This document shows positions 1-64,000 of a stretch of 64,000 bases of DNA, in pieces (positions within the stretch are counted from its first letter, which is position 1; each line of letters starts with the position of its first letter). This DNA is from Marinilabilia rubra (GTDB lineage: Bacteria; Bacteroidota; Bacteroidia; Bacteroidales; Marinilabiliaceae), in the NCBI RefSeq assembly GCF_003121985.1, contig NZ_QEWP01000017.1, forward strand, positions 1-64,000, given 5' to 3'. The notes below the pieces were generated by a model, which was given only the letters and a program-made list of their open reading frames with translations, did not search any database and had not been told where the DNA came from. Position numbers and translations under genes: made by a program.

Positions 1-120
1 TGGCTAATCGAAAAAACAGATATACAAAGGGCTAGCAAGGTTCGGTCGACAAAAGGATTGATAGTTCATGCCTTTGGTCGTTTATCTGCTGCTTTTTTAA
101 ACTATGCTTTCAACCCTTGA
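1..120 (+). CDS. 3' end of an unidentified gene cut by the window edge
   Basis: The first frame is open from base 1 to a TGA at 118-120, giving about 39 residues that end in LNYAFNP. The composition looks coding (mixed charged and hydrophobic residues), but the piece is too short to assign a family. It converges with the next gene and the two overlap by about 19 bases at their 3' ends, which is unusual. Only the tail is visible, so neither start nor function can be given. Confidence 0.35.
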   Translation, partial: WLIEKTDIQRASKVRSTKGLIVHAFGRLSAAFLNYAFNP

Positions 121-650
121 TTCACATTACTAACTATTTTCAATAATCCCTTTGCATTATTATCGCCCAACCATTCACTAAAATAATGCAATCGTGAAGG
201 GTATTGATCTATAATCCCTTTTCTATAGCGAATTTCTGTCAGCCGGTTCAGGAAACATTCAAAATGCATATTGTCCTCTTTAATACAATTGGCAATAGCC
301 AGAACGTTTTCAACAAATGTAGTGCAATCAAATTCCCGTAAATTAATAACCATCTTCTCCTCCCCTTCCTGTTCAAGAGTATTTGCCACATAAGGGATCC
401 CGCGAAAATGCAAAGCAACATGGGAGATAACTGATGAAAGCAGACTATCAGAAAGATTTAGCGATTCTGAATATTGATAAACTTCCCTCAGCCTCAAAGA
501 ATCAACCGGGTTAAGAAAAACTACCCCTTTGGGTTCTTTTGCAGTTTTTAAATGTGAACGATCATCTTCTTGCTTCTTTTTGCCGGAACTTGAACATGAC
601 AACATAAGCAGAAGGGCAAAAAGCAATACGGTAACGGTCTTTTTTTCCAT
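102..650 (-). CDS. DUF1460 family lipoprotein, C-terminus probably truncated
   Basis: The stretch FDCTTFVENVLAIA and the later SRLHYFSEWLGDN match the DUF1460 family, cysteine peptidase/amidase-like proteins of the NlpC/P60-type fold thought to act on murein peptides. I start at the methionine at 650 because it is followed at once by a lysine-rich n-region, a hydrophobic core and a lipobox-like MLSC (Cys19), a lipoprotein signal; an upstream in-frame Met at 686 would spoil this. The protein is only about 182 residues, while family members are usually about 270-300. The sequence stops shortly after the SRLHYFSEW region, so the C-terminal third is missing. The tail overlaps the converging gene at the window edge. 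Family assignment is fairly sure; truncation is inferred. Confidence 0.7.
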   Translation of the reverse strand: MEKKTVTVLLFALLLMLSCSSSGKKKQEDDRSHLKTAKEPKGVVFLNPVDSLRLREVYQYSESLNLSDSLLSSVISHVALHFRGIPYVANTLEQEGEEKMVINLREFDCTTFVENVLAIANCIKEDNMHFECFLNRLTEIRYRKGIIDQYPSRLHYFSEWLGDNNAKGLLKIVSNVNQGLKA

Positions 651-995
651 ATGACCAAAATTATGCGATTCCCTCGAAAGCCGCAACCCATTTACAACAA
701 ATTAAATTAATGCATCACATAATTTTCATTTTCATCTAATGTTTCCAAAATTTTATCCCTCAATCTCAACCATTGGTAAAACGGGTATGTGAAATACTAT
801 CCGGAGTTACGAACAATTCATTATCTTAAGAGTTAATTATCCTGTTAAACCCCATTATTCAGACAAGTTCATAACTCTTTTAAGTTAAAACAGAATGCTG
901 TACCGGCCCTAAAACAGGAAATACATCAATATTATGCAATGGGCTTATAAAATCAGGAGGTGATTTATTTCAAAGATATACTAAAACCACTGTTC
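651..995. other. Intergenic region upstream of the leucine-degradation genes
   Basis: AT-rich gap between the divergent DUF1460 lipoprotein gene and the carboxyltransferase gene. It must hold both promoters, but I see no clear TTTG-N19-TAnnTTTG pair. An AGGAGG at 955-960 overlaps a GTG that could extend the next gene in frame; it is too close to serve that GTG and too far (35 bases) from the ATG at 996. Confidence 0.4.
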
Positions 996-2603
996 ATGAA
1001 TCCACTTGAAAGCAAAATAAATAATAATGACCACCAATTTCAAAGTAATTACACAACTTATCAATCTCTTGTTCAAAAACTTCAACAAAAAATCGAAGAG
1101 GTAAGTGAAGGTGGTCCCCCAAAACTCAAAGAGAAACATGTTGAACGGGGCAAATTACTGGTACGCCAAAGGATTGAAAAATTACTGGATCCCCATACCC
1201 CCTTCCTGGAGCTATCGCAACTTGCTGCCAACGATCAATACAATAACGAATTCCCCTCAGCAGGTATAGTCACCGGCATTGGAACCATCCACCACCGGGA
1301 GGTTATGATCATTGCCAATGATGCCACGGTAAAAGGTGGCACCTATGTTCACGAAACCATAAAAAAGCATCTCAGGGCACAAGAAATTGCAAGAGAAAAC
1401 CATCTGCCATGCATCTATCTGGTTGATTCAGGAGGGATTTTTCTACCAAACCAGGCAGAAGTTTTTCCTGACAAAGAAGATTTTGGAAGGATCTTTTACA
1501 ATCAGGCCCGATTATCTGCTGAAGGGATTCCACAAATTTCAATTGTGATGGGTTCATGCACAGCAGGAGGAGCTTACATCCCAGCCATGAGTGACGAAAC
1601 CATCATTATCAGAAATCAGGGAACCATATTCCTGGCCGGCCCTCCCCTTGTTAAAGCTGCAACAGGTGAAGAAGTCACCTCGGAAGAACTTGGTGGAGCT
1701 GCTGTTCATACCAGCATCAGTGGAGTGGCCGATTACATTGCTGAAAACGATGAACATGCTCTCTCCATTTGTCGCGACATAATTGAATCAACTGATGACG
1801 ACACGGGAGTAGTTGAGAACACTAATGAACCTGAATCTCCAATATTTGACCAGAAAGAATTATACGGACTCATTCCAGCTGGTAAAAGTTCATTTCCTGA
1901 TGTCCGGGAAATCATAATGCGTATTACCGATGGAAGCAGGTTTCACGAATTTAAACCGGATTATGGAAATACTCTGGTTACCGGATTTGCCCGAATTCAT
2001 GGCAGGAAGGTGGGAATCCTCGCCAACAACGGAGTTCTGTTTTCTGAATCCGCCCTCAAAGGCACTCACTTCATTGAGATATGCAATCACCGCAAAATCC
2101 CGATGGTATTCCTTCAGAACATCACGGGATTTATGGTGGGGAAAGATTATGAGCATGGTGGAATTGCAAAAGACGGGGCAAAGATGGTGCATGCACTGGC
2201 AAATTCCGTAGTACCCTTTTTTACAATAATAATAGGCGGCTCATATGGTGCCGGCAACTACGCCATGGGTGGCAGAGCTTACAACCCAAGACTTCTTTTC
2301 ATGTGGCCCAATGCCAGGATCTCAGTAATGGGAGCTCAACAAGCCGCAGAGGTTCTTATTACTTTGAAAAAAGACCAGGCAAAAGCCAAAAACAAAGAGG
2401 TTAAACCAGAGGAATTAAAAGCCATTGAAGACCAGATCATGGAGAAGTATGAAACTGAAGGCTCACCCTATTACAGCACAAGCAGACTTTGGGACGATGG
2501 AATAATTGACCCGCTACAAACCAGGGATATACTCGGTATAGCCATACACATGGCGTCCCGAAAAACAGTTGAAAAACCCAGATACGGAATTTTCAGAATG
2601 TAA
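996..2603 (+). CDS. mccB: Acyl-CoA carboxylase carboxyltransferase (beta) subunit, methylcrotonyl-CoA type
   Basis: Transfers carboxyl from biotin to 3-methylcrotonyl-CoA, giving 3-methylglutaconyl-CoA in leucine breakdown. The two crotonase-like halves of the carboxyltransferase fold are present: [16 protein letters not shown] near residue 185 and [14 protein letters not shown] near residue 413, with [17 protein letters not shown] and a C-terminal [10 protein letters not shown]. The N-terminal [16 protein letters not shown] and FLELSQLAA segments are typical of methylcrotonyl-CoA carboxylase beta chains rather than propionyl-CoA ones. I start at 996 (MNPLESK, 535 residues, the usual length) rather than an in-frame GTG at 960 lying inside an AGGAGG. 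The biotin subunit is two genes downstream. Substrate choice is supported by the neighbouring methylglutaconyl-CoA hydratase gene but not proven. Confidence 0.88.
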
Positions 2604-2900
2604 ATTTTCACACAAAACTATGACAACCGTTCGTTAAACTATTCTAATGTATTGTAATCCATTTTAATTGTTTCATGACATGATATTTATTAAAACACAG
2701 ATTATCACAACACTCGGTTAAACACTGGTAATAATTAGTTATTCTACCACTTATGAAAGATCAAGGGAATGTAATAAAATGCAGATTAACAACACTAAAG
2801 TGTTCATCTTTCGTCTATCCAAAAGCCCCGGGACTAACAACCTATTGCCATCAATAATATACGAATTATCTTAAATCAATGAATCTAACGATCTATTACT

Positions 2901-3686
2901 ATGATATACTTAACTAAAAAATATGCTCAACATGTAGCCTATATTGAGTTGAGCAGACCTCAAAAGAAAAACGCACTCAATAAGGAGTTAATTGAACAGC
3001 TCATTGATTTTCTGGAAAAAACAGCAGATAGTAGTCAATTCAGGGTTCTGGTAATTTCCGGAAAAGAGAGATTTTTTTCTGCGGGAGCAGACCTTGCCTG
3101 GATGCAAAATGCCAAAGAGCAAAGTCACGAGCAAAATATGGCGGATGCCAATTTATTCAATAAGCTCTACGATACATTGAACAATTATCTTAAACCTGTT
3201 ATTGCAAGTGTTGAAGGAGGTGCTTTTGGTGGAGCCATTGGATTAATGGCTTGTGCTGATATAGTAATCACAACTCCTGAAGCCAATTTTGCCTTTTCAG
3301 AAACACGACTCGGACTGGTTCCTGCTACCGTAGCCCCCTGGGTAGTAAAAAAGACCGGATCTGCCTTTGCACGTTCAGTATTGGTAAGTGGTTTGAAATT
3401 TTCTGCAGAAGATGCAAAAGCAAACGGCTTAGTCCAATACATTTTTAGTCAGGAACAAATTCTTCCCCGAACGAGGGAAATAGCAAATCATATTGCCAGA
3501 AACAATCCTTTGGCCACCAAAGAAACTAAAAATCTGCTGAACAGAATCGATCATGAAATTGTTAAAATTGACGAAGAGTTAATGCAATATTGTTCGACAA
3601 AAATAGCAGATGCCCGAATCTCAGAAGAGGGTCAGGAAGGGGTAAATGCCTTTTTTGCTCAGCGCAAACCATCATGGAACCGTTAA
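2901..3686 (+). CDS. Enoyl-CoA hydratase, probably 3-methylglutaconyl-CoA hydratase
   Basis: Crotonase-superfamily protein of 261 residues. It has the oxyanion-hole segments FSAGADLAWMQ near residue 60 and GGAFGGAIGLMACADI near residue 107, followed by SETRLGLVPATVAPW, a variant typical of the AUH/LiuC branch that hydrates 3-methylglutaconyl-CoA to HMG-CoA. It lies between the two carboxylase subunit genes, as in leucine/isovalerate (liu) operons, and stops three bases before the biotin subunit gene. The 297-bp gap upstream holds no gene. Because it is embedded in the carboxylase pair, the HMG-CoA-forming role is the most economical reading; a general short-chain enoyl-CoA hydratase is the alternative. 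Confidence 0.83.
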   Translation: MIYLTKKYAQHVAYIELSRPQKKNALNKELIEQLIDFLEKTADSSQFRVLVISGKERFFSAGADLAWMQNAKEQSHEQNMADANLFNKLYDTLNNYLKPVIASVEGGAFGGAIGLMACADIVITTPEANFAFSETRLGLVPATVAPWVVKKTGSAFARSVLVSGLKFSAEDAKANGLVQYIFSQEQILPRTREIANHIARNNPLATKETKNLLNRIDHEIVKIDEELMQYCSTKIADARISEEGQEGVNAFFAQRKPSWNR

Positions 3687-3689
3687 GAA

Positions 3690-5675
3690 ATGAACCAGCG
3701 CCAGATTAATAAAATCTTTGTAGCCAACCGGGGGGAAATTGCCCTTCGTATTATATCTACGGCTCAAAAGATGGGTATAAACACAGTTTTACCTGTCACT
3801 GCCCATGAAAAAGAGAGCTTACCAGCCAAAAAAGCTGATAAAGTATTTCTATTGAAATCAACTGATTTGGCAAAAACGTACCTGGATGCTGATCTTATGA
3901 TCAACTTAGCAATATCCTATGAAGCTGATGCCATTCATCCGGGTTATGGGTTCCTTTCTGAAAATACGGTTTTTGCTGATAAAGTTGAAAAAGCAGGATT
4001 GATATGGATTGGCCCCTCCCCTGAAGCAATTGCTAAAATGGGAAACAAATTGAGGGCCAGGGAGATTGCCCGGGAAGCCGGTATTTCTGTTACCAGGGCG
4101 CTCACTGGAAAAGGTGAGGAAATTCTTAATAACCATAAAACTCTTTCCTTCCCCCTACTCATCAAAGCTGCGGCAGGCGGTGGCGGGAAAGGAATGAAGA
4201 TAGCCCGCGACTATCAAGACCTGGAAGAGATGCTCCTGACAGCCGGCCGTGAAGCAAAAAGCTATTTTGGTGATGAAACCGTTTTTGTAGAAGAGTACAT
4301 AGAGAACCCCAGGCATATTGAAGTTCAGGTATTCGGAGATCAAAGTGGAAACAATGTACACTTATTTGAAAGAGAGTGTTCCATTCAGAGACGTTATCAA
4401 AAAATCATTGAAGAAGCCCCATCTCCGTTTGCCAATGAGCAACTAAGGTCAAATCTTACCGCTGATGCGCTTAAATTATGTCGTGCCATTAATTACCATA
4501 ATGCCGGAACTGTTGAATTTCTGGTTGACAGTCAGGGCAAACACTATTTCCTCGAAATGAACACCCGTCTTCAGGTAGAGCACCCCGTTACCGAAGCCAT
4601 AACAGGCCTGGATTTGGTTGAACAACAAATTAAAGTAGCGATGGGCCTCCCCCTCGATTTCACTCAGGATGAAATTATAATAAAAGGGCATGCCATTGAA
4701 GCTAGAGTTTATGCAGAAGATGCGTTAACAGATTTCAGCCCGGCTCCGGGAGATATAAATTTTGTAAAATGGCCGGATTCAAAGAAAGTCAGAACCGATA
4801 CTTTCTTCGACACAAAAACTGAGATTCAGCCTGAATTTGACCCGATGCTGGCTAAAATTACCTCATATGCTTTCAACAGAGATGCTGCTATTACGAAATT
4901 ATCTAATGCTCTGGAGCAAACATCTATCCTTGGGGTAACAACGAACCTGCCTTATCTGAGTGAGTTGCTAAAAACCAACGCTTTCAGAAATGGAGACACC
5001 ACCACTCATTTTACGGCACAGCATCACAACATATTAAAAGAAGCAATTAACCCCAACGGAAGTGAAAAAACCCGTCTTCTCTGGGCCGCTTACCTGGTTT
5101 GGCTGAGCCGCTACAGGCAGCAATCCTCCCGGAATATTTGGTCAAGACTTGGACACCAGCGGTGGAGTGGCCATTGTACGGTAAAATTCAACAATAAAGA
5201 ATATGAATTAAAAAGAACAAATGAGAGTGGCCAAAACAATCTTTTCTGGGAAGCTGAAGGAATGACAATGCCACCAATATCAGACATGGTTTTCTCAGGG
5301 AACCATATGTCTTTCAGGCTAACAGACATCTGGCACTATTTATATTGGCAGTACCTGAAAAGTGGTGAATTGCTTTTGGGTGCTGATGGCTATACTTACC
5401 GTCTCATTCCGGGATTTCAGCTCCCCAAAAAGGTTGAACTGCATAATAGTCATGAAAATATGGACAAAATAGTAGCTCCAATTCCAGGCAGAATCACCTC
5501 TGTTCTTGCCTCTCCGGGAGAAAAGGTCACCAAGGGAACGCCTTTGATGATTTTGGAAGCCATGAAAATGGAAAATACGATTAATGCTCTATCCGACGGC
5601 ATTTTAAAAAACATTTGCATTCATAACGGAGACCAGGTTAAAGCCGGACAGGTATTGGTAGAATTTGAAAATTAG
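3690..5675 (+). CDS. mccA: Biotin carboxylase / biotin carrier (alpha) subunit of methylcrotonyl-CoA carboxylase
   Basis: ATP-dependent carboxylation of biotin, partner of the carboxyltransferase at 996-2603. Order of domains: biotin carboxylase N-domain (FVANRGEIALRI at the start), ATP-grasp with the glycine-rich AAAGGGGKGMKIA near residue 165, ECSIQRRYQKIIEEAP, the catalytic EMNTRLQVEHPVTEAITG, a linker of about 130 residues, and a C-terminal biotinyl domain with EAMKMENT, where Lys626 should carry biotin. Length 661 fits bacterial methylcrotonyl-CoA or propionyl-CoA carboxylase alpha chains. The gene begins three bases after the hydratase stop, so the two are surely cotranscribed. No key residue appears to be missing. 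Confidence 0.9.
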   Translation: MNQRQINKIFVANRGEIALRIISTAQKMGINTVLPVTAHEKESLPAKKADKVFLLKSTDLAKTYLDADLMINLAISYEADAIHPGYGFLSENTVFADKVEKAGLIWIGPSPEAIAKMGNKLRAREIAREAGISVTRALTGKGEEILNNHKTLSFPLLIKAAAGGGGKGMKIARDYQDLEEMLLTAGREAKSYFGDETVFVEEYIENPRHIEVQVFGDQSGNNVHLFERECSIQRRYQKIIEEAPSPFANEQLRSNLTADALKLCRAINYHNAGTVEFLVDSQGKHYFLEMNTRLQVEHPVTEAITGLDLVEQQIKVAMGLPLDFTQDEIIIKGHAIEARVYAEDALTDFSPAPGDINFVKWPDSKKVRTDTFFDTKTEIQPEFDPMLAKITSYAFNRDAAITKLSNALEQTSILGVTTNLPYLSELLKTNAFRNGDTTTHFTAQHHNILKEAINPNGSEKTRLLWAAYLVWLSRYRQQSSRNIWSRLGHQRWSGHCTVKFNNKEYELKRTNESGQNNLFWEAEGMTMPPISDMVFSGNHMSFRLTDIWHYLYWQYLKSGELLLGADGYTYRLIPGFQLPKKVELHNSHENMDKIVAPIPGRITSVLASPGEKVTKGTPLMILEAMKMENTINALSDGILKNICIHNGDQVKAGQVLVEFEN

Positions 5676-5744
5676 CCAGGTCGTTTTATCATAAAACAAT
5701 GAGCCACTGAATTGTTAAAACATCATTCATTAAATCTATAATCC

Positions 5745-6890
5745 ATGATATTAACCACCAAAGAACACGAAGCTTATCGTCATAAAGTGCGCGAATTTGC
5801 CGAATCAATAATCAAGCCTGAAGCAGAACAATTGGACAGGGAGGAAAAATTCTCTTCGGAATTAACCCGAAAAATGGGAAAAGCCGGTTTCTTTGGAATT
5901 ACCCTCCCCAAAGAATATGGAGGCCAGGGACTGGACACCCTCTCGTATATCATTGCAGTAGAGGAACTTTCAAGGATTGACGCTTCTCAGGCAGGCACTA
6001 TCGCTGCCCATAACAGTCTGGGTATCAATCCTATTTTTGAATATGGCAATGAAGAGCAAAAAGCAAAATATCTTCCAAAACTCACCTCTGGCGAGCATTT
6101 GTGGGCATTTGGACTAACGGAAGAAACCGCAGGCTCGGATGCACGAGGCACTCAAACCAAGGCTGTCAGGGAAAACGACCAATGGGTAATCAACGGCAGC
6201 AAACGTTATATTACCAATTCGGCCAATGAACTTACCCTCGGGGCTACACTTCAGGTTATGGTGACCGATGAAAACGGGAAAGAGAAACTAACCACAATTC
6301 TGGTTGAAAAAGATACTCCCGGTTTTTCCTCGGAACGAATGACAGGAAAAATGATGTGGCGCGCCTCAGATACCGGTCGAATTAAACTGGAAAATTGCCG
6401 TGTTCCTCACTCCAACCTTTTGGGAAAAGAAGGCCAGGGAGCACGCTACATGCTAAAAACACTCGACGCAGGCCGTTTGTCAATTGCTGCAATGGGGGTA
6501 GGCCTGGCGCAGGGGGCATTTGAAATGGCGTTGGAATATGCCCATAAGCGTAAACAATTTGGACAACCCATCTCTAAATTTCAGGCCATCAGTTTTAAAC
6601 TGGCAGATATGGATATGAAACTTGAGCTGGCCAGAAATACACTTTACAAAGGTTGTCTTCTCAAAGACCAGGGTTTGCCATATGGCAGAGAAGCAGCTAT
6701 AGCAAAACTTTACAGTTCGGAAATTGCTCGCGAAATTGCTGATGAAGCCATACAGATATTTGGTGGTTCCGGTCTGTTTAAGGACAATCCCATCGAGCGT
6801 TTTTACCGGGATCAAAGAATACTGCAGATAGGTGAAGGAACTTCTGAAATTCTTAGATTTGTGATTGCAAGACATCTTGGAATAAAATAG
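5745..6890 (+). CDS. Acyl-CoA dehydrogenase (short/branched-chain type)
   Basis: FAD-dependent alpha,beta-dehydrogenation of an acyl-CoA thioester, electrons passing to ETF. Family signatures include AFGLTEETAGSDA, the FAD-binding KRKQFGQPISKFQ and a C-terminal QIFGGSGLFKDNPIERFYRDQRI. Length 381 is standard. By position it would be isovaleryl-CoA dehydrogenase, the step before methylcrotonyl-CoA carboxylase. However, the C-terminal motif reads IGEGTSEI, so Glu364 occupies the catalytic-base position of butyryl-CoA, medium-chain and 2-methylbutyryl-CoA dehydrogenases; true isovaleryl-CoA dehydrogenases have Ala or Gly there and use another glutamate. The substrate may thus be butyryl- or 2-methylbutyryl-CoA, or a broad branched range. 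Family certain, substrate open. Confidence 0.88.
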   Translation: MILTTKEHEAYRHKVREFAESIIKPEAEQLDREEKFSSELTRKMGKAGFFGITLPKEYGGQGLDTLSYIIAVEELSRIDASQAGTIAAHNSLGINPIFEYGNEEQKAKYLPKLTSGEHLWAFGLTEETAGSDARGTQTKAVRENDQWVINGSKRYITNSANELTLGATLQVMVTDENGKEKLTTILVEKDTPGFSSERMTGKMMWRASDTGRIKLENCRVPHSNLLGKEGQGARYMLKTLDAGRLSIAAMGVGLAQGAFEMALEYAHKRKQFGQPISKFQAISFKLADMDMKLELARNTLYKGCLLKDQGLPYGREAAIAKLYSSEIAREIADEAIQIFGGSGLFKDNPIERFYRDQRILQIGEGTSEILRFVIARHLGIK

Positions 6891-6956
6891 CAGTAACCAA
6901 AGACCACCACAGTCTGACTAAATTTGCTTTTTTGATCATTGTTTAAAAAATTATTA

Positions 6957-7958
6957 ATGAGTGACAGAAAAAAAGACCATATAGATTTGGCTTTCTCTTC
7001 CAGAACAGAGACCGGTGATGCTGACAGGCGGTTTTATTACGAACCTTTACTGGCTGCTCACCACGACGGGCGGTTTGAACCATTCAGTTTCGCCGGAAAG
7101 TCTATGCGGCTTCCGATGTGGGTAAGCAGCATGACCGGTGGAACAGAAAAAGCCGGAACCATCAACCGTAATTTGGCAACAGCCTGCGGAGAATACGGAA
7201 TGGGAATGGGTTTGGGCTCTTGTCGCTCACTACTTAAAGATGATCAACATCTGGCAGATTTCGATGTCAGACAATATATGGGTAGCAACACTCCATTATA
7301 TGCTAATCTGGGGATTGCTCAGCTGGAAAAGCTGGTGGAGAACAAGCAGGAAGAACTGGTGGAAGAGCTGGTTGAGAAACTTAAAGCTGATGGCATTATC
7401 ATTCATATTAATCCCCTTCAGGAAGCTTTTCAACCTGAAGGGGATTTTCTAAAAACACCTCCCATCGAAACCATTGAAGCTTTTCTTTATCGCACCAATC
7501 TGAGAGTCATTGTAAAAGAAGTGGGCCAGGGAATGGGACCGGCGAGTTTGCAAAAACTTCTCATACTGCCCCTTGAAGCCATTGAATTTGGAGCTTTGGG
7601 AGGTACCAACTTCACTAAACTAGAGTTAAACAGGCAAACGAAAGGTTATAACTCTCATTTTGACACCTTCGGAAGAGTTGGACATACAGCCGCTGAAATG
7701 ACCGCTTTTGTGAACCAAATAGTAGACCAGGAAACTGTTAATTGCCGCCAATTAATCATTTCGGGTGGCATAACCAATGTTCCTGACGGATATTATCTCA
7801 CTCAAAAATGTAAGTTGAATGCAATATTCGGCATGGGGTCTACCTTCCTTAAGCATGCTATGGGAGATTATCAGGATTTGGCCATTTTCATAAATCAGCT
7901 GCAACAAGCATTAGGGATCGCCAAAAACTTTCTCATTCCCACTTCAAATGATCTATAA
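6957..7958 (+). CDS. fni: Type 2 isopentenyl-diphosphate delta-isomerase
   Basis: FMN- and NADPH-dependent interconversion of isopentenyl and dimethylallyl diphosphate. Recognisable motifs are RKKDHIDLAF at the N-terminus, SSMTGGTEKAGTINRNLA, MGLGSCRSLL, the substrate/metal-binding HINPLQEAFQPEGD, and GALGGTNFTKLE for FMN phosphate binding. I start at the ATG at 6957 (MSDRKKDHID, 333 residues) rather than a TTG at 6939. The gene follows the acyl-CoA dehydrogenase by 66 bases on the same strand and precedes the other mevalonate-pathway genes, after a 200-bp inverted-repeat element. No odd features in the protein. Confidence 0.9.
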   Translation: MSDRKKDHIDLAFSSRTETGDADRRFYYEPLLAAHHDGRFEPFSFAGKSMRLPMWVSSMTGGTEKAGTINRNLATACGEYGMGMGLGSCRSLLKDDQHLADFDVRQYMGSNTPLYANLGIAQLEKLVENKQEELVEELVEKLKADGIIIHINPLQEAFQPEGDFLKTPPIETIEAFLYRTNLRVIVKEVGQGMGPASLQKLLILPLEAIEFGALGGTNFTKLELNRQTKGYNSHFDTFGRVGHTAAEMTAFVNQIVDQETVNCRQLIISGGITNVPDGYYLTQKCKLNAIFGMGSTFLKHAMGDYQDLAIFINQLQQALGIAKNFLIPTSNDL

Positions 7959-7981
7959 TTTTTTTTTGAACAAAACAGGGC

Positions 7982-8181
7982 TAATTAGCGCCTGTCTATA
8001 AAGTAAGTAAAGTATGTTTTTAGTCATGTATCTGATCAGAAAGTGCCAATTGCAAAGCCTGCCCCGATTTTTCTTCGGGGGCTTGCGAAGCCCCCAAAAG
8101 CGGAGTCCCTATACTTCGGGATGAGTATTTTGGTGGCAAGCATAACGCAGCAAGTGGTACTTTAAGGACAGACACTAATTA
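7982..8181. repeat. About 200-bp element with 24-bp terminal inverted repeats (MITE-like)
   Basis: The ends at 7982-8005 and 8158-8181 are inverted repeats matching at 20 of 24 positions (TAATTAG...CTGTC...TAAAGTA against the reverse complement of TACTTTAAGGACAG...CTAATTA). Between them lie internal hairpins: GGGGGCTT-GCG-AAGCCCCC near 8087-8106 and a CCCCGA/TCGGGG pair just before it. No open frame is present. The geometry suits a miniature inverted-repeat transposable element, or a long structured leader for the HMG-CoA reductase gene, which starts 8 bases later. Confidence 0.5.
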
Positions 8182-8188
8182 TATCGCT

Positions 8189-9499
8189 ATGGGGTCAATA
8201 ATAATGGGATTTTCCAGGATGTCTCGCCAGGAGAAAATAGAAACACTTATTGAGTATTACAAATTACCGGAGGATTTCGCAAATCGTCTTGCTGACTTCC
8301 GTCACCCTGAAAAACAGGAATTATTTGATGATTTTTCGGAAAACACACTGTCCAATTTCTACTTGCCTTTTGGTGTAGCGCCTAATTTTCTGGTTGACGA
8401 CCAAACATATGTAGTTCCGATGGTTGTAGAAGAAAGTTCAGTAGTTGCTGCTGCAAGTCGCGCCGCTTCTTTCTGGGCCGCAAATGGTGGTTTTAAAACA
8501 ACCATTCACAACACATTAAAAAAAGGCCAGATCTGGTTTGAATGGAAAGGACCTGCCTCCTTTTTAGATCCCCTTCCAAAATCTATGTTTGAATATCTTT
8601 CCGAGGCACTTTATCCGGTAACGCGCAAAATGGAGAAGCGTGGTGGGGGCATCATTGAAATGGAAGTGATCGAACTGGATGGCAAACCCGGCATATTCCA
8701 GCTGGAGGTAGGCTTTGAAACCATTGAAAGCATGGGCGCCAACTTCATCAACTCCTGTCTGGAAGAGATGAAAGAGCCATTGAAAAATTATTTCAGGGCC
8801 CATGCTGAACTGAAGCAATACGGCGAGCCCGACATAATAATGGCCATCCTGTCTAATTACACCACCAAGTGCCTTGTTACATCACGGGTGGAATGTCCCG
8901 TTGATTCCCTTAAAGCATATAGTGCTAATCTTTCGCCCGCCGAATTTGCCCGCAAATTTAAAAGAGCTGTAGACATTGCTCTGGGCGACACATCAAGGGC
9001 AGTAACTCACAACAAAGGTATTTTTAATGGAATCGACTCGGTTGTAATAGCCACAGGCAATGATTTTAGGGCGGCAGAAGCAGCAGGACATGCATGGGCA
9101 GCCAAAGATGGGAAATACCGCTCATTGTCAAAATGCGAAATAACACCGGATGGCCTTTTCCGGATGGAGCTTACAACCCCCCTTGCCCTTGGCACGGTTG
9201 GAGGACTCACTCGTCTACATCCAATGGCAGCCCTCGCACAAGAGATGCTTGGCAACCCCGAAGCCACAGAGCTCATGGGAATTGCGGCAGCTGCAGGTTT
9301 GGCAAATAACTTTTCAGCTGTGGCTTCATTGGTTACCACGGGCATTCAGAAAGGACATATGAAACTGCATCTCTCCAATCTCTTAAAAGCAATGTCAGCC
9401 ACCCCGGAAGAACAAAAAAAATGTATGGAATATTTCTCAGACAAAACTGTTTCTGCAAGGGCTGTGGAAGAATACTTACAAACATTGAGAGCCAAATAA
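8189..9499 (+). CDS. mvaA: Hydroxymethylglutaryl-CoA reductase, class II
   Basis: Reduces HMG-CoA to mevalonate (or the reverse). The protein of up to 436 residues shows the catalytic set of class II reductases: a glutamate in VVEESSVVAAAS near residue 82, a lysine in THNKGIFNG near 273, an aspartate in ATGNDFRAAEA near 290 and a histidine in QKGHMKLHLSN near 387, the same order and spacing as Glu83, Lys267, Asp283 and His381 of Pseudomonas mevalonii. Start may be 8189 or the internal Met codons at 8204 or 8219. It is followed by three GHMP-superfamily genes in a tight run. Class II enzymes are often degradative, but here the kinase and decarboxylase neighbours argue for biosynthesis. Confidence 0.92.
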   Translation: MGSIIMGFSRMSRQEKIETLIEYYKLPEDFANRLADFRHPEKQELFDDFSENTLSNFYLPFGVAPNFLVDDQTYVVPMVVEESSVVAAASRAASFWAANGGFKTTIHNTLKKGQIWFEWKGPASFLDPLPKSMFEYLSEALYPVTRKMEKRGGGIIEMEVIELDGKPGIFQLEVGFETIESMGANFINSCLEEMKEPLKNYFRAHAELKQYGEPDIIMAILSNYTTKCLVTSRVECPVDSLKAYSANLSPAEFARKFKRAVDIALGDTSRAVTHNKGIFNGIDSVVIATGNDFRAAEAAGHAWAAKDGKYRSLSKCEITPDGLFRMELTTPLALGTVGGLTRLHPMAALAQEMLGNPEATELMGIAAAAGLANNFSAVASLVTTGIQKGHMKLHLSNLLKAMSATPEEQKKCMEYFSDKTVSARAVEEYLQTLRAK

Positions 9500-9511
9500 A
9501 ACAATTACAGT

Positions 9512-10456
9512 ATGAGTGTTCAAGACAGGGAAAAAGAGCAATCTTTTTATGCCCATGGCAAACTTCTAATATCGGGTGAATACATGGTTTTAAATGGAGC
9601 CATGGCACTTGCAGTACCTCTTTCAAAAGGACAACTCATGAAAGTTAGCCCTAACTCCTCCCCAGTTTTTAGCTGGACAGCTTTTTCTCCTGCAGGCGAG
9701 TGGTTCTCGGTTAATTTCAAAAACGATCTTTCTGTTATTGACACCAATGATCCACAAAAAGCAAAAACACTCAAGAATATTCTTACCAGGGCCGCGGCAA
9801 TAAAAAATGTAACTCCTGACTTTTTCGCAGGAAAATCGGTAACCACAGAGCTTGAATTTGATCCAAACTGGGGATGGGGAAGCAGCTCAACCCTGATCAG
9901 CAATCTCTCTAACTGGATGGAGATAGATCCATATCAATTACTCTCCCGGACTTTTGGCGGATCAGGATATGATCTGGCATGTTCCAATGCCAGTGGACCT
10001 GTTTTTTATGTCTTATCCGGAAGCACCCCGTTACACGAGCCCACCCAATTCAATCCCCCGTTTGAGGATCAATTATGGGTTGTATACCTCAACAAGAAAC
10101 AAAGTTCATCCAAAGCAATAAAGGAGCACTTGAAAAAAACCCAAAAGAAATCATTACTTATAAAAGAAATCAGCCACATATCGAGGCAAATGAGTATTGA
10201 GAAAAGTTTTGAAAACTTCAGCAAACTTATGATTGAACATGAGTCTGTTATTAGTGGTTTGATTGGGTGGGCACCATTGAAGGAAAAGCACTTTAATGAT
10301 TTCCCCGGAGCCGTAAAATCACTTGGCGCCTGGGGAGGTGATTTTTTCATGGCCCTCTCGCCCCTATCAGATGATGAAACAAAAAAATACTTTCAAACAA
10401 AAGGGCTGAACGTTTTGTTTAAAATTAAAGACATAAAATTAGACAGTATAAAATGA
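9512..10456 (+). CDS. GYDIA-type GHMP kinase, candidate phosphomevalonate kinase
   Basis: Small-molecule kinase of the GHMP superfamily (314 residues). The N-terminal HGKLLISGEYMVLNGAMALA and the phosphate-binding loop GWGSSSTLISNL near residue 120 define the superfamily. The signature GGSGYDLACSNASGP near residue 150 is the variant of the GYDIA motif found in a Bacteroidota-specific group. It starts 13 bases after the reductase and overlaps the decarboxylase by four bases (ATGA). The pathway needs mevalonate kinase and phosphomevalonate kinase before the decarboxylase, and a separate mevalonate kinase-like gene follows, so phosphomevalonate kinase is the likely job; that is an inference from context. 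Confidence 0.82.
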   Translation: MSVQDREKEQSFYAHGKLLISGEYMVLNGAMALAVPLSKGQLMKVSPNSSPVFSWTAFSPAGEWFSVNFKNDLSVIDTNDPQKAKTLKNILTRAAAIKNVTPDFFAGKSVTTELEFDPNWGWGSSSTLISNLSNWMEIDPYQLLSRTFGGSGYDLACSNASGPVFYVLSGSTPLHEPTQFNPPFEDQLWVVYLNKKQSSSKAIKEHLKKTQKKSLLIKEISHISRQMSIEKSFENFSKLMIEHESVISGLIGWAPLKEKHFNDFPGAVKSLGAWGGDFFMALSPLSDDETKKYFQTKGLNVLFKIKDIKLDSIK

Positions 10457-11499
10457 CACATACCGCATCGCTAACATCCACGTGGCAATCACCTTCAAAT
10501 CTGGCAATTGTAAAATACTGGGGAAAAAAGAATATCCAGGAACCGGTAAACCCGTCTGTAAGTTTTTCCCTCTCCCAAGCATTTACAAGAACATCGGTGA
10601 ATCTTACGCCTAAAGAAGGCGGCGGTTTCTCTTTCAAACTCGACCAGCAACCTGTTCCCAAATTTGAAAATAAGATAGAAACATTCTTCAAAGCCGCGCG
10701 CCCCAGGTTACCTATAATTGAGAATTACTATTTCGACATTGAAAGCACCAACACCTTTCCTCACAGTACAGGAATTGCCTCCTCTGCCAGTGCAATGAGT
10801 GCATTGGCCTTTTGTCTGGCAGACCTTCAGCAGCAAGTGGATGGAAAAAAAGACCTCGACATCACGGAAGTCTCTTCTCTGGCCAGAATTGGTTCCGGGA
10901 GCGCTTCGAGATCAGTATATGGAAGCTGGAGTCTTTGGGGTAGAATGTCGGAGTTACCTGAAAGCAGTGACATATATGCTATTCCTGTTCCGGCAGATAT
11001 TGCTCCGGTATTCAGGAACCTACACGATGATATTCTAATCGTAAGCAGCCAAGATAAACCGGTAAGCAGTACACAAGGGCATAAATTAATGGATAATCAC
11101 CCTTACCGGGAAGGCAGAATATCCCAGGCAAGGCAAAACACGCTGACTTTACTCAAACATCTATCTTCGGGAAGTTTTGAAGGTTTTGCAGAAATAGCAG
11201 AATCTGAAGCACTGTCCCTTCACGGACTGATGATGAGCAGTACCCCTCCATATACTCTGTTACTTCCCAACACCCTTAGCATTATTGAAAAAATCAAAGA
11301 CTTCAGAAACAGGAAAGATATTCCTGTGACCTTCACTATGGATGCAGGGCCAAATATTCACCTGCTTTACCCTGATGAATTTTCCAAAGAAATTGCTGAG
11401 TGGGAAGAAAAAGAAATAAAACCCTTTTGCGCAAATGGCCGTATTATTCGCGACCAGGTGGGAAGAGGGCCTAAAAAAGGAATTGCAACCAAGAACTAA
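10453..11499 (+). CDS. mvaD: Diphosphomevalonate decarboxylase
   Basis: ATP-dependent decarboxylation of mevalonate diphosphate to isopentenyl diphosphate. Family motifs are NLAIVKYWGKKN near residue 16, the phosphate loop HSTGIASSASAMSALAF near residue 100, GSGSASRSVYGSW near residue 150, and TMDAGPNIHLLYP near residue 295 with the catalytic-pocket aspartate. Length 348 is normal. Its ATG overlaps the stop of the upstream kinase (ATGA) and the mevalonate kinase gene begins right after its stop, so translation of the three is probably coupled. Confidence 0.92.
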   Translation: MTHTASLTSTWQSPSNLAIVKYWGKKNIQEPVNPSVSFSLSQAFTRTSVNLTPKEGGGFSFKLDQQPVPKFENKIETFFKAARPRLPIIENYYFDIESTNTFPHSTGIASSASAMSALAFCLADLQQQVDGKKDLDITEVSSLARIGSGSASRSVYGSWSLWGRMSELPESSDIYAIPVPADIAPVFRNLHDDILIVSSQDKPVSSTQGHKLMDNHPYREGRISQARQNTLTLLKHLSSGSFEGFAEIAESEALSLHGLMMSSTPPYTLLLPNTLSIIEKIKDFRNRKDIPVTFTMDAGPNIHLLYPDEFSKEIAEWEEKEIKPFCANGRIIRDQVGRGPKKGIATKN

Positions 11500-12507
11500 A
11501 TGAAAATGCAGACAGAGGCAGGTGAAATATTTTATTCTAAAATAATGCTCTTTGGGGAATACTCCATCATAAAGGGCTCAATGGGATTAACCATTCCATA
11601 TTCACATTTTAATGGCCAACTTGCTTTTCCCAACAGGTCTAGTTATACAGATCTGGCTTTCGCTCAAAGAAGTAATCAGCACCTTTATGATTTTTGGTAC
11701 TATCTGCAATCATGGGTAAACAGTGGAGATATCATCAGCAAATTTGATACAGACAGATTGAAAAAAGATCTTGACGATGGTTTGTATTTCGAATCTACAA
11801 TCCCGGAAGGCTATGGATTAGGGAGCAGTGGTGCCCTGGTTGCAGCTTTTTATAAAAAATATGCTGCCGGTGCTCTGAAACCGCTAGAATCAATGACACC
11901 TGCCGACATCCGTGCTTTAAAATCAGAACTGGCCCAACTTGAATCATGGTTTCATGGTACCAGTTCCGGCATCGACCCCCTGATTTGTTACATGAAGCAT
12001 CCCCTGTTGCTTAAAGACCTTGATCACATTGAGCCTGTTGGACTTCCCAGATATCATCAGCAGAAATCTGATGCCATATTTTTGATTAACAGTGGGAAAC
12101 CCGGCAAGACGGCCCCTCTCGTTGATCACTTCATGACGCAATACAAACAAGATAAAAGTTTTCAAAATTTTGTTGACAAAGAATTTACTCCTGTCAGCAA
12201 CGATTGCATTTCCAACCTTATCAGCAACGAGAAGAACCAATTCTACAAAAACCTTAAGCACCTTTCTGAAATTCAAATTAAATCCCTTTGCCCAATGGTA
12301 CCTGCTTCGGTGCACAACATTTGGGAGGAAGGTATAAAAACAGATGATTTTTACCTCAAGCTATGTGGATCGGGAGGTGGTGGTTTTATTTTAGGATTCA
12401 CGCGAGATCTTCAAAAAGCCAAAAACGTCATGGAGCATCACAATCTAGACATTATCCCTGTTTACCAAGATCTTAGAAGCAAACTTCCACAAAACAATTC
12501 TGAATAA
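11500..12507 (+). CDS. Mevalonate kinase-like GHMP kinase
   Basis: GHMP-superfamily kinase of 335 residues, most likely phosphorylating mevalonate. It has the N-terminal KIMLFGEYSIIKGSMGL, the ATP loop PEGYGLGSSGALVAAFY near residue 105, FHGTSSGIDPLICY near residue 150 (with the catalytic aspartate), and the C-terminal glycine-rich CGSGGGGFILGF. Its ATG immediately follows the stop codon of the decarboxylase gene. Together with the preceding reductase, kinase, decarboxylase and upstream isomerase it completes a route from HMG-CoA to isopentenyl and dimethylallyl diphosphate. The two kinase assignments (this one and the GYDIA protein) could in principle be swapped. Confidence 0.85.
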   Translation: MKMQTEAGEIFYSKIMLFGEYSIIKGSMGLTIPYSHFNGQLAFPNRSSYTDLAFAQRSNQHLYDFWYYLQSWVNSGDIISKFDTDRLKKDLDDGLYFESTIPEGYGLGSSGALVAAFYKKYAAGALKPLESMTPADIRALKSELAQLESWFHGTSSGIDPLICYMKHPLLLKDLDHIEPVGLPRYHQQKSDAIFLINSGKPGKTAPLVDHFMTQYKQDKSFQNFVDKEFTPVSNDCISNLISNEKNQFYKNLKHLSEIQIKSLCPMVPASVHNIWEEGIKTDDFYLKLCGSGGGGFILGFTRDLQKAKNVMEHHNLDIIPVYQDLRSKLPQNNSE

Positions 12508-12556
12508 GAAAAACCCGGAAAGTCACAAAAGTTCAAATCACAAAATGTAATAAACC

Positions 12557-12901
12557 ATGCCATTATTAAAAGTAAGTACAAACAAAGCCGTTGAAATCAC
12601 ATCGCAAACCATGTTTTTAAAAACTGCTTCGAAAAAAGTGGCAGAAATCCTTCAAAAACCGGAAAAATTCGTAATGACCATTTTTGATCAGCCCACCCCC
12701 ATGACATTTGGTGGTTCAGATGAGGATGCGGCTTTTCTTGAAATTAAAAGCATTGGATTGACAGAAGATCAGGCCGGAATTTTGGCCAGGGAAATACCCG
12801 GAGTTGTGCAGAAAGAACTTGGAATTGATCCCTCCAGGATATACATTCAATTCTCCGACGCTCCAGGGAAATTCTGGGGATGGAATAAGGGAACTTTTTA
12901 A
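12557..12901 (+). CDS. MIF/phenylpyruvate tautomerase-like protein
   Basis: A 114-residue protein of the macrophage migration inhibitory factor family, the same length as MIF. The catalytic Pro follows the initiator Met (MPLLKVSTN), Lys33-region residues lie in AEILQKPEKFVM, and the C-terminal IYIQFSDAPGKFWGWNKGTF closely follows the MIF pattern (YI.F.D...WGWN..TF). Such enzymes tautomerise phenylpyruvate-type keto acids; the physiological substrate in bacteria is usually unknown. It lies 49 bases after the mevalonate kinase gene and ends before a bidirectional terminator, so it may be the last gene of that operon. Confidence 0.85.
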   Translation: MPLLKVSTNKAVEITSQTMFLKTASKKVAEILQKPEKFVMTIFDQPTPMTFGGSDEDAAFLEIKSIGLTEDQAGILAREIPGVVQKELGIDPSRIYIQFSDAPGKFWGWNKGTF

Positions 12902-13004
12902 AAATTCGAACCGCATAAGCCATATAAAAAGCCCGGATTTTAAAATGTCAAACAGGCATGCTATGCCTGTTTCTTACATCCTTACGAATTCGAACACAAA
13001 CTAT

Positions 13005-13046
13005 AAAAAAGCGAGAGCTCAATACTATTTGAGCTCCCGCTTTTTT
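13005..13046. terminator. Bidirectional terminator between the tautomerase and glnK genes
   Basis: The stem AAGCGAGAGCTCAA pairs with TTGAGCTCCCGCTT around a short loop, with an A-run on one side and a T-run on the other. It sits between two convergent genes and can stop transcription from both. Confidence 0.85.
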
Positions 13047-13062
13047 ATCAATCATTAACCTC

Positions 13063-13413
13063 TTATATTGCAGCTCCACCTCTTTCACCGGTCCGTATAC
13101 GTACGACCTGATCCATCGGTGTAACAAAAATTTTACCGTCCCCTACTTCTCCATCCATTCCACCATTTGTTTTGGCAGCTTCCACAATGGCATCTATAGT
13201 AGGATCAACAAACTCCTCGTTTACAGCAATATCAATTCTTATCTTCGGAATAAGATTGGGGACAATTCTTCTTCCCCTGTAAATTTCCTCATTTCGTTGA
13301 GCCCCATGTCCGGAAACACGGCTAACAGTAATACGGGTAATTCCTGACGAAATGAGAGATTCCCGAACCTGGTCAAGTTGCTGCTCTCTTATTATGGCTG
13401 TTATTAATTTCAT
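13063..13413 (-). CDS. glnK: PII nitrogen-regulatory protein
   Basis: Trimeric PII signal protein (116 residues) that senses ATP/ADP and 2-oxoglutarate and blocks the ammonium channel. The N-terminus MKLITAIIREQQLDQVRESL, the T-loop region around EEIYRGRRIVPNLIPK (with the conserved Tyr) and the C-terminal GDGKIFVTPMDQVVRIRTGERG are classical. It lies 206 bases downstream of the ammonium transporter gene on the same strand, the standard amt-glnK pairing. The T-loop departs from the enteric sequence at several positions but keeps the central tyrosine. Confidence 0.93.
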   Translation of the reverse strand: MKLITAIIREQQLDQVRESLISSGITRITVSRVSGHGAQRNEEIYRGRRIVPNLIPKIRIDIAVNEEFVDPTIDAIVEAAKTNGGMDGEVGDGKIFVTPMDQVVRIRTGERGGAAI

Positions 13414-13619
13414 TTTCTTTGTTTTTTCAATTAAAAAACACCAACTGATTTACATGACAATATCACTAATTTAATTTGAAATTCACAAAAATGCCATGTT
13501 TCACAGATAAGTTGAATAATTATAGGGAGTGCTACCCTGTAAGATAAATCTCAGTGCTAAGATCCCGCTTTGCCTTAGGATTCACTTTTCTCCCCCCGCA
13601 AAACGATTCTTAAACAACA

Positions 13620-14942
13620 CTAGTTGGGATTCAACATACCGTAACCTCTTTCTCCATGATAAGAAGGATCAAGCCCCTGCATTTCTTCTTTTGGTGTTGA
13701 TTTTAATCCCATTGTTTTCTGAACAATCCAAAGTAATACAATCGTCACCACAAGGGCATAAACAATAGCGATACCTACCGCTGCAGCCTGAACAACAAAC
13801 TGATCCCAAACAGACCAGGCACCACCAACAGCATCAGCAGCATTAGCCATCCACTCCGGGCGAATGAAGAAAACAAGCAACAACGCACCTACAATACCAC
13901 CTACACCGTGAACGCCAAAAGCATCCAGACTATCATCGTAGCCCCACTTATCTTTAAGAATGATAGCAAAGTAGCAAACCAGGGAAGCTACCGCTCCCAA
14001 CACGAGAGCTCCGATGGGCTGAACCACACCGGCGGCAGGGGTTACGGCAACCAGACCCGCTAATATACCACTGGCAAACCCCAGCGCGGTGGCTTTTCCC
14101 TGGTGGGCCAACTCGATGACCATCCACATCAGAGCACCTGCCGCAGCAGCAATCTGAGTGGCAGTCAGGGCCTGGGCAGTCGTCAGTCCACTTGAGACGC
14201 TGCTTCCGGCATTAAAGCCAAACCAGCCAACCCAGAGCAAACCGGCACCAATCAAGGTAATAACAAGATTATTGGGACGCATTTGTCGCTGAGGATATCC
14301 TCTTCGGGCACCTAAGTAAAGAGCTGCAACCAATCCGCTTACACCGGCAGAAATATGAACTACAGTTCCTCCGGCAAAGTCAATTGCTCCGTCAGCTCCA
14401 AGATTGAAAAGAAATCCATCAGGAGCCCATACCCAGTGACACAAAGGATTGTATACCAACAATCCCCATAATGTGATAAAAACAAGATAGCTTTTAAATT
14501 TAATTCGTTCTGCAACAGCCCCTGCCAACAAGGCAGGTGTTATAATGGCAAACTTGCCCTGAAACATGGAGAATACATATTCAGGAATTCCTTCCTCCAT
14601 AATAGTTTGATCAATGCCTTTCAGGAATACATAATCCCAGTTCCAGCCAATCCATCCACCTAATACATTTTCTCCAAAAGTCATGCTGTAACTCACAGCT
14701 ACCCATAATACACTCATTACCCCCATTGCGGCAAAACTGTGCATCATAGTACCTAATACATTTTTGGATCTTACAAGACCGCCGTAGAACATAGCCAGTC
14801 CGGGAATCATTAACAATACCAGTGCCGTAGATGTCAGCATCCAGGCTGTGGCGCCGGTATCAATTTCAGGTTGTTCGGCTGCCAGTATTGGGACCACGCC
14901 CGCCAACATAAAGGCAGCTAACATTAACAATCGCTTACTCAT
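13620..14942 (-). CDS. amt: Ammonium transporter
   Basis: Inner-membrane ammonium channel with 11 expected transmembrane helices and a cleavable signal peptide (ends near VPILAAEQ). Both pore histidines are visible: GGTVVHISAGVSGLVA (twin-His 1, near residue 195) and DAFGVHGVGGIVGA (twin-His 2, near residue 345). PGLAMFYGGLVRSKN in the first helix is the family signature. Length 440 is typical. It is transcribed with glnK downstream and carries a good promoter match at 15011-15041. Confidence 0.95.
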   Translation of the reverse strand: MSKRLLMLAAFMLAGVVPILAAEQPEIDTGATAWMLTSTALVLLMIPGLAMFYGGLVRSKNVLGTMMHSFAAMGVMSVLWVAVSYSMTFGENVLGGWIGWNWDYVFLKGIDQTIMEEGIPEYVFSMFQGKFAIITPALLAGAVAERIKFKSYLVFITLWGLLVYNPLCHWVWAPDGFLFNLGADGAIDFAGGTVVHISAGVSGLVAALYLGARRGYPQRQMRPNNLVITLIGAGLLWVGWFGFNAGSSVSSGLTTAQALTATQIAAAAGALMWMVIELAHQGKATALGFASGILAGLVAVTPAAGVVQPIGALVLGAVASLVCYFAIILKDKWGYDDSLDAFGVHGVGGIVGALLLVFFIRPEWMANAADAVGGAWSVWDQFVVQAAAVGIAIVYALVVTIVLLWIVQKTMGLKSTPKEEMQGLDPSYHGERGYGMLNPN

Positions 14943-15010
14943 AGTTCAATTTATTTTAGTCTGGTTAGTAACTAAAAAATGTCCTGCAGGAAAAATTCAA
15001 TTTTTCGGTG

Positions 15011-15041
15011 CAAATATATATCAAAATTGGGGTTATATCAA
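15011..15041 (-). promoter_or_regulatory. Promoter of amt-glnK
   Basis: Read on the minus strand there is TTG, 20 bases, then TATATTTG, a perfect match to the Bacteroidota -7 consensus TAnnTTTG at the right spacing from a -33 element. The start of amt lies about 65 bases downstream. No nitrogen-regulator site could be recognised. Confidence 0.6.
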
Positions 15042-15235
15042 TTTTTTTGGACTTTTTATTGCCCCACCCCCATCAAAAACACCCTTGTATATATCATAAA
15101 TGCAATAAACCTGAAAAAACCCTTCAAAAAACACACCCTGCAATCTTTTTAATAGCACACCAGGATATCCAATTGTAGCGACCACTTCATTTCCTCCATT
15201 TTTTATATCTTTGGGCATTCCGAAAAATGGCAATT

Positions 15236-15604
15236 ATGTTTCATCTGGGGCTTTTAAGCACACATTTACCATACATTCTCATTATCGTCTTTTATGCGGC
15301 AACCTTTTTTTTGCCCGGCAAAGACCAATCTTGTGAATGCACCACAGATGACAGCAGCAATAAAATCAGCTCTGAATGCAACATCCATTGCCTGTCTCAT
15401 GCTTCGAATTACAGCCGGTGTTTTTTTCAGAATAATGAGTATAAACGGAATATTTCATCAAAGGCTGAAGCAAAAACAAGCATCACCCAATTCCGGCTAT
15501 CAAAAAGTGACATTCTTAACTATCCACCTCCTGCGCCAATCCTGCAAACATTGGTAAACGGTCATTTTTCAAACCGTCCACCACCGTTAGTAAGTTTAAT
15601 TTGA
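15236..15604 (+). CDS. Small hypothetical protein with N-terminal membrane segment
   Basis: An open frame of about 122 residues starting MFHLGLLSTHLPYILIIVFY. A hydrophobic stretch of about 20 residues is followed by a short region with several cysteines and then a hydrophilic part with proline runs (YPPPAPI and RPPPL) near the C-terminus. Small proteins of this build often precede TonB receptor genes in Bacteroidota, and this one lies 339 bases upstream of one. I do not recognise a family. It could be a chance frame in an otherwise empty gap. Confidence 0.45.
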   Translation: MFHLGLLSTHLPYILIIVFYAATFFLPGKDQSCECTTDDSSNKISSECNIHCLSHASNYSRCFFQNNEYKRNISSKAEAKTSITQFRLSKSDILNYPPPAPILQTLVNGHFSNRPPPLVSLI

Positions 15605-15943
15605 CATTTTCCTTTTGAGCAGTACCCGGCCGTTCTGAAAAAACAAATTAATCCTGATAAAAATACAGGGCCCAAATCGACACACGACCAATCCTTTATG
15701 GTTTCAGTCCATTTTGCATGAGGCATCCAATTTGTCTGACCGAATCAAGCAACAGGCAAAAAACGCATTGCAAAATCTGTCAGGGATGCTTAGATAAATC
15801 AAAACGCACGAATGGGTTTATGTCATTTCCGGGATTTTTCTCATTTTCTTAATAAATGGATTATTTTAGATTTCAACTCCTGCAATAAAATTGAAGGAGA
15901 TCAGGTTTTTTGTAAAACTATACTCAATTCGTAAAGACCAAAT
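15605..15943. other. Intergenic region upstream of the TonB receptor gene
   Basis: No gene is visible. It should contain the promoter of the receptor gene, possibly with an iron-responsive operator, but I see neither a clear TAnnTTTG box nor a convincing inverted repeat of Fur-box type. Confidence 0.4.
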
Positions 15944-18061
15944 ATGCAGACCATAAAAACAGGACTATTTCTAATTATCGCTTTTTCTCTTTCACTTGCC
16001 ACCAATATAAATGCTCAAAATCAATACAAACAGGACGACTTCCTGGTGTCGCTTGATAGCGTAAATTTCCCCACTGTTCAGCTGGGAGAGGTCGTTATAA
16101 AAAGTGCTCGTGAACAAAGGCCTCTTCAAGAGCTGCCTATCTCTACAAGTCTGGTACCGGCCTCAAAAATTGAACAGGAACAAGTAACCGGCTTAACGGA
16201 CTTAACCACCAGGGTACCTAACCTCTATATGCCATCCTATGGAAGCAAGCTTACTTCTCCCATATACATCAGAGGTATCGGATCCAGAATCAATAGTCCG
16301 GCCATTGGACTGTATGTTGACAATGTTCCGCAATTTGACAAGTCTTCCTTCGACTTTGAATTCTATAATATAGAGAGAGTTGAGGTTCTGAGAGGCCCCC
16401 AGGGAACAATGTATGGTCGTAACAACCTTGGTGGCCTGATTCATGTCTTCACCCAAAGTCCCCAGGGGCGTAAGAACATAGAAATAGAAGCAGAAAGCGG
16501 GAATTATGGTCTTCAGCAATACAAAGCAATCATTAATCAACCTATCGCTGAAAAGACCGATTTCCAGATAAGCGGTCAATACCGTCATTCTGATGGCTAT
16601 TTTGAGAACCAATATTCAGGAAAGATGGCCGACAACATGGACGTTTACAATGGACGATTTCGATTGGTGCATCGCTGGAGCCGGAATTTGGAAAGCGACT
16701 TCATTGTTTCATACGAAAACAGCGACCAGAATGGCTATCCTTATGGTAAAATAGATCCGGAAACCGGGAAACTTCAAGAGGTAGATTATAATGAACCCAG
16801 CTCTTATTATCGAAATCTTGCCACAGCAGGACTGGTCAACACCTGGAAAAAAAACAATTTCACTTTGAGATCGGTTACCAGTGCACAATACATTGATGAT
16901 AAACAAGTTATTGATCAGGATTTCACAGAGGAAAGCAAGTATCTGGTAGACCAGCCTCAGACAAAACATATTTTCTCTCAGGAACTAACAGCCACAGTGG
17001 AAAAAGAAGATCTGGAAACCATTATCGGGGTGTTTGCTTTTTCTCATCAATTGGATAAAGATGTAAGAGTGGATATAGGTCCTGACAAGTCGACCATCGT
17101 ACGAAAAAGTTACGATCACTCCAACACCGGGCTGGCCGCGTTTTCACAAACCACCATCAGTAATTTCATTGTCAATGGATTGTCATTCACTTCAGGCATA
17201 AGGGTTGACTGGGAAAATGCCACGCAGGATTACTACTACGACATGGTCCAAAATGGGAGGGTTATTCCGGTGGACAGTACCGATTCAGAATTGAAATTCT
17301 CAGAAGCACTCCCAAGAATTACGTTTGATTATCAATTTCGAAATGTCGTTAATATTTTTGCATCCCTCACCAAAGGCTATAAAACAGGAGGCTTCAACAG
17401 CACCTTTGAGCGTGCGGAAGACCAAACATTTGACGCCGAACACAGCTGGAACTATGAAGCAGGTATTAAATCCAAATGGTTGTTTAACCTGATGCGTATG
17501 AGTATCTCCGGTTTCTACATCGACTGGAAAAACCAACAGATATACCAGCCGGTACCAAGCGGACGAGGCAGCATGCTCAAAAATGCCGGTCGATCAGAAA
17601 GCCGGGGTGTTGAAGCAGAAATAATCCTAAAGCCAGCCAAAGCTCTGGAAACAACAATTAACATTGGACACACCAGAGCCACCTTTTCAGAATACCAGAA
17701 AAATGATTCCACCGATTTATCGGGAAACTTCCTGCCCTATGCGCCAAGAGTTACTGTTTATGCCGGACAGGAAATAACCCTCCCCATCCGGGAAAACATT
17801 CTTGACAAAGCACTGGTAAACATCAACTACCAGGGAACCGGAAAACTTTACTGGGATGATGAGAACAGTGCTTCACAGGATTATTATGGTGTGTTGAATG
17901 GATCTGTAACCCTTGAAAAAAAGAATTTGAGATTAACTTTGTGGGCCCGTAATATTCTGGATACCGATTATCAGGTTTTCCGGTTCAGTGCATTGGGCAA
18001 CAATTATGCACAACGGGGCATCCCTGCAATATGGGGTGTTAGGTTAAAGGCATCGTTTTAG
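15944..18061 (+). CDS. TonB-dependent outer-membrane receptor
   Basis: A 705-residue outer-membrane transporter. After a signal peptide (cleavage near TNINAQ) there is a TonB-box-like QLGEVVIKSAREQ, the plug domain with IYIRGIGSR and VEVLRGPQGTMYGRNNLGGLIHVFTQ (near residues 145-172), and a beta-barrel ending in an aromatic-rich strand closing with Phe. No carboxypeptidase-like N-terminal domain or SusD partner is present, which argues against polysaccharide uptake and for a small ligand such as a siderophore, haem or vitamin. The following MFS and haem-biosynthesis genes favour an iron compound; this is contextual only. Confidence 0.9.
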   Translation: MQTIKTGLFLIIAFSLSLATNINAQNQYKQDDFLVSLDSVNFPTVQLGEVVIKSAREQRPLQELPISTSLVPASKIEQEQVTGLTDLTTRVPNLYMPSYGSKLTSPIYIRGIGSRINSPAIGLYVDNVPQFDKSSFDFEFYNIERVEVLRGPQGTMYGRNNLGGLIHVFTQSPQGRKNIEIEAESGNYGLQQYKAIINQPIAEKTDFQISGQYRHSDGYFENQYSGKMADNMDVYNGRFRLVHRWSRNLESDFIVSYENSDQNGYPYGKIDPETGKLQEVDYNEPSSYYRNLATAGLVNTWKKNNFTLRSVTSAQYIDDKQVIDQDFTEESKYLVDQPQTKHIFSQELTATVEKEDLETIIGVFAFSHQLDKDVRVDIGPDKSTIVRKSYDHSNTGLAAFSQTTISNFIVNGLSFTSGIRVDWENATQDYYYDMVQNGRVIPVDSTDSELKFSEALPRITFDYQFRNVVNIFASLTKGYKTGGFNSTFERAEDQTFDAEHSWNYEAGIKSKWLFNLMRMSISGFYIDWKNQQIYQPVPSGRGSMLKNAGRSESRGVEAEIILKPAKALETTINIGHTRATFSEYQKNDSTDLSGNFLPYAPRVTVYAGQEITLPIRENILDKALVNINYQGTGKLYWDDENSASQDYYGVLNGSVTLEKKNLRLTLWARNILDTDYQVFRFSALGNNYAQRGIPAIWGVRLKASF

Positions 18062-18196
18062 AGTTACTCAGAAAGTGATGGGCAATTACAAACAATGAAG
18101 CTACGGTAGAGACCCATGGCCATGCGTATCTAGTTGTCCGCAGAATCAATCCGGGATAGCACCCCAACCATTAGGTTTTATTTAAAAACATAACAG

Positions 18197-19396
18197 ATGA
18201 ACCAGGCATTTAAGAAATACGGAACGCTTCTGAGTCTCTATCTGGCACAATCCATACCCATGAGTTTTTTCTCAACGGTGGTGCCCGTAATTATGAGGCA
18301 GGAAGAATACTCCCTCACCTCCATCGGCCTGATCCAGCTAATAAAAATACCCTGGATATTAAAATTCCTGTGGGCCCCTTTGATTGATCACACCAGTCCG
18401 CAACGAAAGCATTACAGAAGATGGATTCTCGGAGCCGAAATCTTCTATGCCATGGTGATTGTATTCGTCAGCTTTTTCAACCTTTCTACCGATTTTACCA
18501 CCATTATAATATTGGTCGTAATAGCCTTTATTGCTTCGGGCACTCAGGATATTGCCACCGATGCTTTTGCCATTTTAACTCTAAAGCCCAAAGAACGGAG
18601 CCTGGGTAACAGCATGCAATCGGGCGGAAGCTTTCTGGGAACAACCATTGGCAGCGGGGTATTGCTTATGGCCTATTATTACATTGGCTGGCAGGCTTTA
18701 CTTTTACTTTTGGCATTTCTGGTCACCATGGCATTGATGCCTGTAACATTTGCCAGGCTTCCGCTGGAAAAAAAGGACATGACCCCCAAAAGACGCCCGA
18801 AATGGGATGACGGGTTCAGTTTTTTTAAACAGAAAGGAAACATCAGGCACCTCCTTTTGTTGTTCCTATATAACTCAGGCATCATAGGTCTTTTGGCCCT
18901 GTTTAAGCCATTCATGGTGGACCAGGGATATACCACAAAAGAGATTGGAATGATCTCCGGAATATACGGAACCGCTGTAGGAGCCCTATTTTCTTTAGGT
19001 GGCGGATGGCTTATCAGGAAAATAAAGCGGCCAACTGCCTTACAGATTATTTTCCTGGCGGGATTTCTCACCTCCCTTTTTTTTGTATGGGAGATGAATG
19101 GGGACGTTCCATTATGGGCAATTTATGTTGCCAGTTCAATGGTATGGGGAACATACGGCATGGCTTCAGTCTTTATTTATACCGTTGCTATGGATAAAGT
19201 AAGACCCGGACTGGAAGGCACCGATTTCACTATACAGATTGTGATAACGCACATGAGCAGCCTGTTCCTGACTATAGGTCTGAGTAAGTTTGCCAATTCG
19301 TTTGGTTATCAGGGCATGTATATACTGGAAGCCCATATGGGCATAATACTATTAATTTTGTCGCGAACCGTTTTTAAGAAAGTTGTAGAGAGATGA
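18197..19396 (+). CDS. MFS transporter, AmpG / RhtX-like
   Basis: A 12-helix major-facilitator protein of 399 residues. The N-terminal LYLAQSIPMSFFSTVVPVIMR and LKFLWAPLIDH, with SGTQDIATDAFAI near residue 117, are characteristic of the AmpG and RhtX/FptX subfamilies that carry muropeptides or intact ferric siderophores across the inner membrane. With a TonB receptor gene just upstream and a haem-biosynthesis gene overlapping its stop, siderophore or iron-chelate import is more likely than muropeptide recycling. The stop codon overlaps the start of hemN by four bases (ATGA). Confidence 0.82.
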   Translation: MNQAFKKYGTLLSLYLAQSIPMSFFSTVVPVIMRQEEYSLTSIGLIQLIKIPWILKFLWAPLIDHTSPQRKHYRRWILGAEIFYAMVIVFVSFFNLSTDFTTIIILVVIAFIASGTQDIATDAFAILTLKPKERSLGNSMQSGGSFLGTTIGSGVLLMAYYYIGWQALLLLLAFLVTMALMPVTFARLPLEKKDMTPKRRPKWDDGFSFFKQKGNIRHLLLLFLYNSGIIGLLALFKPFMVDQGYTTKEIGMISGIYGTAVGALFSLGGGWLIRKIKRPTALQIIFLAGFLTSLFFVWEMNGDVPLWAIYVASSMVWGTYGMASVFIYTVAMDKVRPGLEGTDFTIQIVITHMSSLFLTIGLSKFANSFGYQGMYILEAHMGIILLILSRTVFKKVVER

Positions 19397-20763
19397 TTGA
19401 CAAAACACTACTTGATAAATACAATCTGCCGTTACCAAGATACACCAGCTATCCGCCGGCCACTTTTTTTAATGAGGAATTTACTGCAAGCGATTATATC
19501 AAAGCTGTTGAAGAATCGAACTATGAGCAGCCAAGGGCTATTTCGCTTTACCTGCACATTCCTTTCTGCACGCAGCTTTGTTTCTACTGTGGATGCAACA
19601 CACATATTTCAAGAAACAATACCTTATACGAAGATTACATCGATGCTTTAATCAGGGAAATTACCCTGGTTGCTGAACACATCGATCTTTCTCGTCGTGT
19701 GACTCAAATACATTGGGGTGGTGGAACCCCAAATGCATTAAATATGGATCAGGTGGATCGGATTATGGATGCCATTTACAAGCATTTTCAAACCGACCAG
19801 AACACTGAAATTGCCATGGAGTGCAATCCGGCCTACTTAACCGAGGAGTACATCGACCGCCTCCTGAAAAAAGGGTTTAACCGGATTAGTCTGGGCATAC
19901 AAGATTTTGACAAGAAAATTCTGCTGGCAGTCAACAGAGAACCGTCAGCCATGCCCATATCACAAATCATAAATCTTTTTAGAGCCGGTGATGCATCGGT
20001 CAACCTCGATTTTATTTACGGACTCCCCTATCAGACGCCGGAATCTTTTACAAAATCAATAGAGCAGGCCATTGAAGCCAGGCCCGATCGTATTGTTACT
20101 TTCTCTTATGCTCATGTTCCATGGGTAAAGAGTCATCAGAAAACGTTGGAAAAAAATGGCATTCCGGGGCCCGATGAGAAGATGAAAATGTTTGAAAGTG
20201 GTCGAAAAGCAATGCTGCAAGCCGGATATATCTCCATTGGTATGGATCACTTTGCTTTGCCTGAAGACCAACTTAGTGTGGCGTTAAAGAACAGAACCCT
20301 GCACCGCAACTTCCAGGGGTATTGCACCCGCGAAACCACCGGTCAGGTATATGCCTTCGGAATGTCAGCCATCAGTCAGCTTCACAATGCATATGCCCAA
20401 AACACGAAGAATATTCCCAGATACATTGAAGCGATCAAAAACGGAAGCCTCCCTATCGAAAAAGGTTACCGGACTGATGAGACAGATGTGGCAGTAAGAG
20501 AAGTCATCAACGAAGTGATGTGCAATAACCGGCTTAACTGGCAGGAAGTGGCCTCAAGGATCAATAAAACGGCTGATGAATTGAAATCCATCACCGGGTT
20601 TAATCCTGAGCAGTTGAAGCCGCTGGCCGATGACGAATTGGTTACTTTCGACAAGATTGAAATTAATGTAACAGAAAAAGGTCGTTTCCTGATCCGCAAT
20701 ATTGCTGCACTTTTTGATCCCAAGCTGAAGACTGCTAAAAAGCAGTTTTCGAAAACAATATAA
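19393..20763 (+). CDS. hemN: Oxygen-independent coproporphyrinogen III oxidase
   Basis: Radical-SAM enzyme converting coproporphyrinogen III to protoporphyrinogen IX without oxygen. The cluster-binding motif CTQLCFYCGC near residue 56 follows LYLHIPF, and IHWGGGTPNAL supplies the SAM-binding glycines. The C-terminal HemN domain (YCTRETTGQVYAFGMSAISQ) distinguishes it from the HemW haem chaperones. Length 456 matches true HemN. Translation is coupled to the upstream transporter by an ATGA overlap. The following gene acts on its product. Confidence 0.93.
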   Translation: MIDKTLLDKYNLPLPRYTSYPPATFFNEEFTASDYIKAVEESNYEQPRAISLYLHIPFCTQLCFYCGCNTHISRNNTLYEDYIDALIREITLVAEHIDLSRRVTQIHWGGGTPNALNMDQVDRIMDAIYKHFQTDQNTEIAMECNPAYLTEEYIDRLLKKGFNRISLGIQDFDKKILLAVNREPSAMPISQIINLFRAGDASVNLDFIYGLPYQTPESFTKSIEQAIEARPDRIVTFSYAHVPWVKSHQKTLEKNGIPGPDEKMKMFESGRKAMLQAGYISIGMDHFALPEDQLSVALKNRTLHRNFQGYCTRETTGQVYAFGMSAISQLHNAYAQNTKNIPRYIEAIKNGSLPIEKGYRTDETDVAVREVINEVMCNNRLNWQEVASRINKTADELKSITGFNPEQLKPLADDELVTFDKIEINVTEKGRFLIRNIAALFDPKLKTAKKQFSKTI

Positions 20764-20768
20764 TTCAA

Positions 20769-20852
20769 TGATCAATGATCAATTATCAGTGATCAGTGGT
20801 CAGTGATCAGTGGTCAGTGGTCAGTAAACAAGTGATCAGTGGTCAGTGGCCA
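20769..20852. repeat. 7-bp tandem repeat TGATCAG/TGGTCAG
   Basis: About eleven units of the heptamer TGRTCAG run through the gap between hemN and the oxidase gene, interrupted once near 20828. The unit is close to self-complementary. The gap (20764-21108) holds no gene; a shorter AT-rich repeat of AGATTTTT follows near 20866-20890. Confidence 0.75.
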
Positions 20853-21108
20853 CTATAGATCGTAAGATTTTTAGATTTTTAGATTTAAGATGAATCGTAT
20901 TGCATTGACATTATGGACTTTGAGAAACAGACCTTTAAAAAGCAAACATCTTATTTAAAGCTTCTTGCAAAGCCAAACCATAGAATTCGGGATAACGAAC
21001 TGTCATAATCAATAAACAATTCATCAGCAAGGCAAGTTATTTAAGCAGACCAGATCAAAGAAAAATAAAAAGCAATGCCCATTTATCAGTGAGTTTTGAT
21101 ACTTTAAT

Positions 21109-22542
21109 ATGAAAAAAGCAGTTATTATTGGCGCCGGGATTACCGGACTTACAACAGCTTATTACCTCAAAAAGGCCGGATGGGATGTAACCATTCTGGA
21201 AAAACAAATGCGCACCGGAGGAGCCATTCATACTCATCGGGAAAAAGGATTTGTTTTTGAAAGTGGTCCGAACACCGGTATGATTTCCAATCCGGAAGTG
21301 ACAGAACTGTTCGAAGAACTGGGGGAAGAATTCCAGGTAGAGCCGGCCAACGAAGCTGCTAAGCGACGTTTGATATGGAAAGACGGACGATGGCACCAAT
21401 TGCCATCATCTATCAGGGATGGTATAAAAACCCCGCTTTTTTCGTGGAAAGACAAATTCAAACTTCTTACCGAGCCGTTCCGGAAACGCGGAAAAAACCC
21501 TGATGAAACTCTGGCTCAGTTGGTGAAGCGAAGAATGGGACAATCTTTTCTCGATTATGCCGTAGATCCCTTTATATTAGGCATTTACGCCGGCGATCCT
21601 TCAAAACTGGTAACCCGCTATGCACTTCCCAAGCTCTATAATCTGGAGCAAAATTATGGAAGTTTTATTAAAGGCGGAGTTAAGAAACATGCTGAACTGA
21701 TTAAAGAGAAGAAACACGATCCGGAACTTTACAACTACCATAAAAAAGCATCAAAAAAGATGTTCTCAATGTCGGGGGGACTGGATATTTTGATACAATC
21801 TCTGACCAAAAGATTTTCAGAAGACGAAATAAAACTTGGCTGCCACGATGTTTCGGTTTGTCCGGCAGGTAAAAAATACACCACCAAATTCACCCATCAT
21901 GGTGAATCCCTGCTTATAGAAAGCGATGCCGTTATTACGACCACAGGAGCCCACGATGTTCCATCTGTCCTTCCTTTTTTAAGAGAAGACGAAAAACAAA
22001 AAATCACCCGCCTTGAATATGCCAAGGTCGCTCAAGTGGCTATTGGATACAACAAATGGAGGGGCATACCTTTAAAAGCCTTTGGAGGATTGGTTCCATA
22101 TAAGGAGCATCGGGATATTCTGGGTGTTTTGTTTTTATCCGCGTTCCTGAAAAACCGTGCTCCAAAAAATGGAGCATTGTTATCTGTATTTGTTGGGGGA
22201 GTTCGCAATCAGGACATCGTAGACTTAAAGGATGACGAAATTATCAAACTGGTAATGCCCGAACTGGAGAGAATGATGATGGTCACCAACGATAAGCCCG
22301 ATCTTTTAAGAATATTCCGGCACACTCATGCCATTCCACAATATGATGCCTCTACCGGAGAGAGGATACAAACTGTCAAAGAAATTGAGGATCATTTTCC
22401 GGGGCTCGTGCTCGGCGGAAACCTTCGTGACGGAATTGGAATGGCCGACAGAATCAAGCAAAGCGTTAACATCGCCCGGGAATTGGAGGAAAAATTTCAA
22501 AAAAATCTTCTGCGTCAAAAATCTGAAATCCAAACAGATTGA
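21109..22542 (+). CDS. hemY: Protoporphyrinogen oxidase, FAD-dependent
   Basis: Oxidises protoporphyrinogen IX to protoporphyrin IX. The dinucleotide-binding motif VIIGAGITGLTTAYYLKKAG opens the protein, followed by EKQMRTGGAIHT, FESGPNTGM and a C-terminal FAD-contacting segment (LVLGGNLRDGIGMADRIK). Length 477 fits the HemY/PPOX family. It is on the same strand as hemN, separated by the heptamer-repeat gap, so it may have its own promoter. HemY enzymes normally use oxygen, whereas HemN works without it, a pairing suited to a facultative lifestyle. Confidence 0.9.
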   Translation: MKKAVIIGAGITGLTTAYYLKKAGWDVTILEKQMRTGGAIHTHREKGFVFESGPNTGMISNPEVTELFEELGEEFQVEPANEAAKRRLIWKDGRWHQLPSSIRDGIKTPLFSWKDKFKLLTEPFRKRGKNPDETLAQLVKRRMGQSFLDYAVDPFILGIYAGDPSKLVTRYALPKLYNLEQNYGSFIKGGVKKHAELIKEKKHDPELYNYHKKASKKMFSMSGGLDILIQSLTKRFSEDEIKLGCHDVSVCPAGKKYTTKFTHHGESLLIESDAVITTTGAHDVPSVLPFLREDEKQKITRLEYAKVAQVAIGYNKWRGIPLKAFGGLVPYKEHRDILGVLFLSAFLKNRAPKNGALLSVFVGGVRNQDIVDLKDDEIIKLVMPELERMMMVTNDKPDLLRIFRHTHAIPQYDASTGERIQTVKEIEDHFPGLVLGGNLRDGIGMADRIKQSVNIARELEEKFQKNLLRQKSEIQTD

Positions 22543-22676
22543 ACAAAACAGAAAAAATGATCAATATTTTTTCATTAAAAGGTTTGGGGATTTCACAAAA
22601 ACGCCTAATTTTGCAACCGCTTTGACAGAGAAACACACGGTTTCACTACTGATCAAAGCAAACTTAATAACCGACT

Positions 22677-22761
22677 GGAGAGATGGCAGAGTGGTCGAAT
22701 GCGGTGGTCTTGAAAACCATTGACCTTCACGGGTCCGGGGGTTCGAATCCCTCTCTCTCCG
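22677..22761 (+). tRNA. tRNA-Ser (anticodon UGA)
   Basis: The acceptor strands GGAGAGA and TCTCTCC pair, with discriminator G at 22761. The anticodon loop CTTGAAA gives TGA, a long variable arm is present as expected for serine tRNA, and the T-arm contains GGTTCGAATCC. CCA is not encoded. Its 3' end is the integration site of the adjacent island. Confidence 0.95.
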
Positions 22762-22762
22762 C
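22748..22762. other. attL core, overlapping the tRNA-Ser 3' end
   Basis: The sequence TCCCTCTCTCTCCGC covers the 3' acceptor strand of the tRNA plus one base. The same 15 bases recur at 51236-51250. A further TTC at the same offset extends the similarity to 18 of 22 positions. Confidence 0.85.
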
Positions 22763-22786
22763 TGAGAAGAAAAGCAAAAAGAAGTA

Positions 22787-22819
22787 AAAGCCTGTAAGTC
22801 AACACTTACAGGCTTTTTT
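22787..22819 (+). terminator. Terminator just inside attL
   Basis: AAGCCTGTAAG and CTTACAGGCTT form an 11-bp perfect stem with a five-base loop, followed by a run of T. It now terminates the tRNA-Ser transcript and was probably brought in with the island. Confidence 0.85.
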
Positions 22820-22865
22820 CTTGGTGCACAACGGTGCATAAAAGGGCAGAAAAACGCACTTTTCC

Positions 22866-22913
22866 GGTGGACTTCTGGTGGACTTTATAAACCGGAATTT
22901 TAGTCCACCAGAA
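22866..22913. promoter_or_regulatory. Candidate integrase arm-type sites, attL side
   Basis: GGTGGACTT occurs twice 11 bp apart (22866-22874 and 22877-22885), and an inverted copy AGTCCACC lies at 22902-22909. The same motif pair with the same spacing occurs at 51159-51178 near attR, as expected of arm sites for a tyrosine integrase or its excision factor. Confidence 0.5.
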
Positions 22914-23021
22914 ATTGCTTCAAATTGCCCCCAATCGCCCTGTATTACTGCGATTCAGAAACTTCAAAAATGAGCTCATAACAATAGTTTTACATCAAAA
23001 TTAACTATTAAATTTACTGTT

Positions 23022-24236
23022 ATGAGTGGACTAGAAAACGTCAAGATCCTGTTCTTTATTAAAAGGACAAAACTGCTGAAAAATGGAGAAGCTCCAATTT
23101 TTGTAAGAATTACCATCAACAAAGAGCGTACAGAGTTTGCAGCTAAAAAAAGTTTAAAGCCTAAATATTGGAGTGATGCCCAACAAAAGGCTAAAAACAC
23201 AGCGCCAGAGGCGGAAGAGATTAATGAGGCTTTAAACAGAACGAAAAAAAGACTCCTTTCTATCATTGATTATCTGTCTTACGAAGAAGAGCCCGTCACT
23301 CCCCGATTAGTTCAGGAAAGATTCTTAGGAAAAAAAGAACAAAGGCGTACTATTCTGAAGATTTTTGAAGAACACAATGAGAATGCAAAAAAATTGGTGG
23401 GTATCGACTTTGCTCCAGGCACAGTGGAAAGATATGAAACCAGCTACAAACATACCAGAGATTTTATTCACTGGCGTTACAAGCGCGAAGACCTGGCACT
23501 GGACGATCTCAACCAACAATTTGTAAAGGATTATGAACTTTATTTCAAAACGGTGCGCAAGTGCTCCCACAACTCCACTACCAAGTACCTTAAAAACTTC
23601 AAGAAGATAGTCAGAATTGCCCTGGCGAATGGTTGGATGAAGAAAGACCCGTTTGCCACTATAAAATTCAAATTGCAGCAAATAGATGCTGTTTATTTAA
23701 CTGCTGAAGAACTGGAAGCCATGCGCAAAAAGAAACTACATATTGATCGAATTGACCAGATTCGAGATGTCTTTCTTTTTTGTTGCTATACCGGGCTGGC
23801 ATTTGCAGATGTGAAAGGCCTCAAAGCAGAAAACCTCGAAACAGACAAGGATGGTTTTCTCTGGATCCACAAAAAGCGCCAGAAAAGCCACCAAATGAGT
23901 ACTATTTTTGTAATTGATGCTGCCAGGCGTTTGCTGGAAAAATACAAAGGCAAACCGGAATTACAGGATAAAGGACTTTTATTGCCTGTACTGAGCAACC
24001 AAAAAATGAACAGTTACCTTAAAGAAATAGCAGATCTTTGTGGCATCAATAAAAAAATAACCACTCATACTGCCAGGCATACCTTTGCAACCACTGTTGC
24101 ATTAGAGAATGACATGCCTCTGGAGGTAGTTTCAAAAACGCTTGGTCACTCCAATATCAAAATGACTCAGAGATATGCGCGTACTACGGAGAATCTGATT
24201 AAAAAGAATATGCAGAAAATTGCTGATATGTATTAA
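23022..24236 (+). CDS. int: Tyrosine-type site-specific integrase
   Basis: Island integrase of 404 residues: an N-terminal arm-binding domain, a SAM-like core-binding domain near residues 110-210, and a C-terminal catalytic domain. The catalytic HTARHTFATTV (H-x-x-R), LGHSNIKMTQRYART (His and the nucleophilic Tyr) are present. The box-I motif reads CYTGLAFADVKGL, lacking the usual arginine after TGL, as in the Bacteroides CTn integrases. The ATG at 23022 is the only reasonable start. It points away from the tRNA gene and is followed by a terminator. Integration into tRNA-Ser is supported by the flanking att repeats. Confidence 0.93.
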   Translation: MSGLENVKILFFIKRTKLLKNGEAPIFVRITINKERTEFAAKKSLKPKYWSDAQQKAKNTAPEAEEINEALNRTKKRLLSIIDYLSYEEEPVTPRLVQERFLGKKEQRRTILKIFEEHNENAKKLVGIDFAPGTVERYETSYKHTRDFIHWRYKREDLALDDLNQQFVKDYELYFKTVRKCSHNSTTKYLKNFKKIVRIALANGWMKKDPFATIKFKLQQIDAVYLTAEELEAMRKKKLHIDRIDQIRDVFLFCCYTGLAFADVKGLKAENLETDKDGFLWIHKKRQKSHQMSTIFVIDAARRLLEKYKGKPELQDKGLLLPVLSNQKMNSYLKEIADLCGINKKITTHTARHTFATTVALENDMPLEVVSKTLGHSNIKMTQRYARTTENLIKKNMQKIADMY

Positions 24237-24251
24237 GTTGCAATTACAAAT

Positions 24252-24280
24252 AAAAGCGTAGCTAAAAGGCTGCGCTTTTT
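24252..24280 (+). terminator. Terminator after the integrase gene
   Basis: AAAAGCGTAGC pairs with GCTGCGCTTTT (10 of 11) around a short loop and is followed by T residues. Confidence 0.75.
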
Positions 24281-24318
24281 AATATAGCATTCAAAAGGAC
24301 CTCACTTAACACATATCG

Positions 24319-24396
24319 CATATCGCGATATGTGATATTTTACCACAAATGATTGTTTTAATGAGATTAATATTTTAATATTGCATATCGCGATAT
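24319..24396 (+). promoter_or_regulatory. Promoter with two palindromic operators for the HTH/nucleotidyltransferase pair
   Basis: The 12-bp palindrome ATATCGCGATAT occurs at 24320-24331 (within a 14-bp CATATCGCGATATG) and again at 24385-24396, 65 bp apart; a half-site ATATCGC lies at 24313-24319. Between them lie TTG at 24353-24355, 20 bases, and TAATATTG at 24376-24383, one mismatch from the Bacteroidota -7 box. The second operator abuts the -7 box and lies 14 bases before the ATG at 24411, an arrangement suited to autorepression by the HTH protein. Confidence 0.7.
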
Positions 24397-24410
24397 CCAA
24401 TATTAAGAAT

Positions 24411-24944
24411 ATGAAAAAACAACAAACCGCCATGAAACCACAGGATATTGTCTTACTACTGAAAATTATCAGTTTGGAAGATAAAACCTGGAATCAAAAG
24501 CCAATGGCTGAAGCATTAGGAATGAGTCAATCTGAAATAAGCGAATCTGTGGCCAGATCAAAAAACACCGGATTGTTAGCTCCCAATGGGAAAGTTGTTA
24601 TGAAAATGGCATTAATGGAGTTCTTACAATATGGCTTCCGTTATGTATTCCCTCAAAAGCCAGGTGCAGTAGTGAGAGGTATACCGACTTCGCATTCTGC
24701 CTCACCATTAAAAGAGGAAATATCAAGTTCAGAAGATTACGTTTGGCCTTATGCAAAAGGGAAAATCAGAGGACATGGGATTACGCCTTTATACCCATCT
24801 GTTCCGGAAGCTGCATTAAAAGACCCTGCATTCCATGAGCTTCTGGCCTTGGCAGATGCCCTGCGTGTTGGCAGAGCAAGAGAAAAAGAATTAGCAATTA
24901 AACACCTAAAAAAAAGATTAAATCTTGAAGAACAGAACAATTAA
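24411..24944 (+). CDS. Winged-helix DNA-binding protein, candidate antitoxin/autorepressor
   Basis: A 177-residue protein starting MKKQQTAMKPQDIVLLLKII; the upstream TTG at 24381 lies inside an operator, so I use the ATG. An N-terminal helix-turn-helix (PMAEALGMSQSEISESVARSK, near residues 32-52) is followed by a second half with VWPYAKGKIRGHG, HELLALADALRVGRAREKELA and a basic C-terminus. The gene overlaps the nucleotidyltransferase gene by 20 bases. Two palindromes flank its promoter. The pairing of an HTH protein and a nucleotidyltransferase resembles type IV toxin-antitoxin systems (AbiE), but the HTH protein is not an obvious AbiEi. The toxin-antitoxin reading is inference. Confidence 0.75.
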   Translation: MKKQQTAMKPQDIVLLLKIISLEDKTWNQKPMAEALGMSQSEISESVARSKNTGLLAPNGKVVMKMALMEFLQYGFRYVFPQKPGAVVRGIPTSHSASPLKEEISSSEDYVWPYAKGKIRGHGITPLYPSVPEAALKDPAFHELLALADALRVGRAREKELAIKHLKKRLNLEEQNN

Positions 24945-25614
24945 TATTGGAGTTGTCGCAGAAGTTGCCAGGGTTTTAAGAGATTTCAAAGATCACGTAG
25001 TGTTTGTAGGCGGTGCAGTAGTTAGTCTATATGCCGACGATCCGGCAGCTGATGAAATAAGACCTACACAGGATATTGACATGACTTTGAATATCATCAA
25101 CCTGAGTAATTGGGCTGACATACAAGATAAATTGGCTAGTTTAGGTATACACCCTGACCCATATGGACATGCCATTTGTAGTTACCGCTATAAAGATATT
25201 CCAATAGATATTATGCCTTCTGAAGATAGTCCACTGGGACCAGCCAACAGATGGTATAAAATTGGATTTGATAATCTTCGAATAGAAAAAGTACATGATC
25301 AGGTAATCCAAATTCTTCCTACACCTTGTTACCTGGCCACTAAATTTGAAGCATTCAACGATAGAGGCAAAGATTACAGAACCAGTCACGATATTGAAGA
25401 TATCATCTACGTGATTGATAACAACAGTACAATAGTTGAAGAGATTCAAAATACAGATAAAAGAATAAAAGACTACTTAATTGAACAACTGCAAGCTATC
25501 GAAGAAAAACAACTTCTTGAAGAAGTTATCATGTCGCATGTCCATCCGATTATGCTTGAAGAACGAATGCCAATTGTTATTGAAAAAATCAACAAAATAT
25601 TAGGAATTGGATAA
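24925..25614 (+). CDS. Nucleotidyltransferase, AbiEii-like fold, candidate toxin
   Basis: A 229-residue protein of the polymerase-beta nucleotidyltransferase superfamily. The motif FVGGAVVSLY (residues 27-36) and RPTQDIDMTL (46-55, metal-binding Asp50 and Asp52) are followed by a third acidic strand, IPIDIMP near residue 95, and by ATKFEAFNDRGKDYRTSHDIEDI, the conserved lysine and aspartate helix of AbiEii/COG-type toxins. The start is a TTG at 24925 inside the upstream gene, so expression is probably coupled. Some relatives modify tRNA ends or proteins; the target here is unknown. A hairpin terminator follows. Confidence 0.78.
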   Translation: MKNRTINIGVVAEVARVLRDFKDHVVFVGGAVVSLYADDPAADEIRPTQDIDMTLNIINLSNWADIQDKLASLGIHPDPYGHAICSYRYKDIPIDIMPSEDSPLGPANRWYKIGFDNLRIEKVHDQVIQILPTPCYLATKFEAFNDRGKDYRTSHDIEDIIYVIDNNSTIVEEIQNTDKRIKDYLIEQLQAIEEKQLLEEVIMSHVHPIMLEERMPIVIEKINKILGIG

Positions 25615-25662
25615 ATATGCAGGAAATTGAGGGTAGGTATTGATGATTGACTTTTGAATATG

Positions 25663-25707
25663 AAAAAGCGCAGATTCTTGGTTGTGAACTGAGATTTGCG
25701 CTTTTTT
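25663..25707 (+). terminator. Terminator after the nucleotidyltransferase gene
   Basis: AAAAAGCGCAGA pairs with the TTTGCGCTTTTT arm, followed by T residues. The AAGCGCAG/CTGCGCTT stem recurs in the cargo-separating repeats. Confidence 0.7.
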
Positions 25708-25824
25708 AATTTAGATTTTCAAGCTTATACAAACCTTCAGCAACCAGAATAAGCATGAAATGATCCCTCCACTCCTATAAATAAGGGTTAAATCCAACAA
25801 ATAAAGTTTACGGCTGATTGAACT

Positions 25825-26448
25825 TTATTCTTCAAAAGGTTTCAATCTTTCGTTCATATACCAATCAGAAAATTCCTCAAAAATTTGATTTGGTATTATT
25901 TCCATTTTTTCATTACATCCGAAATAAAACTCAGGATACTGCCAAATAAGCCTACACAAAGAGGTTATCTCTTTATTAATTTCCTCATTTGTTGAATATA
26001 ATATTCGCATTTTACGCCAGGCAGTAGATCGCACAAGAAAAACCCCCAACCCTGGAGTCCAAAAATGTGTTACACATCCATCAATAGCTCTTGGGTTAGA
26101 TGCATATTTATAAACCTTATATGATTTAAAATTCAAATTAAATTCTTCTACATCGGCCAAAATGAATGCACTACCACAATCCCCATTCCATTGATATTCG
26201 GGCTGAAAACTTGAATCTTCTTTTAAAATATAGGTTATAGTATCAATTCGATCCAGCTCATATACTTTGTATTTAATCCTATAAACACTATCCTCTTTTT
26301 CTACTGACTGAATGGTTCGTATGGTATCAATGTAGGCAGAGGTATAAGATTCATAATTATGACTTAAATAAAATAATTCACTATTGTCAGTCAAAGATCG
26401 ACAGCTGGAAATGAAAATAAGTCCTATTAAAACCAGAATCAATTTCAT
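25825..26448 (-). CDS. Hypothetical lipoprotein
   Basis: A 207-residue protein with a lipoprotein signal: MKLILVLIGLIFISSC places the lipidated Cys at residue 16. The mature part is mostly beta-strand-like with YRIKYKVYELDRIDTITYIL and a conserved-looking GDCGSAFI. I do not recognise a family. It stands alone on the minus strand between the nucleotidyltransferase operon and a repeat block. Surface-exposed lipoproteins on islands can act in exclusion or as immunity proteins, but nothing in the sequence says so here. Confidence 0.65.
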   Translation of the reverse strand: MKLILVLIGLIFISSCRSLTDNSELFYLSHNYESYTSAYIDTIRTIQSVEKEDSVYRIKYKVYELDRIDTITYILKEDSSFQPEYQWNGDCGSAFILADVEEFNLNFKSYKVYKYASNPRAIDGCVTHFWTPGLGVFLVRSTAWRKMRILYSTNEEINKEITSLCRLIWQYPEFYFGCNEKMEIIPNQIFEEFSDWYMNERLKPFEE

Positions 26449-26702
26449 ATTTATTGTTTTTTTGCATCAAAGGTCTTGTTTGTAGAAATAAAAAACGGGC
26501 AGCCAGCATTCTGACAAACCCGTTTTAACCTTAACCCTAACCCAGCAACAAAAATAGCAAAAAATGAATAAGACCAAAAATGTCCGGAAAATCCCAATAA
26601 TTATTTAAGGATTCCGGAAAATCTCCTACTAATTCCAGGAGATTCCAGTAGAACCTGGAAAAATCAACATTACGCTTTGATTTAAAACCGGAGAGCTTCA
26701 AT

Positions 26703-27095
26703 AAGCGCAGAAAAAACAATTTATCGTCTTCCTTCTGCGCTTGTTCAAAGCTATCAACATTTCGTTGCACGCTCGTTGCAGGCTTGTTGCACGATAACTG
26801 CACGTTCATTACCAGCCACTTGCAACTATTTCTTAAACCTACTTTTTTAAGCTTTGTTGCAGGCTTGTTGATGGCACGACCAACATTTTATTGGTGGCTT
26901 GTTGCAGGCTCGTTGGTGGCATTTGTACCATTCATGAAAATTAGCCCATTTCCAACCGATATATTCGGCACATTTTGAAACGAAATAGTTGGAACAATCC
27001 GAAACAAAATACCTGCATCAGGGGGTCAATATACTCCGGAGAAAAACCTCTGGTAATTACAGATCATTGATTGTTATTGGCAAATAATTCTGTTG
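26703..27095. repeat. Cargo-separating repeat, copy A
   Basis: Begins with a hairpin (AAGCGCAG near 26703 and CTGCGCTT near 26735). A region rich in GTTGCAGGCTTGTTG follows to about 26920, then IS21-end-like motifs (GGCACATTTTGAAACGAAAT near 26968), then GCATCAGGGGGTCAATAT and an ATTACAGATCATTGA segment near 27058. Copies B and C share these parts in the same order and orientation. No gene is credible inside; upstream, a hairpin with AAAACGGG/CCCGTTTT arms lies near 26491-26526. Confidence 0.7.
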
Positions 27096-27208
27096 CTTTT
27101 TTATATTTTTTCTATTAAATTGCCTAACGGAGCTAAGGCAGCCTAAGGTAGCCTTAGGTAGCCTTACGTCACTTTGGGCACTGCCACGAGGGGGGTAAGG
27201 AAGGGGCT

Positions 27209-28294
27209 TTAGCTCCACTTTTTCGAAGCAAGTTGCAATAATTTCATTTTAGTTTCCTCACTAAAATTAGCTTTCTCCCAATTTTTTGATCGTATTATAC
27301 TAAGCAGATCCGCATCATTGTATTTAATCTTTCGAAAAAAAGCGTTGTTTAGATCAGCCTGCTCAAACTTTGCACCCCTTATATCAGCTCCATCAAGAAT
27401 GGCATCCTGCAAGTAGGCCTTTTGGAATTCTGCATTTTTTAAATTAGTATGTTTAAGTTTTGCTGAAATCAAATTTGATTCATGAAACTGAACACCTTCA
27501 AAATTGGATTCGTTAAATCTACCCTCCAAAAGGTTTGATCGAGATAATCTTGCATAGCTGAAATCTGTTTTAAATCCTTTGCTCCTTATAAATATACAAT
27601 CAACTAGGTTTGCATGTTGTAATTTTGAAAAAGAAAAATCAACATTGGATAAGCCTTTCATACCATTAAAGTCTAATCTGTACATATTCATACGGGTTAG
27701 ATCAAGCTCTAAACTGTTTTCCTCCGGGAACTTATCTTTTATTGGGTTGCGAAATTCTTTAAACTTTAATCGACCAGCTTCTTCAAATGTTTTAAGCATA
27801 AGAGAATTAATATTATTAGATAATTCCGTTTTTAAATTAGCAAGCAGTATCAAATATATTTGTTTGTGAAAGTTTTTATATTCTGGCCTCAAAAAAGTTA
27901 ATAAAGATACAGCTGCACCAGCCCTTACAGAATTACTAGCTGCACAAAGATTGTTTATAATGGAATCAAATTTTGTTACTAATCTTAATTTTGTTTCATC
28001 TTTTTTTTGCTCTAATTCGATTCTCTTTTCTTTAATATATTTAAAAAAAGAGATTATTACACCAACTACTGCAACGAGTGCAGTTAAAACCCCAGCAAAA
28101 GAAGGAAGTATTTTGATAATTGGTTTAACTTGATTTTCTGATTTTAGATTTTCTACCTCCTGCTTAATTTTTTCTAACTGATAAAATTGGATACTATCAA
28201 CGTTTGTAGCTACATGCAAATTGCTATTTTGAGAAAAAGAGCTTGCTGAGTAAAAAATCAAACATAAATAAATAAATATGGAATTAAATTTCAT
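27209..28294 (-). CDS. Membrane-anchored pentapeptide-repeat protein
   Basis: About 361 residues from the ATG at 28294 (MKFNSIFIYLCLIFYS); an upstream in-frame Met at 28324 precedes this signal. Order: signal peptide, short coiled region (EKIKQEVENLKSE), a transmembrane helix near residues 66-88 (FAGVLTALVAVVGVIISFF), a helical cytoplasmic segment, then about 25 pentapeptide units (pattern A/N-x-L/F-x-x, for example LKHTNLKNAEFQKAYLQDA) near residues 200-330. Membrane-linked pentapeptide proteins appear in several defence loci, but this family is unassigned. The gene is flanked by repeat copies A and B and stands alone. Confidence 0.75.
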   Translation of the reverse strand: MKFNSIFIYLCLIFYSASSFSQNSNLHVATNVDSIQFYQLEKIKQEVENLKSENQVKPIIKILPSFAGVLTALVAVVGVIISFFKYIKEKRIELEQKKDETKLRLVTKFDSIINNLCAASNSVRAGAAVSLLTFLRPEYKNFHKQIYLILLANLKTELSNNINSLMLKTFEEAGRLKFKEFRNPIKDKFPEENSLELDLTRMNMYRLDFNGMKGLSNVDFSFSKLQHANLVDCIFIRSKGFKTDFSYARLSRSNLLEGRFNESNFEGVQFHESNLISAKLKHTNLKNAEFQKAYLQDAILDGADIRGAKFEQADLNNAFFRKIKYNDADLLSIIRSKNWEKANFSEETKMKLLQLASKKWS

Positions 28295-28486
28295 AATACA
28301 ACTTATTAAAACGGTGCAACACACTCACACAAGATACTAACTTCAAACACCTTACACAACTATAATCTATTAACATCCTTATTCCGTATAGTACTTAATG
28401 AGTACGAATCGGTAGTTCACAGTTGCTAGATCAATTTTTTGTTGACTGTAGGTAAATTACTGACACTTGTCCCTTTCTTTACTTAG

Positions 28487-28925
28487 GGCACAATACAAAC
28501 CCGAAATAATTGGCACAATCCAAAACGAAATTTATGCATCAGCGGGTCAATATGCACCGGGAAAAACGATTCCCTATAAATTGCAGGATTATCATAGCCA
28601 TCAACAAAACATTGCAGGCTTGTTGCACGATTACTGTGCGTTCATTATTAATTACTTGCAACTATTTCTTAACACTACTATTATATGCTTTGTTGCAGGC
28701 TTGTTGATGGCACGACCAATATTTTGTTGGTGGCTTGTTGAAGGCTCGTTGGTGGCAATTGCCCATTTCTTTTTACTAATGGCACAATTCAAACCGAAAT
28801 AATTGGCACATTTTGAAAAGAAATAACCAAAATAGGGGTCAATAAGCTACGGAGCAAAATACCTGATAATTACAGATCATTGACTGTTGCTGGTAAATAA
28901 TTCTCTTGCTTTCTTTACATCTATA
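28487..28925. repeat. Cargo-separating repeat, copy B
   Basis: Carries the IS21-end-like module twice: before the GTTGC-rich core (AATTGGCACAATCCAAAACG near 28509, then GGGTCAATATGC and GATTCCCTATA) and after it (AATTGGCACATTTTGAAAAG near 28801, then GGGTCAATA and TTACAGATCATTGACTG). The core at 28594-28760 (CATCAAC...TTGCAGGCTTGTTGCACGAT...) is clearly homologous to copies A and C. No credible gene is inside. Confidence 0.65.
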
Positions 28926-28942
28926 ATAATTTTTCGTTCATT

Positions 28943-29167
28943 TTATATTACCGCATCCTTTAAAATACCGTTTTTATATTTCTGAGCGGTAGCATGGGAT
29001 ACGTTAAACATGTCTCTGATACCACGCAAACCATATGCATATTCCATTACTTTTTAACTCCTCTCTTCCTTATGCTTAAGCTCACTTTGTTCGATTTCTT
29101 GTCTTATTAACGTCTTCATTTGACCGACTGTAAGCATAACGATAGGTGTATTATCTGTAATTTCCAT
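28943..29167 (-). pseudogene. DUF3853-like remnant with an internal stop
   Basis: Read from an ATG at 29167 the frame gives MEITDNTPIVMLTVGQMKTL and continues for 37 codons to TAA at 29054-29056. The same frame then continues with YAYGLRGIRDMFNVSHATAQ and ends after KDAVI at 28943. Together these match the N-terminus and HTH of DUF3853 proteins, small DNA-binding proteins common on Bacteroidota mobile elements. The in-frame stop and missing C-terminal wing mark it as decayed. It sits between repeat copy B and the IS21 element. Confidence 0.6.
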
Positions 29168-29498
29168 CTTGATATTTTTAATAATAATCCAAAATTGATT
29201 AACAAGTTGGCTCATTTTCAATCAGCTATTCATTGACTTAGAATTAGCAACCATCAATCATGAATAAAGATCAAAAACCGGAATGTGGTTATAACGGTTC
29301 AAAATGTGCCACCGATTTCGGAGTTATTGTGCCAGTGATTTCGGTTTAAAATGTGCCACTTTATTGGGCTGCATGGCTAAAGGATTTCGGTTCGACTTGT
29401 GCCAACTATTCCGGTTCGACTTGTGCCATTTTTTTCGGTTTGATTTGTGCCAGTTTGAGAGATCAGGTTAAAACCGCTATATCGCAAATAAAAGCGCT

Positions 29499-31046
29499 AT
29501 GGCCAATACACTTGATCTTATGGATTTAAAACAGATTTTGACACTGCATTTGGACGGATTGAGCAGTCGTAAGATAGGCGATATGCTTGGTATCCATCGA
29601 AACACGATTAATCGTTATGTGCAGCTATTTAATGCCAGCAAATACACAAAAGAAGAACTCCTGGCCAAAGATAATGAAGAGCTACTTAAACTTTTCCCGT
29701 CGCATACTACCATTAAAAATCCGCGCTATGATGAATTGATGCGCTACTTTGAAAAAATGAATCAGCAACTTGATCACCCGGGATTTACGTTTCTGTTTCA
29801 CTATAACGAGTATCGCCTGCAGTCACAAGAGCCCTACAGCTACACTCAATTCATGGAGCACTACCACCGTAAGTTCCCAAAAGAGAAAGGCTCCATGAAA
29901 CTCGAGCATAAGGCTGGACATGAGGTTTATATCGATTTTACGGGCAAGAAACTTCAAATTATTAATCGGGAAACTGGAGAAATCATCCCGGTTGAGGTTT
30001 TTGTAGCCATACTACCCAAGAGTCAATACACTTATGCTGAGGCTTGCCTGAGCCAAAAACGGGAAGATTTAATAAGCTGCTTGGCCAATGCACTGTCTTA
30101 CTATGGAGGCGCGCCTAAGGCCATCGTTTCAGATAATTTGAAATCGGCCCTAACAAGGGCCAGCAAATACGAGCCGGAGATCAATCGCTCATTTAAGGAC
30201 TTTGCGCGTCATTACAACTGTGTGACTAACCCAACCCGTGGCTACTCGCCCCAAGACAAGGCGCTGGTTGAAAATGCCGTAAACCTTGTTTATCAGCGTA
30301 TATTTTATCCCTTGCGTCAAATGAGCTTCTTTTCACTGGAAGAACTGAATCGGGAAATAAGAAGGCTTCTGGGCCCATATAATAATCTTTTGCTTCAACA
30401 CCGTCAAGCCAGTCGTAGAGAACTGTTCCAGTCTATCGAAAGGGAGTATCTTAAACCATTGCCAGAAACAGCGTATGAGCTAAAAGACTACCGCAGGGCC
30501 AAAGTGCAAAAGACCGGCTATGTTTATTTTTCACCGGATAAAAACTATTATAGCGTTCCTTATCGGTACATTGGTAAACGTACCCAGATACAATACACCA
30601 AATCAACTGTAGAAGTGTGCTACAATCATGAGCGTATAGCTAGTCATAAACGCAATCCGGCTCCGGGGGTGTACACCACCAACGAGAACCATCTTAGCAG
30701 TACTCATAAAGCTTATCAACAATGGAGTCCAGACTACTTTAAAAAGAAGGCTTCCAGGCATGGAGTGTATGTATTGAGCCTTATTGAAGATCTCTTAAAA
30801 GAAAGTGATTATCCTGAGATGGCCTATAAAAGAGCAATGGGTATCATCCAGCTACATCGTGACTACAGTTCAGAGCGACTAAATAATGCCTGTAAGATAG
30901 CTCTTGACGTGGAAACATACTCATACAAACGGATTAAAAACATCCTTAAGAATAATCAGGATAAAGACTTTGAACCGCTTGAAGATGCCACTCAGACACA
31001 TATCCCTTATCACAGCAATATCCGGGGCGCTTCAGCCTACAAATAG
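29499..31046 (+). CDS. istA: IS21 transposase IstA
   Basis: A 515-residue DDE transposase. The N-terminal HTH (LDGLSSRKIGDMLGIHRNTI, near residues 19-38) recognises the ends, and the RNase-H-like catalytic core follows: HEVYIDFTGKKLQ (first Asp), AIVSDNLKSAL (second Asp) and TRGYSPQDKALVENAV with the catalytic Glu. The C-terminal part matches the Mu transposase-like beta-barrel. It appears full length and intact, followed after 28 bases by istB. Confidence 0.92.
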   Translation: MANTLDLMDLKQILTLHLDGLSSRKIGDMLGIHRNTINRYVQLFNASKYTKEELLAKDNEELLKLFPSHTTIKNPRYDELMRYFEKMNQQLDHPGFTFLFHYNEYRLQSQEPYSYTQFMEHYHRKFPKEKGSMKLEHKAGHEVYIDFTGKKLQIINRETGEIIPVEVFVAILPKSQYTYAEACLSQKREDLISCLANALSYYGGAPKAIVSDNLKSALTRASKYEPEINRSFKDFARHYNCVTNPTRGYSPQDKALVENAVNLVYQRIFYPLRQMSFFSLEELNREIRRLLGPYNNLLLQHRQASRRELFQSIEREYLKPLPETAYELKDYRRAKVQKTGYVYFSPDKNYYSVPYRYIGKRTQIQYTKSTVEVCYNHERIASHKRNPAPGVYTTNENHLSSTHKAYQQWSPDYFKKKASRHGVYVLSLIEDLLKESDYPEMAYKRAMGIIQLHRDYSSERLNNACKIALDVETYSYKRIKNILKNNQDKDFEPLEDATQTHIPYHSNIRGASAYK

Positions 31047-31074
31047 AAATACAAACAAGTAAAAATCAAATGTC

Positions 31075-31812
31075 ATGAATAACAACCAAACAATCGAAAA
31101 ACTCAGAAAAATGCGCATTAATGCGATGGCCGAGTTACACCTACAGCAGGTGAAAAACAATCAACTGACGGATGTAACACCTGATGATTATCTGGCTTTA
31201 CTTACCGATCATGAATGGGAAGAGAGGCAAAACAAAAAGATACAACGATTGCTTAAACAGGCCGGATTCCGTCAAAAAGCCACCATTGCAGACGTAGACT
31301 ATCAGGCTGGCCGACAACTGGACAAGAATATGTTCCAAAGGCTCTCTTCGCTTGACTTTATCGCTAGAAGCGAAAACCTCATTTTTACAGGCCCCTCGGG
31401 TGTTGGGAAGAGCTATTTGGCACAAGCCTTAGGAAATCAGGCATGCATGATGGAATATAAAGTGGTTTATGCCATTACCTCCCGCTTGTTTAAACGTTTT
31501 AAACTCTCAAAAGTGGATGGTACATACATGAGAGAACTCAACAAACTCTCAAAAGCAGATGTGTTGATTTTGGATGACTTCGGTCTGCAATCCCTTGATA
31601 AACATGATCGTGAAACATTAATGGATATAATAGATGACCGCTATAACCAAAAAACAACAATCGTGTCATCGCAAATACCAGTATCAACTTGGTACGACAT
31701 TATAGGGGAAGGAACAATTGCTGATGCAATACTCGACCGACTGGTGAACTCATCCCATCGAATCGATCTAAACGGGCCTTCTTTAAGAAGAGATATTTTG
31801 AAAGCAGAATAA
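31075..31812 (+). CDS. istB: IS21 helper ATPase IstB
   Basis: A 245-residue AAA+ ATPase of the DnaC/IstB group that selects target DNA for IstA. Walker A is GPSGVGKSYLAQALG near residue 107, Walker B is ADVLILDDFGLQ near residue 164, and the C-terminal ILDRLVNSSHRIDLNGPSLR is typical. Intact; directly followed by the right end repeats of the element. Confidence 0.93.
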   Translation: MNNNQTIEKLRKMRINAMAELHLQQVKNNQLTDVTPDDYLALLTDHEWEERQNKKIQRLLKQAGFRQKATIADVDYQAGRQLDKNMFQRLSSLDFIARSENLIFTGPSGVGKSYLAQALGNQACMMEYKVVYAITSRLFKRFKLSKVDGTYMRELNKLSKADVLILDDFGLQSLDKHDRETLMDIIDDRYNQKTTIVSSQIPVSTWYDIIGEGTIADAILDRLVNSSHRIDLNGPSLRRDILKAE

Positions 31813-31906
31813 CATTTTTTTTGTACTATTGCATCATCTCTCAGACTGGCACATTTTGACCGAAATGCCTGGCACAGTCAGACCGAAATAGCCAGAATGA
31901 TTAAAA

Positions 31907-32250
31907 AAGCGCAGAAAAACGTTTTTCTGCGTTTCATCTGCGCTTTTTTAAGCCATCAACATTTAGTTGCTCGTTCGTTGCAGGCTTGTTGCACGATTAC
32001 TGCGCGTTCATTATTAATTGACTGCAATTATTTTTCTATACTACTTTTTAAAGCTTTGTTTTAAGCTTGTTGATGGAACTATCAACATTTTGTTGGTGGG
32101 GTGTTGCAGGCTTGTTGGTGGCAATACCCCTTTTCTTTGCTTATAGCATAATTAAACCGAGATAATTGGCACATTTTGAACCGAAATATCTGCATCAAGG
32201 GTCAATATGCTCTGGGAAAAAAGCGATTCCCTATACTTTCAGTATTGTGC
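31907..32250. repeat. Cargo-separating repeat, copy C
   Basis: Starts with a strong hairpin (AAGCGCAGAAAAACG, a second CTGCG arm, then CTGCGCTTTTTT near 31945). A GTTGC-rich core follows (CGTTGCAGGCTTGTTGCACG near 31976), then AATTGGCACATTTTGAACCG at about 32163, GCATCAAGGGTCAATATGC and GATTCCCTATA near 32224. It abuts the end of the YobI-like gene and begins just outside the IS21 right end. Confidence 0.7.
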
Positions 32251-32253
32251 CTG

Positions 32254-35200
32254 TCACTTGTAGCGCACATTAATCTTTATTTTGTCTTTGTATCTAGTCG
32301 TGTTAATAGATTTAAAATAACCTATTTCCACCAATTTATTAGCAATCGATAAGTGCAAATTATCTTTCGGCCATTTTGGGTGATGCTGCAATTTTGTAGC
32401 TTTCTTATAAACACTTCCCAAGTTAATTAATATGGTATCGATTTCCTCAAAATCAAAATCAAAGAAAAATTTATCCAACAACTTAAGAATTAGCTCGTGT
32501 TTTTCACAATGCAACATCACCTGAATTACCTTTTCTTTTTCTATTAATTTCTCTTTTGAAAGGTAGATATTATTTCCAATCAAGTCAGCTAATCTTTCAT
32601 TGTTAATGTTTTCCAAATGTATAAGTGGAATCACCTGTTTCCTTTGGGCTGAAGATATTCTTTTTGTTTTTAACAGCCCCAGATGTAATTCTAAAGAAAA
32701 TTCAAAATCTTCATAATCATCAATAAAAGTATCAATATTTTCCTCAGCGAATGTTATTAGGACATCATCCAACTCTCGTCCAATGAGCTGATTATAATGA
32801 TGCTTATTAAACTTTATCATTTTAAGTCTTATCAAAATCAAAATTTTCTCGACAGATAAATTACTAAGATTGATTAAATTATAAATAAACGGAAATGTGG
32901 TAAGTAGATTTTCATAAATGCTCAGAGAAAAGTTATTACTCTCAATTACTGCTATTTGGAACAAGGTAATTAGATCATTATCTAAATCTGGGAAGTTTTT
33001 TATTGATAATTTGTTATTCAACAACTCTTTACAAACATCACTAATACCAAGCCAATTGATTAATGTTTCATCTAGGTTTTCTTCTTGATATTTAAAATAT
33101 TGAACCGGGTTATTCCAATTTGGCTTAACACAATTTACATCGAACAATAAGCTCCACTTCGCCTCCCTTCCAAATTCTTTTAACAGGCAAATTTGTGATG
33201 AAACTTTTTCAAGGACATTAAACAGAAGTGTTTTGCTTTTCTCATCCTCGTCTTCCTCTTCATCCAATATTTCAATAAAGATGTCAATAGCATCTTCGGT
33301 TTCTGATTGTTTTGATTCAAGACCTAGATAAATGTTTTCAATATAAGCAGGAAATTCAGAAAATACATAATGGATTAAAACATCTTCCTTACTCTCTAAG
33401 ACGCAGGTGAAATTTTGGTTATTAAACTTTTGAACAAATTCTTTGTGAGATAAAGAATACTTATTAAAAAGCATTAATTGCAACATCTCCTGGTTTAATT
33501 CATAATGCGTATTCTCGTAAATGTAATTAAAGATTTGATTCCCCTTATAGCTCTTATAGTTCTGTTTTTTAAACTTCAAGCTTAAGGCTTTGATAAGTTT
33601 AATAACATTTTCGTCGTCAGCATGAGCACTAAAAACATCTAAAAAGTCGGTTTTTTCAGACAAATAGTTTTTTAGTTTATCATTTCCGGATTCAGCATTT
33701 AATTTTTTCAAGTTATCCTCCGATAGAAAAAGAAAAGATTTAATAAGGTTATCTTTCTTTTCATTGTCGTAATTATGTTCTTCAATATTATTCCATAGAG
33801 ATGGGTAAAACCTTTCTACAAGTAGTTCTATAAGACGCTGATATGCAATTTTTGTTTTTGCCCTATTAAGATTATCCATCAACGGCGCAATGTATTTCTC
33901 AAAAGCATCTTCAATTTGAAAGAACTGCTCCAGCAAAAGTTTTAACTTTTCATTGTTTTTGTAATCGGCCCCTTTTAACAGATAAGCTATAATATCCCCA
34001 TTTAGAGTAGCCTGATATTCGCATTCACTCTCATCAATTCTTGAAATTACCTCTGCAGGGTTGGTTAACTCATTTGTAAAGTTGTCTTCTTCGTTAGCTT
34101 TGACATTTAGAAGGAATTCAAAATCAGCGAAACTTAATGCACCTTCATAAAAATGAGAGATATATAGCTGAAAGTTTTCTTCGATGTATCCTTTTCGTAA
34201 AAGGAGCGCCAACAATTCCTCATTTTGAGTAATTGCCCTTTCTTTGTCCGGATTAAAGATTAAGTGTTTCCAACAATTATCTTTATATTGCTTTATAAGT
34301 TGGCTTAACTTTCTGCGCTTTAATTTCTCAATCTTATTTTTAATATCTGAAATTTCTAACTTAATTTCCTGTAAGCCTCCATTTGTTTTTCTATCTAATA
34401 GATTCGATCGTTCCTCATAAGTTTTATTTGGATCTACTTCTGTCTGGATCTTTTTAAAATCAATTACTTGGTCTTCTAGTCGTCCATAATAATTATTGAA
34501 GGAGTCAATTGAAGCATTACGATCAAATAAATTATTGAATTTTTGGGGATTATTAACTAAGGTGGTAATTTCTTCGTCACAAATGCGAATAACGTTTGGA
34601 TAAGTGCGCAGAATCTCCCAAATATATTCTTTTCTAAGATCTTCGCTAGTACTAGCTTTTTCCTCTAATATATTTTGTTTCTGTATCTCTAAGTTTTTAA
34701 TTTCTTCCTTTTTAGCTTTTACTATAAAATCAAGAACTTCCTTTTTCCTTTCGGTAAATACTTGAGAAAGAAAGCCTGCACCAGATTTTTCCGTGCAAAA
34801 CTCCTGTGGAAAAAGATTCTTATAAACAACAAGACTAAACAGGTTGGTTTTATTTCGTTTTAGGTCATGATTTACAATAGTGTTATAAATATGAAACTCA
34901 TTCACAATATTTTTTAACAGCCTTAAATCGTGAATGTACAAACCTATCTCATTGAAATAGCTTTGTTTGATACCATATTTTTTCAAATCTTTCCATAAAA
35001 TATCTCCGGAATTGGTAACGTTAATTACGGGAACAATAGGAAGGATGAAATCAAAGAATTTTGTTCTAATAAGACTGTCAAAAAAAACATCATCTTTAAT
35101 AGCATAAACAAATTTTATAGACTTGTTAATTTGTGGTGAGTTGTTTAACAGGAAGTTAATCTCTCTCAGTCGCGTAAACAAAGTAATGTTTTTAAAGCGA

Positions 35201-35937
35201 TCAAGGTCTTCAATTATTACTATCTCTTTCGAAGTGGCTTCAAAAAAGTAAATTAATTCATCAATGTACTTGTTAAGGGGATTTTTTTCAGATAATTCAA
35301 TTTCAGCGGATTTAAAGGCTATTTTCTTAAATTGCCTTTTCTGTTTTGAGGCAATTAGCTCCATAAAAAAATAGTACAAACCGCCGAAGAAAATTAATAA
35401 GACCATTAAATTTATTCCAGTTGTAATCCAACTCGTATTATGCCACAAATGCATTACTCCACTAGAACCTAATGTCTCCATATTCTCGTTAAAGAGACTA
35501 AAAATATTGGGAATAAAAGCTAAGGATGTTAACCAAAGTAATATTCCAAATACTATCTTTTTTTGAGATTTAATGGTCTGGTGCAAAATCCGCTTAAACC
35601 CGGAAAATGGAATTTCTTTTTGATGTAATTGATAAAACAGTTGTTGTAGAATGTGCTCTTCTACCTTATTTTCAACTTCATCTGTTTTTAAAGGATCACG
35701 AAACTCACAAAAGTCTGCCAAAGAAACTCTTAAATACTTATTCTTTTCATCGGAATCCTCTTTATTAATGAATGATTCTATTACAGTGCTTTTTCCTGAG
35801 CCATAAGAACCCGTAATTGCTATATTCTTTATCGAAGGATCATTCAGTTGATCTTTAAGCGCCTTGAAATAGACAGGAAAATCCTCTGTTGATAAAGGTG
35901 AAAGAGGATAGTACTTGTGAGTCTTATAGTCTTTCAT
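32254..35937 (-). CDS. YobI-like membrane-associated P-loop NTPase
   Basis: A 1227-residue protein with Walker A GSYGSGKST at residues 43-51, two transmembrane helices near residues 128-150 and 168-193, and Walker B IVIIEDLDRF near residue 240, the layout of the YobI P-loop NTPase family (related to KAP NTPases, which also have membrane helices within the NTPase fold). The remaining 900 residues are helical and repeat-like, without a recognisable effector domain. It lies 71 bases downstream of hsdR on the same strand, so it may belong to the restriction operon. Its DNA is noticeably AT-rich against hsdR, which suggests a separate origin. A defence role is plausible by context only. Confidence 0.75.
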   Translation of the reverse strand: MKDYKTHKYYPLSPLSTEDFPVYFKALKDQLNDPSIKNIAITGSYGSGKSTVIESFINKEDSDEKNKYLRVSLADFCEFRDPLKTDEVENKVEEHILQQLFYQLHQKEIPFSGFKRILHQTIKSQKKIVFGILLWLTSLAFIPNIFSLFNENMETLGSSGVMHLWHNTSWITTGINLMVLLIFFGGLYYFFMELIASKQKRQFKKIAFKSAEIELSEKNPLNKYIDELIYFFEATSKEIVIIEDLDRFKNITLFTRLREINFLLNNSPQINKSIKFVYAIKDDVFFDSLIRTKFFDFILPIVPVINVTNSGDILWKDLKKYGIKQSYFNEIGLYIHDLRLLKNIVNEFHIYNTIVNHDLKRNKTNLFSLVVYKNLFPQEFCTEKSGAGFLSQVFTERKKEVLDFIVKAKKEEIKNLEIQKQNILEEKASTSEDLRKEYIWEILRTYPNVIRICDEEITTLVNNPQKFNNLFDRNASIDSFNNYYGRLEDQVIDFKKIQTEVDPNKTYEERSNLLDRKTNGGLQEIKLEISDIKNKIEKLKRRKLSQLIKQYKDNCWKHLIFNPDKERAITQNEELLALLLRKGYIEENFQLYISHFYEGALSFADFEFLLNVKANEEDNFTNELTNPAEVISRIDESECEYQATLNGDIIAYLLKGADYKNNEKLKLLLEQFFQIEDAFEKYIAPLMDNLNRAKTKIAYQRLIELLVERFYPSLWNNIEEHNYDNEKKDNLIKSFLFLSEDNLKKLNAESGNDKLKNYLSEKTDFLDVFSAHADDENVIKLIKALSLKFKKQNYKSYKGNQIFNYIYENTHYELNQEMLQLMLFNKYSLSHKEFVQKFNNQNFTCVLESKEDVLIHYVFSEFPAYIENIYLGLESKQSETEDAIDIFIEILDEEEDEDEKSKTLLFNVLEKVSSQICLLKEFGREAKWSLLFDVNCVKPNWNNPVQYFKYQEENLDETLINWLGISDVCKELLNNKLSIKNFPDLDNDLITLFQIAVIESNNFSLSIYENLLTTFPFIYNLINLSNLSVEKILILIRLKMIKFNKHHYNQLIGRELDDVLITFAEENIDTFIDDYEDFEFSLELHLGLLKTKRISSAQRKQVIPLIHLENINNERLADLIGNNIYLSKEKLIEKEKVIQVMLHCEKHELILKLLDKFFFDFDFEEIDTILINLGSVYKKATKLQHHPKWPKDNLHLSIANKLVEIGYFKSINTTRYKDKIKINVRYK

Positions 35938-36008
35938 AGGTTAAGTATTGTTGGTTAAAACAGTATTTGTAATTAAGAGGGATTGGGCAAGTAGTTAATA
36001 CTGCATTT

Positions 36009-38864
36009 TTACTCCTTCACCTCCACAACCCCGTTAATAAATGTTTCCACAAATCGCATGATGCGTTTGGTGATTCTTTCGGCGGTGGTGCCGCGCTCTT
36101 TTAGCTTTGGCCGTTGGTGCATGGCGGCAATAATATCATCGCGCAACGGCTTCTTTTCAGTAAAAAGGTAATCACCTATGATCTCCTGAATTTTGTCGGC
36201 GTCCAGATTCTCTTCTTTGGCCATTTGCTCAATGGCTTGTTGGCGCTCCTTGTCCCAGAATGCATAAAAAGCATCGGGAATATCATCGGTTTCTTCAATG
36301 TGGGGCAAGTTTTCCTGAATGAATTTTTCTATCAATTCACGCTTGCTGCGGAGTTGGGTATCTCCGGCCACAGTGTCCAGAATGTTTTTCTTTTGCGTTT
36401 CGTGCTCTTCGGCAGTGGCATTTTTCAGATTACCCAGCAGTTTCAGAATGTAAGCCACATTGATCTCATCGCGGTGGATGAGCTCCAGTTCAAAATCGAT
36501 GTCGTTAAGAATGGAGACCTTCTCTTTCTGGTTTTGGTTACGGGCCTTATCGTACAAATCGAGGTACTTACTTTTGTAATCCTCGAAGGACTGCTCATCC
36601 ATGGAGATGTCGTCGAAAGTGAACTCTGTAAAGGTATTGAGGACATTCTTCAACCGCATGAGCTCGCGGAATGCCTTGATGAATTCCAGTTCTTTGTCTT
36701 CATCGGGCAAATCATTGACGCTGTTGACGGTTGGGGCAATCTGTAACATCTGAATAAAGGCTTCATTGAATTGTTTCACATACTCATCATAAGGTTTCAT
36801 GATGATTTCGTCCTTTGCATCCTTGTCGGAAAACAAGGCGATGGCATCGTCGGTGGCTTGTTTCAGATTACGGAAACAAACGATGTTACCCTGCGATTTC
36901 AGTTCGTTGAGAATGCGGTTGGTACGTGAATAAGCCTGTATGAGTCCGTGGTATTTCAGATTCTTGTCTACATAAAGTGTATTGAGGGTTTTGGAATCAA
37001 AGCCGGTGAGGAACATATTGACCACCAGCAATACATCCACCTGGCGGTTTTTTACTTTCCGGGAGATGTCTTTGTAATAGCGATAGAACGATTCGCTGTC
37101 GCGGGTGGTAAAATTGGTCTGATATTCCTGGTTGTAATCGCCGATAAATTCCTCCAGGGCATCGCGCGAATGTTTGGTATCATAGCCAATGCGGGGTTCG
37201 GCAGCAGTGAGGAACGCTTCATCTTCCACAAAGCCCACGGCATCTTTATCGTCCTCATTGGCATGATAGGAGAAGATGGTAGCTATCCGCAGATTGTGCT
37301 GCCCCTCCTCTTTCTTCTGTTTAAATATTTTATAATAGTCGATGAGCGTTGGCACGCCCGAAACACAAAGAATAGAGGTAAATTCGCGGCTGTGGGTTTT
37401 GCGATTGTGGTTTTCGATGATGTAATCGGCCACGTTTTCCAACCGCTGCGGGGATTCCATTACTTCCGCTTCATCGATGGCCTCCACTTCAATATCCAGA
37501 ATGTGGTCTTTCTTTTTAAAAGTGCGGATGTACTCGATGGAAAACTTCAGCACATTATTGTCGCGGATGGCATCGGTAATCACATATTTGTGGAGACAAT
37601 CGCCAAACAGCATACCGGTGGTGCGCTTCCCATATTCATTTTTCCCGGCATTTTTCTCAAAAATGGGCGTTCCGGTAAACCCAAACATCTGGCCCTGGCG
37701 GAAAAAATGCTTGATGGTTTCGTGGGTTTTACCGAACTGACTGCGGTGGCACTCGTCGAAAATAAAGACAATGCGTTCATCGCGCATGGGTTCCATCTTC
37801 TCCAGAAACCGTTTTTTACTGACAGCGGTATTAAGTTTCTGAATGGTGGTGACAATTAATTTGTTGCTGCCGCCAAACTGCTTTACCAGGGCTTTGGTAT
37901 TGTTGGTTCCGTCGATGCTGTCCTCACAAAAACTGTTGAACTCCTTAATGGTTTGGTAATCCAGGTCTTTGCGGTCCACCACAAACACCACCTTGTGCAC
38001 CTTGGGAAATGCGGTAAGAATCTGTGCCGTTTTGAACGATGTCAGTGTTTTTCCCGAACCTGTGGTGTGCCAGATATACCCGAATTTCCGGGTGGTTTTC
38101 ACCCGCTCAATGATGGCCTCCGTGGCATAATACTGATAAGGCCGAAGCACCATCAGTATCTTTTGTGATTCATTGAGCACCACATATTTGGTGATCATTT
38201 TGGAGATGTGACACGGTTCCAGAAAAAGATCCGTAAAGGCCGACAACTGGGTGATTATTCGATTGCTTTCGTCGCTCCAAAAGAAAGTCTGCTTAAACGA
38301 CCTGGCCTTGATGGGCCCGTTGGCGTAGTATTTGGTATTGACACCATTGCTGATGACAAAAATCTGGATAAACTGAAACAATCCCTGTCCCGCACCATAG
38401 GAATGACGTTCGTAACGGTTGGTTTGGTTAAAGGCCTCTTTTAGTTCCAGTCCCCGGCGCTTCAATTCAATCTGCACCAGTGGCAGGCCGTTAATGAGGA
38501 TGGTCACATCGTACCGGTTTTTGTATTTTCCCTCCATGGTAACCTGTTGCGTTACCTGAAATTCATTCTGACACCAATGAATCTGGTTGATCAGCTCCAC
38601 CGTTTTATTTTCACCCCGGTCGTCCGTGAATGGCACCCGGTCGCGCAATATTTTGGCCCGTTCAAACACATTGCCCTTGTTAATGTAATTAAGGATTTGT
38701 TTGAAATCGTTGTCGCTAAGGGTTGTTTTATTGTGGATCTCCAACTGTTTTTTGAAGTTGAGCAACAGATCGGCCTCATCTTTTACGGAGACCTTTTTGT
38801 ACCCCAGTTCAATTAATTGTTTTACGAGATTGTTTTCGAGTATTTGTTCGGGTTGTGCGTTCAT
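36009..38864 (-). CDS. hsdR: Type I restriction enzyme, R (endonuclease/translocase) subunit
   Basis: ATP-dependent translocation and cleavage of unmodified DNA in a complex with HsdM and HsdS. The N-terminal PD-(D/E)xK nuclease shows YDVTILINGLPLVQIELKRR near residue 120, followed by SF2 helicase motifs: HTTGSGKTLTSFKTA (motif I, near 270), FDECHRSQFGKT (motif II), GFTGTPIFE (III) and YSRTNRILNELK (VI), with a C-terminal helical domain for HsdM binding. I use the ATG at 38864 (MNAQPEQILENN, 951 residues) because it overlaps the stop of the upstream RAYT gene as ATGA. Intact by eye. Confidence 0.95.
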   Translation of the reverse strand: MNAQPEQILENNLVKQLIELGYKKVSVKDEADLLLNFKKQLEIHNKTTLSDNDFKQILNYINKGNVFERAKILRDRVPFTDDRGENKTVELINQIHWCQNEFQVTQQVTMEGKYKNRYDVTILINGLPLVQIELKRRGLELKEAFNQTNRYERHSYGAGQGLFQFIQIFVISNGVNTKYYANGPIKARSFKQTFFWSDESNRIITQLSAFTDLFLEPCHISKMITKYVVLNESQKILMVLRPYQYYATEAIIERVKTTRKFGYIWHTTGSGKTLTSFKTAQILTAFPKVHKVVFVVDRKDLDYQTIKEFNSFCEDSIDGTNNTKALVKQFGGSNKLIVTTIQKLNTAVSKKRFLEKMEPMRDERIVFIFDECHRSQFGKTHETIKHFFRQGQMFGFTGTPIFEKNAGKNEYGKRTTGMLFGDCLHKYVITDAIRDNNVLKFSIEYIRTFKKKDHILDIEVEAIDEAEVMESPQRLENVADYIIENHNRKTHSREFTSILCVSGVPTLIDYYKIFKQKKEEGQHNLRIATIFSYHANEDDKDAVGFVEDEAFLTAAEPRIGYDTKHSRDALEEFIGDYNQEYQTNFTTRDSESFYRYYKDISRKVKNRQVDVLLVVNMFLTGFDSKTLNTLYVDKNLKYHGLIQAYSRTNRILNELKSQGNIVCFRNLKQATDDAIALFSDKDAKDEIIMKPYDEYVKQFNEAFIQMLQIAPTVNSVNDLPDEDKELEFIKAFRELMRLKNVLNTFTEFTFDDISMDEQSFEDYKSKYLDLYDKARNQNQKEKVSILNDIDFELELIHRDEINVAYILKLLGNLKNATAEEHETQKKNILDTVAGDTQLRSKRELIEKFIQENLPHIEETDDIPDAFYAFWDKERQQAIEQMAKEENLDADKIQEIIGDYLFTEKKPLRDDIIAAMHQRPKLKERGTTAERITKRIMRFVETFINGVVEVKE

Positions 38865-39631
38865 GGATTGAAAAATTTGTCGTTTCCCCAATTTTCGGGA
38901 TTGGTCAGGATGTAATTTCGTATTCTGTAAAAAGAGGCGTCATCGCGTATTACATGATCATGAAAACGGGATTGCCAACCAAAATCGGAATTTATTTTAC
39001 GGGCATTGATGGTACAAATACGTTTGAATTGATTCAAAATCACCCCTAAAATTCCGGGTTTCCATTTTTGGGATGCAGGGGCGGTTTGGGACGTGGATGG
39101 TGTGGCAGGGGTGGTTGGGGATGTGGTGGGGGTGGATCCGGGGGTGGGGGTGGTGGTAGAGACGCCCAAATTGGGCGTCTCTACGCCGTCCCGCGTTTCA
39201 CCATCGTCCCGCGTTTCACCACCGTCCCGCGTTTCGCCACCGTCCCGCGTTTCGCCACCGTCCCGCGTTTCACCACCGTTCCGCGTTTCGCCACCGTTCC
39301 GCGTTTCGCCATTGTCCGGTCGTATATTACCATTATCCCGCGTTTCACCGTCATCATTTTTATCAATCACGATAATTCCGTGCACATGATTGGGCATCAC
39401 CACAAATGAATCCAATACAACAAATGGGAAATGGCTGGGTATTTCGAACCAAAATTTTTCGACCAATTGTCCAATATCAGATAGATGCATTTTACCGTTG
39501 GCAACATAACCGAAAAAATGGTCACGTTTTTTGGTACAGATGGTAACAAAATAGGCAGCATTGCTGCCATAATCCCAATTTGGCAAACGGGCAGATAAAA
39601 TGCGGTATCTGTTTTGAAATTTGTCGGTCAT
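38861..39631 (-). CDS. REP-associated tyrosine transposase (RAYT) with an internal repeat insert
   Basis: Y1_Tnp-family HUH nuclease (256 residues). The start RYRILSARLPNWDYGSNAAY, the metal-binding MPNHVHGIIVI near residue 78, and the C-terminal HDHVIRDDASFYRIRNYI with the catalytic Tyr are complete. Between them, about residues 92-175, sits a low-complexity insert: repeated GETRDG units, a palindrome-encoded VETPNLGVST, and a T/P-rich tract. Typical RAYTs lack this. The gene lies between hsdS and hsdR, same strand, and its TGA overlaps the hsdR start. RAYTs handle REP palindromes and are usually domesticated rather than mobile. Confidence 0.88.
   Translation of the reverse strand: MTDKFQNRYRILSARLPNWDYGSNAAYFVTICTKKRDHFFGYVANGKMHLSDIGQLVEKFWFEIPSHFPFVVLDSFVVMPNHVHGIIVIDKNDDGETRDNGNIRPDNGETRNGGETRNGGETRDGGETRDGGETRDGGETRDDGETRDGVETPNLGVSTTTPTPGSTPTTSPTTPATPSTSQTAPASQKWKPGILGVILNQFKRICTINARKINSDFGWQSRFHDHVIRDDASFYRIRNYILTNPENWGNDKFFNP
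39156..39313. repeat. 18-bp tandem repeat and palindrome inside the RAYT gene
   Basis: Seven near-identical 18-bp units (GTCCCGCGTTTCACCACC on the plus strand) run from 39188 to 39313, with a further degenerate copy near 39339. They encode GETRDG/GETRNG in frame on the minus strand. Next to them, 39156-39184 is a 29-bp palindrome (GTAGAGACGCCC and its complement around AAATT) of the REP type. The unit length keeps the reading frame. Confidence 0.85.
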
Positions 39632-39675
39632 ATCATTTGGTTTGGTTTTTTATTCATGAAAACGCCCAATGTTAA

Positions 39676-40776
39676 TTACACAAACATCTTTTGCAACAAT
39701 CCCCGTTTCCATTCTTTCATTTTTTCGATTTCGCCGGTGGTGTGTTCTATCTTTTTGTCAAGGGCGGTGAGGAATTGGGCGATTTTTTGTTGTTCGGAGT
39801 AAGATGGCAGTAACAACTCAAATTTCAATAAATCAACTTTCTGAATATTTGGCAAACCTGAACCCACTCTTAATCTCATAATTGCTGCTTGTTTAATCTT
39901 TAAGAACTGATACAAATAAATGTCATTGATTTCTTTTTTAAGATTCAATATTGTATAACAATGACCTCCACACCAAAACTTTGTTTTCATATAGTTAACA
40001 TACCCACAGGAGTTCCCTCCCTCGCTAATGGTAATGGTATCTTCATTGCAATTCCATTGATCAGTAAATCCTGAAGGAACTACCCCACCATTTTGAGCAG
40101 GATATGCACCTTCATTCTCTAATTCAATTTTATTTAACTGCTGTCCTTTTCTTATTTTACAAACCTCCCCTAATTTCTTCTCCTCCCACTCCGGAAACTC
40201 CTTCCCATTTTCATTTTTAAAACGGATTTCCCGGTTAAAGATCTTTTGCATGGCGCCTTTTTTGTAGAACTCCAGTTGTTCCTTTTTGCAGGTCAGGAGT
40301 TGGATGCGCTTGTCAACGGAGGTGAGGAATTGGGCGATTTTTTGTTGTTCGGGGAGGGTGGGGATGGAAACAGATAATTTCTTTAACATACTACCAGTTA
40401 CCAACGGTTGACCAGACCCAAAAACGTATCTATTTAAATTGGCTACTGTCAATAAGAAAAAGCCAAAAATAACATCAATTTCTTGAGTGTTTTCAATAAT
40501 TAGCGTATTATCTGTCACACCAAAATCCCCCTCAACAAATCTGATTTTTCCTGCGTTTGCACCTACTCGGGCAACCAAGATAAATTGGCCTACATATGTT
40601 GGTTTTTCGGCTTTACCAATAACTCCCATAGACCCGTATAATGGGAACCTTCCTGAAGCAACATTTTTATCTTTTCCAGATTTGATTTTCTCCGATAAAT
40701 CACCAAATTTTTTTTCCTCCCACTCCCCATCAAACTCCGGGAATCTCAGTTGCGGTATGTTGTTATGTTGTTTCAT
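39676..40776 (-). CDS. hsdS: Type I restriction-modification specificity subunit
   Basis: DNA-recognition subunit of 366 residues with the usual two target-recognition domains, each followed by a conserved helix: IPTLPEQQKIAQFLTSVDKR near residue 150 and LPSYSEQQKIAQFLTALDKK near residue 330. The start of each half is marked by the repeated EWEEKKFGDL and EWEEKKLGEV. The length is slightly below the typical 400-450 but both halves look whole. It is separated from hsdM by a RAYT gene and a REP-rich gap of about 430 bp, and from hsdR by another RAYT gene. Confidence 0.93.
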   Translation of the reverse strand: MKQHNNIPQLRFPEFDGEWEEKKFGDLSEKIKSGKDKNVASGRFPLYGSMGVIGKAEKPTYVGQFILVARVGANAGKIRFVEGDFGVTDNTLIIENTQEIDVIFGFFLLTVANLNRYVFGSGQPLVTGSMLKKLSVSIPTLPEQQKIAQFLTSVDKRIQLLTCKKEQLEFYKKGAMQKIFNREIRFKNENGKEFPEWEEKKLGEVCKIRKGQQLNKIELENEGAYPAQNGGVVPSGFTDQWNCNEDTITISEGGNSCGYVNYMKTKFWCGGHCYTILNLKKEINDIYLYQFLKIKQAAIMRLRVGSGLPNIQKVDLLKFELLLPSYSEQQKIAQFLTALDKKIEHTTGEIEKMKEWKRGLLQKMFV

Positions 40777-40850
40777 TTGTTTTCTGTTGGTTGTCTGAAC
40801 CTTGATTGTACTGGATTAATTTATTACATTTTCACCAAACGCACCTCGTA

Positions 40851-41138
40851 AATACGCACGGCCGTGCGTATTCCCTTTTTTCCCCATAAACGTGTTAATA
40901 TTTTCAGATTACATCCATTCTACAATCGGGTTTGACGTGTTTCGTTGTCTGGTTTTTTGGGTTTGTTTAATCGGGTTAAACGTATATCGTTATCAGGTTT
41001 TTTGGGTTTGTTTTATCAGGTTAAACGTATTAATAATAACAGGTTAGACGCATATTTAAAAACAGGTTAGACGCACGGCCGTGCGTCTCTACGTGCCACG
41101 TTCCACAGGCCACGTGCCGCATGCCACGTTCCATATTC
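40851..41138. repeat. REP palindromes and direct repeats between hsdS and the second RAYT
   Basis: Perfect palindromes lie at 40851-40872 (AATACGCACGG and complement) and 41069-41088 (AGACGCACGG and complement). Between them, about 40925-41065, are imperfect direct repeats containing GGTTTTTTGGGTTTGTTT and AGGTTAAACGTAT. A further run of CCACGTTCCA/CCACGTGCC-like units follows to 41138. This is the arrangement expected of REP/BIME substrates beside a RAYT gene. Confidence 0.75.
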
Positions 41139-41206
41139 CAAATGCAGGAACCAAAATCCCGATTCAATTTATATTATCATTCCAAAACGCATCCATTTTA
41201 CCGGGG

Positions 41207-41803
41207 TTAATCATCCTGCGGGTTATTAAATTCATCCTTATCCCAATTTTTAGGATTTTGGATAATGTAATTTTTAATTTTCAAATATTCCTCTCTGTTT
41301 CTGATCACATGGTCATGATAATTGTGTTGAAAAAAATGATTGTTTTTGTTGTATTTGGGAATCCTCAGGTGTTTTTCATCAATAAAATCATCAATTTTTG
41401 AATTTACACCGGCCTTAAATCCACCAATAAATGAGGATATGGATTTTGGTAATCTTTGTAAATACGCACGGCCGTCTATATCCTGTAAATACGCACGGCC
41501 GTGCGTATCTACGGGCCAATTGCCTCGTTTGCTAATTTTTACAATGGCATGGATATGGTTGGGCATAATCTGATATTCATCCAGGATTAATTCTTCGCGT
41601 ATGTCGAATGATTTCAACCATTCTGTGTTTACAATTTCTCCAAAATCGGACAGATACATTTTAGCATCAGCAATATGCCCCAGGTTGCAATCGCGATCTT
41701 GTGTTACCAATGTCAGGTAATACATACCATTCCCGGCATAATTCCAACCGGGAAAACGATGGGACTCACTGCGATATTTATTGCAAAAACTGCCAGACAT
41801 CAA
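41207..41803 (-). CDS. Second REP-associated tyrosine transposase (RAYT) with REP-derived insert
   Basis: Y1_Tnp-family protein of 198 residues: RFPGWNYAGNGMYYLTLVTQ, the HUH motif MPNHIHAIVKI near residue 80, and HDHVIRNREEYLKIKNYI with the catalytic Tyr. After the HUH strand there is an insert carrying GRAYLQ twice, encoded by the REP palindromes at 41461-41508 (TACGCACGGCCGTGCGTA). The first RAYT has its repeat insert at the same place. The gene starts 9 bases after the hsdM stop on the same strand, inside the restriction operon. Confidence 0.88.
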   Translation of the reverse strand: MMSGSFCNKYRSESHRFPGWNYAGNGMYYLTLVTQDRDCNLGHIADAKMYLSDFGEIVNTEWLKSFDIREELILDEYQIMPNHIHAIVKISKRGNWPVDTHGRAYLQDIDGRAYLQRLPKSISSFIGGFKAGVNSKIDDFIDEKHLRIPKYNKNNHFFQHNYHDHVIRNREEYLKIKNYIIQNPKNWDKDEFNNPQDD

Positions 41804-41812
41804 TTTACTAGG

Positions 41813-43366
41813 TTAAAATGGTGTTGAAATATTCAACTCATTACAAAACGAAGCAATTTCTTCATTCACCTCCTTCATTTCCCGGTCAATTTCCTTTATT
41901 TCTCCGGCTACCTGATTCAGATCCACGGGTTCTTCCTCCTCGAACGTGTCCACATACCGGGGGATATTGAGATTGTAATCGTTTTCAGCAATTTCATCCA
42001 ATGAGGCCACATAGCTGTATTTGTCGATGGTTTGGCGATTGCGGTAGGTATCCACAATCATTTCCACATCTTCATCGCGCAAGGTGTTTTGGTTGCCGCT
42101 TTTGATGTAATGGCCCTCTCCGCTGGCATCGATAAACACGATGTTATCGTCCACTTTGCGGCATTTCTTCAACACCAATATGCAGGTGGGAATGGATGTT
42201 CCGTAAAAGATATTGGCCGGCAAACCAATGACGGCATCCAGATAATTGAGTTCTTTTATGAGGTATTGACGAATAACACCCTCAGCTGCACCGCGAAACA
42301 GAACCCCATGCGGCAACACACAGGCCATTATGCCATTGTCGGCCAAATGATAAATCATGTGCTGCACAAAAGCATAATCGGCTTTGGTTTTAGGGGCCAG
42401 TTTGCCGTATTGACTGAAACGTTCATCGGTCTCAAAAAGGGGATTGGCAGCACCCTTCCAGTGTGCAGAAAACGGCGGATTGGCTACCACGGCTTCAAAA
42501 CGCTGCTCAAGGTGCTGAGGACTTTCCAGGGAATCGTCCTGTTGAATGTCGAATTGACGAAAATGTACATCATGCAGAATCATATTCATCCGGGCCAGAT
42601 TGTAGGTGGTGCGGTTCAGCTCCTGACCGAAAAACTCACCCACAGTGGCTTCCTTGGCCACCCGCAAAAGCAAAGAACCGGAACCACAAGTTGGGTCATA
42701 AACCGATTTTATTTTGTCTTTATCGGTGGTCACCACTTTGGCCAAAATTTTAGAAACCTGTTGAGGGGTATAGAATTCTCCAGCCGATTTTCCGGCACCG
42801 GCAGCAAATTTAGAAATCAGATACTCGTAAGCATCACCCAGTACATCCGATTCAATCTCTTCCAATTTGAAATCTATTTTATTGAGATAATCCAGGATCC
42901 TGACGATAATTTCATTACGAGCTTTTACCGTACGGCCTATTTTGGTAGAATTCAAATCCAGGTCTTCAAACAAGGCATTGAAATCGTCCTCCGATTCCGT
43001 TCCCATGGTACTTTGCTCTACATGGTTAAGAATACGCTGGAGATCTTCCAGTATGTAGTCGTTCTCAAGTCCACGCCGGGTCACCTCCGAAAAAAGATCC
43101 CGAGGTTCGAGAAAATAGCCCAACTTTATCAGCGACTCTTCACGTATGGCATTCAGCAACTCTTCATCGGTCAATTCCCGATATTCGGTAATGTCCTCTC
43201 CTACCAGCAAGTGATTGGCATAGAGATGCTGTTTTTCAGACAAATATTTGTAAAAAATAAAACCGAGAATGTAATCCCGGTAATCGTCGGCACTAATCTT
43301 TCCCCTTAACAGGTTTGCGATACCCCAAAGCTGTGCTTCTAATTGTTTTTTCTGGTCTTCTGACAT
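41813..43366 (-). CDS. hsdM: Type I restriction-modification DNA methyltransferase subunit
   Basis: N6-adenine methyltransferase of 517 residues. The N-terminal helical HsdM domain (FIFYKYLSEKQ near residue 53) precedes the Rossmann core with SAM-binding DPTCGSGSLLL near residue 215 and the catalytic NPPF in VVANPPFSAHW near residue 295. The C-terminus ends in a coiled region that should contact HsdS. It is the first gene of the hsd operon (hsdM, RAYT, hsdS, RAYT, hsdR). Complete. Confidence 0.95.
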   Translation of the reverse strand: MSEDQKKQLEAQLWGIANLLRGKISADDYRDYILGFIFYKYLSEKQHLYANHLLVGEDITEYRELTDEELLNAIREESLIKLGYFLEPRDLFSEVTRRGLENDYILEDLQRILNHVEQSTMGTESEDDFNALFEDLDLNSTKIGRTVKARNEIIVRILDYLNKIDFKLEEIESDVLGDAYEYLISKFAAGAGKSAGEFYTPQQVSKILAKVVTTDKDKIKSVYDPTCGSGSLLLRVAKEATVGEFFGQELNRTTYNLARMNMILHDVHFRQFDIQQDDSLESPQHLEQRFEAVVANPPFSAHWKGAANPLFETDERFSQYGKLAPKTKADYAFVQHMIYHLADNGIMACVLPHGVLFRGAAEGVIRQYLIKELNYLDAVIGLPANIFYGTSIPTCILVLKKCRKVDDNIVFIDASGEGHYIKSGNQNTLRDEDVEMIVDTYRNRQTIDKYSYVASLDEIAENDYNLNIPRYVDTFEEEEPVDLNQVAGEIKEIDREMKEVNEEIASFCNELNISTPF

Positions 43367-43425
43367 ATTGTATAAGACTATTAAATCTTTTAAACTTAAG
43401 TACTAAGAATTTTTATAGTTAAAAC

Positions 43426-44340
43426 TCACCCCTCAAAATAATCCGAATCAATTTCCTTCACCTGGTAAGTCTCTTTAACCGAAACCCCCATTTTAAATTC
43501 AATCATCAATTCGGCCAGGCGAATGCCATTGATTAATACGATATTTCTATCAATATCGTGTGCAAATTCATAAGCAGATTTTGGGAAATCAGAAGTTGTA
43601 ATAAAAACCCCTTTTCGGGCTTTTTGTGCCAGGAGAGCTCCTGCAAAGTCGCGTACCTCTTTTATAGGCACTGTGTTCTCCCATCGTTTGGCTTGAAGGT
43701 AAATCTTGTCCAGTCCAAGGCGATCTTCATTGATAATCCCATCTATTCCTCCATCTCCGGTTCGACCAACTAAGTTACCGGCTTCCTGGCGTGACCCGCC
43801 ATATCCCATGGAGAGCAAAAGATCAATCACCAATTGCTCAAACTTAGCAGGAGATATTTCTTTAACCTTATCCAGCAAGTCAGAAGCCAGGGTTTTATTC
43901 AGACTTTTCCAGGCATTTTCTAATTCCTCTTCAGGTGTTTTGTCACTTTTTTCTTCTGGAGTTCCTTGATCTGCATCTTCCTTAATTGATTTCTGATCTC
44001 TATTGATAAATTGATTAAAGGAAGAGAACTTTTTTAAGAACGCATTATCTATCCTTGAAGGTTTTTTCTTTAAAACATCACGGCCTTGCTCAGTTATCTG
44101 AACGTGTCCCCGATTTTCAGAATGCAATAAACCAGCTTTTTTAAGATAAGTGTTCGCCCAATTCACCCTGTTATCAAAAAGTGGCTGAGATCCACTTGGC
44201 AATAACTCTCGCCGGTCCTCGGGTGAAAGATTAAACTCATTAGAAAGTAATTCTATAATTTCTCTGATTCTGTATTCTTTTCCATCAGCAACCATTTTCA
44301 ACAACGGCAACATGATAGATTGATAGTCGGGTACGGCCAT
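43426..44340 (-). CDS. mrr: Mrr-like type IV restriction endonuclease
   Basis: A 304-residue nuclease expected to cut modified DNA. The N-terminal winged-helix Mrr_N domain (residues 1-95, with REIIELLSNEFNLSPEDRRELLPSG) is joined by an acidic linker to the Mrr catalytic domain: FEQLVIDLLLSMGYGG, the GDGGIDGII acid motif near residue 193, and IYLQAKRW with the Q-x-K near residue 214. It lies 59 bases upstream of hsdM on the same strand and may be cotranscribed. Complete and convincing; the modified target is unknown. Confidence 0.92.
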   Translation of the reverse strand: MAVPDYQSIMLPLLKMVADGKEYRIREIIELLSNEFNLSPEDRRELLPSGSQPLFDNRVNWANTYLKKAGLLHSENRGHVQITEQGRDVLKKKPSRIDNAFLKKFSSFNQFINRDQKSIKEDADQGTPEEKSDKTPEEELENAWKSLNKTLASDLLDKVKEISPAKFEQLVIDLLLSMGYGGSRQEAGNLVGRTGDGGIDGIINEDRLGLDKIYLQAKRWENTVPIKEVRDFAGALLAQKARKGVFITTSDFPKSAYEFAHDIDRNIVLINGIRLAELMIEFKMGVSVKETYQVKEIDSDYFEG

Positions 44341-44444
44341 ATTTCTTTAATTTGCCCTAAAATTAACAATTCGTTCGAATTTTATGGTAAATTAATCTAT
44401 GAGATTTCCCCAATGAGACTTTTTGTACCTAATGCTCAAGAAAA

Positions 44445-44483
44445 TAAAAAAACCGCCCCACTACGTTTAGAAGGACGGTTTTC
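44445..44483. terminator. Bidirectional terminator upstream of the mrr gene
   Basis: AAAACCGCCC pairs with GGACGGTTTT (one wobble) around an 11-base loop, with A and T runs on either side. It lies upstream of mrr, and on the plus strand side has no gene to serve, so it may insulate the restriction genes from the replication module. Confidence 0.65.
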
Positions 44484-44573
44484 AAAATTGGTTGCTGTTG
44501 ATCTTAAAATTAAAACTAACAGCTTATTCAATTGATCTATTCACCTAAGTATTTAAAGGTCAAAAGGTGAAAT

Positions 44574-45431
44574 TCACTCCAACTTCCCACATATGAACTC
44601 GTTAAAGTCTTTGTATTTTGGATAAAGATTTTTAGAATGGTTAATAACGTTGGTGTGTATTTTCTCTATTTGCTCAACGACTCTTTGTCCAGCCTCATCA
44701 TTATCCAGGTAAAGATGCACCTTCTTAAATTCAGGCAAAAGGGATATTAAAACCTTTGTCTGACCAGTACCATTCAGGATAATTGAAGTATGCCTGGGAA
44801 AAGCAGTCTTAAAAAAAGTCAGAGCAGACAGGTAATCCATGAATCCTTCAAAAACATTCACTATTCCTGGATTGCCGGGGATGGTCGTAATGCTTTTTGG
44901 ACTGGAAGACCCTTTCCAAAAGGAATTTCTTATTTCATACCCTCCCCGGTCATTTTTGAATCCAATGGCATAATACCGTTTATCTTCGATTGCATAATAA
45001 AGCTCTTTTAGAGACATACAATTTCTTACGGCATTGCCATCAATTTTCCTTTGGTTTAGATAATCGATAAGTGCCGGTCTATTAATGGACGCATTGGCCT
45101 TGATAATTTTTAATGCAGAATTCCCTAGTGTTTTCTCTGTTTTAAAAATAATATTTCGTGGTTTAGGGAACCCTTTTCCGGAAATAATCTGGAATGCTTC
45201 TTTTGCACTAACGTTATTTAACCTGCAGATTAAAGTAATGGCATTCCCTCCTTCTCCCAGTCCAAAGTCATACCAAAGGTTCTTTTCTGTATCAACCACA
45301 AAAGATGGTTTGGTTTCGTTTCGTAATGGAGAATTGAACCAGAATTTATGGTTGCGGTTTTTCACTGGCTGAATGCCATAGCTATTCAAAATAGCGAGTA
45401 TATCTACATGAGATATGTTAATATCATTCAC
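44574..45431 (-). CDS. TOPRIM/primase-like protein without zinc ligands
   Basis: A 285-residue protein resembling the DnaG-type primases of Bacteroidota mobile elements. The N-terminal part (FNSPLRNETKPSFVVDTEKN, then NLWYDFGLGEGG) aligns with the CHC2 zinc-finger domain, but the Cys/His ligands of that finger are absent. The TOPRIM domain follows with NVFEGFMDYLSAL near residue 190 (catalytic Glu) and VHLYLDNDEAGQ near residue 238 (the D-x-D pair). It lies downstream of a primase-helicase gene and probably helps start island replication. Confidence 0.82.
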   Translation of the reverse strand: MNDINISHVDILAILNSYGIQPVKNRNHKFWFNSPLRNETKPSFVVDTEKNLWYDFGLGEGGNAITLICRLNNVSAKEAFQIISGKGFPKPRNIIFKTEKTLGNSALKIIKANASINRPALIDYLNQRKIDGNAVRNCMSLKELYYAIEDKRYYAIGFKNDRGGYEIRNSFWKGSSSPKSITTIPGNPGIVNVFEGFMDYLSALTFFKTAFPRHTSIILNGTGQTKVLISLLPEFKKVHLYLDNDEAGQRVVEQIEKIHTNVINHSKNLYPKYKDFNEFICGKLE

Positions 45432-45681
45432 GATCTATTCAGTTTTAATTATTCGACATCAATAAAAAATGAAAATCAGCAGGCAAAGCGGTTATTAAAT
45501 TGTCTATCAGCATTTAAAAGCGGCCAACAAATCGGTACTCTTACGGTTTCTCCCCTACTCTATCATTAAACCAGCAAGACTCTTTACCGGAAAACATCCG
45601 CTTTCGCAACCTATTTTGATTGTTTATTTTCAAATGGTTAACCGCATTACCGCTAAGTTTTAAAAGAAAAAGGGGATCGCA

Positions 45682-47139
45682 TCATTCACTCTTTTGAGAG
45701 ATACGAAATCCCCGGGGACGCATATTTGATAAAGCCACATATTCATAGCCATATATTTGGCAATAGGCTTTCACGTAATTGGTAAATTTCCGATCCGACA
45801 ATGAAGTAAACCTTTGATTGGTTGCATCCAGAAAAGAATCACGCGTCTGAATTGTCCCCACACCCTCAAAAGCTGTCAATAGTTCCAGGTTATCCTCTAT
45901 CCATTCAGCAAAAGATTGATTGGTCTCCCGGATAAGCTCTTTTTGTTGGGGATTTTTTTCTTGATATTCGGTAACACCATGCATCAAAAACAACATCACA
46001 CAATTAAGCATGAACACATCAAACCGGCGCCACTCGTTTTCATCCCAGTCACTAAAGAAGGTACTTTCGTAGTAATCCAGTGGTGTAAGCTTATTGCTGA
46101 AAAACTGGAAAACCTCAATTTGGTGTTGGCGACGCAGAAAAGAACCGCTGTTACCTTTCAGAATATTGTTGGTAGTAATAACAATTGTGGGAGACTCTTC
46201 TACGGACAACTCAATTTCATCCCTGTTTTTCTTATTGATATTTCTAAACCCGGAAGTTATGATTGAAAACAGATCTTCAAAGTTGAATCCTCGCTTCACA
46301 TCATCAATCCCCACAATTCTGACACTTTCATCAATCTTCTGCCAAACAAAATCCGCTTTCGCATCAAATTTCTTCCCGTCAAACAAAGCAGTCTTCCTAA
46401 ATTTTGACAATGCATCAACAATCAGGCTTTTTCCACTTCCTCCTTCCGGAGCAGAACTTACCTTTTCATCATTAATAATAACGGCCCGTGATGTTGCAGA
46501 TGTTTTGTAATCGAACAAACAATACCCCATTACGGAGCAAATTCTTTTAAATCGTTCTTCATTGCCCTCACTAAGCTTGGAAATAAAATCCTGAAACATC
46601 GGAGGTGTTGTTTCAATATCTGTTTCGTCATTGAAGGTGCGCGAGATAATATGATCCTTCCAGATTAAGCGCTTAAACTGACGATAAGGAATCGGTGGTT
46701 GAATGCCCTTAGCAGTAACCTTCACAACCCCATTTTGAAAATAAAAGAAAGATTCACCTGGTTTATCTCTGTGCATTTTAGGTTTTATGGTTTCCACAGC
46801 ATCCAGATACTTCAATGAGAAAAGAACTGTTTTGTTGAGTATATAATCTGTTAAACGGTCATTTTCCAAGGTCTTGACATAGTTTAAAACAATTTCTTTC
46901 ACCTCTGAGGTAGAAATCTTGGAGACAATGTAGTCCTGGACAAGGACTAAATCGAAATCCGCACCCTGCCTGATCTTTCGTATTCCTTTTCCATGAATAA
47001 ACCTGAAAAATTTTGAAGACGAAAACCTTAGCTTCTTATCTTCAGTTTCTTTAATAAAATCACTCCCGTCAACATGCGATTGATTGAGCTTACCATCAGA
47101 CATACCGGTGACCGTCTGAGTATTATCAGTTAATTTCAT
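45682..47139 (-). CDS. Primase-helicase family protein (SF3-like helicase)
   Basis: A 485-residue protein of the phage/plasmid primase-helicase group. Walker A is APEGGSGKSLIVDAL near residue 232, Walker B-like VRIVGIDDV near residue 273, and TIVITTNNILKGNSGSFLRRQ near residue 320 carries the sensor Asn and arginine finger of SF3 helicases. N- and C-terminal parts match replication proteins found on Bacteroidota islands beside TOPRIM proteins. It is preceded by an HTH gene and followed by the TOPRIM gene, all on the minus strand, which I read as a replication module. Confidence 0.83.
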   Translation of the reverse strand: MKLTDNTQTVTGMSDGKLNQSHVDGSDFIKETEDKKLRFSSSKFFRFIHGKGIRKIRQGADFDLVLVQDYIVSKISTSEVKEIVLNYVKTLENDRLTDYILNKTVLFSLKYLDAVETIKPKMHRDKPGESFFYFQNGVVKVTAKGIQPPIPYRQFKRLIWKDHIISRTFNDETDIETTPPMFQDFISKLSEGNEERFKRICSVMGYCLFDYKTSATSRAVIINDEKVSSAPEGGSGKSLIVDALSKFRKTALFDGKKFDAKADFVWQKIDESVRIVGIDDVKRGFNFEDLFSIITSGFRNINKKNRDEIELSVEESPTIVITTNNILKGNSGSFLRRQHQIEVFQFFSNKLTPLDYYESTFFSDWDENEWRRFDVFMLNCVMLFLMHGVTEYQEKNPQQKELIRETNQSFAEWIEDNLELLTAFEGVGTIQTRDSFLDATNQRFTSLSDRKFTNYVKAYCQIYGYEYVALSNMRPRGFRISQKSE

Positions 47140-47227
47140 CTTAATAAAAATTTTATTGATTTACCGGTAATTATCCGGTTAATGAGAATAGAAAAGGCAG
47201 GCTAAAACAGAACCTGCCTGGTTGTCT

Positions 47228-47503
47228 TTAAATCTTATTCAAATATTCCTCAATATCGGAAGCTTTGTAATAGATCTTTTTACCGGACTTCCTAAATTTA
47301 ATGGTCTGATTATCGCGCATATTTTGCAGCGTTCGCTTGCTTACTTTGAGGATTTTACAAACCTCGGCGCTTACATACCATTTTTCTTTAAAACCGTCGT
47401 TGCTCTTTAAATCAAGATTTTCAAGCTTATCAGATATTCTATCAATCTTGCGAATTAATTTCCCGAACTCATGTTCATCTATTATCATTATTTGACTTGC
47501 CAT
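47228..47503 (-). CDS. Excisionase-like helix-turn-helix protein
   Basis: A small DNA-binding protein (91 residues from MASQIMIIDEHEF; an in-frame Met at 47527 would add eight residues). The C-terminal half is a MerR/excisionase-type HTH: WYVSAEVCKILKVSKRTLQN, then KFRKSGKKIYYKASDIEEYL. Such proteins act as excision factors or regulators in Bacteroidota elements. It is upstream of the primase-helicase gene, with a GGCAGG/CCTGCC hairpin in the 88-bp gap that could attenuate read-through. Confidence 0.85.
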   Translation of the reverse strand: MASQIMIIDEHEFGKLIRKIDRISDKLENLDLKSNDGFKEKWYVSAEVCKILKVSKRTLQNMRDNQTIKFRKSGKKIYYKASDIEEYLNKI

Positions 47504-47594
47504 TGCAATAATTTTAAGAATTAACACTGCACCGTTGACGTCGTTAGGTGATTAATTACGTTGGCAAATCTGTGAAATAAAATGCAGGGAGGTA

Positions 47595-47616
47595 CTCCCC
47601 GGGTATCCCCAGGGAG
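47595..47616. promoter_or_regulatory. Compact GC-rich palindromic hairpin in the replication region
   Basis: CTCCCCGGGTATCCCCAGGG followed by AG forms an outer stem CTCCC/GGGAG and an inner stem GGG/CCC. It stands out in AT-rich surroundings, between the HTH gene and the 475-residue gene, and could be an operator, origin structure or terminator. Confidence 0.4.
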
Positions 47617-47668
47617 GATCATAAGTAATTCAATACTTGAAGCTTATTAGAAAAATATTTTTGAAAAG

Positions 47669-49096
47669 TTATTTCGCTTTCAACTGTGCAAGTTGAACCT
47701 TAATTTCATGCAGCTTTTCTTGTATATACTTGACACTTTTTTGATTACTTAACGGATCTTTGAAGGCTTTCAAGATAGTATCATAACCAAATGAATCATC
47801 GTTTGCATTAAAAGAGACAGAAAGGATCCTGGCTACACGGGCTTTTTGATTTTTTGATTTAATCAAACCAGACTCAAAAAATAAGGCAAACAGCAATCCT
47901 AAACTATCTGCAGTACCATTGTAATCTATCTTCTCTGACAAGTACTTTTTACTATCAGCCTCAAGCAACCTTATTTGCTTTGGTTCGGCATTGCTGGATT
48001 GTGAAGATTCAACCGATTGAGCAAGAGATTCTTTTTCATCTGTATCCATTCCATATCTTTCGAAATATCCCTCTAAAATTAAAAATGCATCATCAAGGGT
48101 TGATTTTTCAATTTTATTTATCCGTGATATATTAAACTTCTGGTACCTAGGAGTCTCTTTTATCCCTTCCAATTTTTGCCTAAACCATTTCAATCCACCA
48201 ACAACTCTTTCTTCGCTCTCACTCATTTCAAGCAATTGAAGTTCTTGGCTTATAAATTTAAGGGTAAGATCTGATGCCAAATTTGTGTGAAGCATAAAAT
48301 CTAAAATAAAATCTAATCTTTTCCCGTCCTCCTTAATTTCTTTCAATTCTCCTTTCAAAAATGCTAATGCAACTTGATAAAAGAAGCTTAATCCTGAATC
48401 CTCATTAAAAACAATATAGTCATGAATGAATTTCTTTACGTATTCTCCAAATTCCATGTGAGAATCGATACGAAACAAGTTAATTACTTCTTTTATCTGG
48501 GATACCTGATCTCTACTATGGATTTTGGGTGTCAAAGACTTAAAAAAGTCAAGATGGCTCTTATCAAATGAATATATAAATGTTATATCTTCTGGAATGG
48601 GAAGATCTTTTTCAAGTACTTCTACCATTTTTTTAAAATCATTTTGCAAATCATCTTCATAAAGTAGATGAACACCATATTCGATGGCCTTTTCTTTATC
48701 CACCCATTCATAAGTTAGCTCAAACTCTACGAGAATAATGCATATAAAAGAATGAATCTGTGTATACAAAGAGTAAAAATTTTCGAGTTCAGGAAATATT
48801 TTTGATATTGAAGGTCCAAATGTTATATAAGTATTCTGTGATTCTTTAATCAGTTCCTCAAGTTCCTGCTTTAATGTTAGCAAACGTTTCAAGACCTTTT
48901 CAAAATAAACGGAACGATGTTGATTTTCTATCGAACTGTAAAATTCAGATCTTAAAATGCGTAAAACCCTCCTTCCTTCTATTTCAATTTTGTCGGCAAT
49001 TAATTTTTCTTTTATAATTTGGGGAGGAGCGATTGTATAAGTGGCTGAAATTAATTCACCAACCATCTCATCAAAAAAATGGAGAGGATAACTCAT
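47669..49096 (-). CDS. Hypothetical island protein
   Basis: A 475-residue, strongly charged and mostly helical protein with no signal peptide or membrane segment. A central acidic low-complexity linker (SVESSQSSNAEPK near residue 375) separates a long helical N-terminal part from a short C-terminal domain (LLFALFFESGLIKSKNQKAR, then a run of helices). C-terminal domains of this kind occur in proteins near regulators on Bacteroidota conjugative elements, but I cannot name a family with confidence. It lies between the HTH gene and the Fic gene on the same strand. Confidence 0.7.
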   Translation of the reverse strand: MSYPLHFFDEMVGELISATYTIAPPQIIKEKLIADKIEIEGRRVLRILRSEFYSSIENQHRSVYFEKVLKRLLTLKQELEELIKESQNTYITFGPSISKIFPELENFYSLYTQIHSFICIILVEFELTYEWVDKEKAIEYGVHLLYEDDLQNDFKKMVEVLEKDLPIPEDITFIYSFDKSHLDFFKSLTPKIHSRDQVSQIKEVINLFRIDSHMEFGEYVKKFIHDYIVFNEDSGLSFFYQVALAFLKGELKEIKEDGKRLDFILDFMLHTNLASDLTLKFISQELQLLEMSESEERVVGGLKWFRQKLEGIKETPRYQKFNISRINKIEKSTLDDAFLILEGYFERYGMDTDEKESLAQSVESSQSSNAEPKQIRLLEADSKKYLSEKIDYNGTADSLGLLFALFFESGLIKSKNQKARVARILSVSFNANDDSFGYDTILKAFKDPLSNQKSVKYIQEKLHEIKVQLAQLKAK

Positions 49097-49211
49097 TTGT
49101 AAAATTAATATTGAAAATAAGACAAAAAATAAGTTTCCTAAAATACTTTATTTTGCCTAAACAACACCTCATAAAAAGGCACCTATTTCAGTCCCTATGC
49201 TATCCAAGCAT

Positions 49212-50741
49212 TTATTTTGAACTATCAGCCACCAATTCTCCCAAGAACCGGGCAAAATCAGTAACATCCCCATGAGCACTGGCTTTTTCCAATGCAGCCA
49301 TATAAGCAACCCTTTGTGCAAGTGGTATTACTGTCCATGAATAACCTCCGGATGCCAACATCACATTAAACAGGAAACGTCCGATACGACCGTTACCATC
49401 CATATAGGGATGGATAAATACAAATAAAAAATGTCCCAGCACTGCACGAACACCAGCATGGGTTTCTTCTTTTAATAAATCAAACAATACAGGCATGGCA
49501 TCACGCACTCCATCAGGATTCAGTGGGGTATGCATTGATCCTTTAATGTAAACCTGAGCCGAACGATAACCTGCCAAATCACCTGCCTTTAGAATACCTG
49601 CGGTAACACTTGGTGCAAACAATTCCCGGTACCAGTCTCCATGATCATAATCAGCAACTTCCCCTGCATTTTCCCCCTCCAGGATTGCCTTAATGCTTTC
49701 TTTAACTGCCTGAAAAGCCTGATAATAGCCACGTGCTGCCATTGCATTTCGGGTTTCCTGGTCTGCTTCATTATCTTCGGGATTCCAATTTCCTGACTTT
49801 ACCTTGTTTATTAGTTCAGCTGTAACCCGATACCCTTCAATTGAAAGAGAGTTGTATGCATCATCGACATAGTTGTCTTCCACTTCTTTCAAATATGCTT
49901 CAATATCTGATGGTAATTCTTTTGGAACCGGAAAATTATTAACTACCGTTTCGCGCATATTGTGCCACATTAAGCGCATTCGATTAGCATAAGGAGAGGC
50001 ATCCCTTGTGCTTAGGGAAATTGACAATTGCTCATCAAAGGGATCAAGCTCTCTGACATCATACCCTGATGACTTCATGGCTTTAAGTATATTGTCTGCC
50101 AACTTTTTGTTGCCAATATTCCGAAATGCCCCGGCAAGACGGCCAGCGACAATACTATGCCCCCCATTAAGTAGCTTTTCAAGCAGCATGGAACCATCTT
50201 TAACCAACGCAAGACAGGATCGGGCATCCGTAGCATGACGAGTGAAAAAGTCTTCACTTACCGCTATAAGACCTTCTTCCAATGTTAAGAGTTGCAAACC
50301 ATCCTTGTTCACCCGGGATTTTTCTTCAGGGATCTTCAGCTTGTTATCCAGAATAGAGGTACCATGCAGCAAATGAACAATATTGTTACTGGCCTTTGGA
50401 GATCGAACCAATAGCTGCGCAGGTATTATGGTATTGCCACTATGAATTAGCAATGATTGTTCCGGCGACAGGCACCAATCAGTCCCAAAGCGTGAATTAA
50501 CATATACAGAAACAAATTTCCAATAAGCCATATACCATGAAGTAGTATCTCCATCACGCTCATCCGGACGGGTTGAGATATACCATCCTCTAATAACTTC
50601 TTTGATAAAGCCATTCGCTTTCAAAAGCTTTTTATGAAGAGCCGTCAAATCATCAGCATGAATAATTACGACATCGTTATCTTGCTGTAACTTCTGCAAT
50701 GCTGCCAATGCCTGAGCCAGTTTTTCCTGTGGTGTGGCCAT
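49212..50741 (-). CDS. Fic-family AMPylase with N-terminal AbiEi-like domain
   Basis: A 509-residue protein. The C-terminal Fic domain carries the complete catalytic motif HPYMDGNGRIGR (His near residue 443), so it should transfer AMP or another nucleotide moiety to a hydroxyl of a target protein. Before it, NSLSIEGYRVT (near residue 305) resembles the inhibitory S/T-x-x-x-E-G motif of self-restrained Fic proteins. The N-terminal 200 residues (LHKKLLKANGFIKEVIRGWYI, then a long beta-rich part) look like the winged-helix antitoxin part of AbiEi-type proteins. It is the last gene before attR. Fusions of this type occur on many islands; the target is unknown. Confidence 0.88.
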   Translation of the reverse strand: MATPQEKLAQALAALQKLQQDNDVVIIHADDLTALHKKLLKANGFIKEVIRGWYISTRPDERDGDTTSWYMAYWKFVSVYVNSRFGTDWCLSPEQSLLIHSGNTIIPAQLLVRSPKASNNIVHLLHGTSILDNKLKIPEEKSRVNKDGLQLLTLEEGLIAVSEDFFTRHATDARSCLALVKDGSMLLEKLLNGGHSIVAGRLAGAFRNIGNKKLADNILKAMKSSGYDVRELDPFDEQLSISLSTRDASPYANRMRLMWHNMRETVVNNFPVPKELPSDIEAYLKEVEDNYVDDAYNSLSIEGYRVTAELINKVKSGNWNPEDNEADQETRNAMAARGYYQAFQAVKESIKAILEGENAGEVADYDHGDWYRELFAPSVTAGILKAGDLAGYRSAQVYIKGSMHTPLNPDGVRDAMPVLFDLLKEETHAGVRAVLGHFLFVFIHPYMDGNGRIGRFLFNVMLASGGYSWTVIPLAQRVAYMAALEKASAHGDVTDFARFLGELVADSSK

Positions 50742-50917
50742 GTTTTATAAACTTTTATAGTTGAGTGCACTCGGAAAAGTAAGAATTTTGTCAAATTCGA
50801 GGCGACCGGATTTTTTGACCCGGAGTTATCGTTTGATAATGAGGATTCAAAAAAACGGCTCAACGAAGAAGTTGGCTAAATTGGACTTTTCGGAGTGGGC
50901 TCAATAGTTGTATTACA

Positions 50918-51037
50918 TTTAGTATTTACCTGCGTACCAAATTTAGTATTTACAAATGTAGCATTTTTAGTTTATGCCATTGTACTATTTTTAGTATTTG
51001 GCAATGTAGTATCTTTAGTATATAGCCATATTATTTC
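50918..51037. repeat. Five 24-bp direct repeats upstream of fic, next to attR
   Basis: The heptamer-plus TTTAGTATTT starts at 50918, 50942, 50966, 50990 and 51014, an exact 24-bp period. The second half of each unit is also related (rCCAATGTAGTATT-like). The units diverge at several positions. The surrounding gap 50742-51357 has no credible gene. The pattern is iteron-like and could bind a replication initiator, the integrase/excision factor or a regulator of fic. Confidence 0.75.
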
Positions 51038-51158
51038 AAAAAAAGAGAACCCATTTTTTTTAATTTAGGTTCGAATCCTTTTCATTAAAAATATTACCTT
51101 TAAAGTGAAATAGAGTTCATTTTGAAGTGAGCTAAAACACCCTAATTAACATAATCTG

Positions 51159-51178
51159 GGTGGACTTGCAGAGGACTA
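51159..51178. promoter_or_regulatory. Candidate integrase arm-type sites, attR side
   Basis: GGTGGACTT at 51159-51167 is followed 11 bp later by the related AGAGGACTA. The same motif and spacing lie inside attL (22866-22885). Confidence 0.45.
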
Positions 51179-51235
51179 AGCTTAACGCCTCAGTTAAAAC
51201 ATTGAAAGAGTGGTATTTGAAGCCAAAAATTCATT

Positions 51236-51250
51236 TCCCTCTCTCTCCGC
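51236..51250. other. attR core
   Basis: An exact copy of the last 14 bases of tRNA-Ser plus one base (TCCCTCTCTCTCCGC), with no tRNA around it. It marks the right end of the island. About 170 bp earlier, 51068-51078 is a second tRNA-derived fragment, GGTTCGAATCC. Confidence 0.85.
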
Positions 51251-51255
51251 AAATA

Positions 51256-51287
51256 AACCATCCTTTTTTAAAAGGGTGGTTTTTTTA
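51256..51287 (+). terminator. Original tRNA-Ser terminator, displaced by the island
   Basis: AACCATCCTTTT pairs with AAAAGGGTGGTT (one wobble) and is followed by T residues. It lies six bases beyond attR, where the terminator of the tRNA gene would have been before integration. Confidence 0.75.
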
Positions 51288-51357
51288 CATCTGTGAATGA
51301 GGAGCTGCGCCCTAAGCAACGGTCGAGGCTCGAATTCACCTTCAAGCATAAGCAATC

Positions 51358-51816
51358 CTAATCGGTTGGATCAATTATTTCGAATTTAAACTTGAAAGTA
51401 CAATAAGGGGAAAGCATTTCAACAAATTGCTGCGAAGAAATTTTCCTGCCATCAATAGAAAACAAAGGCTCTGACATCCGTTCGCCACCATCTGCCAGAA
51501 TGATGCCGCTTAAACTGTTTTCTTCGAAATCAAAAGCACAATTCTCACCCATTTTTAGGGACTTTTGATTGATCTCTTCTTTGACTTTTCCTTTCAATTG
51601 CAGTTCCGCTAATTCAATATCAGCATCATAATCTGATAATATTTCAATTCTCCTGGGATAATAGACCTCTGTCTCTTCAGCAACCTCAACAGCTAATGAT
51701 AACATACCACTGGGAACATCAAAAGATATTACCTTAAAATGATATTCTTTTCCCCACCTGTCTGAAATATAAAAATCATACCCGTCTTCAAGCGGACTGG
51801 TTGTAATTGTTGTCAT
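51358..51816 (-). CDS. Hypothetical protein
   Basis: About 152 residues from the ATG at 51816 (MTTITTSPLEDGYDFYISDR); an in-frame extension upstream to 51918 has a different composition and is less likely. The sequence begins with a small beta-rich domain (DGYDFYISDRWGKEYHFKVI), then an acidic stretch, and ends in a hydrophilic part with FEEMLSP-like helices and EIIDPTD. I do not recognise a family. It is the first chromosomal gene after attR, on the minus strand and alone. Confidence 0.65.
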   Translation of the reverse strand: MTTITTSPLEDGYDFYISDRWGKEYHFKVISFDVPSGMLSLAVEVAEETEVYYPRRIEILSDYDADIELAELQLKGKVKEEINQKSLKMGENCAFDFEENSLSGIILADGGERMSEPLFSIDGRKISSQQFVEMLSPYCTFKFKFEIIDPTD

Positions 51817-51990
51817 AATATATTTAGTTAAACATTCAGTCGTTACAATTGTCTTCTGTAAATGTAATTTTTGCAGTAAATAATTCGAAATCTGTTCCGC
51901 GATAATTGTCACATTCAAAGCGCGAACCTATAATATCACCAATTATTGCTCCTATGATATTTCTGCCCAATTTTATCTGTTATGTTTTTA

Positions 51991-52022
51991 TTTGTTGTCG
52001 GTCAGCGAATCTAATAATTTCG
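51991..52022 (+). promoter_or_regulatory. Putative promoter of the oligopeptidase gene
   Basis: TTTG at 51991-51994, 20 bases, then TAATTTCG at 52015-52022, one mismatch from TAnnTTTG. The gene starts about 90 bases downstream. Confidence 0.4.
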
Positions 52023-52110
52023 CCTAATACATGCCTGAAAAATAAGTATTAACTTTAATCACAGAAAAAAAAATTCATACCAATCACTTTAAAAACAACA
52101 TCAAATAATT

Positions 52111-54243
52111 ATGAAACAAACTTCATTCAGGCAGTTATTTCTTGCCTTAACCATTGTCCTCCTTATTTTAGGATTAAACTCTTGTCAAACCATGGATACA
52201 CCTCAACCTCCTGATGCCAAAAAGATCCCAAAAGAATTGACCGAACACGGGGAAACCCGAACGGATCCTTACTATTGGTTGAGGAAAAGGGAAAACCCTG
52301 AAGTCATTGAATATCTGGAAGCCGAAAATGAATATACTAAGGCTGTTATGAAAGATACTGAGGAACTGCAGGATACCCTATACGAAGAGATAGTAAGCCG
52401 GATTAAACAAGATGACAGCACTGTGCCATACAAAGATAATGGCTACTATTACTACGTTCGGTATGAATCTGATGGAGAATATCCGGTGTATTGTCGTAAA
52501 AAAGATAATCTGGATGCTGAAGAAGAGGTTCTGCTTGACGGTAATAAAATGGCCCAGGGATACGACTATTTTCAGATCGGAAGTATGAGCATCAGTCCCG
52601 ATAATAATATGATGGCCTACAGCATTGATACCGTAAGTCGCAGGAAATACACGATCTACTTTAAAAATTTAACTACCGGTGAAATATTGCCCAACACGCT
52701 CAGCAACACCATGGGCAGCTGCAGCTGGGCGGCCGACAACCAAACAGTGTTTTATACGGTAAAAAATCCGGAAACACTGAGGGCTGAAAGAATACTAAAA
52801 CACCGCACAGATCAGACCCAAAGCCAGGACCAGGAGGTGTTTTATGAAGCTGATGAAACCTATAACTGTTATGTTCATAAAAGCAAATCAGACAAATACA
52901 TCATCATCAGTTCTCAAAGCACCCTCTCCACCGAGTACCGGTTTCTTGATGCCGCCAATCCGGAAGGCGAATTCACCATTGTGCAGCCACGTGAAGAAGA
53001 ACTGGAATACCACATTTCGCACTTTGGGGACAAGTTTTACATTCTGACCAATCTTGAGGCTCGTAACTTCAGATTGATGGAGGTACCGGTAACTATACCC
53101 GGAAAGCAAAACTGGCAGGAAGTGATACCGCACCGGACCGATGTTTTTCTGGAAAATATTGAGATATTCAACAACTACCTGGTGACAGAAGAGCGAAAAG
53201 ATGGCCTCACAAGGATTCGGATAATGCCCTGGGATGGCGGTGACGAACATTACCTCAATTTTGGTGAAGAGGCTTATGTGGCAGGCATCTCTACCAACCC
53301 CGAATTTGACAGCCAAAAACTACGCTACGGATACAGCAGTATGACCACCCCCTACTCCATCATTGATTACGATATGGAGACTCACGAAAAAGAGCTCAAA
53401 AAAGAACAGGAAGTTTTGGGGCCTTTCAATAAGGACGATTATGAAACCATACGTGTTTTTGCAACTGCCGGCGATGGTGCGAGTATTCCCGTCACCCTTG
53501 TTTACCGCAAAGGTATAGATCCGGAAGGCCGTAACCCTTTGCTCCTTTTTGGTTACGGATCTTACGGCAACACAATTGATCCTTATTTCAGTTCGGCACG
53601 TCTGAGTCTGCTCGACCGGGGCTTTGTATTTGCAATTGCCCATATCCGTGGCGGACAAATATTTGGACGCCAGTGGTACGAAGAAGGAAAAATGATGAAG
53701 AAGAAAAACACTTTTACTGACTTCATCGATTGTGCCAATCATTTGATTGATGCTAAGTACACCAATCCAGAACAGATTTATGCCATGGGTGGAAGTGCCG
53801 GAGGTTTGCTGATGGGTGCCGTCATTAACATGGAACCTGAGTTGTTCAACGGCGTCATTGCTGCGGTTCCTTTTGTTGATGTGATTACCACCATGCTGGA
53901 TGAAAGCATCCCTCTTACGACCGGAGAATACGATGAATGGGGAAATCCAAACATCAGGGAGCATTACGATTACATACTGTCCTATTCGCCTTACGACAAT
54001 GTGGAGCCTAAAGAATATCCCAACCTCCTGGTGACTACAGGACTTCACGATTCACAGGTTCAATACTGGGAACCGGCCAAATGGGTGGCCAAACTACGCG
54101 ATGTTAATCAAAGCGACAACCTCATCTTGTTAAAAACAAACATGGAAGCAGGTCATTCCGGTGCTTCAGGAAGATTTCGCAGGTATCGTGAGACAGCACT
54201 TGATTATTCTTTTTTGCTGAAGCTTGAAGGGATTATGGAATAA
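52111..54243 (+). CDS. S9 family serine peptidase, oligopeptidase B-like lipoprotein
   Basis: A 710-residue prolyl-oligopeptidase-family enzyme. A lipoprotein signal ends at LILGLNSC (Cys25), so the enzyme is probably membrane-anchored in the periplasm. The N-terminal DPYYWLRKRENPEVIEYLEAEN is the family signature, followed by a beta-propeller (about residues 90-430) and the hydrolase domain: GSYGNTIDP, AHIRGG, the nucleophile in MGGSAGGLLMG near residue 565, an Asp in TTGLHDSQV near residue 650 and the His in EAGHSGASGRF near residue 685. It should cleave short peptides, after basic residues if truly OpB-like. A terminator follows. Confidence 0.9.
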   Translation: MKQTSFRQLFLALTIVLLILGLNSCQTMDTPQPPDAKKIPKELTEHGETRTDPYYWLRKRENPEVIEYLEAENEYTKAVMKDTEELQDTLYEEIVSRIKQDDSTVPYKDNGYYYYVRYESDGEYPVYCRKKDNLDAEEEVLLDGNKMAQGYDYFQIGSMSISPDNNMMAYSIDTVSRRKYTIYFKNLTTGEILPNTLSNTMGSCSWAADNQTVFYTVKNPETLRAERILKHRTDQTQSQDQEVFYEADETYNCYVHKSKSDKYIIISSQSTLSTEYRFLDAANPEGEFTIVQPREEELEYHISHFGDKFYILTNLEARNFRLMEVPVTIPGKQNWQEVIPHRTDVFLENIEIFNNYLVTEERKDGLTRIRIMPWDGGDEHYLNFGEEAYVAGISTNPEFDSQKLRYGYSSMTTPYSIIDYDMETHEKELKKEQEVLGPFNKDDYETIRVFATAGDGASIPVTLVYRKGIDPEGRNPLLLFGYGSYGNTIDPYFSSARLSLLDRGFVFAIAHIRGGQIFGRQWYEEGKMMKKKNTFTDFIDCANHLIDAKYTNPEQIYAMGGSAGGLLMGAVINMEPELFNGVIAAVPFVDVITTMLDESIPLTTGEYDEWGNPNIREHYDYILSYSPYDNVEPKEYPNLLVTTGLHDSQVQYWEPAKWVAKLRDVNQSDNLILLKTNMEAGHSGASGRFRRYRETALDYSFLLKLEGIME

Positions 54244-54288
54244 GAAAGTTCCTGCTATTTCATTTTTCTCACTACTATTCAGTCTTTT

Positions 54289-54327
54289 AAAAAAGCCGAG
54301 GCTTCAGTTTGATACTCCGGCTTTTTA
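54289..54327 (+). terminator. Terminator after the oligopeptidase gene
   Basis: AAAAAGCCGAG and CTCCGGCTTTTT pair with one bulged base and are followed by TATT. Confidence 0.75.
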
Positions 54328-54364
54328 TTGTCGTTTCACCATTTAAGGCATATACGGCTTACCT

Positions 54365-54840
54365 GTTGCTACACCTCAAATAGTGCGGATTTCTTTAAAG
54401 ACAAAGTAAAGCCCCGAAGGGGTAACATAAGCCAACAAAGGGTGAAGTGAAGTGAAGTGAAGCCCTGTGAACTGGCATCTCCCAAAGACCAGAGCCCTGG
54501 AAGGGCGTAATAGTTAGAATTGTGATTACCCCCTTCCAGGGCTTTGGGTTCGTTAGTTAATTCTTAGCGATGGGCTGTAACCCATCGCTTTTGTATTGAG
54601 CCCTTTCAGGGCAAGGTGCCACGGGGTGCTGGAACAACACGCATCCTTAGTGGATTAGGCTCTTTCAGGGCTGGTAACTTTTTCAGCTCGGCTCTGCCGC
54701 TTTCCCCAAAAGAATCCGCTTTCTCATAACGGCAGATCGGAATCCGCCGCACCTGGGAGATTTCATAACTGACGCTGTGACCCGTCTCCATGCCCCACGC
54801 CCTATGCTCTATGCCCTATTCTCTATGCTCCATGCCTTTG
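54365..54840. repeat. Non-coding region with short repeats
   Basis: Contains a five-unit GTGAA run (54440-54463), several GCCCTTTCAGGGC- and GCCCTGGAAGGGC-type palindromes (54490-54612 and 54658-54670), a GCGATGGGC/GCCCATCGC-type hairpin near 54570-54592, and a CTATGCCCTAT/CTATGCTC run at 54800-54836. No gene is credible here; similar short-repeat tracts are common between Bacteroidota genes. Confidence 0.6.
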
Positions 54841-54886
54841 GTGTTTTATGCTTTTCGGACAACTTCTCGTTTTTCCTTATCCCATT

Positions 54887-55090
54887 TCACTCCATTAGCT
54901 GCATATTGAAATAGCCAAAAATATAGGCCCAGAGTTCTGCCTCCTGTGCATTGGTAGAAGCGGCACCATACCCCCCCTTCTAAGGTTTCATGGTAATAAA
55001 AAGGTACATTTCTGTCCTTCATTTTAGCAGCCATTTTTCGGGCATGAGCAGGATGAGAACACAACACATCACCACAAGGAAGTACTGATA
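54887..55090 (-). pseudogene. C-terminal remnant of a second S9 peptidase, frameshifted
   Basis: HPAHARKMAAKMKDRNVPFY followed by HETLEGG is the His-region of prolyl-oligopeptidase proteins. The frame then breaks at a run of seven G (54971-54977 on the plus strand). With one G fewer the next residues read YGAASTNAQEAELWAYIFGY and stop at 54887, as expected of this family. The upstream part is missing or decayed, so it is a fragment. It is not a copy of the neighbouring oligopeptidase C-terminus. Confidence 0.65.
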
Positions 55091-55279
55091 AACGCTGATG
55101 GCGTTTAACTTTTTGAAGCTCTCAGTTTATCAACCGAAAGTTTAAATCACAAAAGCCATTCTGGCAATAGAAAAATCACAAACAACCACTCTTTGGAGGT
55201 ATCAGGAGGAGAGTCAATTTCTACATGAGGACATAAAAAAAGCAAAATTATAAACGAAAGACAGAATCAACATTACAGA

Positions 55280-55510
55280 ATGTTTGACAACAGTGCAGAC
55301 GTATTGGATGACTACAGAGAAGTCTGGAGCCCTATCCCGATAATGGCCCCGGTAAAGAACCAACTGGATGAGTTACTGCAGCGAATTCAGGAAACTGACA
55401 ACACCTCACAGCTGAGCAGTAGTCAAATCACCGAGAAGAAATTTCATTCACATTTCAATAAAAAATCAGCCTACCAGGATCCGTACCCAAATTCACATTT
55501 GGTCTGGTAA
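55280..55510 (+). CDS. Small hypothetical protein, possibly an N-terminal fragment
   Basis: A 76-residue frame starting MFDNSADVLDDYREVWSPIP, with LDELLQRIQETDNTSQLSSS. The start resembles the N-terminus of longer Bacteroidota hypothetical proteins of helical build found near such repeat regions, so this may be a truncated copy. I recall that family only loosely and the assignment is uncertain. Confidence 0.4.
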   Translation: MFDNSADVLDDYREVWSPIPIMAPVKNQLDELLQRIQETDNTSQLSSSQITEKKFHSHFNKKSAYQDPYPNSHLVW

Positions 55511-55908
55511 TATACTTCCATAAAAATTGGTATTTAAATGGTATTTGAATAATGTGGTAACCGTTCAATCTTTGTGCCCCATAAATACAACAGCATTTTT
55601 AACTTACACTTAATGTTATGCATGCATCTTTTTTTAAGGCCTCCCCTCATACCCCCTTCTCTTAAAGGAAAACACAAAAAACCAAGGTAAATTGACTGTG
55701 AATAAAGCATTGCCAATAATCATCGATGGGTTAATAAAATCTTTATTTAACCATGAAAAAAACCTTTTCATCGATAAAAACATGTCACTCATCGGACAAC
55801 TTTTGGAACAACTAGAATAATAACTTTTTTTTGCGTTCCGAATTTTGTCCTATTTGATAATCAACCTAAAAAAATCCAATATGTCCACCAAATACCAAGT
55901 TCAACATT
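55511..55908. other. Intergenic region with a promoter for the LuxR-type gene
   Basis: TTTG at 55544-55547, 19 bases, then AATCTTTG at 55567-55574 (one mismatch from TAnnTTTG) form a good Bacteroidota promoter. It lies about 335 bases before the regulator gene, implying a long leader unless another promoter exists. Nothing else is recognisable. Confidence 0.5.
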
Positions 55909-56595
55909 ATGAAAAGAAAAAAGTTAGGCAATTTAGAAAACATTAATATTGCTGTCATTTCCCAAAACTACTTTTTTAACGAAGGACTAATAAATTTCCT
56001 TCACCTTACCTTTGATTGCCGAAATGTTATCCATTATGACTCCTCTTTTGAATACATAAAAGATGAATCTCAAAAGAAATTTGATTTTGTATTCATAGAA
56101 ACTGGAAGCATTCAGAAATTTGATCTTTTAGCATTACTAGGATGTGATTTTTTACGGGGAAGAGTAAGAATTATCTTTGTAGGCAACCAGCATTTTGACT
56201 TAGTAAACGACCTGTCCGATAAGTTTTCATTAACAGGAGTCTTAGCTTACAAGGATCCTTCAATTACGTACATTAAAGCCCTAAAAATTTTGATTAATGG
56301 GGAAAAATACATCTCTGATAATATTAACCCAATAAGCAGCCAGGTTCCTTCACGAGACAACAACTCAATAATCAAAAAACTCACCCCCAGAGAACTGGAG
56401 GTCCTCAAATTACTATGCCAGGGACTTGATGCAGAAAGTCTGGCTGAAAGACTCTGCATAAGTCCCAGAACGGTAGTACGACATAAGACCAATATTTTAA
56501 AAAAAACCGGCTTTTCGTCAACCCTCCAATTGGTGGCCAATATAGTAGACCAGCCAAACATTAAAGAGAAATTGCCCCATCCCCTCCTATGGTAA
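55909..56595 (+). CDS. LuxR-family regulator with degenerate receiver-like domain
   Basis: A 228-residue protein. The C-terminal LuxR HTH is complete: LTPRELEVLKLLCQGLDAES, then LAERLCISPRTVVRHKTNIL (near residues 161-205). The N-terminal 130 residues have the pattern of a response-regulator receiver, but the strand that should carry the phosphorylatable Asp reads FDFVFIETG, with Glu in its place, and the first acidic pair is absent (INIAVISQN). It therefore is probably not phosphorylated in the normal way. A second promoter-like element lies just downstream at 56629-56659. Confidence 0.8.
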   Translation: MKRKKLGNLENINIAVISQNYFFNEGLINFLHLTFDCRNVIHYDSSFEYIKDESQKKFDFVFIETGSIQKFDLLALLGCDFLRGRVRIIFVGNQHFDLVNDLSDKFSLTGVLAYKDPSITYIKALKILINGEKYISDNINPISSQVPSRDNNSIIKKLTPRELEVLKLLCQGLDAESLAERLCISPRTVVRHKTNILKKTGFSSTLQLVANIVDQPNIKEKLPHPLLW

Positions 56596-57303
56596 TTTTT
56601 TACCATAAAATTCGGTGATAAAATGGCATTTGAGAATAAGATTTAATCAAAGATCTTTGTTCCGTAATTTTTAAATAAACCAACGGGTTTTATTTAATAT
56701 TTTTAACAAAGTCTTTTGTACACTTATGTGTGGATTAACACACAAAATAAGAGATTTTTGTTTTTATTGGAAATACTGGAGAGTAAAGGTCTGACCAAAA
56801 TTCTATTTCTTAATATTTGTGAAGCTTTTGTAGAACGATGTTTTCATTTTTCAAAAGGTTCAAAGAAACAAACCTTTTTTTGAGCCTTTATTACAGATTT
56901 AGCACACCTGTTTCTATCCATGTATTTCTCATCCAGATTGAAATATGACTGTGAAGATTTTGCCTTGTAAAAAGAACACCTTGTTTATAATGTCCATTGT
57001 AAAACAAGGGTTCTATAAACCCCATTAATTCACGGTGGCTTTTCTATTTTGTTCAGATTTAAATTAATGTGAGACTTAGTGAAAGGGTAAAATTGGAGCA
57101 GTCATTTCTTTTTATGTTTGCGGAAAACGCAGAATCAAATATTTCGCATTACTCATTTACCCGACTCAAAGTAAAATGAAGAAGGATACACACAAGCATA
57201 ATAACAAAGAAAGGACATAAATGTAAAGCATGAAATTCATTTATATGAATACACTATATCACAAAAGTTTAGAAAAGAAGTATTAATTAAAAAGTTGCTA
57301 AGG
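56596..57303. other. 708-bp gap with a promoter and a hairpin
   Basis: TTTG at 56629-56632, 19 bases, then GATCTTTG at 56652-56659 form a promoter nearly identical in layout to that at 55544-55574. At 56855-56889 AAAGGTTCAAA pairs with TTTGAGCCTTT, a possible terminator. No gene is visible, so the promoter may drive a short RNA or a leader for the following genes. Confidence 0.45.
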
Positions 57304-57573
57304 ATGTCTGAACATTTAAACTCTTTTGAGAATCAAATTCCTCACGAATTGAGAACACCTCTTAATGTAATAATGGGGTTAGCTGAATTAATGACTCTTG
57401 ATTCTGACCCCTTGGAAAGAGATTCTCAATATGCTAAGATCATTCTTTCTGCAGCGAACGAGCTTCTTTCATCCATCAACCAATACGAGGGGATTATTAT
57501 TCAAAATTTAAAGCAGAATAATAAAACCAACATAAAAATGGCCACAGAAATAATGAAAAATAAAGACACATAA
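57304..57573 (+). CDS. Stand-alone histidine-kinase dimerisation (HisKA) domain
   Basis: An 89-residue protein starting MSEHLNSFENQIPHELRTPL. The H-box PHELRTPLNVIMGLAELM puts the phospho-accepting His at residue 14, and a second helix (YAKIILSAANELLSSINQYE) completes a dimerisation/phosphotransfer unit. There is no ATPase domain, sensor part or obvious frame continuation on either side. It may be a remnant of a hybrid kinase, or a real small phosphotransfer or dimerisation partner. I chose the ATG at 57304 over a TTG at 57295. Confidence 0.6.
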   Translation: MSEHLNSFENQIPHELRTPLNVIMGLAELMTLDSDPLERDSQYAKIILSAANELLSSINQYEGIIIQNLKQNNKTNIKMATEIMKNKDT

Positions 57574-57656
57574 TTGACCTAAAAAATTCAGAATTCCTTT
57601 TGCCCTCTTTTCAATTAAATGAAACATGAAAATCTCTTATTCGAACATTACATAAA

Positions 57657-58379
57657 ATGAAAAAAGTATTAAAAACAGCAGGTTTAACGACCCTGATAGT
57701 GCTTCTTTTTCAGGTAAAAGTGCATGCACAAGAAGCCGGGGAGGTATCATTGGAAAGTAGTGTAGGTTTTTGCAGCCGTTACGTTTGGAGGGGTCTTCTT
57801 TTTGACGATGCTCCCAACATTCAACCATATATTGCGGTTACCTGGAAAAATTTCACAGCAGCCACATGGGGATCATACGCCACCTCCGGCAACTATGCAG
57901 AAGTGGATCTGTTTTTGTCATACTGCAATGAAGGCTTTACCCTTTGTGTGAATGACTATTTCACCGAAGATGAAACCGACATGTCCATTTCGGATTATTC
58001 GGAGTGGAGAAGAGATGAAACCAACCATTTGATTGAGGCAGTTCTGATCTACGAACCCCCGTTCCAAAACCTCCCTTTTCAATTTACAGCCAGCTCATTT
58101 GTTTATGGTGCAGATTTAGATGATGAAGGAGACCAAAACTTCTCAACATATTTTGAAGTCAAATACCCTTTTTCATTTCACAAGCACGATTGCAATGTTT
58201 TTATTGGCGGGACTACTCACGACGGTTTTTACGCCAATGACCCGGGAATTGTAAACCTTGGAGTAAGTGCAACCAAACAATTTAAAATTTCAGAATCCAC
58301 TCAATTACCTGTTTCAACCTCACTCACCTTTAATCCTTCCAACAGAGATGTGTTTTTCGTATTTAATATTTCAATTTAA
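57657..58379 (+). CDS. TorF-like putative porin
   Basis: A 240-residue secreted protein: signal peptide to KVHAQ near residue 25, then alternating strands beginning with FCSRYVWRGLLFDDAPNIQP, which matches the opening of the TorF/Gcw_chp family of putative outer-membrane porins (S-x-Y-x-W-R-G). The C-terminus ends FVFNISI in an aromatic-containing last strand. It is 13 bases upstream of the chemoreceptor gene, so the two may be cotranscribed; that pairing is not one I recognise. Confidence 0.72.
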   Translation: MKKVLKTAGLTTLIVLLFQVKVHAQEAGEVSLESSVGFCSRYVWRGLLFDDAPNIQPYIAVTWKNFTAATWGSYATSGNYAEVDLFLSYCNEGFTLCVNDYFTEDETDMSISDYSEWRRDETNHLIEAVLIYEPPFQNLPFQFTASSFVYGADLDDEGDQNFSTYFEVKYPFSFHKHDCNVFIGGTTHDGFYANDPGIVNLGVSATKQFKISESTQLPVSTSLTFNPSNRDVFFVFNISI

Positions 58380-58391
58380 TCAGCATAAATT

Positions 58392-60458
58392 ATGAAAAAA
58401 GAGGTGCAGTTTTCACTTCAAAAGAAATTTGGCATTATTAGTGGAATAGGAATATCCCTTCTTACAATCTTCTTAATCACCTATGCGGTAATCAAAACCC
58501 GCCAGGAGACTATCCGGTCTGCGCAAAATGAAGCGGAATCAATAGCAAGGGTTTACTCCAAGAGCATTCAATCCAGCTTTGAGTTAGCCATGGATGCTTC
58601 CAGAGCCATGGCCAACGCTGTTTCGGTGGTAGGCAAGGAAAAGGAAAGCGGAGCTATAAACCGCCAAACCGCAGTGTCAATGGCAGAAAAAGTTCTGTTT
58701 TCAGACGAACGATTTCTGGGCTTTACCCTGGCGTTTGAGCCCGATGCCTTCGATGGGAAAGACAACCTTTTCAGAAATACGGTTGCGCACGATTCTACGG
58801 GTCGCTTTATGTCCTATCTGACAAAAAAAGATGACGGTACAGCTGCGGTGGAAGTCTTAATCGACTATGATGATTCCGAAAAAGCCCCATGGTACTGGAA
58901 ACCTAAAACCAAATTGAATGAATTTCTAACCGAACCCATATTATACCCGGTACAGGGAGTAGATGTGCTGATGGTTTCCTGTATGACACCGGTCATGAAT
59001 AATGATACATTTTTGGGAGTAACAGGTATTGATTTCCCCATTGACTTCATTCAGGAACTGGTATCAGACCAGGGTTATTATCAGGGTCACTATCGAATGA
59101 GTATTGTTTCTAATAAAGGAATCTATGTGGCCAACAACCAAAGACCGGAACTCATTAATGAATCCATAAAAAAGGTATTCCCTGAGACATTTGATCAGGA
59201 GATTGAAAACCTTCAAAAAGGAGTCTCAAATGTTGAATTCGCAGATACAGCTCTCCAAATTTCTGTTCCCTTAACCATCGGTCAAACAGAAACGCCCTGG
59301 CAAGTAAGGTTTACAGTACCCAGAGAAATCATTACGGCAGAGGCCAACAAACAGATGTGGATAATGATTATTATTGGCGTCATTTTGGGAGGTGCAGCAA
59401 TTTTTGTACTAGGTTATTTTGTTAATAAAATCATTTCACAGGGAATAAAAGATGCGGTTGATTTTTCCGGTATCCTTTCCAACGGTGATCTCACAGTTGA
59501 TGTACCGGATGACGCCCTGACCAAAAATGATGAGTTGGGGATGTTAGCATTGGCTTTTCAGCAATTGACAGACAAAATGCGGGCAACCGTTGAAGGGGTA
59601 GTTTCGGCCTCCAATAATGTGGCATCCGCCAGTCAGCAAATGTCCACATCAGCGCAGCAAATAAGCGTTGGGAACAATGAGCAAGCCTCTTCGGCCGAAG
59701 AAATAAGTTCTTCGATGGAAGAAATGGCAGGCATGATTCAGCAAAATGCCGATCACGCACAAACCGCCGAAAAAACGGTATTGAATGCAGAGCAAGGAAT
59801 AAAAGAAGGCAACCAGGTGGTTAACGAAACGGCCGATTCCATGAAAGAGATTTCTGAAAAGATCAGTATCATTAATGACATTGCCTTTCAGACCAATATT
59901 TTATCGCTTAATGCAGCGGTTGAAGCCGCAAGGGCCGGAGAAAGCGGAAGAGGATTTGCTGTTGTAGCGGCAGAGGTAAGAAAACTGGCAGACCGCTCAA
60001 AAGTGGCCGCTCAGGAAATCGAAAAATTAACCCGTTATGGGGTGAAAATTTCTGAGGCAGCCGGAAAAAAGCTCACCGAACTGGTTCCTGAAATTCAAAA
60101 AACGAGTGGTTTAATGAAAGAAATTGCGGCTTCAAGTAATGAGCAAAAGGTTGGAGCTGATCAAATCAATTCAGCTGTTCAAAGCTTTAACCAGGTAACA
60201 CAGCAAAATGCCGCATCAAGTGAGGAAATGGCATCTACCAGCGAGGAGCTGGCTTCTCAAGCTGAACAGTTGTTGGAAATCATAAGTTTTTTCAAAGTTG
60301 ATCATAAATTCGAGCAGGAAATATCTTCATTAAAACAGGAAAACAAACCAAAAAATGAAGGAAAAACCGTTCAGAAAGATCCTGAATCAACAGCTCACCA
60401 ACCAACAGAAGTTTTTCAAAGCCAGGAGTTCGACAAAAATCAATATGAGAAATTCTAA
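58392..60458 (+). CDS. Methyl-accepting chemotaxis protein with dCache sensor
   Basis: A 688-residue chemoreceptor. Transmembrane helix 1 near residues 14-37, a periplasmic sensor of about 280 residues with dCache features ([41 protein letters not shown]), helix 2 near residues 318-342, a HAMP domain, and the cytoplasmic signalling hairpin with [20 protein letters not shown] near residue 495, then [20 protein letters not shown]. Methylation helices surround it. The tail is charged and lacks a CheR-binding pentapeptide. The ligand is unknown; dCache sensors often bind amino acids or related small molecules. Confidence 0.93.
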
Positions 60459-60480
60459 TACCCAAAAAAACCAAAGGTCT

Positions 60481-61140
60481 TTCCCGATCCCATTTCATAA
60501 TAAGTGAAAGGTTGTAGGTTTTAAAGGTCGGAGCCCTGACCCTAACGAAGGTTGGGGCTCCAAATCTACCTCGTTTGCAGCCGGGAAAGAATAATCCCAT
60601 TGAAAGAAGGCTAAAGACACCAGGATGACAAACGACGGGTTCAACAAAACATTTAATCAACCTCCCAACTAACTCTCAGCTGATTTTCAAAAAAGAAGTG
60701 TACAAATACCCTACATATGAAATTTCTATTACTTAATAAACAAAAGAACTTGCCCAATCCTATCTTTTTCATGACAAGTGAAAGGTTTTGAATGTTTAGG
60801 TTTTTAAAGGTCGGAGCCCCTGACCTTAACGAAGGTTCGGGGCTCCAAATTTACTTCTTTATGGTTTCTCATAAGACCAACTTGAGAAGAATAAGCCTTT
60901 ACAAGCGGTAAAAATTGACAATAAACATAGAAATCACCAATCAACCATCTCCCTGGCCTAAAACAGATTTGAATAGAAAAGAATTGTACAAATACCCAAA
61001 ATATGAGATTTCTAATACTTAACAAACAAAAGATCTTGCCCAATCCCGCTTTTTTCATAACAAATGAAAGGTTGTAGATTTTTAGGTTTAGTAGAGGACG
61101 GAGCCCTTGCCTTAACGAAGGTTTAGGGCTCCAAATTCTC
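60481..61140. repeat. Three-unit repeat of about 285 bp, each with a strong hairpin
   Basis: Hairpins GGAGCCC(C)TGACCTT-AACG-AAGGTT..GGGCTCC lie at 60530-60561, 60813-60846 and 61100-61132, spaced 283 and 287 bp. Each is preceded by a conserved AAGTGAAAGGTT segment, and units 2 and 3 also share ATTTCTA.TACTTAA.AAACA and CTTGCCCAATCC. The gap between chemoreceptor and the next gene holds no credible reading frame. Confidence 0.75.
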
Positions 61141-61259
61141 TCCTGAAGGGAATCTCTGATGCACCCATTTTTTACAATCACAACACCCCAGCCCTTACGC
61201 CCCTTTCCCATCCATCGCGCAATGTTTTATGTAACCTATAAAAAAACTTATCCGGGTCA

Positions 61260-63017
61260 ATGAAAAAAATCGACCATACAACTTTCAGAAAGCTGAAACT
61301 TCTAATGTTTGCAGCTTCTCTTACAGGAGCAGTGCTTACAGGTACTTTTAGTTACCAGTTTTGCAAGAACACTTTAATTAACGAAAGAACAAAACAAGTT
61401 GGTTTATTAAACCGGGAGAGAACAAACCAGGTTACGGAATTATTGAACCAAATAACTGAAGAATTAAAAGAGATGAGTTGTGACTCACAACTTGTTGCAT
61501 TCAGCCAAAAATGCAATCATCTTAAATCCGACACCCCAATTCAGCCAACCAACTTTTCAGAAAAACACAAAATACTATCAGGGACCAATAACGCAAATGT
61601 TTATCTGATTTCAAGAGCAGGTGATGTTTTCCGGTATTCAACCGATCTACCAACATTTTTTTCCAGAATTGCCACTGCAGAACTACACAATTCGCCATTG
61701 AATCTGGCATTCAGGAAAGGAAAAGAAGATTTGACATTGATTGGTGGAAATGAAAACATCCCTGCTCTTTATTTTTCACATCCGGTAACCGACACATCAG
61801 GAAGCCTGACCGGTGTATTGGTATTAGAGTTTTCTTTAAAAAGCATTGAAAGGACCGTTCAAGGCAAATACCCATTCCCCATGTCGGACTTTCAACTCGA
61901 CCTAAACCACACAATTCAACAGGCAAGCAACAGAGAACAAGAGTTTTCTTTATCAGAAACACCCTATACTTTAACTGGCCGGGGAAAGAGCAAATCATTA
62001 GCTATATCCTCTCCATTAAGTCATCATGGCCTCAATTTGACAATTTCTTCAACGTATTCTCTAGCCGGACTTACCGAATCCCTTAAAAGTTTATTCCTGT
62101 TAATCACCATAATTGCATTTCTGTTTTTTTCAACAGCCGCATTCTTTATTTTGAGGTCAATAAAACCAATAATTACCAGTTACATTAGGGCATCGAAAAT
62201 AGCCAAAGAGTTATCCGAAGGTAAACCTGTAAATTTTGAAAACACACCAGACACCTCCCAAAATAACAATTTGATTTCCAACCTAAAACAACTAAACAAT
62301 AAAGTTAATAAAGCACGGGTAAATATTAACCAAATTGAAGATGGAATGGACGAATGCCTCAGACAAATAAGCTTTTACAAAGCATTAATGGAAGAGAATC
62401 TTAGTCAGCAGGCTAAAATATCAGAGGAACTATTACTCAATGAGCAGGAGATGGTCGCTGTTGCAAGCAATAACGATGATCAAATAAAGCACTTCAAACA
62501 CCAAATCAGTAATTCTCTATTGAAAATAAGAAACATTGATTGGAAAAACAGCAGAGAACTGAATAATATTAAACAATTCTCGGAAAGAATTGAACAGCTG
62601 AACGATCATAATTACCAGTTGGTATTGGCATTGATAAACTTAACTGTCAATGCCCTTAACAAAGCACCAAAAGATTTGGAAAAAGAAGATTTAAATGCCA
62701 TCCTTGAAAACCACCTTCATGATACCAACACAATCAATAAGCTTTCTAGGGATTTATGGAGCATAGGCGATCATAGCTGCAGACAAATTAGCAGTATCGT
62801 CTCTGAACTAACCAAATCCAAAGAGAACTTCAATGGAATCCTTAGAGCCAATTCAGGACAAAGAAGTTACACCCAAAGAAAAGCTTACAATCTGAAAAGG
62901 ATGAGCATTCTTATCCGACATAACATGAAAGCCAGTGCCAGATATGAGGAGTCTATAAGTTCTTTGCTTTTTAGGATAAATGACCTCAAAACCATAAAAA
63001 ACAGCTTAAACAATTAA
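61260..63017 (+). CDS. Chemoreceptor-like membrane protein with unrecognised output
   Basis: A 585-residue protein with transmembrane helix 1 near residues 14-35, an extracytoplasmic part of about 240 residues with cache-like features (NANVYLISRAGDVFRYSTDL, then GVLVLEFSLKSIE), helix 2 near residues 275-300, a short HAMP-like stretch and a long coiled cytoplasmic helix region (for example ELLLNEQEMVAVASNNDDQI). It lacks the conserved chemoreceptor tip and any kinase, cyclase or HTH domain. It resembles a receptor that has lost or replaced its output. A small basic protein gene follows 35 bases later. Confidence 0.7.
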   Translation: MKKIDHTTFRKLKLLMFAASLTGAVLTGTFSYQFCKNTLINERTKQVGLLNRERTNQVTELLNQITEELKEMSCDSQLVAFSQKCNHLKSDTPIQPTNFSEKHKILSGTNNANVYLISRAGDVFRYSTDLPTFFSRIATAELHNSPLNLAFRKGKEDLTLIGGNENIPALYFSHPVTDTSGSLTGVLVLEFSLKSIERTVQGKYPFPMSDFQLDLNHTIQQASNREQEFSLSETPYTLTGRGKSKSLAISSPLSHHGLNLTISSTYSLAGLTESLKSLFLLITIIAFLFFSTAAFFILRSIKPIITSYIRASKIAKELSEGKPVNFENTPDTSQNNNLISNLKQLNNKVNKARVNINQIEDGMDECLRQISFYKALMEENLSQQAKISEELLLNEQEMVAVASNNDDQIKHFKHQISNSLLKIRNIDWKNSRELNNIKQFSERIEQLNDHNYQLVLALINLTVNALNKAPKDLEKEDLNAILENHLHDTNTINKLSRDLWSIGDHSCRQISSIVSELTKSKENFNGILRANSGQRSYTQRKAYNLKRMSILIRHNMKASARYEESISSLLFRINDLKTIKNSLNN

Positions 63018-63052
63018 ATCATTATCGTGAACCCTCAAAATAAAATCCCGAC

Positions 63053-63313
63053 ATGTCGCGCAAAAAAATCTCAAAGGATCAATTTAGAATTGAGGAAAAT
63101 CGTATCAGAACCTGTTTAAATATATCTCAGGAATTTTCCAGACTAATATACAAAGATGCAGACTGCGCTGAGGCATTAAAAAAATATGCAAAAGTTATTG
63201 AGGACTCATCTATTGAGTTACGCATTTTACTTGACCGAAAATCGTCAAGACGCAAAAGAAAAAACAAAATCCGGTTTTTAAAGAATGACATCCAACGATT
63301 AAAAATGAATTAA
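63053..63313 (+). CDS. Small basic hypothetical protein
   Basis: An 86-residue, lysine- and arginine-rich protein (start MSRKKISKDQFRIEENRIRT, later KSSRRKRKNKIRFLKND). It looks mostly helical, without membrane segment or recognisable domain. It probably shares a transcript with the preceding membrane protein and could interact with its cytoplasmic coiled region, which is conjecture. A double hairpin terminator follows. Confidence 0.55.
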   Translation: MSRKKISKDQFRIEENRIRTCLNISQEFSRLIYKDADCAEALKKYAKVIEDSSIELRILLDRKSSRRKRKNKIRFLKNDIQRLKMN

Positions 63314-63435
63314 CGTCCTTATTCATTCCCCCCCCGGTTCTGATAAATCTATTTTCATGCAATTATTCAAAGGGGACGATTCACTACCAGTCTGGTATAG
63401 CTAATAAAATACATAAACCAGACACGAATCTTTGT

Positions 63436-63508
63436 TCACCGGCACATACCTCCCCTTATAGTGCCGGTGATGCCTGAGGGTGTGGCCCCACTCTCAGGCT
63501 TTTTTTAT
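63436..63508 (+). terminator. Double-hairpin terminator
   Basis: TCACCGGCAC and GTGCCGGTGA (63436-63445, 63461-63470) form a perfect 10-bp stem. Directly after it GCCTGAG and CTCAGGC form a second stem followed by seven T residues (to 63508). The second is a classical intrinsic terminator. Confidence 0.85.
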
Positions 63509-64000
63509 TTTTTCTCCCTTTTATTCCATCAAAATGATATTTAATCAGGCAAAACAGACGCACGGATTTCTGATCAATACTAAATGGTAGAAGCAGTACC
63601 GGGTCCCCAATCTATCGTTTCACAGTAAAATCCCAACAATTTAATGATTAACGTCTAAATTCAGGCGCCTGCCCATTTATCAAAAAGAACAACTTTTTAC
63701 TACCAATTTGTTATTTATATTGATTCTTTGTTGATACATTTTTAATTTAGCAATCAACTTTTTACAAAAACCCAAAAAATTATGCTAACCTCAAATCCCA
63801 AAATTGTCCGCCAGAGCGATCCCGTAAGTGCTTCCTTTTCGATTCCCGAAAACTCTTTACACTATTCTTTTCCAATAATTACGATTAACCTTCAGTTAAT
63901 TAAATCTTAGTTTCTAAAAAAGCAGGAGTCATTCTCCCCTGCTCATTTCAATTCAATTTTATTCATTAACCATTTAAAAAAAAGCAAAATTATGAACGAA
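63509..64000. other. Intergenic region before the next gene
   Basis: An open frame of 42 codons at 63782-63910 (MLTSNPKIVRQSDPVSASFS start) is followed by an AGCAGGAG/CTCCCCTGCT hairpin at 63923-63944; it may be a real small peptide but there is no independent support. The last bases, ATGAACGAA at 63992, are probably the start of the next gene, cut by the window. Confidence 0.3.

Follow-up and report, generated by a model that had tools for sequence, protein, structure and literature searches.

The question raised by this locus is whether the DNA behind a tRNA-Ser gene of Marinilabilia rubra was placed there by an integrase and, if so, how its ends are built and what it carries. We analysed the window (the whole stretch of 64,000 nucleotides, to which all positions refer), in which an earlier note had described a tRNA-linked island. 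The boundary features and the integrase gene were as follows.

22677..22762, + strand: tRNA-Ser(tga), the integration target (ARAGORN; Rfam RF00005, 59.9 bits)
22748..22762, + strand: attL core TCCCTCTCTCTCCGC, the 3' end of tRNA-Ser (exact repeat)
23022..24236, + strand: tyrosine integrase of 404 aa with Arm-DNA-bind_5, Phage_int_SAM_5 and Phage_integrase domains (Pfam)
51236..51250, + strand: attR core, an exact repeat of the attL core

The claim that the 15-bp core of the tRNA 3' end recurs exactly at 51236-51250 was borne out, with the exact core present at only two places in the assembly (5,377,742 bases) and, allowing up to two mismatches, still only twice in the window against 0.07 expected. 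The identity extends over exactly 15 bp, the neighbouring bases being different at either end of it, and the element covers window positions 22748-51250, or 28,488 bp with one core counted. The description of the island as defined to the base stands within this identity block and no finer than it. The integrase gene adjoins attL as had been stated, 259 bp after the tRNA. Judged by its sequence, the region is a 28.5-kb island inserted precisely at the end of the tRNA-Ser gene, and it shows the marks of a tRNA-integrated genomic island: the tRNA 3' end directly repeated at both ends, an integrase gene adjoining one of them, and an empty-site allele in a relative (G003).

This allele, for which the earlier note had specified one core followed by the hairpin at 51,256, was seen in the congener G003 (L063) with syntenic flanks, as a tRNA-Ser with a single TCCCTCTCTCTCCGC and then AACCATCCTTTTTTTAAAGGGTGGTT. 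Window positions 12567-22772 aligned, in blocks, to the left of the empty site, and 51236-51302, 51354-51858 and 51852-51961 to its right; ahead of the last of these, G003 has about 0.8 kb of additional sequence. On this side synteny extends over no more than about 0.7 kb of the window; the tRNA and the right-flank gene of G003 are only 0.2 kb apart, and a close ortholog of the next gene on the right of the window (52111-54243) was not found in that genome. The same site is occupied in G004 (JCM 21150) by a sister island of 27,464 bp, sharing the integrase (91% identity), Tmn (74%), HsdR (93%), HsdM (91-98%), Mrr (95%), primase (88%), helicase (96%) and HTH protein (98%). In another genus, G055 carries an attR 96% identical to that of the window; its contig C144 gave no match to the island proteins of the window, and the rest of its island was not found in genome-wide searches with the attL segment, the integrase and the 475-aa protein.

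Two hairpins were observed, one behind each junction.

22786..22817, + strand: island-borne terminator-like hairpin AAAAGCCTGTAAGT-caac-ACTTACAGGCTTTT, with covarying pairs
51256..51281, + strand: host tRNA-Ser terminator-like hairpin with a T-run, displaced by the island

A terminator hairpin had been reported just beyond attR, where the tRNA terminator would formerly have stood. Such a hairpin, with its T-run, is present at about 51256-51281, and its former position was confirmed by G003 and by another genus, G016, in both of which it lies directly behind a tRNA-Ser (the exact core was not found in G016). The hairpin inside attL (22786-22817) had been overlooked. Integrase loci numbered 25, less the weak L123 and L124, so that with the window 24 were counted (19 close, 5 distant). 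At 23 of these 24 a hairpin begins +19 to +25 behind the junction, at a level that the 40 shuffles run for each such locus never attained, while it is absent from the distant locus L120. In a covariation set of 14 of the 24 hairpins, trimmed to 32-33 bases, 6 of 14 base pairs showed changes in both partners (mean 2.6 after shuffling, with 6 reached in 2 of 500 shuffles); the exclusions were eight duplicates, L114 (distinct, with a loop one base shorter) and L120. The same hairpin also follows seven junctions with a core but no tRNA. A distant Alistipes element of about 11.2 kb (L117, integrase 45%) sits in tRNA-Asn with an exact 15-bp core repeat; the hairpin inside its attL is its own and differs from the one beyond attR. 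The right end was not located for L118 and L121, with one core copy each, nor for L116, so the hairpin at these three loci could be that of the host. Similar hairpins (CCTGTAAG...CTTACAGG) occur behind tRNA-Ser in G021 and G010, which had no integrase relative on the same contig among the matches listed, and beyond attR in L145, L164, L170, L174 and L191; element and host hairpins are therefore not always distinct. These comparisons show that the island brings its own terminator-like hairpin just behind the junction. No report of an element-carried replacement terminator was found in the portions of the literature on the topic that were available to us. The near-fixed position of the hairpin behind the tRNA junction offers a testable rule, that an element displacing a tRNA terminator brings its own, and could serve as a search signature for such elements and their exact ends.

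Predicted arm-type sites were located inside both ends.

22866..22874, + strand: arm-type site L1 (GGTGGACTT), position kept in 19 of 19 close integrase loci including the window
22877..22885, + strand: arm-type site L2 (GGTGGACTT), 11 bp from L1, with the same 19 of 19 conservation
22901..22909, - strand: arm-type site L3, inverted (GGTGGACTA), matched by regular expression in 18 of 19 close and 3 of 5 distant loci
51159..51167, + strand: arm-type site R1 (GGTGGACTT), an exact copy, compared with relatives
51170..51178, + strand: arm-type site R2 (AGAGGACTA, degenerate), 3 mismatches in 9, 11 bp from R1

A tandem GGTGGACTT pair had been claimed inside both ends; this held on the left, where both copies (22866 and 22877) are exact, and failed on the right, where the motif is exact only once (51159). 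Relatives read, e.g., AGAGGACTT or AGTGGACTT at the place of R2, which by this comparison is a genuine, if degenerate, copy of the arm motif. Relative to the core, the right direct pair lies at -77/-66 and the left direct pair at +104/+115, with the inverted copy at +139. This third left copy (22901-22909) was not described in the earlier note. Alone, GGTGGACTT shows no enrichment across the window (13 matches at one mismatch or fewer, 11.45 expected), and we took the motif as real because of its spacing and its conservation in relatives. The attL pair with 11-bp spacing was observed at 19 of 24 integrase loci, a number made up of every close locus, whereas 200 rounds of shuffling gave a mean of 0.0. 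We also surveyed cores in 12 genomes (those of 12 of the 25 integrase loci), which gave 64 matches, 63 of them retrieved (G091:C342 was left out) and, with the window, G055 and G002 loci, 69 distinct cores. Among the 26 cores without a called tRNA, 16 had the 11-bp-spaced arm pair, one (L191) had R1 with a degenerate second copy, two (L153, L159) had tRNAs truncated at the end of a contig, and seven were other junctions. Exceptions to the pattern were L120, without the normal arm layout, and L117, without the arm motif. The proposal of candidate arm-type sites is strongly supported by these pairs at fixed core distances in many elements, and the integrase itself probably binds the GGTGGACTT sites. 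Its Arm-DNA-bind_5 domain, together with arm-type repeats on both sides of the core, places the element among the arm-site (heterobivalent) tyrosine integrase systems.

Candidate regulatory sites lie close to the arm sites at either end.

22970..22979, no strand: palindrome ATGAGCTCAT, candidate operator upstream of int
22985..22992, + strand: candidate -7 box of the int promoter (TAGTTTTA), a motif seen in relatives
51067..51078, + strand: conserved block AGGTTCGAATCC of the right-end region, kept with changes in 16 of 17 attR compared (not L158)
51095..51102, + strand: candidate -7 box of an outward promoter (TACCTTTA), a motif seen in relatives
51111..51120, no strand: degenerate copy of the ATGANNTCAT palindrome (TAGAGTTCAT, 2 mismatches), compared with relatives

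As raw counts with no shuffle control, ATGANNTCAT with 0-1 mismatch was found at +205..+208 in 17 of 24 loci, TAnnTTTA/G within +210..+223 in 23 of 24, and TAnnTTTG/A at -137 to -142 in 17 of 17 attR. At attR the ATGANNTCAT palindrome had 0-1 mismatch in 12 of 17 cases and 2 mismatches in the other 5. Both candidate -7 boxes follow a promoter consensus. A copied tRNA T-arm was considered for GGTTCGAATCC (51068-51078) and dropped as an over-reading, as many relatives have GGTTCGGTTCC there; the block more probably belongs to a promoter or regulator site. We tentatively suggest, while holding it somewhat doubtful, that in this integrase family the element ends serve both for recombination and as a fixed regulatory module, in which the carried terminator, standing in for the displaced tRNA terminator, the outward promoter at the right end and ATGANNTCAT sites next to each of the two promoters would switch junction transcription with integration state and shield the integrase from transcription arriving from the tRNA, the circle or a tandem neighbour.

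The cargo is mostly concerned with defence, including Tmn, type I restriction-modification, Mrr and AbiE.

24381..25614, + strand: AbiE-like toxin-antitoxin pair (187 aa, 229 aa), the second ORF matching AbiEii (Pfam PF08843, E=4.6e-6) and the first named by position only
27209..28324, - strand: pentapeptide-repeat protein (Pfam)
29499..31812, + strand: IS21-family insertion, istA and istB (Pfam)
32254..35937, - strand: Tmn defence NTPase (PADLOC Tmn, E=9e-74; YobI-ATPase)
36009..38891, - strand: HsdR, type I restriction subunit (Pfam, PADLOC)
38861..39631, - strand: REP-associated tyrosine transposase-like ORF (NCBIfam NF047646, E=3.1e-14, below its cut-off)
39676..40776, - strand: HsdS specificity subunit (Pfam Methylase_S)
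41813..43366, - strand: HsdM methyltransferase (Pfam)
43426..44340, - strand: Mrr-type methyl-directed restriction enzyme (Pfam, PADLOC)
44574..45431, - strand: CHC2-Toprim primase (Pfam)
45682..47139, - strand: P4/D5-like helicase (DUF5906, E=2e-4, and primase_Cterm, E=6e-4, both below cut-off; phrog_28855, of unknown function, E=9e-62)
47228..47527, - strand: HTH_17 protein, candidate excisionase (Pfam)
47669..49096, - strand: mostly helical protein of 475 aa, with a relative (27%) in the corresponding position of G004
49212..50741, - strand: Fic-domain protein (Pfam)

Besides int, the HTH_17 gene was the island gene seen most often in relatives, with matches in 7 of 10 right-end regions (46-74% identity). 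The 475-aa protein had no match in Pfam, NCBIfam and PHROG searches (at E<=5, Pfam gave only weak single-member matches), and its predicted fold (mean pLDDT 65.7, pTM 0.42, 6 sequences) had no PDB match at E<=0.001; a suspicion that it was an RteC-like regulator found no support. Pfam searches of 20 island ORFs, one of which (the 475-aa ORF) is of unknown family, found neither the relaxase of an IME nor the conjugation genes of an ICE, and no phage structural genes were found in the island ORFs scanned.

We consider it very probable that this is an integrative element whose integrase joined the 15-bp core of the element to the identical 3' end of tRNA-Ser(tga). Recombination of the core would have rebuilt the tRNA at attL and left the host terminator beyond attR. 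The arm-binding domain of the integrase may hold the GGTGGACTT sites while core contacts are made at the tRNA end, and thereby build a recombination complex, and the HTH_17 protein may act as excisionase. The carried hairpin would give the tRNA a new 3' stop and would shield the integrase gene from transcription, which in the integrated state would come from the tRNA promoter and in the circular or tandem state from the outward promoter at the right end. Replication of the circle would fall to the primase and helicase, a helper or transduction would be needed for transfer because no relaxase or conjugation gene was found, and the host benefit would be phage defence.

Other readings were weighed against this one. 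The 15-bp repeat could be a tRNA-linked tandem repeat, with the intervening region not inserted by an integrase, and tandem units of roughly 150 bp that include core and hairpin do stand behind the tRNA in G002 and at the source genome's own tRNA-Ser(gga). The clean empty site in G003 rules out such repeats as the origin of the core repeat, and the sister island in G004 and the arm sites and integrase at fixed core distances in many elements add to a case that leaves this reading highly improbable. That the island was once integrative and is now fixed, a defence island only decaying and recombining with its sisters, appears unlikely on balance. Integrase-deleted remnants in G002 and at the source genome's own tRNA-Ser(gga) locus, the entry of the IS21 copy and the degenerate R2 would suit such a history. 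Against it stand a full-length integrase, whose R352, H376 and Y385 (taken to be catalytic) fall in columns without variation across 6 relatives, counting the window, two intact ends, and a 96%-identical attR in another genus (G055).

The island might instead be a P4- or PICI-like phage satellite packaged by a helper phage and not dependent on conjugation, which we regard as rather unlikely. With its integrase, excisionase-like HTH, primase and helicase it has the integrase, regulator and primase-helicase module of a P4/PICI-type satellite, the helicase matches lying below curated cut-offs, and no relaxase or conjugation genes were found; among the relatives scanned, the neighbourhood of this HTH gene holds replication genes of other types. 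Against this, terminase, capsid and packaging-interference genes were not recognised in the ORFs scanned, and the element measures 28 kb here, with 53 kb between the cores of a relative. Both sizes are large for a phage satellite. As an integrative element, the island represents a cleanly bounded Marinilabiliaceae family that comes with predicted arm sites for its integrase; this member is loaded with defence genes, and empty, occupied, decayed and tandem states of the family were seen.

Comparison with known systems was by description, from the parts of each source available to us. Those of PMC5704250 place the integrative mobilizable elements NBU2 and NBU1 of Bacteroides in tRNA-Ser and tRNA-Leu, respectively, a likeness to this Bacteroidetes element with its tyrosine integrase and tRNA 3' end insertion, although NBU1 has a relaxase gene and oriT and no relaxase was found here. 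The CTnDOT integrase group, as presented in part of PMC8138268, likewise has arm-binding, core-binding and catalytic domains, Bacteroidetes hosts and subterminal arm sites, whereas our island targets a tRNA end and has the arm sequence GGTGGACTT. In part of PMC10111431, helper-embedded PICIs are described with a motif that is doubled on either side of the attP centre, 81 and 132 bp away, and proposed as arm sites, and their attP is reported to be able to carry replacement sequence for the target gene. The doubled motif at fixed distances on both sides is shared, while motif, host group and targets differ, no packaging genes were recognised in our island, and its carried hairpin lies outside the 15-bp identity block. 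The IntS/TorI module of prophage KplE1, from part of PMC2951348, similarly has its integrase promoter inside the attL recombination region; in the window, by contrast, the tRNA is followed by a terminator-like hairpin, beyond which lie the arm sites and the predicted int promoter.

When the integrase was compared with phages and plasmids, every match fell below 60% identity. In the integrase tree of 22 rows (L120 and L121 left out), the Ser(gga) label needs 3 changes, with the starred branches forcing 2 and 8 inner branches unresolved. Tandem rows took the tga label from their core, which was incomplete in three of them (L105, L106 and L115); for L113 the label came from a tRNA truncated at the contig end. 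With these labels, the tree suggests target switching between isoacceptors in the integrase family.

The earlier note's reading of an island at tRNA-Ser proved essentially correct, apart from one overstated point and two features that it missed. The tRNA is tRNA-Ser(tga). The tRNA gene, two exact 15-bp cores, the adjoining integrase and a hairpin beyond attR were all found at the positions it gave, and the core has only these 2 exact copies in the whole 5.38-Mb assembly. The island is an ordinary kind of element, resolved unusually well, and a testable rule on the terminator follows from it. The features of its ends are:

22748-22762, attL, core at the 3' end of tRNA-Ser(tga)
22786-22817, hairpin carried inside attL
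23022-24236, tyrosine integrase
51236-51250, attR, second core
51256-51281, host hairpin beyond attR

The predicted empty-site allele was observed in a congener (G003), where the same tRNA-Ser runs into a single core, with the hairpin which the window has beyond attR coming next. Its left flank aligned in several blocks to window 12567-22772. Its right flank matched 51236-51302 and 51354-51858 and then, with about 0.8 kb of extra sequence in between, 51852-51961, and the flanks diverge farther right. In another genus (G016) the hairpin lies directly 3' of a tRNA-Ser, and the exact core was not found there. A sister island, 27,464 bp long and with the same cores on both sides, was found in a second congener (G004), sharing the integrase, Tmn, HsdR, HsdM, Mrr, primase, helicase and HTH genes, while identity was only 42% for HsdS and 27% for a 475-aa gene. 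No match to the AbiE pair, IS21 genes, pentapeptide protein or Fic gene was found in the G004 island. Integrase-less island remnants were observed 3' of the tRNA-Ser of G002, and a right end 96% identical to that of the island in another genus (G055), the rest of whose island was not found.

A search of the genome contigs with the integrase returned 25 loci, including 18 close relatives (66-91% identity, all labelled Marinilabiliaceae), 5 distant relatives (38-48%) and 2 weak matches; the latter were excluded, giving 24 loci with the window. Ten of the close loci lie behind a called tRNA-Ser and one (L113) behind a tRNA-Ser cut by the contig end, while the remaining seven follow a core alone (15 bp in four, 13 bp in three). 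The distant loci are found at tRNA-Phe, tRNA-Asn, tRNA-Arg (two) and tRNA-Ser. Two contigs of one genome (G089) contained three cores apiece, as expected of tandem arrays.

A hairpin with a T-run was observed behind the junction in 23 of the 24 loci, starting 19 to 25 bp from the core. At each of these 23 none of 40 dinucleotide shuffles reached the hairpin, the exception being the distant L120 (6 of 40). Across 14 distinct hairpins 96.9% of cells were paired, and 6 of 14 base pairs had both partners changed, where shuffling gave a mean of 2.6 and reached that number in 2 of 500 cases; this covariation was lost when the partner was slid. For the close family, sequence comparison shows the hairpin to be part of the element rather than of the host, since it stands behind the seven junctions preceded by a core alone, occurs with both tRNA-Ser isoacceptors and, in Marinilabilia, is unlike the hairpin that the host has at its empty site. 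The same assignment extends to one distant member, L117 in a complete Alistipes genome, where the exact 15-bp tRNA-Asn end is repeated at a distance of about 11.2 kb with an identity block no longer than 15 bp, and the element's hairpin lies inside attL with a different hairpin beyond the other core copy. Element ownership is claimed for the close family and L117 only, with L116, L118 and L121 outside that claim. Against a clean rule, however, similar CCTGTAAG hairpins were observed beyond some attR, and G021 and G010 have them 3' of tRNA-Ser on contigs with no listed relative of the integrase. Hairpins may therefore be exchanged by host and element, or be traces of former element ends. An attP can bring replacement sequence for its target gene, according to PMC10111431. 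In the literature covered, no account of an element bringing a replacement terminator with it was found, which is weak evidence with subscription journals largely outside that coverage.

L117 (Alistipes sp. dk3624, G099:C1 766615-777834) is compact, spanning about 11.2 kb at tRNA-Asn; its integrase is 45% identical, and it has no GGTGGACTT arms. Other sequence classes stand right behind tRNA-Ser or the core in relatives (L142, L146, L138, L129, L133, L154, L156); these may be elements that use different integrases at this hotspot. Several of them likewise have a hairpin shortly after the junction.

A tandem GGTGGACTT pair had been described inside both ends. On the left both copies are exact with 11-bp spacing; on the right only the first is exact, and the second departs from the motif at three positions, a degeneracy explained by common right forms such as GGTGGACTTACAGAGGACTT. 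A direct NNNGGAYTW pair, 11 bp apart with its first copy at +102 to +104, was observed at attL in 19 of the 24 loci (the window and all 18 close relatives), against a chance mean of 0.0 in 200 shuffle rounds, and an inverted third copy matched by regular expression in 18 of these 19. Among the distant loci, L116, L118 and L121 each had a direct copy and an inverted one at corresponding positions; L117 had none, and the single copy in L120 is misplaced. For attR, 69 cores were examined; 26 of them have no called tRNA, and the pair was found at 16 of these. In a relic at the genome's own tRNA-Ser(gga) the right-arm place reads GGTGGATTT and AGTGGACTT. Because many of the loci are closely related, they do not count as independent trials; it is the constant spacing over 18 loci whose left copies vary in sequence that supports a function.

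That relic (G000:C8, L076 and L127), a decayed island relative, retains an integrase 3' end, a REP-transposase-like ORF and attR with both arm copies. A 151-bp tandem unit containing core and hairpin was observed 3' of a tRNA-Ser in G002 (L066, C43, minus strand, 2379-2600); it resembles tRNA-linked repeats, and a similar unit lies 3' of the own tRNA-Ser(gga).

With Tmn, type I restriction-modification, Mrr and an AbiE-like pair, this is a defence island; PADLOC covered 10 island ORFs, with AbiE and Fic outside that set. The HTH_17 gene was matched in seven of ten right-end regions of relatives (L126, L201, L202, L205, L206, L208, L209), with no match in L203, L204 and L207. Near the relatives' HTH_17, the chosen ORFs scanned included replication genes of another type, namely DUF3987 or AAA_25 with DUF6371/Zn-ribbon proteins. 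No relaxase was found among 20 island ORFs of the window, so that a helper phage or a conjugative element could each account for transfer.

The HsdS target-recognition regions (39807-40174 and 40363-40715) had no alignment to G004, with flanking DNA about 92% identical, which points to specificity swapping. The integrase 3' end and its 82% copy (24207-24234 and 25614-25641) bracket the AbiE segment. The G004 island lacks this segment and G002 has it at 94% identity, and it looks as if inserted via recombination between sister islands. Palindromic ACGCACGGCCGTGCGT repeats (40854-40881, 41071-41098, 41491-41518) around a weak Y1_Tnp ORF (41207-41803) form a REP/transposase-like set. The 475-aa protein (47669-49096), mostly helical, lies between the HTH gene and attR; it had no match to a known family, and among 70 other genomes searched within the bacterial family, 4 contained relatives, which align at 20-23% identity.

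A ATGANNTCAT palindrome with 0-1 mismatch was observed at attL +205 to +208 in 17 of the 24 loci, none of them distant, just upstream of a TAnnTTTA/G box preceding int. At attR it was found, again with 0-1 mismatch, at -122 to -125 in 12 of 17 (the window's right copy has 2 mismatches), behind another such box pointing outward. These boxes are candidate promoters, by a consensus which we assume applies, and the palindromes candidate operators; common descent by itself could keep both. A 24-nt repeat array (50908-51024) lies just inside attR, and a 78% match to it was observed in another genus (G024), directly behind a tRNA-Ser terminator.
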